A DNA stretch of 64,000 nucleotides from Algorimicrobium echini (lineage in GTDB: Bacteria > Bacteroidota > Bacteroidia > Flavobacteriales > Flavobacteriaceae), in contig NZ_FOVN01000003.1 of NCBI RefSeq assembly GCF_900115185.1, forward strand, positions 148,511-212,510. Direction: 5' to 3'. Made by a program: the position numbers and the translations under genes. The notes below the pieces were generated by a model that was given only the letters and a program-made list of their open reading frames with translations, made no database searches and had not been told where the DNA came from. Below, piece by piece: positions 1-64,000 of the stretch. The number at the start of each line of letters is the position of its first letter. Positions within the stretch are counted from its first letter, which is position 1.

Positions 1-439
1 TTTGGCGTTCTGCCATGACTTCAAACAAAGCAGCTTGCGTTTTTGCTGGCGCTCTGTTAATTTCGTCTATTAGAATAATATTAGAAAAAATAGGGCCTTT
101 TTTATATTCAAATTCATTAGTTTTTACATTAAAAATAGAGGTTCCTAAAATATCACTTGGCATTAAATCGGGTGTGAATTGAATTCTGCTAAAATCGACA
201 TCCAAAGTACGAGCTAAAAGTTTGGCGGTAACCGTTTTTGCTACGCCAGGAACACCTTCTATAAGGGTGTGTCCATTAGATAAAATGGAAATAATAAGTA
301 GTTCAACCATGTCATTTTGACCAACAATTATTTTACCAATTTCTTTTTTTATATTCTCAACATGTGCTTGTAGAGGCTTAAGATCAATTCTATTTGTGAA
401 GTTTAAATCTTCGCTGTCGTGTTGGTTACTATCTTCCAT
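1..439 (-). CDS. MoxR-family AAA+ ATPase (3' end outside window)
   Basis: The visible N-terminal ~146 residues carry a Walker A (GVPGVAKT) and a Walker B (IILIDEINRAP) of the MoxR type. MoxR ATPases are thought to act as chaperones with VWA or DUF58 partners, often in cell-envelope or stress functions. The start codon (complement of 437-439) overlaps the stop of the upstream DUF4350 gene by one base (TAATG), so translation is probably coupled. The gene runs off the left edge; by analogy with other Bacteroidetes a DUF58 gene probably follows, but it is not visible. Confidence 0.93.
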   Translation of the reverse strand, partial: MEDSNQHDSEDLNFTNRIDLKPLQAHVENIKKEIGKIIVGQNDMVELLIISILSNGHTLIEGVPGVAKTVTAKLLARTLDVDFSRIQFTPDLMPSDILGTSIFNVKTNEFEYKKGPIFSNIILIDEINRAPAKTQAALFEVMAERQ

Positions 440-1638
440 TATATATTGTTTTTTGTAAAATGTTCTATTTGTTTGTTTAAGCTAATAAGCTCTTTTTCGG
501 TGTGGTTATTTTTCGATTTTAAATATGTAATCAAATCGATAAGTGATTTAGTGTCTTGAACGGTGTTTGATGATTTAACCGCCAGTTTCTGAATAAAACG
601 CTCACTAAATTCATTGGTTTCCAAGTAATATGAGGCGCGTATAAATTCTAAAAAATACATAATTTTTTTATGAATGATATTTGAATAATCGCCATGTTGA
701 TAATATAAATCGCCAATAGTCTGGGTGAATTCAACTGTTGAATTTTTCAATGGCTCCACTACAGGAATAATGCGTTGAGTACGTTTTCCTTTAAAAATTA
801 CAAAAACTATTAAACCCAATAAACTAATATAGAAAGTCCATTTTAAAGCAGGGTTGCTTAACACAAAACGCAGTGGACTTTTAATAACTTTCCGGCCACT
901 TTTGTAATAATTATCCCAAAGGAGGTTATTTTCTGTTGGTAAATAGGATAAAACGGTTGCTGCATAATCCGCTTTATCATTTAATAAATGGTAATTTGTA
1001 AAGGCAAACGGATTGCTATGCACATAAAAAGCACCACCATTATTTCCGTAAGGTGTTTTTATAAAATTAACTTCTTTAAGTAGCTCCTCTTCATCCTTCA
1101 TGTAGCCTAAAACAGTGGCTTTGGTGGTGTCTATAGAAGTAAAATAACTATTTTCAATAACATCATCAAATAAGCGTTCGTTGTTTTTCAAGGCTTTATT
1201 AGTGAAAATGGACTTGGAGGGATCTTTGAAAAACCCATCATAATCGCGATCTATTTCTATATTTAAGGAATCGGCAAAGGTTCCATAAATATAATTAGTA
1301 CTTATAAAAACAGAATTTCCATTTTCAACAAAATTTAATAGTGCTTCAGACCCTTCATCTTCAATACTGATATAATCATTTATAAGAATGAGTGTTGTGT
1401 TTTCAGAAGTATTAAAATCCTTCAAACGTTCATAAAGGCTTTTATCAGAAGTTTTTAATGGGTTAGATGTAAATGGTTCCAACTCATGATAAAGCACATA
1501 ACAACCAAGTGGAATTTTATCGGCAGCAGAGTAGGAGTTTCGCCAATTTAGGGGTTTGGGTTTGGTAACTTCGGCAATCATTAACAACACGATAATGGCA
1601 CCAATGCTATACAAAGCTATTTTTGAGCGTTTATCCAT
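439..1638 (-). CDS. DUF4350 domain-containing membrane protein
   Basis: A 399-residue protein with a membrane segment at about residues 7-25, a long extracytoplasmic region that resembles the DUF4350 (GATase-like) fold, a second membrane segment near 268-286 and a cytoplasmic tail. It sits between a DUF4129 gene (8-bp overlap at its start) and moxR (1-bp overlap at its stop), the usual DUF4129-DUF4350-MoxR-DUF58 order of Bacteroidetes. The biochemical role is unknown; the family name is from memory of the cluster rather than from a search. Confidence 0.8.
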   Translation of the reverse strand: MDKRSKIALYSIGAIIVLLMIAEVTKPKPLNWRNSYSAADKIPLGCYVLYHELEPFTSNPLKTSDKSLYERLKDFNTSENTTLILINDYISIEDEGSEALLNFVENGNSVFISTNYIYGTFADSLNIEIDRDYDGFFKDPSKSIFTNKALKNNERLFDDVIENSYFTSIDTTKATVLGYMKDEEELLKEVNFIKTPYGNNGGAFYVHSNPFAFTNYHLLNDKADYAATVLSYLPTENNLLWDNYYKSGRKVIKSPLRFVLSNPALKWTFYISLLGLIVFVIFKGKRTQRIIPVVEPLKNSTVEFTQTIGDLYYQHGDYSNIIHKKIMYFLEFIRASYYLETNEFSERFIQKLAVKSSNTVQDTKSLIDLITYLKSKNNHTEKELISLNKQIEHFTKNNI

Positions 1639-2356
1639 TAATGCGTTTATTTAAGGTTAAAAAATCGTCTTGGTTTTTGTTGAAAGCATTCTCGTCTATA
1701 GCAAACTCGCCATACCAAACGTAGTCGTAGATATAGGAGATACGCTTAAATAACTGTTTGATACTATCATCTGAAATTTCATTAAGATAGTCAGAATTGG
1801 TTTTGTCATAATGCCAATCTATGATATTTTTATTGGTTAAATTTTTAAGAGATTTTAGGTACAGATAGCGTGTGGCTAATCGATAGTTTTTCTCTTTTAA
1901 AGCTACTTTTATTAGGTTTTCAAAATTAACTTGCTGGATGTCCTCTTCAATATATCCAAAGTTCTCGATGGTTTTTTCTTCGGTTTTAAATACAGAACTC
2001 ATAGGAGATTGCAATAAAAACTTTATCAATAAATACAAAGCTCCAGTAGCTAAAAGTCCGTAAACAATGTACTCTAAAGTTTCGTAATCTATGAAGTCTA
2101 TATCAATTCCAAACAGATTGCCTAGCCAATTAAAAAACTTACGTAATAGTTGTTGTAGTAAATTAACACCTCCAGTATCGTTAATATTATAATTAAAATC
2201 GTTTCCTGTATAGCGTTCAGGCAAACCGTCTTTAAAATAGGTAACGGTAATATTGGTAGAATCCTCTTGAATTTTATTTTGAGCTATGGATACTGCATGC
2301 TGGATACAAAACAAGCCTGAAAGTAACGAGTTGATATATGTTTTTGGTTTAATCAT
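1631..2356 (-). CDS. DUF4129 domain-containing protein
   Basis: A 241-residue protein with an N-terminal hydrophobic stretch ending in an AQ signal-cleavage-like site near residue 26, a membrane segment near 92-112, and a C-terminal cytoplasmic part that looks like DUF4129 (helical, ending in residues around a WYG motif). It overlaps the preceding membrane-protein gene by 8 bp and the DUF4350 gene by 8 bp, so the genes form one transcriptional unit. Function unknown; in other bacteria DUF4129 is linked to MoxR/DUF58 and transglutaminase-like genes. Confidence 0.75.
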   Translation of the reverse strand: MIKPKTYINSLLSGLFCIQHAVSIAQNKIQEDSTNITVTYFKDGLPERYTGNDFNYNINDTGGVNLLQQLLRKFFNWLGNLFGIDIDFIDYETLEYIVYGLLATGALYLLIKFLLQSPMSSVFKTEEKTIENFGYIEEDIQQVNFENLIKVALKEKNYRLATRYLYLKSLKNLTNKNIIDWHYDKTNSDYLNEISDDSIKQLFKRISYIYDYVWYGEFAIDENAFNKNQDDFLTLNKRING

Positions 2357-3269
2357 TTACACCAATTTGTTCAATGCGTTCACGTAAATAAGTATTGTGT
2401 TTCTCTTCATGTAAATTGAAAAATAAAACACCATACGCGACTTGTGATAAAGCTTGCGAGAAAATAAAAGCTAGAATAAATGTAGTGAAACCTAAAGTAA
2501 AAACAATAGTTGCAAAGTTGCTTGTTAAAAAATCGACTTCACTTTCAACGGAGAAATAGGTGTAAATGGCAATGATAAACCCTGGGATAGAAAGGATTAA
2601 AAAGGTTAACATAAGGTTTAAAATACCAATAACAAGACCATAGAACACAACCCGTATAAAGTTAGAAAACGTATAGGACCAACCTTCTGATAGAGCCTCA
2701 CCAACGGATTTATTGGCACTAAAAATGGCCATAAAAGATAAACCAAAAAGGGCATTTAACGTAAAACTAATGGCATATTGTGCTAACATACCCAATAGCG
2801 GAATAAAGGCTAAAACTACCGATACAATAAGGTATCCAATATACATAGCAATTCCTATAAGGACAAAAAGGATGATGGTTCCAAAATTCTTTTTAATAGC
2901 AGACCATATATTTGGTGAAGTTACTTGGCCTTCCTGTTTTACATATTCTGAAATATAGGCGCTTGAGAAACTATAGTTTAATATGGCGGTAATAAATAAA
3001 ATAATGACTAACAGGAATCCGCCTGCAATTAAATACCAGTCATTATCCATAGTGGTTTCCATTCCAAATCTGAAATCACGACTTGCTAAACCCATAAAAC
3101 CGGTTACTAATAAGTAGGACCCAATAAGTGTTAATATGATGCTAATTGTATTATACCGTAAATACAGGTTGGTATAATGTTTAAAGTTCAGTTTTAAAAA
3201 AGTAAAATAATTATTGACAATATCGCCAAAAGAATTACGTGTACGGAGTTCTAGATATGGTTTTTCCAC
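2349..3269 (-). CDS. multi-pass membrane protein of the SpoIIM-MoxR operon
   Basis: A 306-residue protein dominated by about six hydrophobic helices, with an N-terminal soluble part and a charged C-terminal tail. I recognise no catalytic motif. It lies 10 bp downstream of the SpoIIM gene and overlaps the DUF4129 gene, so it belongs to the same operon. Proteins of this kind occur regularly at this position in Flavobacteriaceae clusters, but I cannot give it a function. Confidence 0.8.
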   Translation of the reverse strand: MEKPYLELRTRNSFGDIVNNYFTFLKLNFKHYTNLYLRYNTISIILTLIGSYLLVTGFMGLASRDFRFGMETTMDNDWYLIAGGFLLVIILFITAILNYSFSSAYISEYVKQEGQVTSPNIWSAIKKNFGTIILFVLIGIAMYIGYLIVSVVLAFIPLLGMLAQYAISFTLNALFGLSFMAIFSANKSVGEALSEGWSYTFSNFIRVVFYGLVIGILNLMLTFLILSIPGFIIAIYTYFSVESEVDFLTSNFATIVFTLGFTTFILAFIFSQALSQVAYGVLFFNLHEEKHNTYLRERIEQIGVND

Positions 3270-3279
3270 CTGTTAATTT

Positions 3280-4251
3280 TTATAGATTTAAGGCTGTTTT
3301 TTTATTTAACGTAATTGGATAAATAATGTAATAAAAGATGATTAAAGTTAACGAAGCAAAAATTATACTATAAGCTAAAGCAGGATGCATTTGCTCGCCA
3401 AAACGCGTTATAAAGCCTTCAATAAATCCTGCAATTATGAAAAACGGTATGGTGCTGACTACTATCTTTAAACCATCTTTAGCACCTTTCATAAACGCAA
3501 TGCGTCTAGAATATGTTTTTGGGAATAGAAAACTATTTCCCATAACCAATCCAGCACAACCAGCAATAACTATTACTGAAATCTCAATTGTGCCATGAAG
3601 CCAAATGGTTGATGTTTTTTCTAAAATACCATAATTATAGAAAAAGGTAATAAAGGCTCCTAGCATAATACCATTACTGAATAGAATATAAATAGTTCCA
3701 ACACTAAAAATAACACCAGCGGCAAAGGCAAAAATAGCTACCCGTATATTATTTATGGTGATTCCAAGAAACGTACCCATCTGACTTCCACTTTTATAAA
3801 CAGCCATAGGTTCGCCGTTTTCAATGTTTTCAATAGTCATATTTACATAACCATCACCTAAAATTAAACGAACAAAACTAGCGTCGTTTAAAGTTGATAC
3901 AACACCAATTAAAACGGCCGACATAAAAATTAAAAACGCATACAGTAATGTTTTGTGGTATGCTTTGAAAAACAGAGGAAATTCATATTTCCAGAAAGAT
4001 ATGATCTTGTTTTTAGACTCTCTTTTAGTAATATAAATTTTCTGATGAGCCTCTGAAGCTAGCGAGTTTAAATATAAAAGCGTCTTACTATCAGCGTAGT
4101 AAGTTTGCGCATAAGCGAGGTCGTTAGTAAGTTGAATATAGTATGAAGCTAAATCGTCTGGATTTATTTTAACATTATTGTGTAATGCTTTTTCAAATAC
4201 CAGCCATTTTTCCTTATTTTGCTTCACGAATGATGCTTCGCGCATAGACAA
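3280..4251 (-). CDS. SpoIIM-family (stage II sporulation protein M) membrane protein
   Basis: A 323-residue protein with a soluble N-terminal helical part of ~100 residues followed by five or six membrane helices with a GxxxG-rich core (NYGILEKTSTIWLHGTIE lies in a typical SpoIIM loop with the HG(T/I)xE motif). In non-sporulating bacteria SpoIIM homologues accompany RDD, MoxR and DUF58 genes. It is the first gene of the minus-strand operon and diverges from the RDD gene with only 27 bp between start codons, so the two promoters must overlap. Confidence 0.88.
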   Translation of the reverse strand: MSMREASFVKQNKEKWLVFEKALHNNVKINPDDLASYYIQLTNDLAYAQTYYADSKTLLYLNSLASEAHQKIYITKRESKNKIISFWKYEFPLFFKAYHKTLLYAFLIFMSAVLIGVVSTLNDASFVRLILGDGYVNMTIENIENGEPMAVYKSGSQMGTFLGITINNIRVAIFAFAAGVIFSVGTIYILFSNGIMLGAFITFFYNYGILEKTSTIWLHGTIEISVIVIAGCAGLVMGNSFLFPKTYSRRIAFMKGAKDGLKIVVSTIPFFIIAGFIEGFITRFGEQMHPALAYSIIFASLTLIIFYYIIYPITLNKKTALNL

Positions 4252-4278
4252 TTAAAATTTAAACGAATATACATTTCC

Positions 4279-5004
4279 ATGAGCAAAATAGCAATTAACA
4301 CAGCCCAAAATGTCAATTTAGATTATAAACTTATTGGTGTTGGCGAACGGTTTGTCGCTTTTTTAATTGATGGCCTCATTTTAATTGCCTACATGACTAT
4401 TATGGAAAATTTGGTAGCAGTTTCTGAAATATTTGATACTGATAGCTGGACACGTCGTGGTTTTTTAGGTTTGTTAACGCTTCCAGCTTTTTTCTATTCA
4501 TTACTTTGCCATGTGCTTTTTGGTGGACAAACAATTGGTAAAATGATTATGAAAATAAAGGTTGTTCGTTTTGATGGAGCACCAACCCAATGGTATAATT
4601 TGTTAGTTCGGTGGATGCTTCGTTTAATTGATATTTGGCTCTTTTTTGCTTCTATAGGTGTCATGAGTATTTTATTGTCCGAAAAAAAGCAACGTGTGGG
4701 CGACTCTGCAGCCGGAACCGTAGTTATTAGTGTGAAACAAAAACATAAAATTACCAGTACTATTTTAGAGGATATTACGGATGATTATGAGCCTGTTTTT
4801 AATAATGTTACATTATTAAGTGATAAGGACGTTCGGATTATTAAAGAGGCTTTTCAAATTTCTAAACGTAATAATGATTTCAAAACCTTAACCTTAATTA
4901 GAAAAAAGATTTGTGGTTTACTACAAATAGAAACCGAAATGTTTGATAAGGAATTTATTGACACTATTTTGAAAGATTACAATTACTACACTCAAAATAT
5001 GTAG
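4279..5004 (+). CDS. RDD family membrane protein
   Basis: A 241-residue protein with the RDD domain in residues ~16-150: the first helix carries the conserved Arg and Asp (ERFVAFLIDG), a second conserved region reads GGQTIGKMIMKIKV, and the domain ends with the typical GDSAAGTVV. A cytoplasmic C-terminal tail of ~85 residues follows. RDD proteins are thought to be transporters or ion exchangers. It diverges from the SpoIIM operon, a linkage seen across Bacteroidetes. Confidence 0.9.
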   Translation: MSKIAINTAQNVNLDYKLIGVGERFVAFLIDGLILIAYMTIMENLVAVSEIFDTDSWTRRGFLGLLTLPAFFYSLLCHVLFGGQTIGKMIMKIKVVRFDGAPTQWYNLLVRWMLRLIDIWLFFASIGVMSILLSEKKQRVGDSAAGTVVISVKQKHKITSTILEDITDDYEPVFNNVTLLSDKDVRIIKEAFQISKRNNDFKTLTLIRKKICGLLQIETEMFDKEFIDTILKDYNYYTQNM

Positions 5005-5049
5005 GTCTAGTACCAATTCCTTGAAAATAAATTGTGTGAATCCCCTACA

Positions 5050-5066
5050 CCGTTTTTTCAAAACGG
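5050..5066. terminator. possible weak hairpin after RDD gene
   Basis: A 7-bp stem (CCGTTTT/AAAACGG) with a 3-nt loop lies 45 bp after the RDD stop. It lacks a clean T-run, so termination is uncertain. Confidence 0.3.
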
Positions 5067-5108
5067 CACCTATTTTCCTTCAGTTAAAAGCATTCTCATT
5101 TTAAGTTA

Positions 5109-5156
5109 TAACACGCTTTATAGCTACTTAAAATAAGCTTAAAATAGTACGTGTTA
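5109..5156. repeat. inverted repeat enclosing a 9-bp direct repeat upstream of the TRIC gene
   Basis: TAACACG (5109-5115) and CGTGTTA (5150-5156) form an inverted repeat; between them CTTAAAATA occurs twice with an 11-bp period (5127 and 5138). The block is about 30 bp upstream of the TACCTTTG promoter element, so a binding site for a regulator is possible. Confidence 0.35.
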
Positions 5157-5182
5157 CGTTTCACTAAATAATATGCATTATA

Positions 5183-5190
5183 TACCTTTG
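5183..5190 (+). promoter_or_regulatory. -7 element TACCTTTG of the TRIC-family gene
   Basis: Exact match to the Bacteroidetes TAnnTTTG element, 32 bp before the ATG. Predicted transcript start near 5195. Confidence 0.55.
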
Positions 5191-5221
5191 CGTGTATTTT
5201 AAAAATTTATAGGCAGAAGTG

Positions 5222-5821
5222 ATGTTTTATGCAATTGATATTTTAGGAACTATAGCTTTTGCTATTTCGGGCGTGTTGGTTGCTTTAAGTAAGCGCATGG
5301 ATCCGTTTGGGATTTTAATTATTGCTACGGTTACTGCTGTTGGAGGTGGAACACTTCGCGATGTTTTGATAGGTGAAACACCTGTTAGTTGGATGCTTAA
5401 CTTAAACTATATTTATGTTATTTTAGTCAGTACAGTCCTAACTATTATTTTTAAAACCAAAATAGATTACCTCCGAAAATCTCTATTTCTTTTTGATACC
5501 ATTGGAATTGGATTGTACACGGTTGTGGGTGTTGAAAAAGGAATAACGGCAGGATTAAACCCTATTATATGTATTGCTTTAGGAACTATGTCAGCCTGTT
5601 TTGGCGGTGTTATTCGTGATATATTATGTAACGAAATCCCTGTAATTTTTAGGAAAGAAATTTATGCAACAGCTTGTATATTAGGAGGATTAACATATTT
5701 TTTAGTAAGAAAACTTCCTATTGATAACAATGTTGTTTTTATAATAGCCGGATTGGTGGTTATAACTGTAAGATTATTAGCTGTCCGTTTCAAAGTAACG
5801 CTACCAAGCCTTTATAAATAA
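5222..5821 (+). CDS. trimeric intracellular cation channel (TRIC/UPF0126) family protein
   Basis: A 199-residue protein with about seven membrane helices formed by two repeats, each with a glycine-rich motif (TAVGGGTLRDVL and SACFGGVIRDIL) that is the signature of the UPF0126/TRIC family. Bacterial TRIC homologues form trimeric cation channels in the inner membrane. The reading frame could begin with GTG at 5219, but the ATG three bases later is the likelier start. The gene is monocistronic and converges with the cyclophilin gene, 8 bp apart. Confidence 0.9.
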   Translation: MFYAIDILGTIAFAISGVLVALSKRMDPFGILIIATVTAVGGGTLRDVLIGETPVSWMLNLNYIYVILVSTVLTIIFKTKIDYLRKSLFLFDTIGIGLYTVVGVEKGITAGLNPIICIALGTMSACFGGVIRDILCNEIPVIFRKEIYATACILGGLTYFLVRKLPIDNNVVFIIAGLVVITVRLLAVRFKVTLPSLYK

Positions 5822-5836
5822 GCAAGTGTTTATTTA
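5815..5836. terminator. AT-rich hairpin between convergent genes
   Basis: TAAATAA (5815-5821) pairs with TTATTTA (5830-5836) around an 8-nt loop, spanning both stop codons. The stem is weak, so this is only a possible bidirectional terminator. Confidence 0.3.
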
Positions 5837-6534
5837 ATAATTTCTACTTTTTTAATATAGACATTCCGTAAAGGCCAATCACCATCATCAGTTTTTTGAG
5901 CAGCAATTTCGTCAACGACATCCATACCAGATATAACTTCTCCAAATATGGTGTAATCGCCATCTAGATGATAGGCACCATCTTTATTTTGAACAATAAA
6001 AAATTCAAATGGCGATGCTAACTTATATGCATCCTCAATTTCGCTGCTTGGCATGCTTACAACGCCTCTATGGTGTTTGAAACCACGTTTGGTATCAGGA
6101 GGAAGTAGGTAGCGACCAATATCACCACGTTTGCGTTTTATTTTTGGGTCGTCTGTATTTCCAGCTTGAATGATGAAGTTGTCAATAACGCGGTAAAATT
6201 GTGTGCCATCAAAATAACCACGTTTAGTAAGGTAAACAAAATTAGCACGATGAAATTTAATTTTATCGTATAATAATATGTCAATTTTTCCAAAACGAGT
6301 AGTGATACGAATCTTGTTTTCTGGGTTCTCCTTTTCGTATTCTAAAAAGAATTCCATGGCATTTTCATCTGTTAAAAAAGGGAATTCAGGAGTTTTAATT
6401 TCTGAACTATCAATTTTGTTAGGTGATTTTTTTATTGATTTTGTCGGTTTTGCATTCTGTTCCTTTGGTTGTGATTGTTTATCTTCACAATTAAGAAAAA
6501 AAATAAAAGCGACTAATATCAGAATACGTAGCAT
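5830..6534 (-). CDS. cyclophilin-type peptidyl-prolyl isomerase, lipoprotein
   Basis: A 234-residue lipoprotein: the signal peptide ends in the lipobox FFLNC (Cys near residue 16), followed by a low-complexity KQSQPKE-type linker and a cyclophilin domain (residues ~75-234) with FYRVIDNFIIQAGN and PFEFFIV. It should speed proline isomerisation during folding of envelope proteins, anchored to a membrane. A start 24 codons upstream (6606) is open but would extend the signal peptide and run into the divergent Nudix gene; the start used here makes a normal lipoprotein. Confidence 0.9.
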   Translation of the reverse strand: MLRILILVAFIFFLNCEDKQSQPKEQNAKPTKSIKKSPNKIDSSEIKTPEFPFLTDENAMEFFLEYEKENPENKIRITTRFGKIDILLYDKIKFHRANFVYLTKRGYFDGTQFYRVIDNFIIQAGNTDDPKIKRKRGDIGRYLLPPDTKRGFKHHRGVVSMPSSEIEDAYKLASPFEFFIVQNKDGAYHLDGDYTIFGEVISGMDVVDEIAAQKTDDGDWPLRNVYIKKVEIIK

Positions 6535-6536
6535 AA

Positions 6537-7178
6537 ATGAAATTTGATAAGTTTTTACAATCAGTATCAAAAATAGAAAATATACCACTTCCAGCCGAAT
6601 CTTCACAGTTTAAAATGTCACCTCCGTTTAGAGAAAAACTTCAGGAGCAGCAAAAAGATGTTATAAAACGAGCCAAAAAAGCTGGTGTTGTGGCTTTATT
6701 TTATCCAGATTATAATCAGAATACCAAGTTGGTGTTAATTCTTAGAAAGACATATAAAGGTGTGCATTCTGCTCAAGTAGGATTTCCGGGAGGTAAATTA
6801 GAAACAACAGATTTGTCAATAGAACATGCAGCCATTCGTGAGACATGGGAAGAGGTTGGTGTTCCCGAAAATCAAATTGAAATTTTACGCGCCATGACCA
6901 AAGTCTATATTCCTCCAAGCAACTTTTTTGTATTTCCTTTTATTGGAATATCGCGGTTTACACCTCAATTTGTAAAACAGGATGCCGAAGTTGAAGCTAT
7001 CATTGAGGTAACTTTACAGGATTTTATTAGTGACGCTAGTGTGGTAACCAAAACAGTATCAACTTCCTATAGTGTTCAGGTAGATGTTCCTGCTTTTAAT
7101 TTGAACAATTATATAGTTTGGGGAGCAACTGCTATGATGTTAAGCGAAATAAAAGACTTGTTAAAAGAACTGCTGTAA
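6537..7178 (+). CDS. Nudix hydrolase, CoA pyrophosphatase type
   Basis: A 213-residue protein with the Nudix box beginning at GFPGGKLE and continuing through AAIRETWEEVGV (residues ~82-106), preceded by a CoA-pyrophosphatase-like region (HSAQVGFPGG). NudL-like enzymes cleave CoA to 4'-phosphopantetheine and 3',5'-ADP. Its start codon lies only 2 bp from that of the divergent cyclophilin gene, so its promoter must be inside that gene; I found no perfect TAnnTTTG there. An internal Met at 6615 is a less likely start because the residues before it look conserved with flavobacterial relatives. Confidence 0.88.
   Translation: MKFDKFLQSVSKIENIPLPAESSQFKMSPPFREKLQEQQKDVIKRAKKAGVVALFYPDYNQNTKLVLILRKTYKGVHSAQVGFPGGKLETTDLSIEHAAIRETWEEVGVPENQIEILRAMTKVYIPPSNFFVFPFIGISRFTPQFVKQDAEVEAIIEVTLQDFISDASVVTKTVSTSYSVQVDVPAFNLNNYIVWGATAMMLSEIKDLLKELL
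6568..6575 (-). promoter_or_regulatory. -7 element (TATTTTTG) of the cyclophilin gene inside the Nudix gene
   Basis: The plus strand reads CAAAAATA, an exact TAnnTTTG on the minus strand, which would give a leader of about 29 nt for the cyclophilin gene. It lies within Nudix codons 11-13. Confidence 0.5.
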
Positions 7179-7192
7179 ACGGTGAGTTTTAT

Positions 7193-7200
7193 TACATTTG
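7193..7200 (+). promoter_or_regulatory. -7 element TACATTTG of the acyltransferase gene
   Basis: Exact TAnnTTTG match 30 bp before the ATG at 7230, just after the Nudix stop codon. Confidence 0.5.
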
Positions 7201-7229
7201 TAATCTTAAAACTGTTGTAAATTATATGT

Positions 7230-8042
7230 ATGGGTTTGTTTAAACAAAATCCTTTTGGTCATTACCTGATTCTAAAAAAATGGGTAATTAGAATTCTTGG
7301 CGCACTTACTCACAGGCGTTTTAGAGGGTTTAATGAACTTCAAATAGAAGGTTCTGAAATCATTAGAAACTTGCCAGATAATAACGTTTTATTTATATCT
7401 AATCATCAAACATACTTTGCTGATGTTGTGGCTATGTTTCATGTGTTTAATGCTAGTTTGAGTAATCGAGATGATTCAATTAAAAATGTTGGTTATTTAT
7501 GGAATCCTAAAATGAATATCTATTACGTAGCGGCTAAAGAAACCATGAAATCTGGATTATTGCCAAAAATTATGGCTTATGCTGGATCGATTAGTATAGA
7601 GCGTACTTGGAGAGCAAAAGGGGAGGATGTTAATAGGCAAGTAAAAATGAGTGATATTTCGGCCATTAAAACAGCATTACATGATGGTTGGGTTATTACC
7701 TTTCCACAAGGCACAACCACACCTTTTAAACCTATTAGAAAAGGAACTGCTCATATCATCAAGCACTATAAACCGGTTGTTGTACCCATTGTTATTGATG
7801 GGTTTAGACGCTCTTTTGATAAAAAAGGGCTGCGCGTAAAGAAGAAAAATATTCTTCAGTCTATGGAAATAAAAGAACCTTTGAATATTGATTATGAGAA
7901 TGAATCGATTGCAGAAATAGTTGAAAAAATAGAGTATGCTATTGAACAGCATCCTTCATTTTTAAAAGTTATTCCACAAGATGTTTTGGAAGCGCAAGAA
8001 GCTCTTAACCAGCAGCGAAAATGGCGTCCTAATAACGCATAA
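7230..8042 (+). CDS. 1-acyl-sn-glycerol-3-phosphate acyltransferase-like (PlsC family)
   Basis: A 270-residue protein with a PlsC-type acyltransferase domain (residues ~30-215). Motif I is NHQTYFAD (His59, Asp65), so His and Asp are separated by five residues where the classic motif has four. Motif III is FPQGT (158-162), with Gln in place of the usual Glu. It should transfer an acyl chain from acyl-ACP or acyl-CoA to a lysophospholipid or a related lipid at the inner membrane. The two motif changes leave the exact acceptor open. Confidence 0.82.
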   Translation: MGLFKQNPFGHYLILKKWVIRILGALTHRRFRGFNELQIEGSEIIRNLPDNNVLFISNHQTYFADVVAMFHVFNASLSNRDDSIKNVGYLWNPKMNIYYVAAKETMKSGLLPKIMAYAGSISIERTWRAKGEDVNRQVKMSDISAIKTALHDGWVITFPQGTTTPFKPIRKGTAHIIKHYKPVVVPIVIDGFRRSFDKKGLRVKKKNILQSMEIKEPLNIDYENESIAEIVEKIEYAIEQHPSFLKVIPQDVLEAQEALNQQRKWRPNNA

Positions 8043-8046
8043 ATAA

Positions 8047-8688
8047 TTACAAGTCTAATTTTTTAAGTTCAGTATAGTTTTTGTTTAAGCGTCGTAAGAG
8101 GAGACCATAAATTAACCAATAAAACAAAAGTAAAACGAGTATAGTTATAACTAACACAGTGATTACCGTAATGGTGAAGGTTGTATAAAATTGTAGCGAC
8201 TTACCATTTGCTGCGGCTGTATTAACTAAATTAATAAGGTCTTGGTCTTGCTCAAATTCTATAAATAAGGCAATAACTACTGCAACTATAGAAAAAATTA
8301 AATTAAATGCCACATAATGTTTAACAGTTCTGCGGGTTTTTAAAATTTTCTCCATTAAAGATTTGGTACTGTCAGTTACTGAAATACTCTTATAGTTTTT
8401 GTAAAACACAAAGAAAAAATAACCTAAAACAAGGTAGCTAATTATTGTAAGTGGAATGATTGCATAGTCAGCGTCATAGTTGTTAAATTTTTTAATGCTT
8501 TCATTGTCTTTTAAAGCAAATGACAGGACACTCCAGAATATAAATTCAAGCAAACTCAAAATAAAGATCCATTTTACAATGGAGGACGATTTTTTCAAAA
8601 TCATCTTATAAATATCATCGTAAGACAGTTTAGGAAACTTATTAGTTTCCTTTTTCCAGTCTTTTTTTAATAATTCTAATTCATCCAT
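8047..8688 (-). CDS. membrane protein cotranscribed with an ECF sigma factor
   Basis: A 213-residue protein with a soluble N-terminus (~38 residues), then two pairs of membrane helices (about 39-60, 77-97, 122-143 and 165-190). It begins 4 bp after the stop of the ECF sigma gene. Position and build suggest an anti-sigma or sigma-associated membrane partner, as is common in Flavobacteriaceae, but there is no recognisable anti-sigma domain. Confidence 0.75.
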   Translation of the reverse strand: MDELELLKKDWKKETNKFPKLSYDDIYKMILKKSSSIVKWIFILSLLEFIFWSVLSFALKDNESIKKFNNYDADYAIIPLTIISYLVLGYFFFVFYKNYKSISVTDSTKSLMEKILKTRRTVKHYVAFNLIFSIVAVVIALFIEFEQDQDLINLVNTAAANGKSLQFYTTFTITVITVLVITILVLLLFYWLIYGLLLRRLNKNYTELKKLDL

Positions 8689-8692
8689 AGGA

Positions 8693-9187
8693 TTACGGAT
8701 TTAAAATGGTTTTTAGCTTGGTTTTAATACGGTTCATTTTTACACGCGCATTCACTTCGCTAATACCCATTGTTTCACTTATTTCTTTGTAATTTTTATC
8801 TTCTAGATATAAAAACACTAAAGCTTTTTCAATATCATTTAACTCTTGAACAGCATTGTATAACAATTTTAGTTGCTGCTCTTCAGTATCGTCATATTCA
8901 ACAGCTTTAATTTTAAATTCAATACTATCAAATTCCTGTGTTTTTATTCGGCGTTTTTTCTTTCTGTAAAGGGTTATAGCTGTATTAAGTGCCACACGAT
9001 ACATCCAAGTACTAAACTTTGAGTCACCACGAAATTTTGGAAATGCTTTCCAAAGTTGTATGGTAATTTCTTGAAATAAATCATTATGCGCATCTTGATT
9101 ATTGGTGTATAGTCTACACACTTTGTGCACAATATTTTGATTCGTTTCTAGCTGTTCAACAAAACTATGTTCTAATGATTGGCTCAA
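8693..9187 (-). CDS. ECF-type RNA polymerase sigma factor
   Basis: A 164-residue sigma-70 family protein. Region 2 (residues ~10-80) includes DLFQEITIQLWKAF and STWMYRVALN; region 4 (~105-160) includes a helix-turn-helix (LEDKNYKEISETMGISEVNARVKM is the recognisable part). It directs RNA polymerase to a dedicated promoter set. It is the first gene of a two-gene operon with a four-helix membrane protein. Confidence 0.9.
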   Translation of the reverse strand: MSQSLEHSFVEQLETNQNIVHKVCRLYTNNQDAHNDLFQEITIQLWKAFPKFRGDSKFSTWMYRVALNTAITLYRKKKRRIKTQEFDSIEFKIKAVEYDDTEEQQLKLLYNAVQELNDIEKALVFLYLEDKNYKEISETMGISEVNARVKMNRIKTKLKTILNP

Positions 9188-9242
9188 ATTATTGGTTTAG
9201 TACTGTATAAGTAGCATAATTATTAAAAAGTTACAGTGTAAA

Positions 9243-9250
9243 CAAATATA
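9243..9250 (-). promoter_or_regulatory. -7 element (TATATTTG) of the ECF sigma operon
   Basis: Plus strand CAAATATA gives an exact TAnnTTTG on the minus strand, 56 bp before the sigma start codon. Confidence 0.45.
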
Positions 9251-9282
9251 TTTGAAAAATAGCCTTTTTGGTAACTATAGTT

Positions 9283-9290
9283 TATCTTTG
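9283..9290 (+). promoter_or_regulatory. -7 element TATCTTTG of the NDH-2 gene
   Basis: Exact TAnnTTTG match with a TTTTTG stretch at 9265-9270 upstream that could act as the -33 element; ATG at 9305. Confidence 0.55.
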
Positions 9291-9304
9291 AAAGGCGTTG
9301 ATAA

Positions 9305-10597
9305 ATGTCTATTTTTATGAATATTCCAAAGTCTAATTTTCCCAGAATTGTAGTAGTTGGTGGTGGTTTTGCAGGTATAAATCTTGTAAAGTCATTAAAA
9401 AATAAACCGGTTCAAGTTGTTCTAATTGACAAAAGAAATTATCATACTTTTCAACCATTGCTTTATCAGGTTTCTAGTTCAGGTTTAGAGCCCGATTCTA
9501 TTGCTTATCCACTTCGGAAAATTATAAAATCTGCAAACAATATTTTTTTTAGATTGGCAGAAGTGAAGGCTATAAATACTCAATCAAATTGTATACAAAC
9601 TTCAATTGGAGAATTAAGTTATGATTATTTGGTATTAGCCACTGGAACCAAAACTAATTTTTTTGGCAATCAAGAAGTGGAAGCTAATAGTATGCCAATG
9701 AAAACGGTACCACAAGCGTTAAATATTAGAAGTTTAATACTTCAGAATTTGGAAAAAGCAACTATAGCTAAAACAGTTGAAGAGCGTCAAGCTTTTTTAA
9801 ACTTTGTAATAGTTGGAGGTGGCCCAACAGGTGTGGAATTAGCTGGTGCAATAGCGGAACTTAAAAATAATATTGTACCAAAAGACTATCAAGATTTGAA
9901 TGCGAATGATATGCATATACATTTGCTAGAAGGGAGTAAGCAGTTATTACCGCCAATGAGCTCTCATGCATCTAAAAAAGCAGCAGATTTTTTAAAGGAT
10001 TTAGGTGTTCATATTCACTGTAATACGTTTGTTAAAAATTATGATGGCAAAAAGGTAGAAACCAATACGGCTTTAGAGTTAGAGTCAGAAACTTTAATTT
10101 GGGCTGCTGGTGTTACGGGAAATCCTGTTAAAGGATTGCCTTCTGAAGTACTTTTTGAAAAGTTAAACCGCTATCGAGTGAATTTGTATAATCAGATTGA
10201 AGATTTCCCAAATATATTTGCACTAGGAGATATTGCATATATGGAAACTGAAGCCTACCCAAAAGGACATCCACAGGTAGCGCAACCTGCTATTCAGCAA
10301 GGTCAGTTATTTGCTAAAAATATCTTGAAATTGATTGCTAATAAGCCCATGAAAGAATTCAAATATAATGATAAAGGTTCTATGGCAACAATAGGTAGGA
10401 ATAAAGCTGTTGTGGATTTAGGTTCGTTAAAATTTTCTGGTTTTTTTGCTTGGTTTGTTTGGATGTTTATTCACCTAATGGCTTTAGTCGGTTTCCGAAA
10501 TAGAGTGGTAGTTTTCTTTAACTGGACGTACAATTATATCAATTTTGATAAAGCTGCCCGTTTAATTATCAGACCTTTTAACAAGTTAAACCATTAG
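9305..10597 (+). CDS. ndh: NAD(P)/FAD-dependent oxidoreductase, type II NADH dehydrogenase-like
   Basis: A 430-residue flavoprotein. The N-terminal FAD-binding motif is VVVGGGFAG with an acidic end of strand 2 (VVLIDKRNYHTFQP); a second dinucleotide motif VIVGGGPTGVELAGA (near 177-191) binds NADH; NIFALGDIAYM is the second FAD motif. A hydrophobic C-terminal segment (~375-410) would anchor it to the inner face of the membrane. NDH-2 passes electrons from NADH to quinone without pumping protons. Met5 (9317) is an alternative start. Confidence 0.9.
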   Translation: MSIFMNIPKSNFPRIVVVGGGFAGINLVKSLKNKPVQVVLIDKRNYHTFQPLLYQVSSSGLEPDSIAYPLRKIIKSANNIFFRLAEVKAINTQSNCIQTSIGELSYDYLVLATGTKTNFFGNQEVEANSMPMKTVPQALNIRSLILQNLEKATIAKTVEERQAFLNFVIVGGGPTGVELAGAIAELKNNIVPKDYQDLNANDMHIHLLEGSKQLLPPMSSHASKKAADFLKDLGVHIHCNTFVKNYDGKKVETNTALELESETLIWAAGVTGNPVKGLPSEVLFEKLNRYRVNLYNQIEDFPNIFALGDIAYMETEAYPKGHPQVAQPAIQQGQLFAKNILKLIANKPMKEFKYNDKGSMATIGRNKAVVDLGSLKFSGFFAWFVWMFIHLMALVGFRNRVVVFFNWTYNYINFDKAARLIIRPFNKLNH

Positions 10598-10658
10598 TTT
10601 ACGTAAAATGTAAAAACCCTTGATTATTAGTGTTTTAATGTTTTATTATAAGAAAAAT

Positions 10659-11324
10659 CTATTGCTCTTTTAAGAGCCCAAATACAATACGCAATTGCGC
10701 AAAAGCATAGGTAAACATAATACTAAAATTTGAATAAGGCAAGGGCTCATAAAACTTATTTAAAGCCAATAAACTGTCTGAAACCATAAATAAAATGGCA
10801 CCTATAAAAACTAACTTATAGCTGCTATTTGATACAGTGCCTTTTCTTAAATAAGCAGTTGTTGCCATGGTTAATATAACTAACATATAAATAATAACAG
10901 GAAGTAACAGATTGCCAAGATTGTTTTTCAAAAGATAAAAGAGTAGCCCACCGTATAGGAGTAGTATAATACTAAAGAAGGTAGGTTTCTTATTAGCATT
11001 TCTTCGCTTTAAAAATACTAAAATGTAAAAAACATGAGCTGTTAAAAAGGCAACCAAACCAAGTGTAAAAAAGTGTTCAGATTGATCTACAAACATCAAT
11101 AAAATATCACCCAATAACGAAAAAACTAAAGCGCTTAACGTGAGCTGTTTTATTTTATTTGGAATAGTTAAACTTCTATTGAAATAGAAAATAACTAGTG
11201 ACAGTAATAGGGCTGGTTTAACAAAATAATGTACGAACGGAAAATATATTCCTGTAAATACTTCTGCAACTAGTATTAGACAAAATAAGATTATGAATAA
11301 TTTTTCAGATTGTGTTAGTATCAT
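10659..11324 (-). CDS. lysoplasmalogenase (YhhN family) membrane protein
   Basis: A 221-residue protein with about eight membrane helices; the motifs LLGDILLMF and GAILFMVSDSLLALNKF are typical of the YhhN/TMEM86 family, whose members hydrolyse the vinyl-ether bond of lysoplasmalogens. The natural substrate in bacteria without plasmalogens is unsettled. It is a single gene, 43 bp downstream of the esterase gene on the same strand. Confidence 0.85.
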   Translation of the reverse strand: MILTQSEKLFIILFCLILVAEVFTGIYFPFVHYFVKPALLLSLVIFYFNRSLTIPNKIKQLTLSALVFSLLGDILLMFVDQSEHFFTLGLVAFLTAHVFYILVFLKRRNANKKPTFFSIILLLYGGLLFYLLKNNLGNLLLPVIIYMLVILTMATTAYLRKGTVSNSSYKLVFIGAILFMVSDSLLALNKFYEPLPYSNFSIMFTYAFAQLRIVFGLLKEQ

Positions 11325-11367
11325 ATTGTAGATGTGCTTAATGGGTTTTAGTAGATTTTTTTTGTGT

Positions 11368-12657
11368 TTAAGGTCTGTCTGCTTTGGCTAATAAAGCATT
11401 TAACTTATCCTTTGAATACCTGTTGCCTTTACCTGTATTTATGGCTTTTTTAAAGGCGATAATTGCTTTATCAATTTCGCCAACTTCAGAATAGAAATCA
11501 CCTAAAGAATCGAAGACGTTGGATTTATTAGGATAATTCTTAACATTAAGCTTGAAAAACACTTCTGCTTTATCAAAAAGTTTACGTCTTAAACACCCAT
11601 AACCAAATTGGTTAACCAATGATTCTGGTGGTAAAACAGTATAACCTAATTTTGAAGATACAATTTCGTAATGATCTGTTAGTGTTTTAATAAGTGTTGT
11701 TTCATTAATTTTAGGATTAATAATTAAAGGAATGTATGTCTTATCCAAATCGTACCACAAAAAAATATAACGCAGTGCATCATAAGTCGCAATTAGTGGC
11801 AAACTGCTATGACCTTCATTTGGGTAATACTGGTATTTAAATTCAAGTTCGGAAGTAGATTTTGGAACAACTTGAGTTGAAAATTCTAATATATCTCTAA
11901 TATGTTGTGTTTGCTTAGAGGTATCTTGAACTACATTTTTTAATGTCATATTAGTTGTCATTGTATTAGCAATAGCTACATACAAGGTTTCGTTAGACAA
12001 TTTTTTATTGTTTAATATCATTTTGGCTTCCTGCAGTGTAGCAGAATCAGACCACCATAAGCTAGGGTCTAAAGCTATATAACTATTGAAAATTTCTGGG
12101 CGTTTTAGCATGGTATTAATAACAGTTAAACCACCTAGTGAATGACCAATAAAAAGTCTGTAAGGTTTAGTTGGGTAGGTTTTATCAATGAAAGGGATTA
12201 ATTCTTTTTGCATAAATGCCATGAATGTTTCTCCTCCTCCAGACGTATTTGGACCGTTTTCTTTATTACCATGTTTGGGTGTTAAGTCTCTTAATCTGTC
12301 AGTATTTAGAATGCCAACAACAATCAATTTAGGTATAATGGAGTTATTTTTACTACTTAAAGCCTCAATCATACCAACTACTGATTTAAAATGCGTATTT
12401 CCATCAAGAAGATAAACTACAGGGTAAGCTTCTTCAGAATCAGAATAAGCTTCTGGGATATGTATCCAAATTGTTCTTTTTTCGTTTAATATTGAAGAGT
12501 GTATAGTTTGAGTAAAGCCAATGTTTAATATACCTTCTTGTGTTGTTTGCGACACACTATTATTAGGAATTATAAATACTAAAAAACATATTAAAGCTAT
12601 AAGCTGTTGAGGTTCATGTGGGAATTTAATAAGTATTTTCATAAGACTGATAATCAT
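11368..12657 (-). CDS. secreted alpha/beta hydrolase (IroE/esterase D type) with C-terminal TPR
   Basis: A 429-residue protein with an N-terminal hydrophobic export signal, an esterase-D-like alpha/beta hydrolase domain (about 50-300) with nucleophile motif GHSLGG and a likely catalytic His in NEGHSSLP, and a C-terminal tetratricopeptide-like pair (ANPNKSN-type helices at ~360-425). Relatives hydrolyse siderophore esters or short acyl esters. The start is ambiguous: Met6 (12642) would give a shorter n-region. Confidence 0.85.
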   Translation of the reverse strand: MIISLMKILIKFPHEPQQLIALICFLVFIIPNNSVSQTTQEGILNIGFTQTIHSSILNEKRTIWIHIPEAYSDSEEAYPVVYLLDGNTHFKSVVGMIEALSSKNNSIIPKLIVVGILNTDRLRDLTPKHGNKENGPNTSGGGETFMAFMQKELIPFIDKTYPTKPYRLFIGHSLGGLTVINTMLKRPEIFNSYIALDPSLWWSDSATLQEAKMILNNKKLSNETLYVAIANTMTTNMTLKNVVQDTSKQTQHIRDILEFSTQVVPKSTSELEFKYQYYPNEGHSSLPLIATYDALRYIFLWYDLDKTYIPLIINPKINETTLIKTLTDHYEIVSSKLGYTVLPPESLVNQFGYGCLRRKLFDKAEVFFKLNVKNYPNKSNVFDSLGDFYSEVGEIDKAIIAFKKAINTGKGNRYSKDKLNALLAKADRP

Positions 12658-12722
12658 ATCCTCTAAAATAGTATTTAATTTTTTAGTAGAGTCTGAATTT
12701 TACATTTCAGTCATTAAATTAT

Positions 12723-12732
12723 ACAGTTGGGT
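12723..12732 (+). promoter_or_regulatory. LytTR-like box ACAGTTGGGT upstream of the TonB receptor
   Basis: This 10-mer is identical to one at 15027-15036, and in both promoters it starts exactly 42 bp before an AATATTTG element. It resembles the ACAGTTNNG half-site known for AgrA/LytTR regulators. A LytTR regulator is encoded at 17802. Confidence 0.5.
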
Positions 12733-12764
12733 AGGTATCTTTTTTCATAGTTATAACATACCGT

Positions 12765-12772
12765 AATATTTG
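12765..12772 (+). promoter_or_regulatory. -7-like element AATATTTG of the TonB receptor gene
   Basis: Seven of eight positions match TAnnTTTG. The predicted transcript start near 12777 leaves 6 nt to the first ATG (12784) but 22 nt to the second (12799). Confidence 0.45.
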
Positions 12773-12798
12773 TTATTTCAATAATGAAAACAACTACT

Positions 12799-14952
12799 AT
12801 GAAAACCTTATGTATTATTATTCTCACACTAATTCCCTTTTCTACTTTTTCTCAAATTGAAATAACAGGTGTTGTCCTAGATTCTAAAAACCATCCTGTT
12901 GAAGGTGCCAATATATATATTGAAGGCAGTTACGATGGTGCCACGTCAACAGAAACTGGAGCATTTAAATTTCAAACTTCTGAAACAGGAATACAAACTT
13001 TAATCGTGTCATTTCTTTCTTTTGAAACATATCAACAAACAGCTGATATAACCGCTTTTTCAAATATGACTATTAAACTACGCGAAAATGTAAATGCTTT
13101 AGATGCAGTTGTTATTTCAGCGGGTACCTTTGAAGCAGGCGATGCTAGTAAAATTTCTGTTTTAAAACCATTGGATGTGGTAACAACAGCAAGTGCATTG
13201 GGTGATTATGTTGGTGCTATACAAACATTGCCAGGCACAACGACTGTTGCTGAAGATGGACGGTTATTTGTGCGTGGTGGTGATGCTGGTGAAACGCAAA
13301 TATTTATTGACGGTATTCGGGTGTTTACCCCATATACACCTACAACAAATAACATTCCTACTCGCGGTAGGTATTCGCCATTCCTTTTTGATGGTATTTC
13401 ATTTTCAACGGGTGGTTATTCTGCTGAATTTGGTCAAGCTTTATCCAGTGTGCTGCTTTTGAATACTATAAACGAACCAGATCAAAATAAAACTGATATT
13501 GGAATTATGAGTGTTGGTGGTTCTTTAGGTCATACCAAAAAATGGGAAAAGCGCTCTTTAAGTGTTAACGGATCATACATTAATTTGGCGCCATATGTTG
13601 CTTTGTTTCCTGATAGAAATGATTGGGAAAGGCCATTTAATGGTGGTTCAGGAGAGGCAGTTTTTAGACAGAAGTTTAATTCAGGTTTGCTTAAATTATA
13701 TACTGCTTTTGAGTCTGGTGGGTTTGCTGTTACTCAAGAAGATATTAATGTGCCTGAAGGCGTTTACTTTAAATTAAAAAACAATAATCTTTACTTCAAT
13801 GGCTCTTACCGAGGCATGCTGACAGACAATTGGTCTATTTTTGGAGGTTTGAGTTATACACACGCTAAAAATAAATTTAAAAGATTATCAGATAATATTA
13901 TTGATGCTGAAAATGCTATACACGCTAAATTTAAATTAAAAAGACGCTTTAACAATAGGTTGAAAGTCCAGGCAGGCGCAGAATATTTTTCTACCGATTT
14001 TAACGAACAGTTTGAAAGTTTCATGTCGGAGAGGCTATCTTATGGATTTAAAAATAATATTTCAGCAGTTTTTACGGAAGCTGATGTTGTTTTTTCAAAA
14101 AAATTCGCTTTAAAAGGAGGAGTCAGGTTTGAATACAGTGAATTATTTAAACAAAGTACGGTATCACCTCGTTTGTCATTAGCCTATAAAACCTCTAACA
14201 ATAGTCAGGTGTCATTGGCTTATGGTCATTTTTATCAGAATCCCGATAATAACATCTTGAAGTTTAATCAAGATTTAAATGCTCAGAAAACAACACATTA
14301 CATATTAAACTATCAGCTAAATAGAGATGGACAAATTTTTAGAGCTGAAGCATTTTATAAAGACTATAAAAGCTTGGTAAAATATGATACAGAGTTTGCA
14401 GATTTTACAAGTAATTATAATAATCAAGGATTTGCATACGCTCAAGGGATTGATTTATTTTGGCGTGATAATAGTAGTGTTAAAAATATTGATTATTGGA
14501 TAAGTTATAGTTTTCTGGATAGTGAGCGCAATTATTTAAACTATCCGGAAGCCGCCACACCAAATTTTGCAAATACGCACAACTTGTCTATTGTGGGGAA
14601 ATATTGGATTGAAAAATGGAAAAGTCAAGTAGGAGTGAGTTATAATTTTGCATCTGGACGTACTTACACTGACCCAAACCGTGATGGTTTTTTAAATCTG
14701 AAAACCAAAAGCTTTAACAACTTAAGTCTAAATTGGGCTTATTTAGTAACGCCACAAAAAATACTATATCTATCTGTAAATAATGTCTTGGGTTTTAATA
14801 ATATAAATGGCTATCAATATGCTAATATACCAGATGCCAACGGAAACTTTACCAGTCGTGCTTTAAAACCTGCTGCAGATCAGTTTTTCTTTATTGGATT
14901 TTTCTGGACTATAAGTGAAAAAGGTACGGATAATCAATTAAATAATTTATAA
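12799..14952 (+). CDS. TonB-dependent receptor with carboxypeptidase-regulatory-like domain
   Basis: A 717-residue outer-membrane receptor: signal peptide ending FSTFSQ, a CarboxypepD_reg-like domain (ITGVVLDSKNHPVEGANIY), a plug (VRGGDAGETQIFIDGIRV) and a beta-barrel to the C-terminus (ending FFWTISEKG...). The substrate is unknown. An upstream Met (12784) adds MKTTT; I prefer 12799 because it gives the same 22-nt leader as the sister promoter at 15027. It precedes a TPR-like gene and a LytS/LytTR system that probably controls both. Confidence 0.88.
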   Translation: MKTLCIIILTLIPFSTFSQIEITGVVLDSKNHPVEGANIYIEGSYDGATSTETGAFKFQTSETGIQTLIVSFLSFETYQQTADITAFSNMTIKLRENVNALDAVVISAGTFEAGDASKISVLKPLDVVTTASALGDYVGAIQTLPGTTTVAEDGRLFVRGGDAGETQIFIDGIRVFTPYTPTTNNIPTRGRYSPFLFDGISFSTGGYSAEFGQALSSVLLLNTINEPDQNKTDIGIMSVGGSLGHTKKWEKRSLSVNGSYINLAPYVALFPDRNDWERPFNGGSGEAVFRQKFNSGLLKLYTAFESGGFAVTQEDINVPEGVYFKLKNNNLYFNGSYRGMLTDNWSIFGGLSYTHAKNKFKRLSDNIIDAENAIHAKFKLKRRFNNRLKVQAGAEYFSTDFNEQFESFMSERLSYGFKNNISAVFTEADVVFSKKFALKGGVRFEYSELFKQSTVSPRLSLAYKTSNNSQVSLAYGHFYQNPDNNILKFNQDLNAQKTTHYILNYQLNRDGQIFRAEAFYKDYKSLVKYDTEFADFTSNYNNQGFAYAQGIDLFWRDNSSVKNIDYWISYSFLDSERNYLNYPEAATPNFANTHNLSIVGKYWIEKWKSQVGVSYNFASGRTYTDPNRDGFLNLKTKSFNNLSLNWAYLVTPQKILYLSVNNVLGFNNINGYQYANIPDANGNFTSRALKPAADQFFFIGFFWTISEKGTDNQLNNL

Positions 14953-15026
14953 CCTATAAATCTCTTTAATACGGCATCTTGTTTTGTTACAAAGGTAATT
15001 AAATCACAACTCATCCATAAAAACTA

Positions 15027-15036
15027 ACAGTTGGGT
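15027..15036 (+). promoter_or_regulatory. LytTR-like box ACAGTTGGGT upstream of the TPR-like gene
   Basis: Identical in sequence and in distance to the -7-like element (42 bp) to the box at 12723-12732. A second half-site is not clear: a partial GTTAAG lies at 15049. Confidence 0.5.
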
Positions 15037-15068
15037 CGTTTGGTTTTTGTTAAGCTGTATTTCTATTG

Positions 15069-15076
15069 AATATTTG
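15069..15076 (+). promoter_or_regulatory. -7-like element AATATTTG of the TPR-like/LytS operon
   Basis: Seven of eight positions match TAnnTTTG; predicted transcript start near 15081, 22 nt before the ATG. Confidence 0.45.
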
Positions 15077-15102
15077 TACCATCAAATAAAAACAATAATA
15101 TT

Positions 15103-15723
15103 ATGAAATCATTAGTAATCGCTTTAATTTGTTGTCTTGGATTTACTAGTCAGGGGCAAAATAATTTTGAAAAAGGTATGGCTAAAGCCTTTAATTTATG
15201 GCAGTCTGGAAATATGGGTGCTGCAGAGCAACTATTTGAGCGTATAGCAGATGCCGAAACAGAAGAATGGTTGCCAAGTTACTATGTTGCGCAAATAAAT
15301 AGTATAAAAAGTTGGGCAGAAAAAGACGCTCAAACCCTAAATGCGCAATTAAATAAAGCTCAAAATTATTTAGACCTAGCCAAAGCTATTGAGCCTAATA
15401 ACCCTGAAATATTTGTTATGCAAGCACATATCTATACCAATTGGGTAGTTTTTGATGGTGCTACCTACGGAATGAAATACAGTACTAAAATAAATGACCT
15501 GTATAATAGCGCTTATAAATTAGCTCCAAACAATCCGAGAGTTGTTTATAATAAAGCAGAGTGGGACATGGGAACTGCCAAGTTTTTTGGTAAGGATACC
15601 AAGCCGTTCTGTAAAGATTTTGCTAAAGCCATAGAACTTTTTGCTACCTTTAAACCAGCATCAGATTTTCACCCTAATTGGGGAAAGGAGCGTGCATTAC
15701 AAGTGTTAGCTGACTGTAAATAA
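15103..15723 (+). CDS. secreted TPR-like protein of unknown function
   Basis: A 206-residue protein with a signal peptide (cleavage after TSQGQ near residue 20) and helical repeats of TPR type (NPEIFVMQAHIYTNW and APNNPRVVYNKAEW are typical turns). It should lie in the periplasm. It is the likely first gene of the operon with the LytS-type kinase, 27 bp downstream, and shares its promoter architecture with the TonB receptor before it, so the three may handle one signal or substrate. Confidence 0.75.
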   Translation: MKSLVIALICCLGFTSQGQNNFEKGMAKAFNLWQSGNMGAAEQLFERIADAETEEWLPSYYVAQINSIKSWAEKDAQTLNAQLNKAQNYLDLAKAIEPNNPEIFVMQAHIYTNWVVFDGATYGMKYSTKINDLYNSAYKLAPNNPRVVYNKAEWDMGTAKFFGKDTKPFCKDFAKAIELFATFKPASDFHPNWGKERALQVLADCK

Positions 15724-15750
15724 TCTACAAAATTAACAATCTTTAGAACC

Positions 15751-17082
15751 ATGAATAGATTAATTAAAAATATTGTACTTACTATTGGTATTGGTGTTTT
15801 GGTTTTCTTAATAGGAAATGCACTATCTCGTGGTTTTGAATTTGATAGTTTTAACGATTTTCTAATAAACTTCATGTTCTATCAATTATATGCATTTATT
15901 CTTGGGTTTTCAAATATGTATTTTTTTGGTTATCTGGGAAGACTTAATTGGAAAGAAGATGAAAGTATTAAACGAATTATAATTGGCATTTTAGGTTCGG
16001 TACTCATTACATTATTTGGGTTATTTCTTTTACATATGTTCGAGGCCCTAGTGTTAGAGAATAAAAGTTTTGAAACCTTTATTGCAAACGAATCTTATAG
16101 GAGTTATACCTTTGGACTATGGATTACATTAACTATTGTAATTTCGTTTCATGCGGTTTATTTCTACAAACAAACTCAAGAGAAAAAGGTCAAAGAATCT
16201 CAAATTGTTGCCCAAACACAAACAGCTAAATTTGATGCGCTTAAAAATCAATTAGATCCACATTTTCTTTTTAATAGTTTGAACGTATTATCCAGTTTAA
16301 TTGAAGAAAACCCTGAAAATGCCCAACAGTTTACCACGTCTTTATCAAAAATATATCGTTATGTTTTGGAGCAGAAAAATAAAGATTTAGTTTCTGTAGA
16401 TGATGAATTGGAGTTTGCTAGAACCTATATGATGCTGTTAAAAATGCGTTTTGAAGACAGCATTGTATTTGATATTCCCAATCAAGCTTCCAACCCAGAA
16501 AGTAAAGTTGTGCCACTAGCACTTCAGCTTTTGTTGGAAAATGCAGTTAAGCATAATATGGTAACTTCTAATAAACCCTTACACATAAAAATATATGAAG
16601 AAGAAGGTTATTTGGTTGTCGAGAATAATTTGCAAACCAAACAAGTATTAAAAAAGAGCAGTGGCGTGGGATTAAGTAATATCACCGAGCGCTACTCATT
16701 ATTAACAATTAAAAAAGTATCTATTAATCAAGAAGCAACGGTTTTTAAAGTGTCAATTCCAATGCTCACGAAACAAATTACAATTATGGAACCACAACAA
16801 ATTACAAACAAAGAAGAAGCCTATTATCGTGCTAAAAAACAAGTAGAAGAAATAAAAGGTTTTTATGGGAATCTTATTTCTTATTGTGTTGTTATACCTT
16901 TTTTAATTTTTTTAAATTATAAAACATCTTGGGGATTTCAATGGTTTTGGTTTCCCATGCTAGGATGGGGAATGGGTATTATATTTCATGCCTTTGCAGT
17001 GTTTGGTTATGGAAAGAAATGGGAGGAGCGAAAAATACAAGAAATTTTAAACAAAGAATCTAACCAAAAAAAATGGAACTAA
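15751..17082 (+). CDS. LytS-type sensor histidine kinase with C-terminal 2TM domain
   Basis: A 443-residue membrane kinase. Four membrane helices (~1-150) are followed by a coiled linker, a His_kinase region with the phospho-acceptor motif DPHFLFNSLN (His near 171), an ATPase part with LLLENAVKHN and SGVGLSN, and then, after residue ~350, a 2TM domain (VEEIKGFYGNL ... GKKWEERKIQEI) also found in the two next proteins. It should phosphorylate the LytTR regulator at 17802. Confidence 0.9.
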   Translation: MNRLIKNIVLTIGIGVLVFLIGNALSRGFEFDSFNDFLINFMFYQLYAFILGFSNMYFFGYLGRLNWKEDESIKRIIIGILGSVLITLFGLFLLHMFEALVLENKSFETFIANESYRSYTFGLWITLTIVISFHAVYFYKQTQEKKVKESQIVAQTQTAKFDALKNQLDPHFLFNSLNVLSSLIEENPENAQQFTTSLSKIYRYVLEQKNKDLVSVDDELEFARTYMMLLKMRFEDSIVFDIPNQASNPESKVVPLALQLLLENAVKHNMVTSNKPLHIKIYEEEGYLVVENNLQTKQVLKKSSGVGLSNITERYSLLTIKKVSINQEATVFKVSIPMLTKQITIMEPQQITNKEEAYYRAKKQVEEIKGFYGNLISYCVVIPFLIFLNYKTSWGFQWFWFPMLGWGMGIIFHAFAVFGYGKKWEERKIQEILNKESNQKKWN

Positions 17083-17399
17083 TGAGAAATGATTTTAATT
17101 TTGAAATGCAAGATCGGATGGATCGTGCTAAAGCAGAAGTAAAAAAAATAAAGGGTTTTTATTCACATGTCTTGGTTTATGTGGTTATAAATTTGATGAT
17201 TGTAGTCATTAATATTCAAGATTTAGAACCTGGCGAGAGCTACTTTCAATTCCAGAATTTTTTCACATTAACATTTTGGGGACTTGGATTACTAGTTCAT
17301 GGCTTATCAGTATTCTTACCAAATTGGGTTTTGGGTAAAAACTGGGAAGAACGGAAAATAAAAAAATTTATGGAACAGGATAAATACCGTTCTAAATAA
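17082..17399 (+). CDS. 2TM domain-containing protein (first free copy)
   Basis: A 105-residue protein consisting of one 2TM domain: an amphipathic start (AKAEVKKIKGFYSH), two membrane helices and the end motif LGKNWEERKIKKFM. The ATG at 17082 overlaps the kinase stop in a TAATG; an ATG at 17073 is also open. The domain is homologous to the kinase C-terminus and to the next protein. Role unknown; a part in kinase signalling is inferred from linkage. Confidence 0.82.
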   Translation: MRNDFNFEMQDRMDRAKAEVKKIKGFYSHVLVYVVINLMIVVINIQDLEPGESYFQFQNFFTLTFWGLGLLVHGLSVFLPNWVLGKNWEERKIKKFMEQDKYRSK

Positions 17400-17435
17400 A
17401 AAAAATCTATAGAACTAAAATAAAGAAACAGTAGT

Positions 17436-17765
17436 ATGAAACGAGATACTCTACATAATTATTTAAGGTTAAAAGCAGAAAATAAAGTTAAAAGACTGAA
17501 AGGGTTCTACTTTCATCTCTTATTGTATTTGATGGTGAATTTGGTTTGGTTTTGCGTTTTATTATTTTCAAATCATTTGTCAACTTATTATGAATACGGA
17601 TTTTGGGGAATGGGATATGGACATGTGTCTACAGCGGTTATTTGGGGTGTTATTTTGGTTGTTCATTATTTACTTATTTCAGGTATCAACTTGTCATTTT
17701 CAAAAAAATGGGAAGAACGAAAAATCCAAGAGTTTCTTGGAAAGGAAAAACAATATTGGGAATAG
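17436..17765 (+). CDS. 2TM domain-containing protein (second free copy)
   Basis: A 109-residue protein with the same layout as the preceding one: KVKRLKGFYFHL, two membrane helices, and FSKKWEERKIQEFLG at the end. It lies 36 bp after the first copy and 36 bp before the response regulator, inside the lytS-lytR operon. No catalytic residues are evident. Confidence 0.82.
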   Translation: MKRDTLHNYLRLKAENKVKRLKGFYFHLLLYLMVNLVWFCVLLFSNHLSTYYEYGFWGMGYGHVSTAVIWGVILVVHYLLISGINLSFSKKWEERKIQEFLGKEKQYWE

Positions 17766-17801
17766 CATTAAAAATTATTTTTAATAAAAGAAAATACACA
17801 A

Positions 17802-18557
17802 ATGAAGGTCATAATAATAGAAGACGAAAAACCATCAGCAAGACGTTTACAGCGCATGCTTGATAAATTAGGAATCCAAACAGAAACCATGTTACATTCG
17901 GTTGAAGAATCTATTGTTTGGTTTCAAAGTAATCCACATCCAGATCTGATTTTTTTAGACATTCAGTTAAGTGATGGTCTGTCTTTTGAGATTTTTGATG
18001 AGGTACAAGTCAAATCGGCTATTATCTTTACAACGGCCTATGATGAGTATGCCCTTCAAGCCTTTAAATTAAATAGTATTGATTATTTACTCAAGCCTAT
18101 AGATCGTGTTGAATTGGTTCAAGCTTTAGAGAAATTTAAAGAACATCAATTTAAAGAGCAACAAGTAGCTTTAGATTTTAATGCTATAAAAAACTTACTC
18201 GTTAATGCTGCTGAACCAGAATATAAAAAACGCTTTTCAGTAAAAGTAGGACAACACCTAAAACTCTTTCCTATTGATGAAATAGAATGCTTTTATAGCG
18301 AAAATAAAGGCACGTATTTACATACCAATCAAGGAAGAAGCTATTTGTTAGATACCACTTTAGAACAATTGGATAACGATTTAAATCCAAAGCAATTCTT
18401 TAGAGTAAGCCGAAAATTCTACGTGAATATCCATGCTATTAAAGATATGGTGAGCTATACTAATTCCCGATTAGAAATAAAATTATATAATTATAATGAT
18501 CAAGAGGTTATTGTTGCAAGAGAACGTGTTAAGGATTTTAAGCAATGGTTAGAATAA
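17802..18557 (+). CDS. LytTR-type response regulator
   Basis: A 251-residue regulator: a receiver domain (residues 1-~120) with acidic pair EDE at 7-9, phospho-acceptor Asp in LIFLDIQLSDG, and Lys in LLKPIDR; then a LytTR DNA-binding domain (~145-251) with FSVKVGQHLKLFPIDEI and FRVSRKFYVN. It is the cognate regulator of the LytS-type kinase. Probable targets are the two promoters carrying ACAGTTGGGT. Confidence 0.92.
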   Translation: MKVIIIEDEKPSARRLQRMLDKLGIQTETMLHSVEESIVWFQSNPHPDLIFLDIQLSDGLSFEIFDEVQVKSAIIFTTAYDEYALQAFKLNSIDYLLKPIDRVELVQALEKFKEHQFKEQQVALDFNAIKNLLVNAAEPEYKKRFSVKVGQHLKLFPIDEIECFYSENKGTYLHTNQGRSYLLDTTLEQLDNDLNPKQFFRVSRKFYVNIHAIKDMVSYTNSRLEIKLYNYNDQEVIVARERVKDFKQWLE

Positions 18558-18572
18558 TCTTAAAGATTTAAA

Positions 18573-19745
18573 TTAATTGTCAACCCGATTATCATCAAAA
18601 GCAGAGGGCAGTAATTTAGGGATAAACTTAATAACAATTGGCAACAACAATGCGCCTCCTGGTAATAAAAAGATAGCCAAGCTTGGTATGGATTTAAAAA
18701 CATCTAGCAACTGATTGTTTACCCGTTTTTGTTCGTCTTCGTTTAATTCCCTTATGGTAGATTGGGTTAAAAGTTTCATTAAGTCCTTACTCTCTTGAAG
18801 CTCTTTCACCAATCGCTTACTGTTACGAGAAATAAGTTTAGTGACCATTTCACTAGAATTGTTGTAAAACGTTTTTACCACATTTTTTGAACTTAATAAC
18901 GCTATTTTGTTTTTATGTTTTTTGTAAAACACATTAATGGCGCTTGTGGCTTCGTCAGTGTTAGTGACTTCTAAATCTAAATCTTCCGATAATTTATTTA
19001 GAAAATCATATTCCTTTTTATCAATAATGGTGTCACCCCAAGCTGCCATACAGGCAATGTCTAATAAATAAAATTTTTCTAGTGGTTCAGTAATATAACT
19101 AAGGGCTTCATTATAAGCCATTTTTTTTGTGTCATGATATCGTCGGGATTGCTCAAATAAATCTATGAGACTTTCATCATAATCACTTTTCAGAATTTTT
19201 GAATTTAAGGTTTGTATCACAACCGTCTCTATAGCTGCTTCTAGATTTTTCAAATAAACCTCTGAAATCTGTTCTGTTTTTAAATACATTTTATAGGCTA
19301 AAATATCTGTGAATAATAGCGCATTTGTAATAAAATAATTAAAGCTTCTTTCTATAAGGTTGTCATCAATCTGAACGCGTTTATGGAGTATTTTTTCTAG
19401 AGTAGATACATTTTTTTTGCCACCAAGTAATTCAGAGAAAAAGGAAGCCTTGTAGGCATTTATATGTGTGTAAAAGTCAATGATACTATCAACAAAACTA
19501 CTGGAAGTAATGGTTGTGCTATGAATGTAGTTAAATGCTGTAATTAAATTTACTTTACATATTTCTTCACTAGTAAAATCTGTATTAACAACGTAATCTT
19601 TAAAAACACTTACGTTACTTCCATAAATAAAACCATTTCGTCGTAGTTCTTTATAAAAATCGTCCGTAGCAATCGTAGAAAGGCTTGTGCTAAAATTTTC
19701 TACGAATAATAGTTTATTAATCCAGCCATGTGCTGATGGGTTCAT
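18573..19745 (-). CDS. LETM1-related protein
   Basis: A 390-residue protein, largely helical and hydrophilic, ending in two short hydrophobic segments rich in Pro and Leu (PSLAIFLLPGGALLLPIVIKFIPKLLP lies at about 355-381), which is the LETM1-like signature. Flavobacterial homologues are annotated as LETM1-related biofilm-associated protein; direct evidence for that role is not visible here. It converges with the LytTR gene (15 bp apart). Confidence 0.72.
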   Translation of the reverse strand: MNPSAHGWINKLLFVENFSTSLSTIATDDFYKELRRNGFIYGSNVSVFKDYVVNTDFTSEEICKVNLITAFNYIHSTTITSSSFVDSIIDFYTHINAYKASFFSELLGGKKNVSTLEKILHKRVQIDDNLIERSFNYFITNALLFTDILAYKMYLKTEQISEVYLKNLEAAIETVVIQTLNSKILKSDYDESLIDLFEQSRRYHDTKKMAYNEALSYITEPLEKFYLLDIACMAAWGDTIIDKKEYDFLNKLSEDLDLEVTNTDEATSAINVFYKKHKNKIALLSSKNVVKTFYNNSSEMVTKLISRNSKRLVKELQESKDLMKLLTQSTIRELNEDEQKRVNNQLLDVFKSIPSLAIFLLPGGALLLPIVIKFIPKLLPSAFDDNRVDN

Positions 19746-19851
19746 GTTTACTTTTTTTAAGAGTGTAAAGATAAATTATTAATCCAAAATGAGCATATTA
19801 AATCACGTTAACAAAATTTTAACAAAACCGACTTTAAAGTTATTGCGTAGG

Positions 19852-19859
19852 TATGTTTG
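19852..19859 (+). promoter_or_regulatory. -7 element TATGTTTG of the DUF4331 operon
   Basis: Exact TAnnTTTG match, 34 bp before the ATG. Confidence 0.55.
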
Positions 19860-19893
19860 AGAGTCAATTATTAATTAACAAAAACTCAAAATT

Positions 19894-20544
19894 ATGAAAA
19901 ACATGAAAATTTATTTAGGAATCGGTGTTGCAGTCGTAGCAGGTTTCTTTTTGGTAGCAGCCGATCATATCGATGCACCAGCAGTATCAGGTGGTACAAG
20001 TGATATTACCGATTTTTACGCCTTTCAAGGGCAAGACACAGATAATCTCGTGTTTGTAGCTAATGTTCAAGGTTTAATAAGCCCTGCCAATACTGGCAAT
20101 GCCGCATTTGATGAAAATGTGCTTATTGAATTTAATATTGATACAAATGATGACAAGATTGAAGATTTAGTTATTCAAGCAATTCCTCGAGATGGAAAAA
20201 TGTACTTTTTTGGACCAACAGCACCATCAGTAACAGGTTTAAATAGTTCCATACTAACTGGAAATGCTAGTGGAAGTGTAGATATTTCTACATATGGACA
20301 ATCTGCTGTTATTGAAGAAGCTAATCAGATGAAGTTTTTTGCAGGCCCAAGGGACGATCCATTCTTTATGGATTTTGCACGCTATGGTGATATTATAGCT
20401 GGAAATGAAACAGCGTTTGCTAATCCAGGATCTGATACGTTTGCAGAAACAAATGTATTATCTGTAGTTGTTGAAGTGCCTAAAAACCTAGTTGGTAGTT
20501 CAGGAACTATTAATACGTGGGTTGAATCAAAACGCAAGCAATAA
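19894..20544 (+). CDS. DUF4331 family protein, N-terminal half
   Basis: A 216-residue exported protein with a signal peptide (VAGFFLVAADHIDAP), followed at once by the DUF4331 motif ADHIDAP...SDITDFYAF, with conserved blocks LIEFNIDTNDD and FAGPRDDPFF. DUF4331 proteins elsewhere are often single chains of roughly twice this length; this gene covers the first half and the next covers the second. Function unknown; the family is periplasmic or secreted. Confidence 0.85.
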   Translation: MKNMKIYLGIGVAVVAGFFLVAADHIDAPAVSGGTSDITDFYAFQGQDTDNLVFVANVQGLISPANTGNAAFDENVLIEFNIDTNDDKIEDLVIQAIPRDGKMYFFGPTAPSVTGLNSSILTGNASGSVDISTYGQSAVIEEANQMKFFAGPRDDPFFMDFARYGDIIAGNETAFANPGSDTFAETNVLSVVVEVPKNLVGSSGTINTWVESKRKQ

Positions 20545-20577
20545 GTAAATAACTAACAAATTTAAAACACAGATATT

Positions 20578-21150
20578 ATGAAAAATTTAAAATATATATT
20601 AAGTATTGTCGCTATTTCAGCTTTAACGTTAAGCTGTTCAAACGATGATGATTTTACACCAACACAAGGTGGACCTACTGGGCCAGATTTCTCTGGATTG
20701 TATACTCAAGAAGATCAAATGGGTAGACCAGCTGTTAATACTGTTTTTGTATCAGGTGATAGTAAAAATATGTTTAACAAAACTATTCCATCGCAACAAA
20801 ATGGGGCATTTCAAAGTATGTTTCAGGCAAATTTAGAAGGCTTGAGTCCAGCGTACGCTAACCCAGGAGATGAGAATGCTTTAGGTTTAACTTCTGAACA
20901 ATTTACAGGCTTATTAGCTACTGATGTCCTAACGGTTTCTTTGGATGGACCAACAACCTTTTTCGATGGAACAAATGTACTTACAGGTCGTAATTTAACA
21001 GATGATGTTATTACCGTAGAGCTAATCTTAATTTTTGGAGGCGAAACAGGATTAACTGCTCCAGAATTCCCTGGATTATCTAATGATAATGTAGATAGTA
21101 ATGACAAAGATTTTTTATCTGAATTTCCATATTTAGCAAGCGCTTGGTAG
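20578..21150 (+). CDS. DUF4331-like lipoprotein, C-terminal half
   Basis: A 190-residue lipoprotein (lipobox LTLSC, Cys near 20) with an acidic DDDF start and a body (QMGRPAVNTVFV, LATDVLTVSLDG, GRNLTDDVITVELILIFGG, SEFPYLASAW) that matches the C-terminal half of DUF4331. It follows the N-terminal half by 33 bp. The two mature proteins may assemble into one unit in the periplasm. A strong terminator follows. Confidence 0.8.
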   Translation: MKNLKYILSIVAISALTLSCSNDDDFTPTQGGPTGPDFSGLYTQEDQMGRPAVNTVFVSGDSKNMFNKTIPSQQNGAFQSMFQANLEGLSPAYANPGDENALGLTSEQFTGLLATDVLTVSLDGPTTFFDGTNVLTGRNLTDDVITVELILIFGGETGLTAPEFPGLSNDNVDSNDKDFLSEFPYLASAW

Positions 21151-21158
21151 GAATTCCA

Positions 21159-21194
21159 AATCAGAGCATGTGAGGGCATGCTCTGATTTTTTTA
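21159..21194 (+). terminator. rho-independent terminator after the DUF4331 pair
   Basis: A perfect 12-bp stem (AATCAGAGCATG/CATGCTCTGATT) with a 6-nt loop, followed by a T-run. It separates the DUF4331 pair from the TPR and receptor genes. Confidence 0.88.
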
Positions 21195-21196
21195 AT

Positions 21197-21226
21197 ACAA
21201 ACAAACAAACAAACAAAAACAAAAAC
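21197..21226 (+). repeat. (ACAA)n simple repeat in the leader of the TPR lipoprotein gene
   Basis: About five ACAA units followed by AAAAAC units end 2 bp before the ATG. A-rich leaders promote initiation in Bacteroidetes; the tetranucleotide run could vary in length. Confidence 0.6.
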
Positions 21227-21228
21227 AC

Positions 21229-22524
21229 ATGAAAACTTTAAAACACGCTATCGGATTATTGGTTTGCATGCTAATTATAACGGGTTGCGAAAACCAACCA
21301 ACAGCAATAACTGACAAATCAGATTATAATAATTATTTAGAATTAGTCGCGAATGAAGCGTTGCAACAAGCTGAAACGGATCTTCAATTTTGGGAAAAAA
21401 AGCTAGAAAAAGAACCTTCGCAATATCCTTATGTAGCTAAAATTGCAGCGTCTCATTCCCGATTATTTAAAATTACAGGAAAGGTTAGTCACTTAAAAGC
21501 TGCTGAAAAAAACTTATTAGTAGTAAATGAACGTACTAAATATAATCATGTTGGCTATTTAAGGGCGTTATCAAGAAATTATATTTCGCAACACCGCTTT
21601 CGTGACGCTAAAGCGTTACTTGAAAAAGCCAAATCTAATGGCGAAAATATTGAGGCGACCTACAAAATGCTCTTTGATGTTGAATTAGAATTGGGTGACG
21701 TTGTTTTGGCTAAAACATATCTGGAACGCATTAAAAACTTAAGTGATTTTGATTATTTAATTCGCCTTTCAAAATGGAGTGATCATCAAGGAAATTTAGA
21801 TGCAGCTATTAAATATATGGAACAAGCAACCACTATTGCTGAAAACTCTAATATAAATAGTTCTAAAGAGTGGGCTTATACCAACTTGGCAGATTTTTAT
21901 GGACATGCTGGAAATATAGAGCAGTCTTATAATTATTATTTGAAAGCATTAGCCATTAATCCTAATGACGCCTATGCTAAAAAAGGAATTGCTTGGATTG
22001 TGTATTCTTACGAAAAGAATCCAAACGAAGCGACACGTATTTTAAATTCTATAACAGATAAATACCAAGTTCCAGACTTGTATTTACTAAAGGCTGAAAT
22101 TGCAGAATTCATGAAAAATGAACAAGCTAAAGAAGCACATATTAATAGGTATTTAGAACTGGTTTCCAACGAATCTTATGGTGATATGTACAATGTTTAT
22201 AACGTGGAGCTTTTTTTAGATACAGAAAACAAGCAAGATGACGCTTTGCTATTGGCTAAAAAAGAAATTCAAAATAGACCAACAGCCCAATCTTACGATT
22301 TGTTAGCGTGGAGTTATTATAAAAAAGGAAATGTTAAAAAAGCGTTAAGTATAATGGAAGAATTTGTTATTGGTAATACTTTTGAGCCGCTTGTTATGTA
22401 CCATTTAGCCTCTATTTACAAGGCAAATGGCTTAACCGAAAAAGCCAATAAACTAAAACCGGAATTACTAGCTAGTTCTTTTGAATTAGGCCCTGTTTTA
22501 GCACAGAAGATTTCTCATATTTAA
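21229..22524 (+). CDS. tetratricopeptide repeat lipoprotein
   Basis: A 431-residue lipoprotein (lipobox IITGC, Cys near 20) made almost wholly of TPR helices; clear repeats include AYTNLADFYGHAGNIEQSY and LAWSYYKKGNVKKAL. It should be a periplasm-facing scaffold. It lies directly before a TonB receptor (20 bp) and after the DUF4331 pair; no promoter of the TAnnTTTG type is visible between terminator and start, so expression may rest on read-through. Confidence 0.85.
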   Translation: MKTLKHAIGLLVCMLIITGCENQPTAITDKSDYNNYLELVANEALQQAETDLQFWEKKLEKEPSQYPYVAKIAASHSRLFKITGKVSHLKAAEKNLLVVNERTKYNHVGYLRALSRNYISQHRFRDAKALLEKAKSNGENIEATYKMLFDVELELGDVVLAKTYLERIKNLSDFDYLIRLSKWSDHQGNLDAAIKYMEQATTIAENSNINSSKEWAYTNLADFYGHAGNIEQSYNYYLKALAINPNDAYAKKGIAWIVYSYEKNPNEATRILNSITDKYQVPDLYLLKAEIAEFMKNEQAKEAHINRYLELVSNESYGDMYNVYNVELFLDTENKQDDALLLAKKEIQNRPTAQSYDLLAWSYYKKGNVKKALSIMEEFVIGNTFEPLVMYHLASIYKANGLTEKANKLKPELLASSFELGPVLAQKISHI

Positions 22525-22544
22525 TCACCACCATAAACCAAACT

Positions 22545-24782
22545 ATGAAAACTAAAAACACATTTAAATTTATATTTTTTCTAATTGTAAGTCAATTAGT
22601 ACAGGCTCAGACAATAAAAGGAACAGTATCTGATGAGGAAGGCAAGCCTATTGAAAATGCCTATATCTATAACATTAACTCAACAAGTCATGCACATTCA
22701 TTATCAAATGGATCTTTTATAATTGAAAACAATCAAATAGGCGATTCTTTAAGTCTCGGCTTATTAGGTTATGAAAAAAGAACAGTGGTGGTTGTTAATG
22801 AATACTTTCAAAATGGACTTCAAGTTACTTTAAATAGTAAAACGGTTCTCTTGAATGAATTGGTAATTACTGAACAAGTAAATGCCATGAACAGTATTTC
22901 TAGAGTAGATTTGGAAACGAATCCCGTAAACTCATCACAAGAAATATTGCGTAAAGTACCAGGACTCATTATCGGTCAGCATGCAGGTGGAGGAAAAGCC
23001 GAGCAGATATTTTTGCGTGGTTTTGATATAGATCACGGAACTGATATTAGTTTATCTGTAGATGGTATGCCGGTAAATATGGTGTCACATGCGCATGGTC
23101 AAGGTTATAGTGATTTGCATTTTCTAATTCCAGAAACTATAAATAACATCAATTTTGGTAAAGGGCCTTACTATGCTAACAAAGGCGATTTTGCAACAGC
23201 TGGTTATGTGGATTTTAATACCAAAGATCAGTTAAACGGAAGCGAAATAAGCTTGAGCTATGGGCAATTTAATTCCTTACGAACTTTAGGAATGTTTGAT
23301 TTACTTAAAAACAATAAACGCTCTAATGCTTATGTGGCATTAGAATATATTGAATTTGATGGTCCTTTTGAATCGCCACAAAATTTCAACAGACTCAATC
23401 TATTTGGGAAGTTCAGTACTTATTTAAAAGGGAATGATAAACTATCTCTAACAGTGTCGCATTTTACAAGTCGTTGGGATGCTTCAGGACAAATTCCGCA
23501 ACGTGCTGTGGATAGCGGTTTAATTTCTCGTTTTGGTGCTATTGATGATACAGAAGGCGGAAATACCTCAAGAAGTAATGTAAACGTGGCTTATGATGCC
23601 ATTTTAAAAGATGATTTACAATTTAAAGCCAATGTGTTTTACACAAAATATGCTTTTGAATTGTATTCTAATTTCACTTTCTTTTTAGAAGATCCTATTA
23701 ATGGTGATCAGATAAAACAATACGAGAATCGCGATATTTTTGGTTTCAACAAAGCTTTTATTAAAGATACCAAAGTTGGTTCTGTAGAAACCAAAATCAC
23801 ATCTGGTTTTGGACTGCGTTATGACCAAGTTAATGATGTGGAATTGTCTCACACGCTAAACAGAAGTGAAACATTAGATAATTTAGCACTAGGAAATGTA
23901 AACGAAACCAATATGTTTGGTTTTGTAAATGCCGAATTTAAATTGAACAAATTTATTATAGCTCCAGCCTTGCGTTTGGATTATTTCAAGTTTATGTATA
24001 ATGATGCTTTAGTTACAGACTATGAAACATTGTCTGAAACAAAAACAACGGTAAGCCCGAAGCTAAATTTCTTCTACAATCAGAATAACAATTTACAATG
24101 GTTTTTAAAATCTGGTATTGGGTTTCACTCTAATGATACACGAGTCGTTGTAGCACAAAGCGGTGAAGATATTTTGCCAAAAGCATATGGCGTAGATTTA
24201 GGAGCTATTTGGAAGCCTTTTCCTAAAATGGTAGTAAATACCGCACTGTGGTATTTGTTTTTAGAGCAAGAATTTGTTTATGTTGGTGATGCAGGTATTG
24301 TAGAACCAAGTGGACAATCAGAGCGATATGGCGTAGATTTAGGGTTGCGTTACCAATTTACCGATTGGTTGTATTTTGATACAGACGCAACAATTACACA
24401 CGCTAGAAGTGTTGAAGAACCTGATGGATTTGATTATATTCCTTTAGCACCCGATTTTACATTAACGGGAGGATTATCTGTTAATGATTTAAATGGTTTC
24501 TCCGCAGGAATTAGATATCGCTATATTGATGATAGACCTGCAAACGAAGATAATTCTATTATTGCCGAAGGTTATTTTGTTACAGATTTAAATATGAACT
24601 ACGCCTTTAATAAAAATTTTAGTGTAGGTGTTGCTATTGAAAACGTATTTGATACTGAATGGAATGAAACGCAATTCGCTACTGAATCAAGATTACAGAA
24701 TGAGATTGATCCAGTTGAAGAAATTCATTTTACGCCTGGAACACCTTTTTTTATAAAAGGTATTGTAAGCTATAAGTTTTAA
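22545..24782 (+). CDS. TonB-dependent receptor linked to DUF4331
   Basis: A 745-residue receptor: signal peptide ending LVQAQ, a CarboxypepD_reg-like domain (IKGTVSDEEGKPIENAYIY), a plug with FLRGFDIDHGTDISLSVDGMPVN and SHAHGQGYSDLHF, and a barrel ending in FFIKGIVSYKF. The His-rich loop in the plug could bind a metal or a metal complex, which is inference. It is the last gene of the DUF4331-TPR-receptor locus and is followed by a terminator. Confidence 0.88.
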   Translation: MKTKNTFKFIFFLIVSQLVQAQTIKGTVSDEEGKPIENAYIYNINSTSHAHSLSNGSFIIENNQIGDSLSLGLLGYEKRTVVVVNEYFQNGLQVTLNSKTVLLNELVITEQVNAMNSISRVDLETNPVNSSQEILRKVPGLIIGQHAGGGKAEQIFLRGFDIDHGTDISLSVDGMPVNMVSHAHGQGYSDLHFLIPETINNINFGKGPYYANKGDFATAGYVDFNTKDQLNGSEISLSYGQFNSLRTLGMFDLLKNNKRSNAYVALEYIEFDGPFESPQNFNRLNLFGKFSTYLKGNDKLSLTVSHFTSRWDASGQIPQRAVDSGLISRFGAIDDTEGGNTSRSNVNVAYDAILKDDLQFKANVFYTKYAFELYSNFTFFLEDPINGDQIKQYENRDIFGFNKAFIKDTKVGSVETKITSGFGLRYDQVNDVELSHTLNRSETLDNLALGNVNETNMFGFVNAEFKLNKFIIAPALRLDYFKFMYNDALVTDYETLSETKTTVSPKLNFFYNQNNNLQWFLKSGIGFHSNDTRVVVAQSGEDILPKAYGVDLGAIWKPFPKMVVNTALWYLFLEQEFVYVGDAGIVEPSGQSERYGVDLGLRYQFTDWLYFDTDATITHARSVEEPDGFDYIPLAPDFTLTGGLSVNDLNGFSAGIRYRYIDDRPANEDNSIIAEGYFVTDLNMNYAFNKNFSVGVAIENVFDTEWNETQFATESRLQNEIDPVEEIHFTPGTPFFIKGIVSYKF

Positions 24783-24858
24783 GTGTTTGTTGTTGATAAA
24801 GATAACTGGTAAACTGCTTTTTTTATAGTGGTTTGATTAGTGTTTTTGTTAGTTTGTG

Positions 24859-24888
24859 AGCGTCTGTTTTTAACAGGCGCTTTTTTTT
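24859..24888 (+). terminator. rho-independent terminator after the TonB receptor
   Basis: Stem AGCGTCTGTT pairing with AACAGGCGCT (one G-U pair), 3-nt loop, then eight T. Confidence 0.85.
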
Positions 24889-24917
24889 ATAAAATAAGCC
24901 GCTTCATTATAAAAAAA

Positions 24918-25997
24918 TTAATCTATTTGAAACGCCTTTATAACTGGCAGTGCTTCATTATTAAAATTAAATAGTGCTTGATTTTCCCATGGTGAACCAT
25001 TAGTTGATTCTGGCCCTTTCCAAGCTATGAGTTCGGTTCCCCAGTAACAAAAGCCTAAACCTTTTTCTGTATCTAAAACTAGGTTTTTAATTGCGTATAT
25101 AAACTGTTCTTGTCCTAGTGGCGAAGCTGGAAATTCTGGTAAAATAAGCTGATTTTCTAAACCAACTATATTATTTGTAAAATCGTTGTATTCCAAGGTA
25201 AATGGGTATGCTGTTTCCGCAATAACAATATGTTTATTGTGTTGTGTACTCAAACGAGTCATAGCGTTCCTTAAGTTAGTCAGCGATTTTCCATGCCAAA
25301 TAGGGTAGTAGGATAGCCCAATAATATCATAATCTAAATCTGAAACTTGATTAAAAAACCAATCCGCATTTTCAATACCAGCAACATGAAGCATAATTTG
25401 TGTTTGGTTGGAATGTGTTCTCACGGCTTCAATTGCTGTAGATGTTAGTGTTTTAAACTGATTTATGTTTGTCGATATGTTTCCAAACGGGTGGAGTAAA
25501 CCTGAATTAATTTCATTTCCAATTTGGATGTAATCGGGTTTTAATTCGTTGGCAACCTGTTCAGTATAATTATAAACAGTGGTATGTAATTCTGTAATAG
25601 ATAAGCTTTGCCAAGCCACCGGTATTATTTGCTGCCCTGGGTCTGCCCAAGTATCCGAATAATGAACCGCTATCCATGTTTTAAAACCTCTAGCTTTTAG
25701 AGTTTCTGAGAACTGTTTGACTTCATTTAAACTGGAATGATTAGTACTCGGGTTTACCCACAAACGCAGGCGTATGGTATTCACGCCATTGTTTTTTAGA
25801 ATATCAAGAAAATCTACTGGATTTCCATTAAAATCATAAAAAATAGGGTTGGTTTCAGATATTTCTGGGTAGCTTGAAATATCTACTGCCGATATAAAAC
25901 TCGTTTCAACAGGTTTTATATTACCAACGGAATCGTCATCTTTACTACACGAGAATACTATAATTATAATAAAAATTGAAAATAATTTTTGATGCAT
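24918..25997 (-). CDS. GH53 arabinogalactan endo-beta-1,4-galactanase, lipoprotein
   Basis: A 359-residue lipoprotein (lipobox IVFSC) with a GH53 TIM-barrel: NGVNTIRLRLWVNP, the acid/base motif IQIGNEIN, and the nucleophile motif IVIAETAYP. GH53 enzymes cut beta-1,4-galactan in pectic side chains. The start used here overlaps the stop of the DJ-1 gene by one base (TAATG); an in-frame Met six codons upstream is less likely. No SusC/SusD pair or other galactan gene lies nearby. Confidence 0.88.
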   Translation of the reverse strand: MHQKLFSIFIIIIVFSCSKDDDSVGNIKPVETSFISAVDISSYPEISETNPIFYDFNGNPVDFLDILKNNGVNTIRLRLWVNPSTNHSSLNEVKQFSETLKARGFKTWIAVHYSDTWADPGQQIIPVAWQSLSITELHTTVYNYTEQVANELKPDYIQIGNEINSGLLHPFGNISTNINQFKTLTSTAIEAVRTHSNQTQIMLHVAGIENADWFFNQVSDLDYDIIGLSYYPIWHGKSLTNLRNAMTRLSTQHNKHIVIAETAYPFTLEYNDFTNNIVGLENQLILPEFPASPLGQEQFIYAIKNLVLDTEKGLGFCYWGTELIAWKGPESTNGSPWENQALFNFNNEALPVIKAFQID

Positions 25998-26758
25998 TAA
26001 TTTGTAAATTTCCAAGTTTGTAACCGGTTTAAGTAAAGGTAGGATTCAACAAATTTTCTGTGTTCCACATGGGTCATTTTTTCTAACAAATTCAATGCTG
26101 AAATATAACTGGCTAAATTCCCATTAGAAGAACTGAATTTTCCATCTTCAACAAAAGTAATAGTTGCATCGTCTTGAACTTTTAAGTTTGGATAATCTTT
26201 TTGAAGTTGTTCACCACCACCAATCCAGGTAACTATCTTGTGGCCATCTGCAATGCCAGATTCACCTATTAATCGGGCACCAGCACAATTACTGACTGTA
26301 TAAAGGGTTTCCTGATTTTTTTCTTTTATGAATTCTATTATGTTTTTGTTGTGAACTTGCGCATACATATCGTAAGCGCTTGGAACAAAAAGAACATCTA
26401 ATTTCGGACAGTTTTTAAATGTATAATCTGGTACAAAATGCATCCCTTCTTCGGTCGTTATGGCTTGGTTGGTTTCTGCAATGGTAATGACATTAAAAAG
26501 TTGTTTTCCTGATTCACTTGCTTTTGAAAATACGTCAGATGCCGCAATCACTTCACTTTGTAAAACACCAGAATACATAAGTAAACCAATAGTAGGTAAA
26601 TTACTGTTAAATGGTTTTATATGTTTTGCTAACGTATCGGAAGAAATTTCAGTGACCTTCCTAGCTTTTGTCTTTTCAACTTTTTCATTTGTAGTATTAT
26701 TACAATTGAATATTAAACATACTAACAAAAATAAAGTAGCATAGTTTTTAATAAGCAT
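25997..26758 (-). CDS. DJ-1/PfpI family lipoprotein
   Basis: A 253-residue lipoprotein (lipobox IFNC, Cys near 19) with a class I glutamine amidotransferase-like DJ-1/PfpI domain (about 55-235): IGLLMYSGVLQSEV, LDVLFVPSAYD, and the elbow Cys in TVSNCAGARLIGESG. The fold resembles the N-terminal part of GlxA-type AraC regulators, but there is no DNA-binding domain. It is translationally coupled to the GH53 gene; the reason for the pairing is unclear. Confidence 0.82.
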   Translation of the reverse strand: MLIKNYATLFLLVCLIFNCNNTTNEKVEKTKARKVTEISSDTLAKHIKPFNSNLPTIGLLMYSGVLQSEVIAASDVFSKASESGKQLFNVITIAETNQAITTEEGMHFVPDYTFKNCPKLDVLFVPSAYDMYAQVHNKNIIEFIKEKNQETLYTVSNCAGARLIGESGIADGHKIVTWIGGGEQLQKDYPNLKVQDDATITFVEDGKFSSSNGNLASYISALNLLEKMTHVEHRKFVESYLYLNRLQTWKFTN

Positions 26759-26787
26759 ATTTTTTATTAGTGTTTATGTGGAATAAA

Positions 26788-26795
26788 CAAAAATA
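26788..26795 (-). promoter_or_regulatory. -7 element (TATTTTTG) of the DJ-1/GH53 operon
   Basis: Plus strand CAAAAATA, an exact minus-strand TAnnTTTG, about 30 bp before the start codon. Confidence 0.5.
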
Positions 26796-26830
26796 AACAT
26801 TTAAACGTAAAAGTCAGTTAATTATGTGTT

Positions 26831-27664
26831 TTAAGAATTAGTTTTAACGGCACCAAGAGTGTATAGTTGTTCCATAGTTGGAGAAGCACTACCGCCTGCA
26901 GGCTCTAATGTAATTCCAAAAGCTTCAGATTCATTGGCATTTTCAATAGTAAATATTTTGTTGGCATTAGTATTGAATTCATCAATAGTACCTAAACTGG
27001 TAGGAGAAAGCGGGTTTAATGTTAAGGACCATACTTGATACACCTTACCAGCAGGAGGTTCTGGTAAACCTTGCACATCTAAATATACGGTATTGGCACC
27101 TTTATCCCAATATACGTTGGCATAGGATTCTGGCGAAACAGCTTGACCAGCAAGTGGTACTGTCAGAATATCTTTATCCCGAAGTACTGAAAGCAATTTT
27201 TGAACTTCCGTAAGATTGGCTGTGGTTTCAGAAATGCGTTCTTCTAATAAGGTATTATCAATGGTTTGTTCTTGTAATTCAGTTTCAACCACTTGAATAT
27301 CCGATTTCAAAGCGCTATTCTGATTAAATAAATACATTAAACCTATAACAAGTAATACTGATGCTGCCCAGCCAGAGTATGTAATCCAGTTTATTATTGG
27401 TTTTTGTTGTATAGGAATTACTTTGGGTTCATTATTCTCGTCAAGGCCTAACTTTTCCCTAACGGCTTTAAATATAAATTTAGAATTTTGAGGAGAAGCG
27501 GCAGCTGTTAACTGCATAATAGCAGCTTCAATCTTTAAAACTTCGTCTAATAAATCCGGATTTTCAAGAAGTTGATTATAAATCGCTTCATTTTCTTCTT
27601 CGGTAAGACTACCAGCTATGTAAAGCTCTAAAATTCCAGATTCTATGTATTCTTGATTTGTCAT
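26831..27664 (-). CDS. anti-sigma factor (RskA-like)
   Basis: A 277-residue protein: an N-terminal zinc-less anti-sigma region (IESGILELYIAGSLTEEE), one membrane helix (~98-115), a coiled coil (~120-165) and an extracytoplasmic anti-sigma-K (RskA) domain with VYLDVQGLPEPPAGKVYQVW and EPAGGSASPT. It should hold the sigma factor encoded just before it, with which it shares a TAATG overlap. Confidence 0.9.
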   Translation of the reverse strand: MTNQEYIESGILELYIAGSLTEEENEAIYNQLLENPDLLDEVLKIEAAIMQLTAAASPQNSKFIFKAVREKLGLDENNEPKVIPIQQKPIINWITYSGWAASVLLVIGLMYLFNQNSALKSDIQVVETELQEQTIDNTLLEERISETTANLTEVQKLLSVLRDKDILTVPLAGQAVSPESYANVYWDKGANTVYLDVQGLPEPPAGKVYQVWSLTLNPLSPTSLGTIDEFNTNANKIFTIENANESEAFGITLEPAGGSASPTMEQLYTLGAVKTNS

Positions 27665-28197
27665 TATTTAACGTCGAGCATGATTCGGAGCTCATTTATA
27701 CAGTTTCTATTTCTTGTTTTAATAGTGCCAATTGGCATTTCTAAAGTTTCGGAAGCTTCTTTTTGGGTATATCCTTTAAAATATAGCAACTCAATAACTT
27801 CTATACATTTTTTGGCTAACTTATCAACAAAACCTTTTATACCTATGGCATTTGTCTGTTCGTTTAAGCTTTCATTGTTTTCTAATATATCTACGAAAAA
27901 ATCCGCTTGTAGGTTTTTTTTTGAATTCTTAAAGGTTTTAGATCGTGTTTTGTCTATGGCAGCATTTCGAGCTATATTGAGTATCCATGTAAAGAAACGG
28001 CCTTTTTTGGCAGAATAGGAGTCTGATTTATGCCAAGCTTTTATAAAAACATCTTGCATGACTTCTTCTGCTAAATCGTTATCACGAACAATATTATAAA
28101 TAACACCATGCATACTTTCGCTATACATATTGTAAAGGGTTTCAAACGCTTTCTCGTTTTTATTTTGAAATTGTGAAACCAATGTTTCTAATTGCAT
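27664..28197 (-). CDS. ECF-type RNA polymerase sigma factor
   Basis: A 177-residue sigma-70 family protein with region 2 (AFETLYNMYSESMHGVIYNI ... DLAEEVMQDVFIKAW) and region 4 (VIELLYFKGYTQKEASETL ... IGTIKTRNR). It is the SigK-like partner of the RskA-type anti-sigma factor and the first gene of that operon. Confidence 0.92.
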   Translation of the reverse strand: MQLETLVSQFQNKNEKAFETLYNMYSESMHGVIYNIVRDNDLAEEVMQDVFIKAWHKSDSYSAKKGRFFTWILNIARNAAIDKTRSKTFKNSKKNLQADFFVDILENNESLNEQTNAIGIKGFVDKLAKKCIEVIELLYFKGYTQKEASETLEMPIGTIKTRNRNCINELRIMLDVK

Positions 28198-28240
28198 ATA
28201 GTTTATATTAAGTGTACAAAGTAGGAAATATATGGCAATA

Positions 28241-28267
28241 AAAAAAGCTGCGATATGCAGCTTTTTT
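28241..28267 (-). terminator. hairpin terminator of the Cu/Zn SOD gene
   Basis: An 11-bp stem (AAAAAAGCTGC/GCAGCTTTTTT) with a 5-nt loop, 24 bp beyond the SOD stop. Confidence 0.85.
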
Positions 28268-28290
28268 TATAATTATTTTTTACTAGAAAT

Positions 28291-28890
28291 TTACTCAATA
28301 ACACCTGCACAACTTACACGTGCACCTGCGTCTCCAGAAGGTTGTGATGTAAAGTCGTCTTGTCCTTTATGTACAATTACGGCTTTGCCAATAATATCTT
28401 TTGCAGGATCGCCACAACCAATACACCATTGGTCTGTAGTAAAGGTAATGGTGCCATTTCCGTTTTCTTCGGCTACAAAATTACCAATATCACCTTTGTG
28501 ATATCCTTTAACGTCTCCCCATTTTCCATGAGGTTCACCTGTAGGATTCCAGTGACCACCTGATGAGGTACCATCATCTGATGAGCAATCAGCCGTTTCA
28601 TGAAGATGGATGGCGTGCATACCTGGCTCTAAACCACTCATAACAGCTGTCATCGTTACAGAACCATTTTCTTCATTAAAAACTACACTACCTGACACAT
28701 TACTACCACTCTTGGAATTTAAATCTGCGGTTACTTTTTTGATTGCCATAGGTTCATCTTCCATAGGAGTTTCTTCAGTAACCATTTCGGTTTCTGTAGT
28801 TTCCATTTCGGTATTTTCTTTTTTATCATTTTTACAACTTGTAGCTATAGCTAAAGTAGTTACAAGCGCTAAAAGGCTTAATTTTTTCAT
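28291..28890 (-). CDS. sodC: Cu/Zn superoxide dismutase family lipoprotein
   Basis: A 199-residue lipoprotein (lipobox IATSC) with an acidic Glu/Met/Thr-rich linker and a Cu/Zn SOD domain: HAIHLHE (copper His pair), SGGHWNP, HKGDIGNF, AVIVHKGQDDF and the terminal GDAGARVSCGVI-type block (here SCAGVIE). It removes superoxide in the periplasm or at the surface. A copper enzyme next to the copper/N2O island, though it has no copy of the palindrome seen there. Confidence 0.93.
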   Translation of the reverse strand: MKKLSLLALVTTLAIATSCKNDKKENTEMETTETEMVTEETPMEDEPMAIKKVTADLNSKSGSNVSGSVVFNEENGSVTMTAVMSGLEPGMHAIHLHETADCSSDDGTSSGGHWNPTGEPHGKWGDVKGYHKGDIGNFVAEENGNGTITFTTDQWCIGCGDPAKDIIGKAVIVHKGQDDFTSQPSGDAGARVSCAGVIE

Positions 28891-28964
28891 TGGATTTGTT
28901 TGTTTTTGTGTTTATCCGAAAGTTACATATTTTTTCACATAAAATAAAATGTTGAAGCATATTG

Positions 28965-28980
28965 TATGATAATTATCATA
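28965..28980 (+). promoter_or_regulatory. FNR-like palindrome of hemN
   Basis: TATGATAATTATCATA is a perfect 16-bp palindrome with the core TGAT-N4-ATCA. Its centre (28972.5) is 29.5 bp before the TAGTTTTG element. Confidence 0.8.
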
Positions 28981-29001
28981 TTTTTTATTCTAAAAAGACG
29001 C

Positions 29002-29009
29002 TAGTTTTG
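29002..29009 (+). promoter_or_regulatory. -7 element TAGTTTTG of hemN
   Basis: Exact TAnnTTTG match; predicted start near 29014, leader about 14 nt. Together with the palindrome it forms a class II activator layout. Confidence 0.7.
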
Positions 29010-29027
29010 CCTCATAATTAGTTAGGT

Positions 29028-30392
29028 ATGACAAAATTATTAGTAAACAAATATAATGTAGCTGGTCCTAGGTACACCAGCTATCCAACCGTTCCGTATT
29101 GGGATGACAATACATTTTCAATTGCTAAATGGAAAACAAGCTTACAGAAATCTTTTAATGAGAGTAATGATAATGAAGGTATTAGTTTATACATTCATTT
29201 ACCGTTTTGTGAAAGCTTATGTACCTTTTGTGGTTGCAACAAACGGATTACAACACGGCACGAAGTAGAATCGCCTTACATTAAATATGTGTTAAAAGAA
29301 TGGCAATTATACGTGCAAGAATTAGGACATACTCCTTACATTAAAGAATTGCATTTAGGAGGCGGGACACCTACTTTTTTTTCACCTAAAAATTTGGAAC
29401 GTTTAATTAATGGCATTTTCTCAATAGCTGAAAAGGCTGAAAATTATGAATTTAGTTTTGAAGGCCACCCAAATAATACCACCAAAGCACATTTGGAAAC
29501 CCTCTATAATTTAGGGTTTCGTCGTGTTAGTTTTGGTGTTCAGGATTATAATGAAACTGTACAAAAGGCTATTCATAGAATTCAGCCGTTTGAAAATGTA
29601 AAACGTGTAACCGAAGAAGCACGCGAAATAGGATACTCATCCATTAGTCATGATATTATTTTTGGTTTACCATTTCAAACGGAAGAACATGTAGCAGAAA
29701 CTATAAAAAAAACCAAACAATTAATGCCAGACCGCATTGCATTTTATAGTTATGCTCATGTACCATGGATAAAAGGTAATGGGCAACGTGGTTTTAAAGA
29801 TACCGATTTGCCTTCAGCTGAAAGCAAACGCAAACAATATGAATTAGGGAAAGAGCAATTGGATGCCTGTGGATATGTTGAAATAGGTATGGATCATTTC
29901 GCTCTAAAAACCGATAGTTTATACCTCGCTACAGAGACTAAAAATTTACATCGAAATTTTATGGGTTATACAGCTAGTAAAACCCAAATAATGGTTGGTT
30001 TGGGTGTTTCTGCTATAAGTGATAGTTGGTACGGTTTTGCGCAGAATGAAAAGAAAATTGAAGACTATTATAAGCGTTTAGATGCTAATGAGATTCCAGT
30101 TTTTAGAGGTCATATTTTAAATGCTGAAGATTTAATTATTAGACGTCATATTTTAAATCTTATGTGCCACTTTGAAACGAGCTGGAGTTTGAATACCAAT
30201 TATTTTAAAGAATTGCCAGATGTCTTAATTCAATTAAAAGAATTAGAAAAAGATGGCTTAATACAAATAAATACACATGCAATTACAGTTACTGAAAACG
30301 GCAGGCCATATGTTAGAAATGTATGCATGGCTTTTGATTTGTTGCTTCAACGAAAAAAACCAGAAGCACAATTGTTTTCAATGACCATTTAA
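29028..30392 (+). CDS. hemN: oxygen-independent coproporphyrinogen III oxidase
   Basis: A 454-residue radical SAM enzyme: the [4Fe-4S] motif is CESLCTFCGC (C-x3-C-x2-C), followed by HLGGGTPTFF, and the HemN C-terminal domain is present. It converts coproporphyrinogen III to protoporphyrinogen IX without O2, for haem synthesis at low oxygen. The length equals that of true HemN rather than of the shorter HemW. The FNR-like palindrome upstream fits anaerobic induction. Confidence 0.95.
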   Translation: MTKLLVNKYNVAGPRYTSYPTVPYWDDNTFSIAKWKTSLQKSFNESNDNEGISLYIHLPFCESLCTFCGCNKRITTRHEVESPYIKYVLKEWQLYVQELGHTPYIKELHLGGGTPTFFSPKNLERLINGIFSIAEKAENYEFSFEGHPNNTTKAHLETLYNLGFRRVSFGVQDYNETVQKAIHRIQPFENVKRVTEEAREIGYSSISHDIIFGLPFQTEEHVAETIKKTKQLMPDRIAFYSYAHVPWIKGNGQRGFKDTDLPSAESKRKQYELGKEQLDACGYVEIGMDHFALKTDSLYLATETKNLHRNFMGYTASKTQIMVGLGVSAISDSWYGFAQNEKKIEDYYKRLDANEIPVFRGHILNAEDLIIRRHILNLMCHFETSWSLNTNYFKELPDVLIQLKELEKDGLIQINTHAITVTENGRPYVRNVCMAFDLLLQRKKPEAQLFSMTI

Positions 30393-30470
30393 GAAAAAAT
30401 ATAGAATTAATAATCAATCCAAAAAAACGTTCAATCGGTAGCTTGTCGTTTTAATTTAAATTTTAATATC

Positions 30471-31301
30471 ATGAAAAAAATAATTGTACCCATAGATTTC
30501 TCTGAATATTCTGAATATGCATTAGAAACTGCAGCCATTTTGGCGAAAAAGAATCATGCTGAAATTTTAGCTTTACACATGCTTGAATTATCTGAAGCTA
30601 TTTTAACCAAAGGTTCTGACAGTCAAATGGAATCATTATTTTTTATGAAATTAGCCGAAAAACGCTTTAACGAGTTTTTAGATAAAGCGTATTTAGACAA
30701 CATTAAAGTAACGCCTATTGTAAAGCATTTTAAGGTATTTAGTGAAGTTAATGAAGTCGCTAAAGAAAACCAAGCAGATTTGGTAGTTATGGGATCTCAA
30801 GGTAGCAGTGGTATTAAAGAATACTTTGTTGGATCAAACACAGAAAAGGTTGTACGCTATTCAGATATTCCAGTTCTAGTTATAAAACATAACCCAATTT
30901 TAACCGAGTTTGAAACCATAGTCTTTGCATCCGATTTTTCTGATGATGCTGTGTCTGCATACCTAAAAGCTAAAGACATGTGTAACACCCTACAAGCCAA
31001 TATGAATTTGGTTTATGTTAATTTACCAGGAGAAAGCTTTAAAAGTACAGCAGAAATGGAAGGTAAGGTAGTTACCTTCCTTAAAAAAGCGGAAGGTAAT
31101 CTGGAGAGCCTTTCAAAAGTAACCTATGTTAGTGATTATACAGTAGAACAAGGAATTTCAAATTTCGCAAATCTTATTGGTGCAGATTTGGTTGCTGTGG
31201 CAACGCATGGAAGAAAAGGTATTGCCCATTTTTTTGAAGGAAGTATTTCCGAGGATGTCGCTAATCATTCAACCCTACCAGTCATGACATTTAAAATTTA
31301 A
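30471..31301 (+). CDS. universal stress protein with two UspA domains
   Basis: A 276-residue protein with two UspA domains in tandem: KKIIVPIDFSEYSEYAL at 1-150 with VVMGSQGSSG, and a second from ~150 with IVFASDFSDDAV and VAVATHGRKG. USPs often respond to hypoxia or respiratory arrest. It follows hemN by 78 bp with no visible promoter of its own, so it may be cotranscribed. Confidence 0.92.
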   Translation: MKKIIVPIDFSEYSEYALETAAILAKKNHAEILALHMLELSEAILTKGSDSQMESLFFMKLAEKRFNEFLDKAYLDNIKVTPIVKHFKVFSEVNEVAKENQADLVVMGSQGSSGIKEYFVGSNTEKVVRYSDIPVLVIKHNPILTEFETIVFASDFSDDAVSAYLKAKDMCNTLQANMNLVYVNLPGESFKSTAEMEGKVVTFLKKAEGNLESLSKVTYVSDYTVEQGISNFANLIGADLVAVATHGRKGIAHFFEGSISEDVANHSTLPVMTFKI

Positions 31302-31337
31302 TTTTCATAGTTTTTAGTAGTAATTTTTATTAGTATG

Positions 31338-31375
31338 TGAAAAGAGTCAGCCTTTAGGGGTTGCCTCTTTTTTTT
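31338..31375 (+). terminator. probable terminator after the USP gene
   Basis: AAAAGAG ... CTCTTTT arms with an inner GCC/GG stretch, then a run of T. The stem is imperfect. Confidence 0.55.
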
Positions 31376-31432
31376 ATTTGTAAATTAAGGTGTTAACCGC
31401 ATGAAAAAATAAATAAGATAAAAATATCCGAA

Positions 31433-31450
31433 ATATGATAATTGTCATAT
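31433..31450 (+). promoter_or_regulatory. FNR-like palindrome of the nos operon
   Basis: ATATGATAATTGTCATAT, one mismatch from perfect symmetry; centre 31441.5 is 29.5 bp before TATTTTTG. Confidence 0.8.
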
Positions 31451-31470
31451 TTTAAGCAAGTCTTTATTGA

Positions 31471-31478
31471 TATTTTTG
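31471..31478 (+). promoter_or_regulatory. -7 element TATTTTTG of the nos operon
   Basis: Exact TAnnTTTG match; predicted start near 31483, which lies after two upstream in-frame ATGs (31467, 31479) and so fixes the cytochrome c start at 31500. Confidence 0.7.
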
Positions 31479-31499
31479 ATGCATAAATTTAAATATACT

Positions 31500-32003
31500 A
31501 TGAGAACATCACTAAAATTAATGACGGTATTATTCGCAATTGCTTTAATAGGTTGTGGCGGAAAAGAAGAGAAGAAGAAAGAATCTTTCTCTTATGAAAA
31601 GAAAACACCAAAAACAGAAACTACAACTAAAAAAGAAGAAGCGGTGCCTGCCTCAAAAAAAGTTGATTTAACTAACAAAGGCGTTGGGCCAATTACTTCT
31701 GTAACATTGGATGCCGAGATAAATCAAGCCATGGCAGACCAAGGTTCAGAAATCTACAAAAAAATGTGTACTGCTTGCCATAGAGTGGACAAGAAATTTA
31801 TTGGACCAGCACCAACAGGTATTTTGGAGCGTAGAACACCAGAATGGGTAATGAACATGATTTTAGCTCCAGAAAAAATGGTGAAAGAAGATCCGTTAGC
31901 AAAAGAATTGTTAATGGAATTTAATGGGTCTCCAATGGCTAATCAAAATCTCACAGAAGAAGAAGCAAGAGCCGTTTTAGAATATTTCAGAACTTTAAAA
32001 TAA
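31500..32003 (+). CDS. monohaem c-type cytochrome lipoprotein of the nos operon
   Basis: A 167-residue lipoprotein (lipobox LIGC) with a Lys/Glu-rich linker and one class I cytochrome c domain: haem motif CTACH and distal Met in GSPMANQN. It is the likely electron donor to NosZ. The longer frame from 31467 would put coding sequence before the predicted transcript start. It heads the nos operon and ends 7 bp before the fasciclin gene. Confidence 0.9.
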   Translation: MRTSLKLMTVLFAIALIGCGGKEEKKKESFSYEKKTPKTETTTKKEEAVPASKKVDLTNKGVGPITSVTLDAEINQAMADQGSEIYKKMCTACHRVDKKFIGPAPTGILERRTPEWVMNMILAPEKMVKEDPLAKELLMEFNGSPMANQNLTEEEARAVLEYFRTLK

Positions 32004-32010
32004 ACCCATT

Positions 32011-32583
32011 ATGAAACTAATCAAGAAATTACTTTTTTCTGCTTTATGCCTATCTCTTTTTATAGGTTGTAAAAATGAAAAATCAGAACCATCACAATCA
32101 GCTCCTGAAACACAGGCAACTGAAACAACAGAGCGTACAGGTCAAGCTTTTATAGAAGACGATGGAAGTGCACCAACGGTATTGGATATTGCTATTGGGT
32201 CTGCAGACCATACAACTTTAGTGGCAGCAGTTCAAGCCGCTCAATTAGAAAATGCGCTAGTTAATGCAGGACCTTTAATGGTTTTTGCACCAACAAACGA
32301 AGCGTTTGCAGCTTTACCAGAAGGTACTGTTGAGGATTTGTTGAAACCAGAAAACAAAAATGCTTTAGCAAATATTTTAAAGTATCATGTAACACCTGGT
32401 AATTATAGCAAAGATTTTTTAACCAAGTTTAAAAAATTAGGACAAGCAAATAATCAATACGTAGCCGTTGAGGTTGTTGATGGTGAACCGATGATTGGTG
32501 GTGCAAAAATTATAGCTAGCATTTCAGCAGGTAATGGTATTGTGCATGTAATTGACAAAGTGCTTTTACCACCAACAGAATAA
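32011..32583 (+). CDS. fasciclin (FAS1) domain lipoprotein
   Basis: A 190-residue lipoprotein (lipobox FIGC) with one FAS1 domain (about 50-188): LVAAVQAAQLENAL, LMVFAPTNEAFAALP, LKYHVTPG and IVHVIDKVLLP. FAS1 domains mediate adhesion or protein contacts. The place between the cytochrome and nosZ suggests a role in the N2O reductase system, but no direct function can be read. Confidence 0.9.
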   Translation: MKLIKKLLFSALCLSLFIGCKNEKSEPSQSAPETQATETTERTGQAFIEDDGSAPTVLDIAIGSADHTTLVAAVQAAQLENALVNAGPLMVFAPTNEAFAALPEGTVEDLLKPENKNALANILKYHVTPGNYSKDFLTKFKKLGQANNQYVAVEVVDGEPMIGGAKIIASISAGNGIVHVIDKVLLPPTE

Positions 32584-32611
32584 TTAGAAAACACTTAAAA
32601 CTAAATAAATA

Positions 32612-34570
32612 ATGAAAAACAGATTTAAAATATCAATGGGATTGATGGTTGCGGCACTTGCCTTTACAAGTTGCAACAATTCAACGCAAACATCAGATAA
32701 GGGTGCATTAGGTTCTAGTGCAGCCGAAAAAGTATATGTTGCACCTGGTGAGCATGATTCACATTATGCATTTATGTCAGGTGGTTACAGCGGAAATTTA
32801 ACCGTTTATGGGTTGCCTTCTGGTCGTATGTTTAAGGAAATTCCAGTATTTTCTCAATTTCCAACTAATGGCTATGGATACTCTGAAGAAACCAAGCCAA
32901 TGTTAGAAACATCTTATGGTTTTGTACCGTGGGATGATGCACACCATCCAGATATTTCGCAAACAAATGGTGAGTTAGATGGTCGTTGGATTTTTATTAA
33001 TGGTAACAATACACCACGTATTGCTAGAATTAGCTTAAAAACATTTGAAACGGAAGAAATAATTGAGGTTCCAAACAGTGCAGGTAACCACAGTTCATCT
33101 TTTATTACTGAAAACACCGAATATGTGGTTGCAGGAACACGTTTTTCAGTTCCAGTACCACAAAGAGATATGTCTATAAAAGACTACAAAGGGAACTTTA
33201 AAGGAGCTTTAACTTTTATAACCGTTGATCCAGAACATGGACATATGGATATTAAATTCCAAGTGCTTATGCCTGGTTTTAATTACGATTTATCGCACCC
33301 AGGACGTGGAAAATCTCACGGATGGTTCTTCTTTACTACCTATAACACGGAAGAAGCAAATAGTTTGTTAGAAGTAAATGCATCTCAAAACGATAAAGAT
33401 TTTATTGCAGCTATTAACTGGAAAAAAATTGAAGAGTATGTAAATAATGGTGGTGGAACCATGATGCCAACAGAGTATGCACACAATATACACAGCGATG
33501 AAACACATACTGCTACATCAACTATGAAAAAAGAAGTTCGTGTGGTTAATCCTGCCGATGTTCCTGGTGCTGTTTATTTATTACCGACACCAAAATCCCC
33601 TCATGGTTGTGACGTAGATCCTTCAGGTGAGTACATTGTTGGTAACGGTAAATTATCAGCAAACTTAACCGTTCACTCGTTTACAAAAATGCTTGATGCT
33701 ATAGAAAACAAAAAGTTTGATGGTGATGCATATGGTATACCTGTTTTAAACTTTGAAGATGTGTTAGCTGGTTCAGTAGAACAGCCAGGTTTAGGCCCTC
33801 TACATACAGAATTTGATGGTCAAGGAAATGCCTACACAACTTTCTTTATCTCTTCTGAAGTTGTAAAATGGAAATTAGGAACTTGGGAGGTGTTGGATAG
33901 AAAACCAACTTATTATTCTGTTGGTCACTTAACAATTCCTGGTGGAAACTCCAGAAAACCATTTGGTAAATATATGTTTGCCATGAATAAAATTACAAAA
34001 GACCGTTATTTACCAACTGGTCCAGAAATGGAGCATTCAGCACAATTATATGATATTTCAGGTGATAAAATGGAACTTTTATATGATTTCCCTACACATG
34101 GTGAACCACATTATGCCGCATCTATTCCTGCAGAAATTATTAAAGATAAATCAGAGAAATTCTTTAAGTTAACGGAAAATCAACACCCTAGAAAAGCATT
34201 GAGTGATGCTGATACCAAGGTTGTACGTGATGGTAAAAATGTTCATGTGTACATGACTATGATTCGTAGTCACTTCTCACCTGATAATATTGAAGGTGTT
34301 AAAGTAGGTGACAAAGTATTTTTCCATATAACCAATTTAGAGCAAGATTTTGATGTTCCTCATGGATTTGCAATGATAGGTGCTAATAATGCTGAATTGT
34401 TAATTATGCCAGGCCAAACAAGAACCTTAACATGGGAACCTAAAAAAGTAGGTGTATGGCCATTTTATTGTACAGATTTCTGTTCTGCCTTACACCAAGA
34501 AATGCAAGGATATATTCGTGTATCTCCAGCCGATTCTAATATAGAATTGTCTTGGTCTCTAGGTGAATAA
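32612..34570 (+). CDS. nosZ: nitrous oxide reductase, clade II-like, lipoprotein-type signal
   Basis: A 652-residue N2O reductase. A Sec signal with lipobox AFTSC (Cys21) replaces the Tat signal of clade I enzymes. The N-terminal propeller carries the Cu_Z histidines (DAHHPD and others) and the C-terminal cupredoxin holds Cu_A ligands C620, C624, H628 and M631 (FYCTDFCSALHQEM). The position that is Trp in clade I (CxWxC) is Asp here. It reduces N2O to N2 in the periplasm, probably membrane-anchored. Confidence 0.96.
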   Translation: MKNRFKISMGLMVAALAFTSCNNSTQTSDKGALGSSAAEKVYVAPGEHDSHYAFMSGGYSGNLTVYGLPSGRMFKEIPVFSQFPTNGYGYSEETKPMLETSYGFVPWDDAHHPDISQTNGELDGRWIFINGNNTPRIARISLKTFETEEIIEVPNSAGNHSSSFITENTEYVVAGTRFSVPVPQRDMSIKDYKGNFKGALTFITVDPEHGHMDIKFQVLMPGFNYDLSHPGRGKSHGWFFFTTYNTEEANSLLEVNASQNDKDFIAAINWKKIEEYVNNGGGTMMPTEYAHNIHSDETHTATSTMKKEVRVVNPADVPGAVYLLPTPKSPHGCDVDPSGEYIVGNGKLSANLTVHSFTKMLDAIENKKFDGDAYGIPVLNFEDVLAGSVEQPGLGPLHTEFDGQGNAYTTFFISSEVVKWKLGTWEVLDRKPTYYSVGHLTIPGGNSRKPFGKYMFAMNKITKDRYLPTGPEMEHSAQLYDISGDKMELLYDFPTHGEPHYAASIPAEIIKDKSEKFFKLTENQHPRKALSDADTKVVRDGKNVHVYMTMIRSHFSPDNIEGVKVGDKVFFHITNLEQDFDVPHGFAMIGANNAELLIMPGQTRTLTWEPKKVGVWPFYCTDFCSALHQEMQGYIRVSPADSNIELSWSLGE

Positions 34571-34617
34571 TAACGCAAAGAATAGGAGAATTTTGTTTTA
34601 GTGTTTATTTTCCTAAT

Positions 34618-34656
34618 AAGGCGAGAGTTGATGTTTCGCTCTCGCCTTTCTTTTTT
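34618..34656 (+). terminator. terminator between nosZ and the nos accessory genes
   Basis: A perfect 10-bp stem (AAGGCGAGAG/CTCTCGCCTT) with an 11-nt loop, followed by a T-run. No TAnnTTTG element is seen between it and the next gene. Confidence 0.85.
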
Positions 34657-34701
34657 AAAACACTTTCTTTAACTGAATAGTTATATTAAAACATTAGAAT
34701 T

Positions 34702-35322
34702 ATGAAAAAGGCTGGCATTATAATGATAATTGGATCGTTATTGTTATTAGGACTTTTTAAATTTCCGCTTTGGAATATCATGCTTGGTGCTCCACAATAT
34801 CCAGAGCCATTAGGCATGGATATTTATATAAACGGTATTAAGGGTATCACGGAATATGATCTTCAAAATATAGATGGTTTAAACCACTATATTGGTATGA
34901 AAACCATTCCAAAACCTGAAGATATGTGGGAGTTTTCAGTATTTCCTAAAGTTATTTTAGGTATGGTAATTCTTGGTGTTATTATTGGTTTACTTGGTTT
35001 TTTAGAAAAAGTAAGCTACAAATTTTTCTTGGGTTGGTTTCTATTAATGTCTATATTGGGAGTACTTGGTATGTACGATTTTAATAATTGGTTAATAGAT
35101 TACGGTAGCAACCTAGATCCACATGCTATTATTAAGGTTACAAATCCAGATGGCACACCAATGTCCTATAAACCACCATTAATTGGGTATCAAAAATTAT
35201 TGAATTTTGATGTAGATTCTTGGCCTCATATTGGCGGCTATTTAATGTTTGTTGGTATGTCACTAACACTTGTTGCTTTCTGGTTAGGTAGAAAAATAGC
35301 ACTAAAAAAAACAACACAGTAG
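34702..35322 (+). CDS. nos-cluster membrane protein (NosB-like position)
   Basis: A 206-residue protein with four membrane helices (about 5-22, 83-103, 108-128, 178-197). A loop between the first two has GLNHYIGMKTI, with His and Met that could touch copper, and there is a PHIGGYLMFVGM stretch before the last helix. Clade II nos clusters usually carry a membrane protein (NosB) right after nosZ; the position matches, homology to NosB is unproven. Confidence 0.75.
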   Translation: MKKAGIIMIIGSLLLLGLFKFPLWNIMLGAPQYPEPLGMDIYINGIKGITEYDLQNIDGLNHYIGMKTIPKPEDMWEFSVFPKVILGMVILGVIIGLLGFLEKVSYKFFLGWFLLMSILGVLGMYDFNNWLIDYGSNLDPHAIIKVTNPDGTPMSYKPPLIGYQKLLNFDVDSWPHIGGYLMFVGMSLTLVAFWLGRKIALKKTTQ

Positions 35323-35358
35323 CCTACAACAATAAAAACACTAAAACACTAAACACTA

Positions 35359-35790
35359 ATGAAACATTTTATTTTAATACTCCTTCTGGGTTTTGCCAGT
35401 ACATCATGTACGGTAAAGTCAGATCCAATCAATTACGGTCAAGATGCTTGTCATTACTGCAAAATGACCATTGTAGATAAAGTACATGCAGCGGAAATTG
35501 TAACTCAAAAAGCTAAAGTTTATAAGTTTGATGCTTCAGAATGTATGGTTAATTTTATGGATGAATTTAATAAGGCGGACATTCAATTATACTTAACCAA
35601 TCACTATAACGAACCTGAAACGTTAATTGACGCTACCCAGGCCACATTTTTGATAAGCAAAAATATTCCAAGCCCAATGGGTGCTTTTTTAACAGCTTTT
35701 AAAAATAAGCAAGAAGCTGAAACTGTTCAATCAGAACAAGGTGGTGATATCTATACATGGGATGCTTTATTGCGCCATTTGCAAGAGTAA
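35359..35790 (+). CDS. nosL: NosL copper chaperone lipoprotein
   Basis: A 143-residue lipoprotein (lipobox STSC) with the NosL copper motif CHYCKM (C-x2-C-x-M) and the rest of the domain (YKFDASECMVNFMDEF). NosL binds Cu(I) and delivers copper for the maturation of NosZ. Confidence 0.93.
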   Translation: MKHFILILLLGFASTSCTVKSDPINYGQDACHYCKMTIVDKVHAAEIVTQKAKVYKFDASECMVNFMDEFNKADIQLYLTNHYNEPETLIDATQATFLISKNIPSPMGAFLTAFKNKQEAETVQSEQGGDIYTWDALLRHLQE

Positions 35791-35824
35791 TTCTTAATTC
35801 ATTTAAACACTAAAAACAATTGTG

Positions 35825-37072
35825 ATGCCATTAAAAAAGCACCATATACTTTCGGCTATACTCATAATAGTTCTGTCAAACACGCTTTTTTCTCAAAATA
35901 TACGTGTCTGTAAAACCTGCGATATTAAAACGCTTCAAGGAGGAATTAATGCCGCTCAAGAACATGATACGATTATAATTGAAAAAGGTACATACAAAGA
36001 AATAGATGTACTCGTTAATAAACCGTTAACCATAATTGGTAAGGACTATCCGGTTATTGATGGTGAAATGAAAGGCGAAATCATTACAATAACAGCAGAT
36101 AGTGTCACGGTTGACGGTCTTTTTATTAAAAATGTGGGAACCAGTTACACATCTGATTATGCAGCTATTCGCTTAAAACGCGTTGAGAATTTTGTTATAA
36201 AAAATCTAGTTTTAGAAAAACTATTTTTTGGTATTTATGTTGAAAAATCTAATAATGGTAAGGTATTTCATAACAAAATAATTGGTGATGCCGAAGAAGA
36301 ATATAACTCGGGTAACGGTATTCAGCTTTGGTACAGTAATAATATAGAAATTGAACATAATTTTGTTCAACGGGTTCGAGACGGCATTTATTTAGAATTT
36401 TCAGATAACTGTATCATTAAAAACAATGTTAGTTCTCATAATGTGCGTTACGGCTTGCATTTTATGTTTTCTAACGATGATATTTATCAGGATAACTTAT
36501 TCGAAAAAAACGGTGCAGGAGTAGCGGTTATGTTTTCTAAAAAAATAAAAATGTATAATAATATTTTTAGGGAAAATTGGGGAACAGCGTCTTATGGTTT
36601 ATTACTAAAGGAAATAAACGATGCTGAAATAATGTACAATACCTTTGAAGAAAATACTATAGGTATTAATACTGAAGGCTCCAACCGCATTAAATACATA
36701 CATAATAACTTTATCAATAATGGTTGGGCTATCAAAGTGCTAGGTGCTTGCTATACCAATACTTTTACAGGAAATAATTTTTTGTATAATTCTTTTGATA
36801 TGGCTTATAATAGTAAGGTGAATGATAATGAATTTGATGGTAATTACTGGAGTGAATATACGGGTTATGATTTAGATAAAAATGGCTTTGGCGATGTGCC
36901 TTACAGACCCGTAAAACTCTTTTCATACATTGTGAATAGAACGCCTGAAACAATTATTTTATTACGAAGTTTGTTTATTGATATTATTGATTTTTCTGAA
37001 AAAGTATCGCCTGTATTTACACCAGATAATTTACTGGATAATAACCCTAAAATTAAAAGAATAACATGGTAA
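35825..37072 (+). CDS. nosD: NosD copper-processing protein
   Basis: A 415-residue periplasmic protein: signal peptide (ending TLFSQ), then a right-handed beta-helix of parallel repeats rich in Asn (NNVSSHNVRYGLHFMFSND and similar). NosD works with NosF and NosY to mature the Cu_Z centre of NosZ. A GTG one codon upstream (35822) is open; ATG preferred. The end overlaps nosF by 7 bp. Confidence 0.94.
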   Translation: MPLKKHHILSAILIIVLSNTLFSQNIRVCKTCDIKTLQGGINAAQEHDTIIIEKGTYKEIDVLVNKPLTIIGKDYPVIDGEMKGEIITITADSVTVDGLFIKNVGTSYTSDYAAIRLKRVENFVIKNLVLEKLFFGIYVEKSNNGKVFHNKIIGDAEEEYNSGNGIQLWYSNNIEIEHNFVQRVRDGIYLEFSDNCIIKNNVSSHNVRYGLHFMFSNDDIYQDNLFEKNGAGVAVMFSKKIKMYNNIFRENWGTASYGLLLKEINDAEIMYNTFEENTIGINTEGSNRIKYIHNNFINNGWAIKVLGACYTNTFTGNNFLYNSFDMAYNSKVNDNEFDGNYWSEYTGYDLDKNGFGDVPYRPVKLFSYIVNRTPETIILLRSLFIDIIDFSEKVSPVFTPDNLLDNNPKIKRITW

Positions 37073-37773
37073 GTGTTCAAGATCTGCATAAAAAATTCGG
37101 TAAAAACAAAGTTTTAACTGGACTTGATTTAGAAATTGGTGAAGGTGGTATTTTTGCCGTATTAGGGCCAAACGGCTCTGGTAAAACCACACTGATAAAG
37201 TCTATTCTAGGTATGGTAATTCCAGATAAAGGAACTATTTCTATTCATGGAAAATCCATAAAAAAGGATTCTAATTATAGAAAACAAATAGACTATTTAC
37301 CACAAATAGCTAATTTTCCAAGTAACTTAAAAGTAAAGGAGCTTATTACCATGATTAAAGACTTACGTGGAAATTCTACCAATGAAGCGTCTTTAATAGA
37401 ACTATTTAAATTAGAGCCGTTTATTGATAAAAAACTTGGACAGCTGTCTGGTGGAACCAAACAAAAAGTGAATATTTTACTAACCTTTATGTTTGACAGT
37501 CCTTTAGTTATTTTAGATGAGCCCACAACAGGTTTAGATCCTATTGCGCTTATCAGATTAAAAGACTTAATTAAAGCCGAAAAAGCAAAAGGTAAAACGG
37601 TTTTAATTACATCACATATTATGAGTTTTGTGGAAGAAATTTCTGATGAAATTGTTTTCCTATTAGAAGGGAAAATTTATTTTAAAGGCACCATTCCTGC
37701 CCTTAAAACACAAACCAATCAACCAGATTTAGAACACGCCATTGCATCCATTTTAACTACAAATCATGTTTAA
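37066..37773 (+). CDS. nosF: NosF ABC transporter ATP-binding protein
   Basis: A 235-residue ABC ATPase with Walker A GPNGSGKTT, signature LSGGTKQK, Walker B LVILDEPTTGLDP and the H-loop His in LITSHIM. It forms the NosDFY maturation complex; overlaps nosD (7 bp) and nosY (8 bp). Confidence 0.94.
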   Translation: MVSVQDLHKKFGKNKVLTGLDLEIGEGGIFAVLGPNGSGKTTLIKSILGMVIPDKGTISIHGKSIKKDSNYRKQIDYLPQIANFPSNLKVKELITMIKDLRGNSTNEASLIELFKLEPFIDKKLGQLSGGTKQKVNILLTFMFDSPLVILDEPTTGLDPIALIRLKDLIKAEKAKGKTVLITSHIMSFVEEISDEIVFLLEGKIYFKGTIPALKTQTNQPDLEHAIASILTTNHV

Positions 37774-38548
37774 AATATTAAAATATAGTTTTTTCGATCT
37801 TATGCGTAGCCGTTGGAGTTACGTGTACTTTGCTTTTTACTTATTGTTAGGAATTGTTTTGTTATTCCTTAATAATGACCTTTCAAAAGCAGTCATTACA
37901 CTCATGAATGTCATCATCATTTTAGTGCCACTTATTGGAACTATTTTTGGGGTTATGTATTATTATAATTCTAAAGAGTTTACAGAACTGCTTTTAGCAC
38001 AACCTTTAAAACGCTCATCCATATTCTTGGGTCAGTATTTAGGTGTTGCTATTTCATTGTCTATGAGTTTGATTTTAGGTTTAGGGATTCCGTTTGTTTT
38101 TTACGGATTATTTATGTCCAATGCTATTTGGGATTTTAGTTTGTTATTAATTACAGGTGTGTTTCTTACACTTATTTTTACAGCTTTAGCTTTCAATATA
38201 GCTTTATCTAATGAAAACAAAATAAAAGGATTTGGTTATGCAATTTTAATGTGGTTGTTTTTGGCTGTTATTTACGATGGGTTATTTTTAATGTCTTTAT
38301 TGTTTTTCGAAGATTATCCACTTGATAAATTATCGCTCATCGGAACGGTTTTAAATCCTGTCGATTTGTCGCGTACACTCATCTTGTTAAAGCTTGATAT
38401 TTCTGCTTTATTAGGTTATACAGGAGCTGTTTTTAAGCAATTTTTTGGCACTAATTTCGGATTAATAGTTTCGTTTACTATGCTAATAGTTTGGGTAGCT
38501 CTACCTGTTTTACGTATTGCTAAAAAGTCAAAGAAAAAAGATTTTTAA
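37766..38548 (+). CDS. nosY: NosY ABC transporter permease
   Basis: A 260-residue protein with six membrane helices typical of the NosY/ABC-2 type (YYYNSKEFTELLLAQPLKRSS is the characteristic coupling loop). It is the membrane partner of NosF and passes the ATP-driven conformational change to NosD. Confidence 0.92.
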   Translation: MFKILKYSFFDLMRSRWSYVYFAFYLLLGIVLLFLNNDLSKAVITLMNVIIILVPLIGTIFGVMYYYNSKEFTELLLAQPLKRSSIFLGQYLGVAISLSMSLILGLGIPFVFYGLFMSNAIWDFSLLLITGVFLTLIFTALAFNIALSNENKIKGFGYAILMWLFLAVIYDGLFLMSLLFFEDYPLDKLSLIGTVLNPVDLSRTLILLKLDISALLGYTGAVFKQFFGTNFGLIVSFTMLIVWVALPVLRIAKKSKKKDF

Positions 38549-38550
38549 TT

Positions 38551-39000
38551 ATGAAACCCATTGTATTCGCGCTTTCTGTATTATCAGTACTGTTTTTAAC
38601 TTGTAAAAATGAATCTAGAGCAACTAATAGTGCTTCAGAAGATCAAAAAACATCTATTTCAGACACCTTGCAATTAACCTTAAATAATGACGAAAAATGG
38701 TTGGTTAATGCAGAAACACATGAAGGTGTTAAAAATATGAATGCACACATCAAACAGTTCAATTCCAGAAGGTCTGAAAACTATCAAGAATTGGGTTTAA
38801 AACTTTCCAAACAAACTAGTTATATCATTAAAAATTGTACCATGACTGGAAATCCGCATGATCAATTACATGTTGTTTTAGTTCCCATGTTAGACGAAAT
38901 AAGTGTGCTGCGGGAAAGTAACAATCTAATTTCATGTAAAAAGGCTGTAACGAATTTAGAAGATTTAATTCAAGCTTATTTTAAACATTTTAATTTATAA
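38551..39000 (+). CDS. lipoprotein of unknown function at end of nos operon
   Basis: A 149-residue lipoprotein (lipobox FLTC) with a Ser/Thr/Asp-rich linker and a helical C-terminal domain holding conserved-looking His and Met residues (NMNAHIKQF, CTMTGNPHDQLH, two Cys). It starts 3 bp after nosY. The His/Cys/Met content would suit a copper-handling or sensory role, but this is inference. Confidence 0.78.
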   Translation: MKPIVFALSVLSVLFLTCKNESRATNSASEDQKTSISDTLQLTLNNDEKWLVNAETHEGVKNMNAHIKQFNSRRSENYQELGLKLSKQTSYIIKNCTMTGNPHDQLHVVLVPMLDEISVLRESNNLISCKKAVTNLEDLIQAYFKHFNL

Positions 39001-39005
39001 TTAAA

Positions 39006-39022
39006 AGTGATTTATATCATGT
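39006..39022 (+). promoter_or_regulatory. FNR-like palindrome of the copper-acquisition set
   Basis: Core TGAT-TTAT-ATCA at 39008-39019; centre 39013.5 is 29.5 bp before TAAATTTG. The outer arms (AG/TG) fit less well than in the other copies. Confidence 0.7.
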
Positions 39023-39042
39023 TTAAGTTACAGGTGATTTAT

Positions 39043-39050
39043 TAAATTTG
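39043..39050 (+). promoter_or_regulatory. -7 element TAAATTTG of the copper-acquisition set
   Basis: Exact TAnnTTTG match. The predicted transcript start (about 39055) coincides with the A of the ATG, so the mRNA may be leaderless. Confidence 0.65.
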
Positions 39051-39054
39051 TATC

Positions 39055-39453
39055 ATGATAAAGAGATTATCACATATTATAACCGCGTACGTGCTAACTT
39101 TAATTGTGTTAGCCCATAACATCAATTCATTGGTTATTGTTAGTGATTTTGTTTTAAACCAAGATTTTATTGCTAAAACGCTTTGTATTCAAAAAGATGA
39201 TCAGCAAGGTTGTAATGGTAAATGTCATTTAAAAACGCAATTAGCCAAAAACGAAACCGGAACTAATGGGAAATCTCCTCTTCAAAATACGGTAAAACGC
39301 CAGTCATTAGATGTGTTCTTTGTTTCAGAAATTAATACTATTGCAGAATTATTAGAGCCTGTAAATCGTACAGCTATTTCCATATATTCTTATACACCAA
39401 GGCTCGACAATCAGTCGTTATCCGTGGAAACACCTCCTCCAGATTTTAGTTAG
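39055..39453 (+). CDS. small exported protein with CNGKCHL motif
   Basis: A 132-residue protein with an N-terminal signal/anchor (~1-27), a central GCNGKCHLKTQL motif (C-x3-C-x-L) that could bind Cu(I), and a Pro-rich C-terminus (TPPPDFS). Small proteins with a CxGKC motif sit beside copper receptors in many Bacteroidetes. No known domain. It is the first gene under the third palindrome, ahead of the Met-rich lipoprotein and the copper receptor. Confidence 0.72.
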   Translation: MIKRLSHIITAYVLTLIVLAHNINSLVIVSDFVLNQDFIAKTLCIQKDDQQGCNGKCHLKTQLAKNETGTNGKSPLQNTVKRQSLDVFFVSEINTIAELLEPVNRTAISIYSYTPRLDNQSLSVETPPPDFS

Positions 39454-39488
39454 TTTTTCGTTTAAAAAACATATTGTTTTTTTCCATT

Positions 39489-39518
39489 TCTACACTCAAA
39501 AAGAATGTAGAGTTGCTT
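39489..39518 (+). terminator. possible weak terminator/hairpin
   Basis: TCTACA and TGTAGA arms (6 bp) with an 11-nt loop, followed by GTTGC and six T. Weak; could be an attenuator between the CNGKCHL gene and the lipoprotein gene. Confidence 0.35.
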
Positions 39519-39622
39519 TTTTATAGCCTAATTTCAGCACAAATTATAATACGTAACACAGTTTTAATAACAGATTGTTACAGTAATAGTTGTGCCTATT
39601 CTAAAATTTAAAAAAACAAAAA

Positions 39623-40474
39623 ATGAAACTAAAATATATATTACTAGCGCTGCTAATTGCTTTATTTACAGTAGCTTGCTCCGAAGATGATAGTAATTAC
39701 GAAGCACCCATTGTCAACGAAGTAGAAGGTTTAAACAAGGTTCAAGAGATAACAAATAATGACCATACTATAGAATTGTATACAGCTTCTGGCCGTTTTT
39801 ATACAGGCTACAACGCTATTAGTATTAGAATTAAAGATAATACAACAGATACTTACATAGAAAATGCCTCTGTAAGCTGGATGCCTGTAATGCAAATGCC
39901 TACTATGCAACATTCCTGTCCAAACACCAATCCAATAAAAGAACCAGGAAAAGATACCGTATATTCAGGTAACATAATATACCAAATGGCTTTTGAAGAT
40001 GGTACAGGCTGGTCGTTAACGGTGAATTACACTATTAATGATATGGATTATTCATCGACGGCAGCTATTACAGTCATGCAAAATGATGATCAAAACGTCT
40101 CTAGTTTTATGGGAAGTGATAACAAACGATATGTTGTTGCCATGATAGAACCAAAAAACCCAATTATTGGAAACAACGAATTGGTGGTTGGTGTTTATGA
40201 AATGGAAAGCATGATGTCTTTTCCTGTAGTTCAGGATTTTACATTGTCATTAGATCCAAGAATGCCTGGAATGGGTAATCACAGTTCACCAAACAATACC
40301 AATTTAACCTATAATTCTGCCGATAATATGTATCATGCAAATTTAACATTGACCATGACAGGGTATTGGGTGTTAAATTTAAAACTAATGAATACGGAAG
40401 GCGATATTCTTAAAGGTGAAGCTGTTACAGAGGACAACATTCAAAGTAGCCTTTATTTAGAGCTTGAATTTTAA
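39623..40474 (+). CDS. Met-rich lipoprotein linked to copper receptor
   Basis: A 283-residue lipoprotein (lipobox VACS-type: FTVAC, Cys near 19) with two beta-sandwich-like halves. Each half contains a Met/His cluster: WMPVMQMPTMQHSC (about 94-107) and DPRMPGMGNHSS (about 214-225), as expected for Cu(I)/Cu(II) capture at the cell surface. It precedes the copper receptor by 76 bp and is probably a partner of it. No family name is certain. Confidence 0.8.
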   Translation: MKLKYILLALLIALFTVACSEDDSNYEAPIVNEVEGLNKVQEITNNDHTIELYTASGRFYTGYNAISIRIKDNTTDTYIENASVSWMPVMQMPTMQHSCPNTNPIKEPGKDTVYSGNIIYQMAFEDGTGWSLTVNYTINDMDYSSTAAITVMQNDDQNVSSFMGSDNKRYVVAMIEPKNPIIGNNELVVGVYEMESMMSFPVVQDFTLSLDPRMPGMGNHSSPNNTNLTYNSADNMYHANLTLTMTGYWVLNLKLMNTEGDILKGEAVTEDNIQSSLYLELEF

Positions 40475-40489
40475 TTCAGAACTTATTAA

Positions 40490-40530
40490 AACCTATAGGT
40501 GGTAACTGTTTAGTTAACTATCTATAGGTT
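40490..40530 (+). promoter_or_regulatory. two-tier inverted repeat in the leader of the copper receptor
   Basis: Outer arms AACCTATAG (40490) and CTATAGGTT (40522) enclose inner arms TAACT/AGTTA around a GTTT loop. There is no T-run, so an mRNA hairpin with a regulatory or stabilising role, or a DNA operator, is likelier than a terminator. Confidence 0.5.
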
Positions 40531-40550
40531 ACTCAAAACACTATTAAGCT

Positions 40551-42548
40551 ATGAAAAAGTATGTAATATACTGCATAGGCTTGTTGTTCAGTGCGGCTGT
40601 GTATGCACAAGAACCAGAGGCTATAGTTGAAAAAGACACCACGCAACTCCAAGAAGTAATAGTAATTGGACAGCGCAAATTAAGTAATTACAGACAAGAA
40701 AAAACGTTGTCTAGTGTGGATGATTATTTAGAGAAATCCAATAAAATCACCATGATAAAGCGTGGAAATTATGCCTGGGAACCAACCATGAACAACATGA
40801 CTAGCGAGCGTTTGAATGTTACTATCGATGGCATGCAAATATTTGGAGCTTGTACAGATAAAATGGACCCAATAACCTCTTATGTTGATGTTTCTAATTT
40901 AGAAAAAGTAAATATAGGTTCTGGTCAGGAAGGTGCAGAAAATGGTCATTGTGTAGGTGGTGGTATCGATTTACAATTACCACAATCTAAATTTTACGAT
41001 TTTGGTTTTAAATCTAGTGCAGATTTAGGCTATGAAACTAACGGAAATTACCGAACAGCAGGACTGGATTTAGAATATTCAGGTAATAAATTTTATTTAA
41101 ACGCTGATGGTATTTATAGAAAATCAGATAATTACGATGCTGGAAATAATGAAGAGGTTTTATATTCGCAATTTGAAAAATACAATGTATCTCTTCAAGG
41201 AGGTTATAAATTAAACGAGAAACATGCAATAGATGCCAACTTAATTTATGATAAAGCAACGGATGTTGGGTATCCTGCGTTACCAATGGACGTATCATTA
41301 GCCGAAGCGTTAATTGCATCGTTAACCCATACGTATAAAAATGATACTACATTTGTAAAATCATGGGAATCTAAATTATATTTTAATACCATTACGCATA
41401 TTATGGACGATTCTAAACGTCCTGATGTGCCTATTCGTATGGATATGCCAGGATGGAGTGATACTTATGGTTTTTATAGTAAAGTAGGCTTTAAAGATGA
41501 AAAGCACGATATCTTAATTAATTTGAACGGATTTTATAATCGTTCTGTTGCTGAAATGACCATGTACCCAAACGATTCTAATCAACCAGCTATGTTTATG
41601 TATACGTGGCCAGATATTAGAACCTTATATTCAGGAATTTTTGCCAAAGATGCTATCTCCCTAAGTGATAAAGAAACACTAACAGCTTCAGCTAGATTTG
41701 GTTTTCATAATAATACCATTGCCGAACAAGTTGGGTTAGAAAGTTTACAAATTTTTTATCCAGAACTAACCGATAGTAAAAATCGGTTTTTAATGAGTGT
41801 GGCTGCTGATTATCAATTGCAAACTAAAACCTACGATGCCTCCTTTGGGTTAGGTTACGGAGAGCGTGCGCCATCAGTAAGTGAAGGCTATGGTTTTTTT
41901 CTATTTAACAGTTTTGATAATTATGATTACATTGGAAATCCAACTTTAAATAACGAAAAATCTGTAGAAGTTAACGCAAAAGCAAACTATTATAAAAATC
42001 GTTTTAAAGTGGGTATAGAGGCTTCTTATTTTTACATCATGGATTATATTATTGGCGAAATAGATCCAAATTTAAGTGCCATGACTATTGGTGCCAATGG
42101 TGTTCGTATTTATAATGCATTAGATAACGCGTCTATTTTTGATGTGTTTTTAAATATGAGCTATGATTTAACTGAAAAACTATCAGCTAATGCAACTGTT
42201 GGATATAATTATGGCTCTGGAAGTAATGGTGAAAATCTACCGCTAATCAGACCGTTTTCTTACTTGGCGGAAGTGGCTTATAATACCAACAAATTTAACG
42301 TAGCATTGCAGTTAGAAGGTAACGGAAACCAAAGTCGTTACAGTAGTTTTTATGGTGAAGATAAGACTTCAGCTTATGCTGTTTTAAACTTGAATTTAGG
42401 AAATATTCTTTATTTAAAAAACAACAAAATGGTTTTTAAATATGGTGTTGAGAATATTTTAGATGCCAACTATTCTACCTATGCAGACTGGAATAATATT
42501 CCACGTCAAGGTCGAAACTTTTATATAAATGTTTCTTATGTATTTTAA
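40551..42548 (+). CDS. TonB-dependent copper receptor (OprC/NosA-like)
   Basis: A 665-residue outer-membrane receptor with signal peptide (ending VYAQ), plug and barrel. The plug region matches the OprC/NosA copper channel type: KRGNYAWEPTMNNMTSERL, then TIDGMQIFGACTDKMDP with Met, Cys and His-bearing ENGHCVGGG. OprC/NosA proteins import copper and NosA is needed for NosZ in pseudomonads. The location just downstream of the nos cluster supports copper supply to NosZ and the cbb3 oxidase. Confidence 0.92.
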   Translation: MKKYVIYCIGLLFSAAVYAQEPEAIVEKDTTQLQEVIVIGQRKLSNYRQEKTLSSVDDYLEKSNKITMIKRGNYAWEPTMNNMTSERLNVTIDGMQIFGACTDKMDPITSYVDVSNLEKVNIGSGQEGAENGHCVGGGIDLQLPQSKFYDFGFKSSADLGYETNGNYRTAGLDLEYSGNKFYLNADGIYRKSDNYDAGNNEEVLYSQFEKYNVSLQGGYKLNEKHAIDANLIYDKATDVGYPALPMDVSLAEALIASLTHTYKNDTTFVKSWESKLYFNTITHIMDDSKRPDVPIRMDMPGWSDTYGFYSKVGFKDEKHDILINLNGFYNRSVAEMTMYPNDSNQPAMFMYTWPDIRTLYSGIFAKDAISLSDKETLTASARFGFHNNTIAEQVGLESLQIFYPELTDSKNRFLMSVAADYQLQTKTYDASFGLGYGERAPSVSEGYGFFLFNSFDNYDYIGNPTLNNEKSVEVNAKANYYKNRFKVGIEASYFYIMDYIIGEIDPNLSAMTIGANGVRIYNALDNASIFDVFLNMSYDLTEKLSANATVGYNYGSGSNGENLPLIRPFSYLAEVAYNTNKFNVALQLEGNGNQSRYSSFYGEDKTSAYAVLNLNLGNILYLKNNKMVFKYGVENILDANYSTYADWNNIPRQGRNFYINVSYVF

Positions 42549-42574
42549 ATATTTATAAAGACTAATTGTATTGA

Positions 42575-42608
42575 GAAAGCTTTCAAGTTATATTGGAAGC
42601 TTTTTTTA
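42575..42608 (+). terminator. terminator after the copper receptor
   Basis: Stem AAAGCTTTC/GGAAGCTTT (one G-U pair) with a 10-nt loop, followed by a T-run. The remaining ~175 bp up to the SafE gene hold no feature I can name. Confidence 0.75.
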
Positions 42609-42784
42609 TAAGAGCAAGTCAGGTTAAAATTTGGGAGTTTCATTATAGTTATGGTTTTATTGATACCCAAACTCTTTTAATACTATTAATCTGTTACATG
42701 TTGTTGTATGATAGTGGTTTGTTTGCCTTAATGGCGCCTATTTAAGTTTAAAATTTTAGTAAAACTTAACAAGCTAATAGGTAG

Positions 42785-43486
42785 TTAATGACAGTCTATT
42801 TCATTTGAAACTGTTTCTACAATTGGAGCAGGAGAGAGGTAAGGGATACCGAGACCCAAACCACGAAGAATAAATAATAATCCAATAATGACAACAAAAA
42901 TAGGAATGGCTTTTTGGATGCGTTGTTTTATGGTAGCATTTAGAAACTTTCCTAAATAAATAGCAGTCGTCATTAAAGGAATAGTACCCAATCCAAATAA
43001 AGACATATAAAGTGCGCCTTGAAACGCATTTGCACTAGCTAAAGAACCAAAAACAGCCATATATACCAATCCACAAGGTAAAAATCCATTTAGAAAACCA
43101 ATGGTTAAAAAAGTATCAGCTGTTTTCTTTTTAAGGGCTGCGCCCAAACCAGATTTAATTTTAGAAATAACCTTATGAAGCGGTTTAGAAAAATTATACT
43201 TATTAAATGTTTTGTAGGGAATAAGTATAGCAACGATCATTAATACACCAATTATAATTGAGAGTTGTTGTTGAAGTCCAAAGATATATAAGCTTTTTCC
43301 AATTAGTCCAAAAACAAGACCAATGAGACTGTAAGCAAGAATTCTACCTACATGATACAGAGTGATTTGGGTTATTTTTCGGGTGGAATTACTACGGTCA
43401 ACAGGCAGCATAAAAGCTATAGGACCACACATACCAACGCAGTGAAAACTACCTAGTAATCCTAAAACAAGTGCTGACCATAACAT
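42785..43486 (-). CDS. SafE/TauE-like membrane protein of the cco operon
   Basis: A 233-residue protein with six membrane helices. The first helix carries a metal-type motif GSFHCVGMCGP (C-x3-C), and a later one has NGFLPCGLVYMA. This COG2836 type regularly ends cbb3 oxidase operons and is thought to move copper or another metal for oxidase assembly rather than sulfite. It is the last gene, 1 bp after ccoH. Confidence 0.88.
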   Translation of the reverse strand: MLWSALVLGLLGSFHCVGMCGPIAFMLPVDRSNSTRKITQITLYHVGRILAYSLIGLVFGLIGKSLYIFGLQQQLSIIIGVLMIVAILIPYKTFNKYNFSKPLHKVISKIKSGLGAALKKKTADTFLTIGFLNGFLPCGLVYMAVFGSLASANAFQGALYMSLFGLGTIPLMTTAIYLGKFLNATIKQRIQKAIPIFVVIIGLLFILRGLGLGIPYLSPAPIVETVSNEIDCH

Positions 43487-43487
43487 G

Positions 43488-43949
43488 CTAATACGTTATT
43501 TCTTTTTTGAAGCGATAGGAATTTCCCTTATATTGCCAATCTACAGTAAGGTTCCAACGACCACCTAACAAACGATTGTCAGGTATGAGCAAATTTTGAT
43601 TTGATAAAGAAATAGGTGTTTCAAAATCAAATTGTTTATTAGATGGTCTATAAAGGAACACTTTTCCGGTTATATCTGAAATGTTTAACGAATCTGGAAA
43701 AATGATAAGAATACCTTCTTCGGTTTGTTTTAAACGAATGTTTTGAGAAAGTTTATTTCCCTTTTGTTCGCGTTCCATATTACCTTGAACTTTCAATTCT
43801 TGTTGGTAATAATCTTCGGTTACTAAATCATGCTGGTACTTATCATTTGTACTCATTTTGATTACAAAAAACATGATGAAGGATATAAATCCAATCATAG
43901 CCAATACCATTCCTGTTCCCCAGTTTATTTTCATCTGTTTTGTTCCCAC
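43488..43949 (-). CDS. ccoH: FixH/CcoH family protein
   Basis: A 153-residue protein with one N-terminal membrane helix (~8-28) and a periplasmic FixH domain (DYYQQELKVQGNMEREQ is typical; GGRWNLTVDWQYKGNSYRF closes it). CcoH stays with the cbb3 oxidase and helps its assembly. It follows ccoG by 43 bp. Confidence 0.9.
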   Translation of the reverse strand: MGTKQMKINWGTGMVLAMIGFISFIMFFVIKMSTNDKYQHDLVTEDYYQQELKVQGNMEREQKGNKLSQNIRLKQTEEGILIIFPDSLNISDITGKVFLYRPSNKQFDFETPISLSNQNLLIPDNRLLGGRWNLTVDWQYKGNSYRFKKEITY

Positions 43950-43992
43950 TAAAGTGGGAGTCTCTTTTTAGTTAATACTTTTAAAATCTAAA

Positions 43993-45417
43993 TTATCTAT
44001 AACTGCGAGGGCCTAAAAAGTTAACCGTTGTGGTTTCAATAAGGTCATCATTGCTATAAACTTCAATCATTAATTTATTCTTATCTCCACTTAAAGCTTT
44101 CTGATCTATTTCAATAAATAAGGTTCCTTCAGATAGCCCTTGAGGAGGAACGTTAAACGTTTGTGAATTTGAAACAACATTTATTGTCCCTTCATATTTA
44201 CGTAGTTTGAAAGTAATGTTTTCTATTTCTTTAGTTGTTTTATTTACTAATTTGTAGGTAAATACATTACTAATAATAGAGCCTTCTTTATGTTCGTATA
44301 GCTGGCCAGGTAATCTAAATACGTTGGCTTCAACATCATTTCGAAGTAATAATAATCCCGTTAAAACACCTACTAAAATAACCAAAACAGCTATATAACC
44401 TTTTAATCGAGGTGTTAATTTAAATTTTTCTTTTTTCTCAATCTCATCTTCACTAGCATAGCGTATTAAGCCTTTTGGAAGATTTATACTTTCCATGATA
44501 TGATCGCATTCATCAATACAAGCAGTACAGTTTACGCATTCTAGTTGCGTTCCGTTTCTAATGTCAATACCAGTTGGACAAACATGAACACATTGCAAAC
44601 AATCTATACAATCGCCATATCCTAGAGCTTCACGGTCTTCATTTTTTCGGAATTTTTTTCTACCATTTTCAGATTCTCCACGTTTATGGTCGTATGCTAC
44701 TACAATCGATTTGTTATCTAAAAGAACACCTTGTAGTCGGCCATAAGGACAGGCAATAATACAGACCTGTTCTCTAAACCAGGCAAAGACAAAATAGAAA
44801 ACAGCCGTAAAAATTAACAATGGAAATAAAGTTCCTAAATGTTCTGTTGGCCCTTCTTTAATGTAAAGTAGTAGTTTATCGCTACCAATTAAATATGCTA
44901 AAAATATATTAGCAATTAAAAATGAAATAACCAGAAATATAAACCATTTAAGTAATCTTTTTTTTATTTTTTCAGCATTCCATTCTTGCTTGTCTAATTT
45001 TCGTTGTTTGTTTCTATCACCATCAATCCAATATTCAATTCGTCTAAAAACCATTTCCAAGAAAATAGTTTGTGGGCAAATCCAACCACAAAATATGCGA
45101 CCAAAACCAACAGTAAATAAGGCAATAAAAATAACGCCTATTAACATGGAAATAACAAAAAGGTAAAAATCTTGTGGCCAAAAAGGAAATCCAAAAATAT
45201 TAAACCGCCTTTCTAATATGTTAAACATTAAAAATTGGTTACCATTAATTTTTATAAATGGCGCAGCAAATAGGAACGCTAATAGTATATAGCTAACAAT
45301 TTTGCGCCATTCATAATAGCGACCACTTGGCTTTTTAGGGTATACCCAGGCTCGTTTACCTTGGTCATCTAATGTGCCAATCGTGTCTCTAAACGATTCG
45401 TTTTCCGGACTTTCCAC
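43993..45417 (-). CDS. ccoG: CcoG/FixG cytochrome c oxidase accessory protein
   Basis: A 474-residue membrane protein with five helices, an NapH-like CGWICPQT motif and ACPYGR, and a soluble 2x[4Fe-4S] ferredoxin region (CIDCLQCVHVCPTG and CVNCTACIDECD, near 265-300), then an Ig-like periplasmic domain. CcoG reduces Cu(II) to Cu(I) for insertion into the cbb3 oxidase. It follows ccoP by 26 bp. Confidence 0.95.
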   Translation of the reverse strand: MESPENESFRDTIGTLDDQGKRAWVYPKKPSGRYYEWRKIVSYILLAFLFAAPFIKINGNQFLMFNILERRFNIFGFPFWPQDFYLFVISMLIGVIFIALFTVGFGRIFCGWICPQTIFLEMVFRRIEYWIDGDRNKQRKLDKQEWNAEKIKKRLLKWFIFLVISFLIANIFLAYLIGSDKLLLYIKEGPTEHLGTLFPLLIFTAVFYFVFAWFREQVCIIACPYGRLQGVLLDNKSIVVAYDHKRGESENGRKKFRKNEDREALGYGDCIDCLQCVHVCPTGIDIRNGTQLECVNCTACIDECDHIMESINLPKGLIRYASEDEIEKKEKFKLTPRLKGYIAVLVILVGVLTGLLLLRNDVEANVFRLPGQLYEHKEGSIISNVFTYKLVNKTTKEIENITFKLRKYEGTINVVSNSQTFNVPPQGLSEGTLFIEIDQKALSGDKNKLMIEVYSNDDLIETTTVNFLGPRSYR

Positions 45418-45443
45418 CTTTGTTTGTTTTTAAGTTACCTAAC

Positions 45444-46394
45444 TTAATTCTCAATAGATATGACTGAATCTGTTTTAACCTCTATAGCCTCTGTTGGAAT
45501 ATCTTCTGCTGGCGCATTTTCGTCCACCCAAATATCACCTTCAGCTTCTTTTGGGTTAGCAGGTGTTGTCCCTTGAAACGTTAAAACATAGCTTGAAACT
45601 TGAGCCATTTCTGCAGGTTTTAAACTTTGTTTCCAAGAAATCATACCTTTACCATTTCTACCACCTTCAGATACGGTTTTAAATACATTTTTAATACCAC
45701 CACCTAAAATCCAATACTTATCGGTTAGATTTGGGCCAATACCACCACCACCATCAGCCATATGACAAGCGACGCAATTAGTTTCAAAAATAGCCTGACC
45801 TGCTTTAATGTCTGCAGCACTGGTTAAGACTTCTACGGTATTGAAATCCACTAAATCTTTAGCATTTTTCTTGTACTCTTCGATTGAAATAGCAGCTTGT
45901 GCGTATTCTGTTTCTAATTCATCGTATTGATTTTTACCATCAAAAACATGATATCTTACTAAATATACGGCTGCAAAAACAATAGATGCATAAAAACTAT
46001 AGATCCACCAAGGTGGTAAGTTATTATCTAATTCACGAATACCATCATAGTTGTGATCTAGGATAATATCATGCTCTTCTTCCATTGGTTTTGAACCTAA
46101 TAATTTTTTGTAAGTTTCCTGAAACCAAGTAATAACTTTTGGTGTTTTAACTTTTCTAGCATGATAACGTGCTTGACCTTCAGCATCTAGGCTTTGGTAT
46201 AGAATATTGTCCATTGAACTAACAATGGCTTCAATACCGATTAATAATATTAAAACAAATATTAAGAATAGCATAACTAATGGTTGCTCAATAAAAGCTG
46301 GTTGGTTACCAGAATCAATAAAGTATTCTGCCAATCCAGCAATTAAGAAAAATATAACGGGTATCCTTATCCAAGCTGGAATTAATTGTCTCAT
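45444..46394 (-). CDS. ccoP: cbb3 oxidase subunit CcoP (single haem motif)
   Basis: A 316-residue protein with two N-terminal membrane helices (~7-28, 39-58), a soluble linker with the CcoP-type DGIRELDNNLPPWW, a third helix and one cytochrome c domain (CVACH, Met in KGMISWK). Proteobacterial CcoP has two CXXCH motifs; only one is present here. It carries electrons to the CcoN active site. The start overlaps ccoQ by 4 bp. Confidence 0.93.
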   Translation of the reverse strand: MRQLIPAWIRIPVIFFLIAGLAEYFIDSGNQPAFIEQPLVMLFLIFVLILLIGIEAIVSSMDNILYQSLDAEGQARYHARKVKTPKVITWFQETYKKLLGSKPMEEEHDIILDHNYDGIRELDNNLPPWWIYSFYASIVFAAVYLVRYHVFDGKNQYDELETEYAQAAISIEEYKKNAKDLVDFNTVEVLTSAADIKAGQAIFETNCVACHMADGGGGIGPNLTDKYWILGGGIKNVFKTVSEGGRNGKGMISWKQSLKPAEMAQVSSYVLTFQGTTPANPKEAEGDIWVDENAPAEDIPTEAIEVKTDSVISIEN

Positions 46395-46579
46395 AGTTCT
46401 TCGTGGTTTTGGTTGTTATCTAAAGGGATATTACTAACAGTATCTATATAATCTTTTTTAGCGGTTACAACCCACCAAAATAAGACTACAAAAAAGATGA
46501 AAAATATGAGTAAAGAGATAATTGGATAAATCTCAATGCCCGAAATACTCTCCATATGATTTTTTACAAACTTTAACAT
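46391..46579 (-). CDS. ccoQ: cbb3 oxidase subunit CcoQ
   Basis: A 62-residue protein with one membrane helix (IISLLIFFIFFVVLFWWVV) and a short charged tail. Size, build and position between ccoNO and ccoP identify CcoQ, which stabilises the complex. Its last bases overlap the ccoP start. Confidence 0.88.
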   Translation of the reverse strand: MLKFVKNHMESISGIEIYPIISLLIFFIFFVVLFWWVVTAKKDYIDTVSNIPLDNNQNHEEL

Positions 46580-46597
46580 AGTTTCTTTTATTAAGGG

Positions 46598-48778
46598 TTA
46601 TTCTTCTAAATCGGTCACGTTTATATCTGTTCCTAAACGTTGTAAATAAGCAATAATGGCGACTATTTCACGATTGCGCATTTCAACAAAATCTTCACCA
46701 CCTGCAGCTTTATCGGCTTCATAGGTGGAAGCAAAATCTGGATCAGCATATAAATTCTTTTCAATTTGAGTACCTTGATCTAACATGCTCTGTTGTGCAT
46801 TTGCTATATCTTCTTCCGTGTATGGAACACCTAATGTTACCATTACTTCCATTTTTGCCTCGGTACTCGATTTGTCAAGTTCGTTTAAAATCATCCATTT
46901 ATAAGATGGCATGATGGAACCTGAAGAGGTGCTTTGTGGATCATACATATGGTTAAAATGCCAATTATCAGAATATTTACCACCAACACGGTGTAAATCT
47001 GGTCCTGTACGTTTACTTCCCCAAAGGAACGGATGATCATAAACAAACTCTCCGGCTTTCGAGTAATCACCATAGCGTTCTACTTCACTTCTAAAAGGTC
47101 TTACCATTTGCGAGTGGCAACCAACACATCCTTCACGGATATAAATATCACGTCCTTCTAATTCTAAAGGCGTATAAGGTTTAACACTACTAATTGTTGG
47201 TATATTAGATTTTACCATAATAGTTGGTACAATTTGTACAATACCACCTATTAAAATAGCAATAGTAGCATAAATTGTTAACTTGATTGGTTTTCTTTCC
47301 AACCACGTGTGCCATCCTTCACCTCCAACACGGCTTTTAGAAACATTTTGTAGTGCAGCAGCTTCAGCTAATTCGTCTGTTACTTTACTACCATTTTTAA
47401 TGGTAACAATAACATTGTAAACCAGCACTAACATTCCTGTTAAATATAGGGTTCCACCTATTGCACGCATCCAATACATTGGCATAATTTCAGTAACTGT
47501 TTCTAAAAAGTTACCATAAACTAAAGTACCGTCTGGATTAAATTGTTTCCACATACTTGCTTGTGTAAAACCAGCAACATACATAGGTAAAGCATACATA
47601 ATAATACCTAATGTTCCAATCCAGAAATGGAAATTGGCTAAACCAATAGAGAATAATTTTGTTTTAAATAAACGAGGTACTAACCAGTAAATCATACCAA
47701 AGGTTAGAAAACCATTCCATGCTAATGCACCTACGTGCACGTGAGCAATAATCCAATCTGTAAAGTGTCCAATAGCATTTACGTTTTTCAATGATAGCAT
47801 TGGGCCTTCAAAAGTAGCCATACCGTATCCAGTAATAGCGACTACCATGAATTTTAAAACAGGATCTGTACGAACTTTATCCCAAGCACCACGTAATGTT
47901 AATAAACCATTAATCATACCACCCCAAGAAGGCATTAATAACATAACTGAAAATGCGACACCTAAATTTTGTGCCCATTCAGGAAGTGCTGTATAAAGTA
48001 AGTGATGCGGTCCAGCCCAGATGTAAATGAAAATTAAAGACCAGAAGTGTATAATGGATAAACGATAGGAGTAAACAGGTCTGTTAGCTGCTTTTGGTAC
48101 AAAATAATACATTAAACCTAAAAAAGGTGTTGTTAGGAAAAATGCCACCGCATTATGTCCATACCACCATTGTACCAATGCATCTTGCACGCCAGCGTAA
48201 ACCGAGTAGCTTTTCATTCCTGTAAAACTAACAGGTAATTCTAAACTATTAAATATGTGAAGAACAGCAACAGTAACAAATGTGGCAATATAAAACCATA
48301 TAGCTACATATAAATGGCGCTGTCTTCGCTTAATCATGGTTCCGATAAGGTTGGCACCAAAAACAACCCAAATTAATGCGATTGCAATATCGAATGGCCA
48401 TTCTAATTCGGCATATTCTTTAGAGGTAGAAAACCCTAATGGTAACGTAATTGCCGCACCTACAATAATTAATTGCCAACCCCAAAAGTTGATTTTGCTT
48501 AAAAGATCGCTATACATTCTAGCTTTTAATAAACGCTGTGTGGAATAGTATACACCCGCAAAAATGGCGTTTCCAACGAAAGCGAAAATAACAGCATTTG
48601 TGTGCAAAGGTCTTAATCTACCAAAGCTTAACCAGGAAATACCATCTGTTAAGTTGGGAAATAAAAACATAAATGCTAAAAGTAAGCCTACAAGCATACC
48701 TACAACTCCCCAAAGTATGGTAGCGTAGAGGAAATTTTTAACGATCTTATTGTCGTAATAGAATTGTTGTACTTCCAT
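46598..48778 (-). CDS. ccoN: fused cbb3 oxidase subunit CcoN-CcoO
   Basis: A 726-residue fusion. Residues 1-~480 are the haem-copper CcoN subunit with 12 or more helices and the haem/Cu_B histidines (LHTNAVIF, WWYGHNAVAFFLT, HHLLY, HVHVGAL). After one further helix (~500-520) comes the CcoO cytochrome c domain with EGCVGCHSQMVRPF and PSYKWM. It reduces O2 with very high affinity and pumps protons. The fusion is usual in Bacteroidetes. Confidence 0.95.
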   Translation of the reverse strand: MEVQQFYYDNKIVKNFLYATILWGVVGMLVGLLLAFMFLFPNLTDGISWLSFGRLRPLHTNAVIFAFVGNAIFAGVYYSTQRLLKARMYSDLLSKINFWGWQLIIVGAAITLPLGFSTSKEYAELEWPFDIAIALIWVVFGANLIGTMIKRRQRHLYVAIWFYIATFVTVAVLHIFNSLELPVSFTGMKSYSVYAGVQDALVQWWYGHNAVAFFLTTPFLGLMYYFVPKAANRPVYSYRLSIIHFWSLIFIYIWAGPHHLLYTALPEWAQNLGVAFSVMLLMPSWGGMINGLLTLRGAWDKVRTDPVLKFMVVAITGYGMATFEGPMLSLKNVNAIGHFTDWIIAHVHVGALAWNGFLTFGMIYWLVPRLFKTKLFSIGLANFHFWIGTLGIIMYALPMYVAGFTQASMWKQFNPDGTLVYGNFLETVTEIMPMYWMRAIGGTLYLTGMLVLVYNVIVTIKNGSKVTDELAEAAALQNVSKSRVGGEGWHTWLERKPIKLTIYATIAILIGGIVQIVPTIMVKSNIPTISSVKPYTPLELEGRDIYIREGCVGCHSQMVRPFRSEVERYGDYSKAGEFVYDHPFLWGSKRTGPDLHRVGGKYSDNWHFNHMYDPQSTSSGSIMPSYKWMILNELDKSSTEAKMEVMVTLGVPYTEEDIANAQQSMLDQGTQIEKNLYADPDFASTYEADKAAGGEDFVEMRNREIVAIIAYLQRLGTDINVTDLEE

Positions 48779-48783
48779 AATTT

Positions 48784-48972
48784 TTAATTAGTCTTTTTGG
48801 TTTTAATTGTTTGTTCTGGGTTTTGTTTAACGAGCTCGTCTTCAAATAGCATTCTAACTGATGGTGTGTAATCATCATCAAACTGACCACTTTTTACCGC
48901 TAAAATAAAAGCGACAAAAAAGCCAATAGCTACTACAATACTGATACTCAATAATATGTAAATAACACTCAT
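48784..48972 (-). CDS. ccoS: CcoS cbb3 oxidase maturation protein
   Basis: A 62-residue protein with one N-terminal helix (MSVIYILLSISIVVAIGFF) and the conserved GQFDDDYTP stretch (here KSGQFDDDYTPSVRMLFED). CcoS is needed for cofactor insertion into CcoN. It is the first gene of the operon, 5 bp before ccoNO, under a palindrome-bearing promoter. Confidence 0.93.
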   Translation of the reverse strand: MSVIYILLSISIVVAIGFFVAFILAVKSGQFDDDYTPSVRMLFEDELVKQNPEQTIKTKKTN

Positions 48973-48992
48973 ACCTAATAGAAGTTATGGTT

Positions 48993-49000
48993 CAAAAATA
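48993..49000 (-). promoter_or_regulatory. -7 element (TATTTTTG) of the cco operon
   Basis: Plus strand CAAAAATA, an exact minus-strand TAnnTTTG; predicted start near 48988, leader about 16 nt. Confidence 0.7.
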
Positions 49001-49020
49001 CTCTCTTAATATACTTAAAA

Positions 49021-49038
49021 ATATGATAAAAATCATAT
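49021..49038 (-). promoter_or_regulatory. FNR-like palindrome of the cco operon
   Basis: ATATGATAAAAATCATAT; apart from the A4 spacer it is a perfect palindrome. The centre (49029.5) lies 29.5 bp before the -7 element on the minus strand. It sits in the 80-bp gap after the copper ATPase gene. Confidence 0.8.
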
Positions 49039-49052
49039 TTGCCTATTTTTAA

Positions 49053-51425
49053 TCATTCTAATTTCCTACCTATAATGTTGGTTGCTACTGTGGTAAAAAC
49101 AACAATACTAATGGAGCTTAACGGCATTAAAATTGCTGCTATAACTGGTTCTAATTGACCTGTAACAGCAAAATATAAACCGATAATATTGTAAAAGAAT
49201 GATAACACAAAACTCCACTTAATAATTTTAATAGCTTGTTTGGAAGCACTTATATAGCGAAATAATTGATTAAATTTTGAAGCATCTAAAATAGCATCAC
49301 AAGCTGGAGAAAAAACATTTACATTTTCTGATATAGCGATGCCAACTTCACTTTGAGCTAATGCACCTGCATCATTTAATCCGTCTCCAATCATTAAAAC
49401 TTTAGCACCTTCAGACTGATGATATTTTATATAGTCTAATTTATCATCAGGTTTTTGATTAAATATTAATTTCGTTTTACTGGGTAATAGTTTCTTTAAG
49501 TTTTCTAGTTCACCCGAATTATCACCAGAGAGGATTACTAAATCATAATTGCTTTTTAAAGAGTTAAATAATTTTGAAAGCCCTTTTCTATAGCTATTAT
49601 AGAAGGTATATTTTCCTTTGTATTTATTATTACTACTAATATGAACGGTTGTATTTAAAATAGACACATCCTGCTCAAGACCAACAAAGCTAGCTGAACC
49701 AATTTTCATACTATCGTTTTGGTGAATACTTTCAATACCTTTCCCTAAATGTTCTTCAAAATGATTAAGTGTAATTATATCGTGCTCATCAAGAATGTCA
49801 TAAAGTGTGCGGCTTAAAGGGTGATTAGAACCCCTTAATGTGTTTTTTAATAATAATTCTTCCGAGGCGTTTAATGCATCGCCATGATAAATAGCAGAAC
49901 TTTGTTTATTAGATGTAATGGTTCCTGTTTTATCAAAAATAATAGTATTAATAGATGCTAATTGTTCTATAACAGAAGCGTTTTTTAAGTAGAACTTTAG
50001 CTTTCCAAAAATTCGTAATAAATTACCTAGTGTAAATGGAGCAGAAAGAGCAATAGCGCAAGGGCATGCAATAATTAAAACTGCGGTAAAAACATTCATG
50101 GCTTTAGTTGAATCCACAACTAACCAAAAGGTTGTTGCAATAAAAGCAATGCTTAAAACGGCAATAGTAAATCGTTTACTAATAGTATTTGTTAAAGTTG
50201 TAAAACCATCCTCTTTGTTCTTATTAAAAACATCGTTACTCCATAATTGCGTTAAATAACTTTGTTCAACCGATTTTAAGGCCTCCATCTCCATTACACC
50301 AGAAGTTTGTTTGCCTCCAGCAAAAAGCTTGTCGCCTGAAAGTTTTGTAACAGCATCAGACTCACCTGTTACAAAACTATAGTCAATTTTTGCTTTGCCA
50401 TTAATTAAGATGCCATCTACAGGAATGAGTTCTTGGTTTCTAATAAGCAGTCTGTCCCCTTTTTTAATGTCATAAACCTGAATAGGTGTTTCTATGCCTT
50501 CCGAAATTTTAGTTATTGCAATTGGGAAATAGGATTTGTAATCGCGCTCAAACGATAAAAATGAATAGGTTTTTTGTTGAAAAAATTTCCCTAATAGTAA
50601 AAAGAAAACTAAACCCGTTAAACTATCAAAAAAACCAGAACCAATATCTAAAATAATTTCTACTGTACTTCTTACAAAAAGAACGGTAAGTCCTAAAGCT
50701 ATAGGAACATCAATATTAAGTAGTCCGGATCGTAATCCTTTATAAGCTGATGTAAAATAATCACGTCCAGCATAAAACACAACCGGTAAGGAAAATGCAA
50801 ACATGAGCCATCTAAAAAGGTGTTTGTATTGTTCAATCCAGAATTCGCCAACTTCAAAATATTCTGGAAATGACAAAAACATGACATTTCCAAATGCAAA
50901 ACCTGCTATCCCAAGTTTGTAGATTAAGGAGCGATTAACATGTTCTTTTCCGGTTTTAAAATCATCAAGTGAAATATAAGGTTCATATCCAATAGCACTT
51001 AAAAGTAAAACCACCTCTTTTAAGGAAAAATTTGTAGCCTTATAGGTTATACGCACATTCTTTTTTCCAAAATTTACTTGTGAAGCTGTAATATTACTAT
51101 TAAGCTTATTTAGATTTTCTAAAATCCAAATGCAAGAACTACAATGTATATGTGGAATGTACAAGGTTGTAATCTGAATGTGTCCATCATTAAACTCCGT
51201 TAGTTTTTCAATAATGTTTTCTTTGGAAAGAAAATCGTATTTACCTTGAATTTCTTTTGGAGCAGAACCAGGAGCTGCTTGTAAATCGTAATAACAGGTT
51301 AAATCGTTCTCTGAAAAAATTTCATAAACCGTTTTACAGCCATTACAACAAAATAGTTTTTCATCGAAACTAATTTGTTCTGTATCGCATACATCACCAC
51401 AGTGGAAACAGTTATGTTGTTCCAT
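49053..51425 (-). CDS. ccoI: CcoI-type copper-translocating P-type ATPase
   Basis: A 790-residue P1B ATPase. A Cys-rich N-terminal metal-binding region (CFHCGDVC, FCCNGC, residues 6-30) is followed by an HMA domain with CSSC (C95, C98), eight membrane helices including the CPC ion site (ACPCAIAL), the phosphorylation motif DKTGT, an HP motif in SNHPLS and GDGLNDA. CcoI-type pumps send Cu(I) to the periplasmic side for oxidase assembly. It has its own palindrome upstream. Confidence 0.93.
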   Translation of the reverse strand: MEQHNCFHCGDVCDTEQISFDEKLFCCNGCKTVYEIFSENDLTCYYDLQAAPGSAPKEIQGKYDFLSKENIIEKLTEFNDGHIQITTLYIPHIHCSSCIWILENLNKLNSNITASQVNFGKKNVRITYKATNFSLKEVVLLLSAIGYEPYISLDDFKTGKEHVNRSLIYKLGIAGFAFGNVMFLSFPEYFEVGEFWIEQYKHLFRWLMFAFSLPVVFYAGRDYFTSAYKGLRSGLLNIDVPIALGLTVLFVRSTVEIILDIGSGFFDSLTGLVFFLLLGKFFQQKTYSFLSFERDYKSYFPIAITKISEGIETPIQVYDIKKGDRLLIRNQELIPVDGILINGKAKIDYSFVTGESDAVTKLSGDKLFAGGKQTSGVMEMEALKSVEQSYLTQLWSNDVFNKNKEDGFTTLTNTISKRFTIAVLSIAFIATTFWLVVDSTKAMNVFTAVLIIACPCAIALSAPFTLGNLLRIFGKLKFYLKNASVIEQLASINTIIFDKTGTITSNKQSSAIYHGDALNASEELLLKNTLRGSNHPLSRTLYDILDEHDIITLNHFEEHLGKGIESIHQNDSMKIGSASFVGLEQDVSILNTTVHISSNNKYKGKYTFYNSYRKGLSKLFNSLKSNYDLVILSGDNSGELENLKKLLPSKTKLIFNQKPDDKLDYIKYHQSEGAKVLMIGDGLNDAGALAQSEVGIAISENVNVFSPACDAILDASKFNQLFRYISASKQAIKIIKWSFVLSFFYNIIGLYFAVTGQLEPVIAAILMPLSSISIVVFTTVATNIIGRKLE

Positions 51426-51450
51426 AAAATTTGCTCATTTATACCTATTG

Positions 51451-51458
51451 CAAAGGTA
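51451..51458 (-). promoter_or_regulatory. -7 element (TACCTTTG) of the copper ATPase gene
   Basis: Plus strand CAAAGGTA, an exact minus-strand TAnnTTTG; the palindrome centre is 28.5 bp upstream, one base short of the spacing at the other sites. Confidence 0.6.
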
Positions 51459-51477
51459 GAATATAAGCATTCTTTTA

Positions 51478-51495
51478 ATATGATTTTTATCATGT
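51478..51495. promoter_or_regulatory. FNR-like palindrome between copper ATPase and regulator genes
   Basis: ATATGATTTTTATCATGT, core TGAT-TTTT-ATCA at 51481-51492. For the ATPase it lies near -40.5 (activation); for the regulator gene it is centred near -27.5, between the -33 and -7 regions, where a bound protein should repress. Confidence 0.75.
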
Positions 51496-51501
51496 TTTCC
51501 G

Positions 51502-51509
51502 TATTTTTG
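51502..51509 (+). promoter_or_regulatory. -7 element TATTTTTG of the FNR-like regulator gene
   Basis: Exact TAnnTTTG match 22 bp before the ATG; overlapped upstream by the palindrome. Confidence 0.6.
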
Positions 51510-51530
51510 AAATTAAATTAATTTTTAGGT

Positions 51531-52208
51531 ATGAGTAAATGTGAACAGTGTATTGCAAAGCAATTAAATTCATTGCAGTCCATGACTAGTGAAGAATTGA
51601 GAAAAGTATCAGCTTGTAAAACAACGCGTTATTATAAAAAAGGTGATATTATTTTTGATGAAGGAGAATCTTTACACGGCGTGTATTGCGTACGAAGTGG
51701 CGTTTGCAAATTAACCAAGTTGAGTGCTAATGGTAAAGACCATACTGTTAAATTGCTTGGCAAAGGGGAGCTTTTAGGGCAGCGTTCTGTTATTAGTGAT
51801 GAACGTACTAATTTAAGCGCTGTAGCATTAAACGATATTGAGTTGTGTTTTGTGCCCAAAGATCAAATTGTAACACCACTTCATGAAAATCAGAATTTTT
51901 CATTTGATGTTCTTCAGAGTTTAGCAAAAGACTTACGAAGTGCAGAAGACGATTTGATTAATATGGCTCAAAAAACCGTTAAACAACGTATGGCAGAAAC
52001 ATTAATTTACATTCAAAAGGTATTTGGGACGGATGCTTCTGGAGCGCTAAATGTTATTTTATCTCGTGAGGATTATGCCAGTATTGTTGGTACTGCTACA
52101 GAATCTGCTATTCGTATTTTATCACAATTTAAAAAAGAACGTTTGATAGCGACTTCCGGGAAGCATATAACCATTACAGATTTAGAAGGTTTAAAACGAG
52201 TGGATTAA
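51531..52208 (+). CDS. fnr: Crp/Fnr family transcriptional regulator, FNR-like
   Basis: A 225-residue regulator with an N-terminal cyclic-nucleotide-binding-like beta-roll (~30-120), a dimerisation helix and a C-terminal winged helix. C4-x2-C7 and C106 align with three of the four Fe-S ligands of E. coli FNR (C20, C23, C122), but the position of C29 is Asn13; C29, C53 and C59 are extra. The recognition helix (TATESAIRIL) keeps Glu191 and Arg195, with Ile194 where FNR has Ser212. It is the best candidate to bind the five palindromes. Confidence 0.9.
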   Translation: MSKCEQCIAKQLNSLQSMTSEELRKVSACKTTRYYKKGDIIFDEGESLHGVYCVRSGVCKLTKLSANGKDHTVKLLGKGELLGQRSVISDERTNLSAVALNDIELCFVPKDQIVTPLHENQNFSFDVLQSLAKDLRSAEDDLINMAQKTVKQRMAETLIYIQKVFGTDASGALNVILSREDYASIVGTATESAIRILSQFKKERLIATSGKHITITDLEGLKRVD

Positions 52209-52210
52209 AA

Positions 52211-52242
52211 AAAATGCTTTAATCGTCAGATCAAAGCATTTT
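52211..52242. terminator. bidirectional terminator between regulator and propeller genes
   Basis: A 14-bp stem with one mismatch (arms AAAATGCTTTAATC and GATCAAAGCATTTT) and a GTCA loop; A-runs and T-runs on both sides serve both convergent genes. Confidence 0.8.
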
Positions 52243-52264
52243 CAACATATTAATAATAATTCTA

Positions 52265-55200
52265 TTAAAACATCTTTACAGGTTTAAATGGATTGAGTTC
52301 TAATTTTTCCATAGTTGATTGATACGTGTTCCAAGTCTCTGAATAAAATGTATTTGTTTTAGTTATAGCTTCATTTAAAGCATCAGAGGCATGTTTTATA
52401 AGTGTGTTTTCAGTAGCTGTAATACCATTCTTTCTTGATTGCGTATACCAACTTGCAGTTCCCAACCTACTACTTACAGGAATTTCATCTGAATTTGTAA
52501 TGCCTTGGCGTTTATCTGGTTTACCTAAATATAAATTGATGAGGTCATCAATTTTATCGGAAACCTCTTTAGATTCCTTAATGGCATCTTTGTATTGTTC
52601 TTTATCAAGTTTCTTTAAATCGGACGCATATTTATCGGCAATATTTTTACTTTCCACAAGCTGTTTTACAACAGCTGCCATTGTTTCTTGTAGTTGCTCT
52701 AACCGTTTAGATGTGTTATAAATGGCATCAATATTGGCTTGTGACACAGTTAGTCGTGGATCCGATTGCACAGTAATATTTTTTTCTGAAGTTTCATCTC
52801 CATAAGTCATAACAACACGATAGATTCCTGGCTTAACAGAAACACCACCTGGTTCATTTTTTTGTTTTCTAATTGAACGAGAGGCGCGCGAAACACCGGC
52901 TTCATCCATATACCATGTCCACTTATGTACACCTGTTTCTTTTGGTGTTTTACGCTTTAAAGTTCGTATTAGTCGTTCGCCATCATAAAATTGTAAGGTG
53001 ATGGAATCTTTGGTTGTAACTGGTTTTTCTTCAGTATTAGAATTGTCTTCTATTTCTAAATTATCTTCTGTTTCATTGTCATCAGAGTTTGATTCTTTAA
53101 ATTCTGACTTTTTTGCTTCTTTTGTACGTGTGGTATCCACTTTTACAAAATAGGAAAGCGTTGCACCATATCCTCGGTTTTCACCATGATACATAGCATC
53201 TGCTCCAAAGCGACTCCCAGTTGGTTGCTGGTATGCTGCTTGATAAGCAATAGGAGGACTAAATAGTTCTAAATTTTTGGTAAGCAATTGTTTGTTTTTT
53301 GCCATAGCTCGTAATGGTCTAATATCATCTAGAACCCAAGCGGCACGACCAAAAGTTCCGATTACTAAATCGTGTTCTCTTGGGTGAATAACTAAATCTT
53401 TAACAGAAACGGTTGGGAAATTTTCAGTCCATTTGGTCCATTTATTTCCAGCATCTATGGATATGTATAACCCATCATCGGTTCCTAAAAATAGTAAGTT
53501 GGGTTCTTCTAAATCCTCAATAATTGAAAGCGTATAACTTTCAACATCATTGCTACCTACTATACGCGTCCATGTCTTACCATAATTTGTTGTTCTGTAA
53601 GCGTATGGTTCATAGTTAAATCGACGGTAATCATTGGCAATTAATAAAGCTTCACCTTTATTCTTATTAGATGCTTTAATTTGTGGAATCCAACTACCAG
53701 CAGGTAAGCCTTTGATATTTTTTGAAACGTCTGTCCAAGTTTCACCACCATTTTTAGTAACATGTACACGACCATCATCTGTACTTACCCAAAGCATATC
53801 TTTTTCAATAGGTGATGGCTCAATAACTAAAATCGTACAGTGGTTTTCAGCACCTGTTGCATCCATGGTTAACCCACCACTTTCATTTTGTTTTAGTTTT
53901 TCGGGATTGTTAGTTGTTAAATCGTTTGAAATAATAGTCCAAGTTTCGCCTTTGTCAGTAGATTTATGGACAAACTGACTTCCAAAATAAATGGTACTGT
54001 TATGAAAAGGATCCATATTTATGGCAGAATTCCAATTGAAGCGTAATTTTACATTTGGATCTGGATGGATTGGCTTAACGGTATAATTATTTCCAGTTTC
54101 CCAATCATATCTGCTTACCGAGCCCTCTTGACTCATTGTCCAACCAAAACGAGAATCGTCTTTGTCTGGCACCACATCAAAACCATCACCGAAACTAATT
54201 TCTTGCCAATAACTATTTCTAATGCCTTGTGCACGCCAAACATAAGCAGGGCCTCGCCATGAGCCATTGTCCTGCATGCCACCATATACATTATATGGAA
54301 ATTCGTTATCCACATTAATATGATAAAATTGGGCTACAGGTAAATTTCCAATAAAACGCCAAGTTTTACCACCATCATGCGTAATATTTAGACCGCCATC
54401 ATTTCCATCAATCATAAAACTGCCATCATTTGGATGCATCCACCAAGCATGATGATCTGGATGAACTCCATTGTCAACACCATAGGCAGGCATGAGTTGT
54501 TTGAAATTTTTTCCGCCATCCTCACTCACATTTACATAAGTAAATACAGAATACACACGATTTTCATTCTGCGGATCAACGTAAATTTCAGAATAATAAA
54601 ATGGCCTGTTTCCAATATCATTCTTATCATTTATTTTTTGCCATTTAAAACCACCATCTTCACTTTTATAGAGTGCGTTTTTTTTAGCTTCAACCAAAGC
54701 ATATATAATATCCGGCTTATTTGGCGCTATGGCAACACCAATTCTACCTAAATTTCCAGAAGGAAAGCCGTCATCTTCAGTAACTTTTCTCCACGTATCA
54801 CCACCGTCAAAAGTAATGTGCATTCCAGAACCTTCACCACCAGAATTAAAAAACCAAGGATCGCGTTTGTGTTCCCACATGGCAGCAATTAATTTATTGG
54901 GATTTGAAGGATCCATAATTAAATCGGCAGCACCCGTTTTATTATTAGTAAACAGGATTTGTTTCCATGTTTTACCACCATCAAGCGTTTTATAAACGCC
55001 ACGTTCAGGATGTTCTCCCCAAGGCGATCCAATGGCAGCAGCATACACCACGTCTGGGTTTGTTGGATCAATAATGACACGATGAATGTGTCGCGTTTTT
55101 TCCAAACCCATAGATTGCCAGTTTTTTCCACCATCTAAAGATTTGTAAATACCGTAACCACCATTTAAACTGTTTCTGGGGTTTCCTTCACCAGTTCCAA

Positions 55201-55504
55201 CCCAAATAATACTTGGATTAGATTGCTGAATAGCAACAGCACCAATAGAAGCCGTAACTTCATTATCAAAAATAGGATCCCATTTTATGCCACCGGAAGT
55301 CGATTTCCATAAACCACCTGAAGCTGTACCAACGTACATAATGTCTGGATTTGAATGAACAACATCAATAGCAGTAACACGACCAGACATACCGCCTGGA
55401 CCAATATTTCTGGGTTTCATGTTTTTGACTAAATCAAGGCTAAAGTCTTGCGAAAACCCTGAAATTGAAATAATTAAGAACAGTAAGAAAAATCGTTTCT
55501 TCAT
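52265..55504 (-). CDS. secreted Asp-box (BNR/VPS10-like) propeller protein
   Basis: A 1079-residue exported protein (signal peptide ending ISGFSQ). The first ~740 residues hold at least ten Asp-box repeats of the SxDxGxxW type (YKSLDGGKNW, YKTLDGGKTW, HITFDGGDTW, NITHDGGKTW, HVTKNGGETW and others), forming one or two sialidase-like propellers. An acidic linker (~815-840), a beta domain and a helical C-terminus follow. Databases call such proteins glycosyl hydrolases, but no catalytic residues can be named here; binding or peptidase-related roles are possible. Confidence 0.85.
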   Translation of the reverse strand: MKKRFFLLFLIISISGFSQDFSLDLVKNMKPRNIGPGGMSGRVTAIDVVHSNPDIMYVGTASGGLWKSTSGGIKWDPIFDNEVTASIGAVAIQQSNPSIIWVGTGEGNPRNSLNGGYGIYKSLDGGKNWQSMGLEKTRHIHRVIIDPTNPDVVYAAAIGSPWGEHPERGVYKTLDGGKTWKQILFTNNKTGAADLIMDPSNPNKLIAAMWEHKRDPWFFNSGGEGSGMHITFDGGDTWRKVTEDDGFPSGNLGRIGVAIAPNKPDIIYALVEAKKNALYKSEDGGFKWQKINDKNDIGNRPFYYSEIYVDPQNENRVYSVFTYVNVSEDGGKNFKQLMPAYGVDNGVHPDHHAWWMHPNDGSFMIDGNDGGLNITHDGGKTWRFIGNLPVAQFYHINVDNEFPYNVYGGMQDNGSWRGPAYVWRAQGIRNSYWQEISFGDGFDVVPDKDDSRFGWTMSQEGSVSRYDWETGNNYTVKPIHPDPNVKLRFNWNSAINMDPFHNSTIYFGSQFVHKSTDKGETWTIISNDLTTNNPEKLKQNESGGLTMDATGAENHCTILVIEPSPIEKDMLWVSTDDGRVHVTKNGGETWTDVSKNIKGLPAGSWIPQIKASNKNKGEALLIANDYRRFNYEPYAYRTTNYGKTWTRIVGSNDVESYTLSIIEDLEEPNLLFLGTDDGLYISIDAGNKWTKWTENFPTVSVKDLVIHPREHDLVIGTFGRAAWVLDDIRPLRAMAKNKQLLTKNLELFSPPIAYQAAYQQPTGSRFGADAMYHGENRGYGATLSYFVKVDTTRTKEAKKSEFKESNSDDNETEDNLEIEDNSNTEEKPVTTKDSITLQFYDGERLIRTLKRKTPKETGVHKWTWYMDEAGVSRASRSIRKQKNEPGGVSVKPGIYRVVMTYGDETSEKNITVQSDPRLTVSQANIDAIYNTSKRLEQLQETMAAVVKQLVESKNIADKYASDLKKLDKEQYKDAIKESKEVSDKIDDLINLYLGKPDKRQGITNSDEIPVSSRLGTASWYTQSRKNGITATENTLIKHASDALNEAITKTNTFYSETWNTYQSTMEKLELNPFKPVKMF

Positions 55505-55600
55505 TTTTGGTTTTTTAGTTTGCCTTAAAGTTAAGCAAGAAAACTTAAATAGATGTTAAGTACTGTAATTTGAGTAAAATTTGTCGTATTTTTAGATTGC

Positions 55601-56728
55601 ATGAAAAAAGAAAATATACACAAAAAAGGCTTCATATTTAAACCATATGAATCGCCTTCACAAAGCCCTTTTGAAAAACTTTTTGATATTTTCAAAGAGT
55701 TAATTACCCATACTTCGGGTGATTTTGATGAAGCTATAGATTGGCTCAAACAACTAGATGAAGAATATAAATTAACAACACCAGATTATACCATTGAAGA
55801 TTTTATAGCCGACCTAAAAGCGAAAGGTTACATTCGAGAAGAAATCCGTCCTGATGGTAAAAATGGAACGGCTATTACTGCAAAAACAGAACGTGCTATT
55901 CGACAATCTGCATTAGAACAAATATTCGGAAATTTAAAAAGGAGCGGTAGCGGAAGTCATAAGAGTAAAGGTATTGGAATAGGAGATGAGCATACAGGCG
56001 AGTTTAGAAATTATCAATTTGGTGATGGTTTGGATAAAGTGAACATTACGGAAAGTCTTCGGAATGCCCAAATTAATAATGGAATTGGAAATTTCAATTT
56101 AACAGAAGATGATTTGGTGGTTGAAGAAACCACCCATAAATCGCAAATGAGTACAATTTTAATGATTGACATTAGTCATAGCATGATTCTTTATGGAGAA
56201 GATCGGATTACACCTGCTAAAAAAGTGGCTATGGCTTTGGCCGAATTAATAACCACTCGCTACCCTAAAGACACACTTGATATTTTGGTTTTTGGAAACG
56301 ATGCGTGGCCAATAAAAATTAAAGATTTACCGTATTTACATGTAGGACCTTATCACACAAATACTGTTGCAGGATTGCAATTAGCCATGGACTTATTGAG
56401 GCGGAAACGACATACCAATAAGCAAATATTTATGATAACAGATGGCAAGCCAAGTTGTTTAAAGTTAGCAGATGGCACTTATTATAAAGATAGTAATGGT
56501 CTCAATTCGCATATTACTAATAAATGTTATGCTATGGCACAGCAGGCCCGGAAATTACATATTCCAATTACCACCTTTATGATTGCTCAAGATCCTTATT
56601 TAATGCAGTTTGTTGAAGAATTTACAAAAGCAAATCAAGGCAAAGCATTTTACACAGGCCTAAAAGGGTTAGGTGAAATGATTTTTGAAGATTATGAAAC
56701 AAATAGAAAGAAACGAATAAACGGATAA
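55601..56728 (+). CDS. VWA domain-containing protein
   Basis: A 375-residue protein with a helical N-terminus and a C-terminal von Willebrand A domain (about 180-365) holding a MIDAS motif, DISHSM (DxSxS), followed by GDRI-like and TDGKPS. It lies 61 bp before an AAA+ ATPase gene; such pairs act like magnesium-chelatase D/I or MoxR/VWA modules that load metals or remodel partners. The target is unknown. Confidence 0.88.
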   Translation: MKKENIHKKGFIFKPYESPSQSPFEKLFDIFKELITHTSGDFDEAIDWLKQLDEEYKLTTPDYTIEDFIADLKAKGYIREEIRPDGKNGTAITAKTERAIRQSALEQIFGNLKRSGSGSHKSKGIGIGDEHTGEFRNYQFGDGLDKVNITESLRNAQINNGIGNFNLTEDDLVVEETTHKSQMSTILMIDISHSMILYGEDRITPAKKVAMALAELITTRYPKDTLDILVFGNDAWPIKIKDLPYLHVGPYHTNTVAGLQLAMDLLRRKRHTNKQIFMITDGKPSCLKLADGTYYKDSNGLNSHITNKCYAMAQQARKLHIPITTFMIAQDPYLMQFVEEFTKANQGKAFYTGLKGLGEMIFEDYETNRKKRING

Positions 56729-56789
56729 AAAAGTTAAGAGTATAGCTTAATCTTGATGCGTTTTATCAATGTTATGAAAAAATGATAAT

Positions 56790-58256
56790 ATGAAAATAGA
56801 AAATATTAAAACATTATTGCAACTAAAAGAATCAGGTTATCAGTCGCGATCTATAAAAGATGAATTACGCGACAATTTAATTGAAAAAATTAAAAACAAA
56901 GAACCCATTTTTGAAGGAATCCATGGTTATGAAAATACCGTAATTCCAGAATTTCAACGTGCTATTTTATCACGACATAATATTAATTTATTAGGACTTC
57001 GTGGACAAGCAAAAACCCGTCTGGCACGTTTAATGCTCAACTTGTTAGATGAATATATTCCAGTTGTTGAAGGTTCTGAAATAAATGATGATCCCTTGAG
57101 TCCTATTTCACGGTATGCTAAAGAATTAATTAATAAAAAAGGTGATGATACACCAATTTCTTGGATGCATAGAAGTGAGCGTTTTGCTGAAAAGTTAGCC
57201 ACACCAGATGTAACCGTAGCTGATATTATTGGTGACGTAGACCCTATAAAAGCAGCCAATTTAAAGTTGAGCTATGCTGATGATCGTGTCATTCATTATG
57301 GGATGATTCCTCGAGCTAATCGCTGTATTTTTGTAATTAATGAATTACCAGATTTACAAGCTAGAATACAAGTAGCGCTATTTAATATCTTACAAGAAGG
57401 CGATATACAAATTCGTGGATTTAAATTGCGCTTACCATTAGATATGCAGTTTGTTTTTACCGCAAATCCTGAAGATTACACCAATCGTGGTAGTATTATT
57501 ACACCCTTAAAAGATAGAATTGGTTCTCAAATTTTAACGCATTATCCAGATGATATTGAAACGGCTAAACTAATAACACAGCAAGAAGCTAAATCAGATT
57601 TACGCCAAAAAGAAAGTATTCATGTACCAGAATTAGCAAAAGATTTACTAGAGCAGATAGTTTTTGAAGCGCGTGAAAGTGATTTCATTGATGAAAAAAG
57701 TGGTGTGAGTGCTAGATTGAGTATTACAGCTTTTGAAAATTTATTAAGCACAGCAGAATTACGTGCGCTAAAAGCAGGTGATACTAAAACAACAGTTCGT
57801 TTGTCTGATTTTTTGGGTATTATTCCAGCCATAACCGGAAAAGTTGAATTGGTTTATGAAGGCGAACAAGAAGGTGCCGCACAAGTAGCTTATAACTTAA
57901 TTGGAGAAGCCGTGAAAAGTTTATTTCCCGAGTTTTTCCCCAAGATAGAAAAATTGCGAAAACAAGATGATGAAAGCCCATATGATTCTATTGTGTCTTG
58001 GTTTTTTAATAATCCGGAAGCGTTTGAATTGTTAGACGATTTACGTGATAAGGCATATAAAACCTTATTAGAATCCGTATCACCATTAGACGATTTATTA
58101 GGCGAATACCAACCAAATCTGTCTCAAAAAGAGAGCTATTTTGTAAAGGAATTTGTGCTATGGGCTTTAGTGGAGCACAAATTATTGAGTAAATATCGCT
58201 TTACAGAAGGGCTTCAGTTTAAAGATCCTTACGGTAGTTTTATTAGTGATTTGTAA
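56790..58256 (+). CDS. AAA+ ATPase, magnesium-chelatase ChlI/MoxR type
   Basis: A 488-residue ATPase. The P-loop is atypical, GLRGQAKTR (near 70-78), then IFVINELPDL as Walker B (Asp replaced by Asn, followed by Glu) and TANPEDYTNRG as sensor 1. A C-terminal helical extension of ~150 residues (FFNNPEAFELLDDL) follows. With the VWA protein before it, it resembles a chelatase or MoxR-type remodelling pair. Confidence 0.87.
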   Translation: MKIENIKTLLQLKESGYQSRSIKDELRDNLIEKIKNKEPIFEGIHGYENTVIPEFQRAILSRHNINLLGLRGQAKTRLARLMLNLLDEYIPVVEGSEINDDPLSPISRYAKELINKKGDDTPISWMHRSERFAEKLATPDVTVADIIGDVDPIKAANLKLSYADDRVIHYGMIPRANRCIFVINELPDLQARIQVALFNILQEGDIQIRGFKLRLPLDMQFVFTANPEDYTNRGSIITPLKDRIGSQILTHYPDDIETAKLITQQEAKSDLRQKESIHVPELAKDLLEQIVFEARESDFIDEKSGVSARLSITAFENLLSTAELRALKAGDTKTTVRLSDFLGIIPAITGKVELVYEGEQEGAAQVAYNLIGEAVKSLFPEFFPKIEKLRKQDDESPYDSIVSWFFNNPEAFELLDDLRDKAYKTLLESVSPLDDLLGEYQPNLSQKESYFVKEFVLWALVEHKLLSKYRFTEGLQFKDPYGSFISDL

Positions 58257-58262
58257 AAAGTT

Positions 58263-58287
58263 AAAAGCGATCAATTTGATCGCTTTT
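58263..58287. terminator. palindromic terminator between convergent genes
   Basis: AAAAGCGATCAA and TTGATCGCTTTT are perfect 12-bp arms around one T. It overlaps the stop codon of the minus-strand PepSY gene and ends in a T-run on both strands. Confidence 0.85.
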
Positions 58288-58825
58288 TCATTTTAATTTG
58301 TTTGGGTTTTAGCCATAACCAAAAACCAGTAAAAGCAAGCAATATCAAACCTAATGACGTAATGGTGGAATAGAATAACTTAAAGGGTTTGGACTGATTT
58401 CCAAAAAGGTAATCTAAAATAGAACCATCGTGAATCATTTCAATAAGGTCCGCAGTTCTTATTTTATCAGATAAAATAGCACCCGAATGACAATCAATTT
58501 GAATTTCGGTGAAATGGTATTCAAATCGAACTTTAGCCATGCCTTTATTGGGTCTGTAATCTATTCGGTTTATTTCAGAGGACAGATTTTGCAAAGTCAC
58601 ATAGTTTACAGCAATAGCTTGTATACTATCTAAACTAATCAATTCTAATTCTTGATTTAAAGCTTTTTGAGATGGTGGTTTAAAGTGAAATTCATCTTTC
58701 CAGGTTAGTAATAAACCCGTTGCACCTAAAATAAACATAAAAACAACTAATGGCATGGCTATAAAACGATGCGTTTTACGATACCAGCGAGATTGTTTGG
58801 CTAATTTTTTACGTTTTTCCTTCAA
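58271..58825 (-). CDS. PepSY-associated membrane protein
   Basis: A 184-residue protein with an N-terminal helix (FIAMPLVVFMFILGATGLLLTW) preceded by a basic WYRKTHRFI, a PepSY-like periplasmic segment (~55-130) and a C-terminal helix with FTGFWLW. Proteins of this build are often tied to iron or haem uptake (ferric reductase-like). It lies downstream of the lipoprotein gene at 58945. Confidence 0.82.
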   Translation of the reverse strand: MKEKRKKLAKQSRWYRKTHRFIAMPLVVFMFILGATGLLLTWKDEFHFKPPSQKALNQELELISLDSIQAIAVNYVTLQNLSSEINRIDYRPNKGMAKVRFEYHFTEIQIDCHSGAILSDKIRTADLIEMIHDGSILDYLFGNQSKPFKLFYSTITSLGLILLAFTGFWLWLKPKQIKMKKRSN

Positions 58826-58944
58826 GATAGCAAATTATAGAAATGCGAAAATAACTAATCTTTGAAAACTTATGGTTGCATCCTATAAAAAGAAAAGAAA
58901 CAAGGAGCTTCAAAAAGCACATGATGCTCATCAAGAATATTAAG

Positions 58945-59763
58945 TTAAATCTTTTTGAAATGTTGTGGGACTTCAAATAATTTATCATCATTTAAAAAAG
59001 TAATATTTTTTATAGTGCCTTCACCTATTTGTTGGGTTAGTCCTAATTCAGAGTCCCATTCCCAAAATGTCCATTTACGAGCAAAAGGAATATTTTTAAT
59101 ACCTATAAAATCTTCATATTTTATAGCATGCGGATCTGCTTCGGCTTCTGCTTTTGTTTTTCCAGCGGTTACAATATAAGCAGCTACTTCCACTAAATTA
59201 GAATTTGGGTTAGCATATACTACATACCAATCATCAGGAGCATCACCAGTATTGGCCTCAAAACTTAATTTTTTAGTACTATATTTTTCACCACCTAGTT
59301 GTGTTTCTGGGTAGGAGTTCCAAATGGTTCCTTCATCACTTAATTTGTATGGAAACAGGAAGAAGTAACTCCAGGTATACGCATTAAACCGGATACGTTG
59401 CGTGTTGGTAATAGAAGGCGAGTAGTAAACTTGGTCTTCTTTATAAATAATGACATCACCATTTGTCATTTCTATTTTACCTTCAGAAGAATCTGTTGAA
59501 AAAGTAGCTAGGCCATTTAATATTTCATTTCCACCAAAACTCAATATCAATTCAAATTGAACGGCAGCTTCTTTTAGAAAAGCTTCTTTTTTATGAGCAG
59601 TTTCTATGGCATTTACAAATGAAATAGGCTCTTTTTTATTGTTTTCAGACTCTGTATTTTGAGTTTTTATTGAGCTTTCAGGCTTTGTTTCTGGTTTTGA
59701 TGTGTCGTTTTTACAAGCCATAAAGCTTAATACTATTAGGGCTAATAAGCTAATTTTTTTCAT
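58945..59763 (-). CDS. lipoprotein of unknown function (DUF6503-like)
   Basis: A 272-residue lipoprotein (lipobox FMAC, Cys near 17) with a Lys/Glu/Ser-rich linker and a beta-rich body (LILSFGGNEILNGLATFSTDSSEGKIEMTNGD ... is one continuous segment). It looks like the DUF6503 or LolA/LolB-like fold family by pattern of beta strands, but that is from memory only. Role unknown. Confidence 0.78.
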   Translation of the reverse strand: MKKISLLALIVLSFMACKNDTSKPETKPESSIKTQNTESENNKKEPISFVNAIETAHKKEAFLKEAAVQFELILSFGGNEILNGLATFSTDSSEGKIEMTNGDVIIYKEDQVYYSPSITNTQRIRFNAYTWSYFFLFPYKLSDEGTIWNSYPETQLGGEKYSTKKLSFEANTGDAPDDWYVVYANPNSNLVEVAAYIVTAGKTKAEAEADPHAIKYEDFIGIKNIPFARKWTFWEWDSELGLTQQIGEGTIKNITFLNDDKLFEVPQHFKKI

Positions 59764-59815
59764 AATAAAGTATGTTTACCTTTATTCTGTCGCAGTTCTG
59801 AAAGATACTTTCAGT

Positions 59816-61459
59816 TTAATGGGTAATTTTTTTTACATTAACATAAAAATCGGAATCAACTTCAAAACTCTCTGATGAAATAGGTGTTGTTTTCCATTCG
59901 GAATTTGGAAAGATCCATTGCGTTTTATTGTTAAAAGTTACTTGTACAGGCATATCGAAATCAGCCACAATATCTGTCCAACGGTAGTTTAATTTGTTAT
60001 CCTTTATTTTATATTCCAAAGTTGGAATCAAAGTTGTCCGTAGATATTGATTGAAAAAGGCATTTAAATCAATTCCAGATTGCAGACTAATATAATCTTC
60101 AATTTGCTTGGTTGTAACTGTTTGGTGGTAAAATGTATCGTTTAAACCTCGTAGTATTTGGCGCCATTTTTCATCATCTTCAATTAACTGGCGTAAGGTA
60201 TGCAACATATTAGCACCTTTATAATACATATCTGAAGATCCTTCTTTGTTTACGTTATATGGTCCAATTAACGGTTTATCATTTAGAATCCGTTTCCGCG
60301 TGCCTATCACGTAATCAGCAGAAGCTTCTTTTCCATAAAAATAATCAACGAATAAATTTTCCGAATAGGCCGTAAATCCTTCGTGAATCCACATATCGGC
60401 AATATCTTTATTGGTAATGTTGTTAGCAAACCATTCATGGCCAGCTTCGTGGATTATAATAAAATCGAATTTTAACCCCCAACCAGTTCCAGACAAATCA
60501 TTCCCTAAATACCCCATTTTATATTGATTGCCATAGGTTACCGAACTTTGGTGCTCCATACCTAAATATGGCACTTCTACTAATTTAAAACCATCTTCAT
60601 AAAAGGGGTAAGGGCCAAACCAATGTTCAAAAGCATCCATCATACGAGGTGCATCTTTAAAATGGGTTTTAGCTTTTTCTAGATTGTCGTGTAACACGTA
60701 ATAATCCATATTTAAAGGGCCTTTTTCACCATTATACACTTCTGAAAAATGTACATAATCGGCAATGTTCACATTCACACCATAATTGTTTATCGGGTTA
60801 TTTACAAACCAATGAGAGGTAACAGTATTATCTTTATTTTCAATTTTAGAACGTAATCTACCATTAGAAATATTACTCAACCCTTTTGGGTTTGTAACGC
60901 TAATTAACATACTATCCACTTCGTCATACATATGGTCCTTATTTGGCCACCAAATACTAGCACCTAATCCTTGGCAAGACGTGGCAACAAAATGATTACC
61001 ATTATCATCTTTTTTCCAAGAGAAACCGCCATCCCAAGGCGCTCGAACCGCTTCTTTAGGATTGCCTTCATAATAAACATCTACTGAATACACGTTTCCT
61101 ATTTCCTGATTTTCTGCAAGTGTGATAAAATGTGCATGACCATCATGACGAATTTTAAGTTCTTTACCATTCTGAACTGCAGACGTAATTTTTAATGGTG
61201 CTTGTAAATCAATTTGAAGCTCTTTACTAGCGCTTAATACTTTATAATAAACAGCTGTTTTTCCAGAAATATATTTTTCATCAGGATGTACTTGAATATC
61301 TAAATGATAATAAGTTAAATCCCACCATGCACGTTCTGGCGTTATGGTTCCACGTAAGGTGTCTTGATGCGTGAAGGTTGTTTTTGCTTCCAATAAACCT
61401 TGGCTGAAAATACTTGTTTTAAATAAAATAATGGCTGCAAATATGACGAATGATTTCAT
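59816..61459 (-). CDS. M1 family aminopeptidase, secreted
   Basis: A 547-residue exported metallopeptidase (signal ending SIFSQ). The N-terminal beta domain runs to ~230, the catalytic domain holds the zinc motif HEAGH-x18-E (HEAGHEWFANN ... WIHEGF) and a GMEH-like substrate motif (YLGMEHQSSV); a shortened C-terminal part follows. It should trim N-terminal residues of peptides in the periplasm. Confidence 0.93.
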   Translation of the reverse strand: MKSFVIFAAIILFKTSIFSQGLLEAKTTFTHQDTLRGTITPERAWWDLTYYHLDIQVHPDEKYISGKTAVYYKVLSASKELQIDLQAPLKITSAVQNGKELKIRHDGHAHFITLAENQEIGNVYSVDVYYEGNPKEAVRAPWDGGFSWKKDDNGNHFVATSCQGLGASIWWPNKDHMYDEVDSMLISVTNPKGLSNISNGRLRSKIENKDNTVTSHWFVNNPINNYGVNVNIADYVHFSEVYNGEKGPLNMDYYVLHDNLEKAKTHFKDAPRMMDAFEHWFGPYPFYEDGFKLVEVPYLGMEHQSSVTYGNQYKMGYLGNDLSGTGWGLKFDFIIIHEAGHEWFANNITNKDIADMWIHEGFTAYSENLFVDYFYGKEASADYVIGTRKRILNDKPLIGPYNVNKEGSSDMYYKGANMLHTLRQLIEDDEKWRQILRGLNDTFYHQTVTTKQIEDYISLQSGIDLNAFFNQYLRTTLIPTLEYKIKDNKLNYRWTDIVADFDMPVQVTFNNKTQWIFPNSEWKTTPISSESFEVDSDFYVNVKKITH

Positions 61460-61490
61460 AATAAAATTTTTACTAATGTAGGGAAAAAGG

Positions 61491-61519
61491 AAAGCCGTTC
61501 CGAATTTCGGAACGGCTTT
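61491..61519 (-). terminator. palindromic terminator of the acyl-CoA dehydrogenase gene
   Basis: A 14-bp perfect stem (AAAGCCGTTCCGAA/TTCGGAACGGCTTT) around one T, 28 bp beyond the stop codon. Confidence 0.88.
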
Positions 61520-61546
61520 TCGCTTCTAACTAAACTTAAATTAAAC

Positions 61547-63355
61547 CTAAAAACAGTATTTCTCTTCTTCTTTCACTTTTTCGGCAATTTCTTTACGTAA
61601 ATCCACTATGTCTGGATAGTTTACATATTTCGTAAAACGTTTTAGGCCCATAAGCATCATACGTTGTTCATCACCTTCAGCAAAAGATATAATACTTTCT
61701 TTTCCTTTTTCTTCTACAATATCCACCGCGTGATATAAATATAATTTGGCCATGGCAATTTGAGCAGACTGCGCGTCCTCACCAAATCGTTTTGCATTCT
61801 TTTCGGTTCTTAAAATAGCCGATTCAGCCATGTAAATTTCTATTAAAATATCAGCAGCAGCAATTAATAGTTGTTGGTGTTCTTCTAAATCGGGTCCAAA
61901 TTTTTGAACAGCTCCACCTGCAACCATTAAAAATGTTTTTTTAAGCTTCTTAATCATTTCCTTTTCTTCTGAAAACAATTCTGAATAATCTGGTGTGTCA
62001 AACGATGGGATTCCCATTAATTCATCTTGAACCGCTTGAGCAGGACCTAATAAATCAACATGACCCTTCATAGCCTTTTTAACAAGCATCCCAACAGCTA
62101 ACATCCGATTGATTTCGTTGGTGCCTTCATATATACGGGCAATTCGTGCATCTCTCCAAGCGGCTTCCATAGGTGTTTCTTCCGAGAATCCCATACCTCC
62201 AAAAATTTGAATCCCTTCATCAGCAGCATTCTGAACATCTTCAGATACGGCAACTTTTAAAATAGAACATTCAATGGCATACTCTTCAACACCTTTTAAT
62301 TCTGCTTCTTGATGTGAATTTCCTGCGGCTTGACGCAAAGCAATACGATCTTCAATGTTTTTAGATGCTCTATATGTTGCCGATTCACCAGCATATGCAC
62401 TCGCAGCCATTTCAGCTAATTTCACTTTAATAGCACCGAAATCTGAAATACGTGTGTTGAATTGTTTACGTTCATTTGCATATTTAACAGCGGTAGTTAA
62501 AATACGACGTTGCGAATCTAAACAGGCAGCAGCTAATTTAATACGGCCCACATTAAGCGCATTCATAGCAATTTTGAATCCTTCACCACGACCTGCTAGC
62601 ATATTTTCAGCAGGCACAACCGTATCGTTAAAGAATACCTGACGCGTAGAACTGGCACGAATACCTAATTTATGTTCCTCTTCACCCAAGGTAATGCCAT
62701 TAGGGTTTTCCTTATCATATTCTACAATAAAACCTGTAATGTTTTTATCGTTTTCAATACGTGCGAAAACAATCATTAAGTGACAGAATCCTGCGTTTGA
62801 AATCCACATTTTCTGACCATTAATTTTATAAGATTTTCCATCTTCAGATAGGGTAGCAGTGGTTTTTCCCGAATTGGCATCAGATCCTGCGCCAGGTTCT
62901 GTTAAACAATAGGCACCAAACCATTCACCTGAAGCTAATTTAGGGACGTATTTTTGTTTTTGCGCTTCAGTTCCATAAAGTGTAATTGGCATCGTACCAA
63001 TTCCAGTATGTGCACCAAATGCGGTGCTAAACGAACCTGTTCCACTTGAGATATAATCGCAGGTTAAAACTGTTGATACAAAGCCCATTCCCATTCCGCC
63101 GTATTCTTCTGGAACAGCTACGCTTAAAAACCCCATATCACCAGCTTTTTTCATAACGTCTTCTGTTAAAGCAAAATCTTTTGCTTCAAAACGTGGTTTA
63201 TTTGGTATAATTTCTCGGTCGTTAAATTCTTTAACCGATTCTTTCATCATGGTTTGTTCTTCTGAAAAATCTTCAGGTGTGAACACATCTTCGCAGTTTG
63301 TTTCCTTTACAAGGAATTGACCACCTCTTAGGATGTCTTTGTCTTTTGTTTCCAT
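61547..63355 (-). CDS. acyl-CoA dehydrogenase, long form
   Basis: A 602-residue flavoenzyme: N-terminal, middle (YCLTEPGAGSDA, WISNAG) and C-terminal (QIFGGMGF, catalytic Glu in YEGTNEINRM) acyl-CoA dehydrogenase domains, then a ~150-residue helical extension as in VLCAD/ACAD9-type enzymes. It catalyses the first step of beta-oxidation. It lies 113 bp after the thiolase gene on the same strand, so it is likely cotranscribed with it. Confidence 0.94.
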   Translation of the reverse strand: METKDKDILRGGQFLVKETNCEDVFTPEDFSEEQTMMKESVKEFNDREIIPNKPRFEAKDFALTEDVMKKAGDMGFLSVAVPEEYGGMGMGFVSTVLTCDYISSGTGSFSTAFGAHTGIGTMPITLYGTEAQKQKYVPKLASGEWFGAYCLTEPGAGSDANSGKTTATLSEDGKSYKINGQKMWISNAGFCHLMIVFARIENDKNITGFIVEYDKENPNGITLGEEEHKLGIRASSTRQVFFNDTVVPAENMLAGRGEGFKIAMNALNVGRIKLAAACLDSQRRILTTAVKYANERKQFNTRISDFGAIKVKLAEMAASAYAGESATYRASKNIEDRIALRQAAGNSHQEAELKGVEEYAIECSILKVAVSEDVQNAADEGIQIFGGMGFSEETPMEAAWRDARIARIYEGTNEINRMLAVGMLVKKAMKGHVDLLGPAQAVQDELMGIPSFDTPDYSELFSEEKEMIKKLKKTFLMVAGGAVQKFGPDLEEHQQLLIAAADILIEIYMAESAILRTEKNAKRFGEDAQSAQIAMAKLYLYHAVDIVEEKGKESIISFAEGDEQRMMLMGLKRFTKYVNYPDIVDLRKEIAEKVKEEEKYCF

Positions 63356-63468
63356 TTTCCTATCCCTAACCCTTTCTAATATAAAGGGAAATGTTACGGG
63401 TAATTTTAAGTTAAACTTTTATTTTTATTCATCGCTTTGCCTTCCATTTAGGAAGTTTGGGTGGGTTT

Positions 63469-64000
63469 TTATTTTAAAAACTCAAAAATCCCACAAGCAC
63501 CTTGACCTGTTCCAACGCACATAGTTACAGCGCCATATTTACCAACCATGTTGCGTTTGCGCATTTCATCAAATAATTGGACGGATAATTTAGCGCCAGT
63601 ACAACCTAGTGGGTGTCCTAATGCAATGGCACCACCATTTACATTAATGATATCTGGATTTAGATTTAATTCTCTAATTACCGCTAATGATTGAGAGGCA
63701 AATGCTTCGTTTAATTCTATAAGCTCTAAATCTGATTGATTTAAACCTGCTTGCTTCAGTGCTTTTGGAATGGCCTTTACGGGACCAATTCCCATAATAC
63801 GTGGTTCCACACCAGCAGCAGCATAGTTAACCAAACGCGCAATTGGTTCTAGTCCAAGTTCTTTAACCATGTCTTCACTCATAACCATTACAAAAGCAGC
63901 CCCATCACTCATTTGAGAGGAGTTTCCTGCAGTAACACTCCCTCCAGCTGCAAAAACGGCTCGTAGTTTTGCTAATGCTTCTAGACTAGTACCAGCACGT
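63469..64000 (-). CDS. thiolase (acetyl-CoA C-acyltransferase), C-terminal part
   Basis: About 177 C-terminal residues of a thiolase; the reading frame is open through the right edge of the window. Visible motifs: GGSVTAGNSSQMSDGAA, NEAFASQ, NVNGGAIALGHPLGCTGA (active-site His) and CVGTGQGACG (second active-site Cys). It cleaves 3-ketoacyl-CoA in beta-oxidation, upstream of the acyl-CoA dehydrogenase. The nucleophilic first Cys lies outside the window. Confidence 0.95.
   Translation of the reverse strand, partial: RAGTSLEALAKLRAVFAAGGSVTAGNSSQMSDGAAFVMVMSEDMVKELGLEPIARLVNYAAAGVEPRIMGIGPVKAIPKALKQAGLNQSDLELIELNEAFASQSLAVIRELNLNPDIINVNGGAIALGHPLGCTGAKLSVQLFDEMRKRNMVGKYGAVTMCVGTGQGACGIFEFLK

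Follow-up and report, generated by a model that had tools for sequence, protein, structure and literature searches.

A palindromic operator at constant distance from the -7 box marks a predicted low-oxygen regulon in Flavobacteriaceae

In a window of 64,000 nucleotides from Algorimicrobium echini (Flavobacteriaceae), five palindromes are very likely the operators of one low-oxygen regulon under a Bacteroidota FNR-like activator, which would act from the class II position at -41.5, with binding, activation and the oxygen signal deduced from sequence. The original prediction had tied N2O reductase, cbb3 oxidase, HemN and copper uptake together through a single FNR-like palindrome. The first three held as predicted members, and the copper-uptake label is tentative, the receptor concerned scoring below its profile cut-off; the palindromic operator was confirmed, but its box is ATGAT-N4-ATCAT and not the FNR box.

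Results

All five palindromes are present in the window. Two had been placed correctly, at 28965 and 39006, and three one base too early (31433, 49021 and 51478), the true starts being 28965 (TATGATAATTATCATA), 31434 (TATGATAATTGTCATA), 39006 (AGTGATTTATATCATG), 49022 (TATGATAAAAATCATA) and 51479 (TATGATTTTTATCATG). In four of them 23 bases separate ATCA from an exact TAnnTTTG, the centre lying 29.5 bases before the T, on the plus strand for hemN, nos and a copper-type set and on the minus strand for cco; the fifth, as also predicted, is off by one, with a gap of 22 when read on the minus strand toward ccoI. Three more exact copies of TGAT-N4-ATCA, at 23024, 36478 (both within reading frames) and 58922, have no exact TAnnTTTG at gaps of 8 to 38.

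The hemN operator (28965..28980, +) is followed at gap 23 by the -7 element TAGTTTTG (29002..29009, +), with +1 predicted near 29014 by the position rule excerpted from PMC9723704, and by hemN (29028..30392, +), encoding oxygen-independent coproporphyrinogen III oxidase (TIGR00538, 443.9 bits, above cut-off). The nos operator (31434..31449, +) has one mismatch to TGAT-N4-ATCA and stands at gap 23 from TATTTTTG (31471..31478, +; predicted +1 near 31483). Because the TTG of the listed open reading frame (31467) precedes the predicted transcript start, the first nos gene, here named nosC, was given the in-frame ATG at 31500 (31500..32003, +); its product is a cytochrome c-like lipoprotein (lipoprotein by eye). 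Downstream lie nosZ for a Sec-dependent (clade II) N2O reductase (32612..34570, +; TIGR04246, 944 bits) and, at 35359..38548 (+), nosL, nosD and the genes of an ABC ATPase and of a 260-aa protein for which no NCBIfam match was found.

The operator of the copper-type set (39006..39021, +) stands at gap 23 from TAAATTTG (39043..39050, +); the predicted +1, 39055, is the A of the first ATG, and the transcript is therefore either leaderless or translated from a later start. The set itself (39055..42548, +) encodes a 132-aa protein, a YtkA-like protein and a TonB-dependent receptor, the last nearest to TonB-copper in profile searches at 143.8 bits, under the cut-off of 472. On the minus strand, the cco operator (49022..49037) has its -7 element TATTTTTG, found by pattern search, at 48993..49000, followed by a 62-aa small ORF (48784..48972), CcoS-like by eye and by its position between promoter and ccoN, and by genes for a ccoNO fusion, ccoP, ccoG, ccoH/FixH and a DsbD_2-type permease (42785..48778, profile searches).

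The fifth operator (51479..51494, without strand) is assigned from its palindrome and gaps to both ccoI (-) and the regulator gene (+), a sequence arrangement that supports a predicted role at two divergent promoters. At gap 22 lies the ccoI -7 element TACCTTTG (51451..51458, -), ahead of a ccoI-type heavy-metal P-type ATPase (49053..51425, -; profile match, named ccoI by position), and at gap 9 the regulator's own TATTTTTG (51502..51509, +), ahead of a CRP/FNR regulator gene (P0001; 51531..52208, +), so that the operator centre is near -27.5. In relatives, NAnnTTTG stands at gap 23 before ccoI in 65 of the 68 cases having a palindrome with at most one mismatch (77 examined), and exact TAnnTTTG at that gap in 1/77, the first base of the box being seldom T. 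Before ccoN of named relatives (n = 70), gap 23 was found in 46, no exact box in 24, and no exact box at any other gap from 16 to 30.

An excerpted flavobacterial start-site map puts TAnnTTTG at -12 to -5 (PMC9723704), and the operator centre at gap 23 therefore falls at -41.5. The class II position claimed beforehand was thus reproduced by sequence, with -12 fixed from TAnnTTTG and use of the promoters predicted.

That the spacing is unlikely by chance, as had been argued, was borne out by 200 dinucleotide shuffles, which gave a mean of 0.035 gap-23 pairs and a maximum of 1, against four in the window. The proposed genome search was carried out with TGA-N6-TCA-N{8,38}-TAnnTTTG, using the reversed pattern as control. 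The own genome contains 59 matches vs 35 for the control, 12 of the 59 at gap 23 vs a mean of 1.57 per other gap (Poisson P about 1e-7; about 2e-4 for the 8 gap-23 sites beyond the window by themselves). Of these 12, two fall within reading frames and probably arose by chance, and one overlaps a frame end, 28 bases before an HPF-like gene. For relatives, 40 genomes were searched; among the matches listed (136, from 16 genomes), 41 are at gap 23 vs 3.2 per other gap. Exact matches in 80 named loci number 24 at gap 23, the next highest count being 6, at gap 9. The original prediction had set against itself the same spacing at background frequency before unrelated genes; the spacing was found to exceed background, and a functional relationship holds for many of the genes.

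One hundred gap-23 sites from 22 genomes were fetched, comprising all 26 listed for five congeners and 74 listed family sites, with other listed sites of those and further genomes left out; two are repeats of one duplicated stretch of a single genome (G141). Three have no 60-aa ORF at a distance of up to 350 bases, and two lie inside frames. TGAT is preceded by A in 74 sites, C in 18, G in 8 and T in 0, and ATCA is followed by A in 3/100. Since the preceding base is mostly A and never T, the operator reads ATGAT-N4-ATCAT, in contrast to TTGAT-N4-ATCAA for FNR, and the flanking base excludes a plain FNR or DNR box. As an upstream core element, TTG starts within -38 to -31 in 11/100 sites and G occupies -33 in 6/100, both counts covering the gap-23 sites alone.

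Chance spacing is ruled out by the shuffles together with the gap histograms. It is also scarcely credible that A+T-rich promoter DNA and shared ancestry produced the constant spacing with no regulator involved: the sequence does have a high A+T content, and a number of sites are copies related by orthology, but the shuffles yield 0.035 pairs instead of 4, the gap is common to unrelated promoters within one genome, the flanking base, left free by the search pattern, is never T, and 98/100 fetched gap-23 sites are intergenic vs 5/25 fetched other-gap matches of the own genome (under slightly different ORF cut-offs).

Beyond the window, gap-23 targets of the own genome include norCB, nirK, nadAB and ompW (named by eye). 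Overall, the predicted targets, named partly from Pfam matches and partly by eye, are nirK, norCB, nos, cco, hemN, nadAB, ompW, HPF, Usp, PEPCK and fumarase, and further a 2-oxoacid:ferredoxin oxidoreductase and a globin. According to the excerpted PMC9723704, cbb3 oxidase and haem enzymes increase under oxygen limitation in a different flavobacterium. Across 41 sampled genomes of the own family, exact pattern sites number 164 vs 1 for the reversed control, with at least one in 39/41 genomes; these counts take exact sites alone and miss one-mismatch operators such as that of nos. A hand count for the other family sampled most (f32) gave 6 sites over 86 genomes. Within the named loci, 0/7 hemN genes have a gap-23 box, and a second look gave no site among the matches listed, which means that not every genome has hemN as a target. 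Sites in f5, f61, f65 and f49 (34 sites, 30 loci) gave one locus matching the reference gene set, at 32% identity to a copper-set protein, and we therefore claim no breadth outside the family; the genes that follow the sites in f5 and f61 differ from the regulon set apart from one match. Two f61 genomes carry 9 and 7 sites.

The protein encoded at 51531-52208 belongs to the CRP/FNR superfamily (PF00027 and PF13545, both above cut-off), so that the expected FNR-like regulator beside the fifth copy was found, but with one defining FNR cysteine missing. The curated FNR profile NF008365 scores 71.4 bits vs a cut-off of 228, and identity to E. coli FNR is 21%. The predicted model, which is without cofactor and has pLDDT <50 at residues 1-5, superimposes on 2gau from Porphyromonas gingivalis, the nearest solved structure, with a TM of 0.83 and on A. 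fischeri FNR (5e44) with 0.77. C4, C7 and C106 align with E. coli FNR C20, C23 and C122 and are each kept in 81/81 close relatives, invariant together with a new cysteine, C53, which stands for FNR A70 and is presumably brought close to C106 by the jelly-roll topology. C29, a cluster ligand in FNR, is replaced by N13; among 30 order-level rows this position is cysteine in one (L087), and C4 is absent in 2/30, where the chosen start codon cut the residue off. One f5 homologue has none of the four cysteines. The recognition helix, GTATESAIR, retains FNR Glu209 and Arg213 and has T190 and I194 vs FNR V208 and S212. T190, which is T in 78/81 close relatives, thereby occupies what we take to be the CRP-180 position. 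By the CRP/FNR specificity rule of PMC1274295 (excerpt), the identity of CRP residue 180 goes with that of the third base in the site; operator base 3 is A in 74/100 sites, which would be compatible with an additional residue-base pairing.

The regulator locus, taken up to 10 kb per side, contains ccoI in 76/80 and ccoN in 70/80 cases. Strict co-occurrence of regulator and sites is imperfect: 7/41 family genomes are without a close orthologue and have 3.0 sites on average vs 4.2; the operator can therefore be read by a different regulator as well. From this arose the alternative that its main reader is another CRP/FNR protein, for example a CRP fusion with a receiver domain (about 350 aa), and that the window protein is a mere neighbour, which we consider improbable. 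Some relatives having the fusion instead still carry sites upstream of hemN, ccoN and nos. G091 and G392 have the fusion without a close orthologue; in both, hemN and nosC retain gap-23 sites, as does ccoN in G091. The fusion proteins L326, L327, L328 and L338 share the recognition-helix type (ATES, ATET or ASES, then LIR). Against this, operator and cco genes accompany the window-type protein in most of the 80 loci, and no fusion occurs among the three HTH_Crp_2 matches of the window's genome, namely the window protein, a CRP-like protein and an Lrp-type protein; none but the window protein has this recognition helix. The CRP-like protein, beside an MBL-type gene, was rejected as reader for its different helix and the Lrp-type protein for its HTH_Crp_2 match below cut-off.

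Discussion

In the mechanism we favour, the CRP/FNR protein of 51531-52208 would bind ATGAT-N4-ATCAT as a dimer. Gap 23 would set its operator centre at -41.5 in promoters of the Bacteroidota sigma-A type, which have a good -7 box (TAnnTTTG) and in which no conserved TTG is apparent at -33; a protein bound there would therefore replace the -33 contact and activate in class II fashion. At its own gene the operator near -27.5, inside the core promoter, may bring about autorepression.

The likely signal would be oxygen, sensed via an iron-sulphur cluster on C4, C7 and C106 as equivalents of FNR C20, C23 and C122, with C53 substituting for FNR C29. In FNR, the three-cysteine loop lies at 17-29 according to the excerpted PMC12937710. 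It is less likely, though worth keeping in view, that the same regulon answers to a signal other than oxygen via a cluster, the four cysteines forming a thiol switch, binding zinc or haem, or responding to NO: a link to nitrogen oxides exists for nirK, norCB and nos, the superfamily's DNR and NnrR proteins control such genes (PMC1274295, excerpt), and one of four FNR ligands is absent. Cluster-based oxygen sensing is favoured by the oxygen-linked cco, ccoI and hemN, by three FNR ligands at equivalent positions and by the invariance of C53 with them in 81/81 close relatives.

The system resembles gammaproteobacterial FNR in its CRP/FNR fold and three cysteines, and FNR class II promoters in the operator centre at -41.5 and in its respiratory and haem targets; it differs in its half-site, ATGAT instead of TTGAT, and in its promoter of Bacteroidota type. 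As with DNR and NnrR, nir, nor and nos would come under one CRP/FNR regulator, but the operator departs from their consensi as excerpted from PMC1274295 (CTTGAT-N4-ATCAAG for DNR, ctTTGcg-N4-cgCAAag for NnrR), the window protein carries a pair of N-terminal cysteines, and the predicted regulon takes in cbb3 oxidase and hemN. HcpR, PgRsp and CrpPg of Porphyromonas and MalR of Bacteroides are likewise Bacteroidota members of the superfamily; in the source excerpts, however, HcpR and PgRsp are described as haem-binding, MalR as carbon-linked, and HcpR2 has the motif GTAAC-N4-GTTAC. Bacillus-type FNR illustrates that the cluster position can shift inside the superfamily, its own lying in the C-terminal DNA-binding domain and not N-terminally (PMC12937710, excerpt).

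As a tentative extension, which we hold somewhat short of an even chance, Bacteroidota may have an operator class of their own, ATGAT-N4-ATCAT, with Thr/Ser at CRP-180 as reader, a fixed -41.5 position, TAnnTTTG without a -33 box, and an interchangeable sensor. The sensor types would be iron-sulphur (C4, C7, C53, C106), cysteine-free and a two-component receiver fusion.

In the literature searched we found no description of this regulator/operator system, nor of how flavobacteria turn on clade II N2O reductase. Flavobacteria are abundant, and some, including the organism of the window, have this enzyme, whose N2O reduction is here connected with cbb3 oxidase, with the supply of haem and possibly with that of copper. 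Any flavobacterial genome can be searched for the operator, its single spacing rule and the candidate regulator; they point to a possible mode of activation in a phylum where the main sigma factor recognises different boxes, and the shifted cysteine set bears on iron-sulphur oxygen sensors. The switch would tie low-oxygen respiration to denitrification, haem and, probably, copper supply, and appears to have been kept across flavobacteria even where the protein reading it has changed.

Palindromes and their spacing in the window

All five palindromes of the original prediction are present, three of them beginning one base later than noted: they lie at 28965 (hemN), 31434 (nos operon), 39006 (a tentatively copper-type gene set), 49022 (cco operon, reverse strand) and 51479 (between ccoI, named by position and on the reverse strand, and the regulator gene on the forward strand). 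Spacing was expressed as the gap, the number of bases between ATCA of the palindrome and the -7 element TAnnTTTG. The predicted constancy was borne out, with an exact TAnnTTTG at gap 23 (palindrome centre 29.5 bases before its first T) for hemN, the nos operon and the copper-type set on the forward strand and for cco on the reverse strand; the fifth palindrome is, as stated, off by one (gap 22 toward ccoI). This exceeds chance, as the four gap-23 pairs compare with a mean of 0.035 and a maximum of 1 in 200 dinucleotide shuffles.

The listed ORF of nosC, the first nos gene, opens with TTG upstream of the predicted transcript start (31467-31500); the ATG at 31500, opening a lipoprotein-type signal, fits better as start. 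A Cu-Zn SodC-like gene (28291-28890; below curated cut-offs) diverges from hemN across the first operator. The regulator gene is followed by a gene for a 1079-aa Sortilin/Vps10-type protein (52265-55504), similar genes being found in 12 of 80 regulator loci.

Genome-wide search

The genome (3.31 Mb) contains the pattern TGA-N6-TCA-N{8,38}-TAnnTTTG 59 times, against 35 for the reversed control. Twelve of the 59 have gap 23, compared to a mean of 1.57 over the other 30 spacings (P ~1e-7), and the eight sites outside the window retain the excess alone (P ~2e-4). Nine of the twelve stand in front of genes, including the window's four; the remaining targets, named by eye from translations, are norC-norB, nirK with a SUMF1-like and a SCO1-like gene, nadA-nadB, an OmpW-like protein and a thioredoxin-like protein. 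Another site (L037:2181-2223) lies 28 bases upstream of an HPF-like gene and shares bases with the end of a frame, and two are inside genes. At other gaps, matches were inside frames in 20 of 25 fetched loci. In four congener loci (L190, L196, L199, L208) a gap-23 site likewise precedes an HPF-like (ribosome hibernation) gene by about 29 bases.

Conservation among relatives

The closest named relatives of the regulator are from Subsaximicrobium and Gelidibacter (70-72% identity), on which basis the window was assigned to Flavobacteriaceae. Among the matches listed for relatives, gap 23 again dominated (41 of 136; next spacing 7), with 26/61 in congeners and 15/75 in other relatives. In a phylum-wide sample, 112 of 395 genomes contain the exact gap-23 pattern. 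The window's family accounts for 164 exact sites in 41 genomes, with at least one site in 39 and one match for the reversed control; family f32, the most heavily sampled of the others, has 6 sites in 86 genomes (hand count).

Among the 70 ccoN genes of the 80 named loci, 46 combine a palindrome, with up to two mismatches, and an exact box at gap 23; the pair does not occur at any other gap from 16 to 30. Palindromes with at most one mismatch precede 68 of 77 ccoI genes, 65 of these with NAnnTTTG at gap 23, the first base of the box being T in one gene only; the window's gap of 22 is the exception to the gap 23 of its relatives. None of the seven hemN genes in the 80 loci has a gap-23 box.

In other families (L346-L348, L353-L355, L358-L360, L362, L363, L365, L366, L368, L369), two genomes of family f61 have 9 and 7 gap-23 sites. 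In the loci seen, most of these are intergenic, and the genes downstream do not resemble the flavobacterial regulon; family f65 has 3 sites.

Predicted regulon

One hundred gap-23 sites were fetched from 22 genomes, and 98 are intergenic. The recurrent downstream families are ccoN (10 sites, mostly about 212 bases on, leaving room for ccoS), hemN (9), a YceI-like cluster (6), nirK, the 132-aa copper-set protein and an outer-membrane beta-barrel protein (5 each), nosC, HPF, MlaE and a PAS protein (4 each), OmpW and an MBL-rhodanese protein (3 each), a thioredoxin-like protein (2), and nadA, norC and the regulator itself (1 each). PEPCK, Usp, fumarase, 2-oxoacid:ferredoxin oxidoreductase, globin, 4Fe-4S protein and carbonic anhydrase genes also occur, and many sites precede singletons without evident link.

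In F. psychrophilum, cbb3 oxidase and haem enzymes are up under oxygen limitation (PMC9723704), in line with the predicted regulon. A metagenome study (PMC8510549) assigns Flavobacteriales CRP/FNR homologues to carbon sensing, which differs from our proposal. We found no description of regulon, operator or cysteine set in the portion of the literature covered, which dealt with this regulon, Bacteroidota regulators and FNR structure and was mostly available without subscription.

Promoter position and self-regulation

A flavobacterial start-site map places TAnnTTTG at -12 to -5 (PMC9723704); gap 23 therefore puts the operator centre at -41.5, in agreement with the predicted class II position. 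A conserved -33 TTG was not found in the 100 fetched sites: G occupies -33 in 6, and TTG begins anywhere from -38 to -31 in 11.

On the regulator side, the operator lies at gap 9 from TAnnTTT[GA] of the regulator gene in 43 of 66 loci, a placement (centre near -27.5) which suggests that the regulator may repress its own gene. Ten of the 66 have a gap-23 box instead (L146, L147, L155, L156, L161, L165, L167, L172, L174, L181; including Arenibacter, Allomuricauda, Flagellimonas, Croceivirga and Maribacter), suggestive of self-activation. Self-regulation may thus have changed sign in the Allomuricauda-Maribacter group.

Operator sequence and regulator

Base counts over the 100 sites, at positions outside the searched core and free to vary, gave A 74, C 18, G 8, T 0 before TGAT and T 80, G 13, C 4, A 3 after ATCA; the operator consensus is ATGAT-N4-ATCAT. 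According to PMC1274295, the base before TGAT is T in FNR and DNR boxes and G in CRP sites, and is linked to CRP residue 180. The palindrome is FNR-like in its TGAT-N4-ATCA core but not in its flank, which differs from both the FNR and DNR boxes. T190 of the window's regulator, P0001, aligns with FNR V208 and is T in 78 of 81 close relatives.

P0001 (51531..52208, forward strand; 225 aa) has cNMP and Crp-type HTH domains, and its predicted model (pLDDT 82.7; first five residues of low confidence) matches CRP/FNR structures. The description as FNR-like holds for these domains and for C4, C7 and C106, which align with C20, C23 and C122 of E. coli FNR; the hit to the FNR profile stays under the cut-off (71.4 against 228 bits), and N13 stands at the position of C29. 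P0001 and E. coli FNR share 21% identity overall, and C53 takes the place of A70. C4, C7, C53 and C106 are invariant in 81/81 close relatives; in order-level rows C7, C53 and C106 occur in 30/30 and C4 in 28/30, both misses being due to a chosen start codon that cuts C4 off. All four are absent together from a homologue (L330) of family f5, perhaps Weeksellaceae, and part of the set is gone in some paralogues. We infer a [4Fe-4S] cluster on this altered cysteine set.

Regulator-operator relationship

Apart from P0001, the window's genome encodes a single CRP-like protein, whose helix differs. Of 80 regulator loci, 76 also contain ccoI and 70 contain ccoN. Seven of the 41 family genomes have no close orthologue (no hit below E 1e-50), yet they still average 3.0 sites, versus 4.2 in genomes with one, which argues against a one-to-one link between regulator and operator. 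Family genomes G091 and G392 have gap-23 sites before hemN and nosC, and G091 also before ccoN; both encode a receiver-CRP fusion (about 350 aa; L326, L327, L328, L338) with a recognition helix of the same type as that of P0001. In both genomes the fusion gene has a Usp-like neighbour that is preceded by a gap-23 site. Given the sites kept without a close orthologue and the fusion in these two genomes, the operator and its spacing therefore seem to outlast any single sensor.
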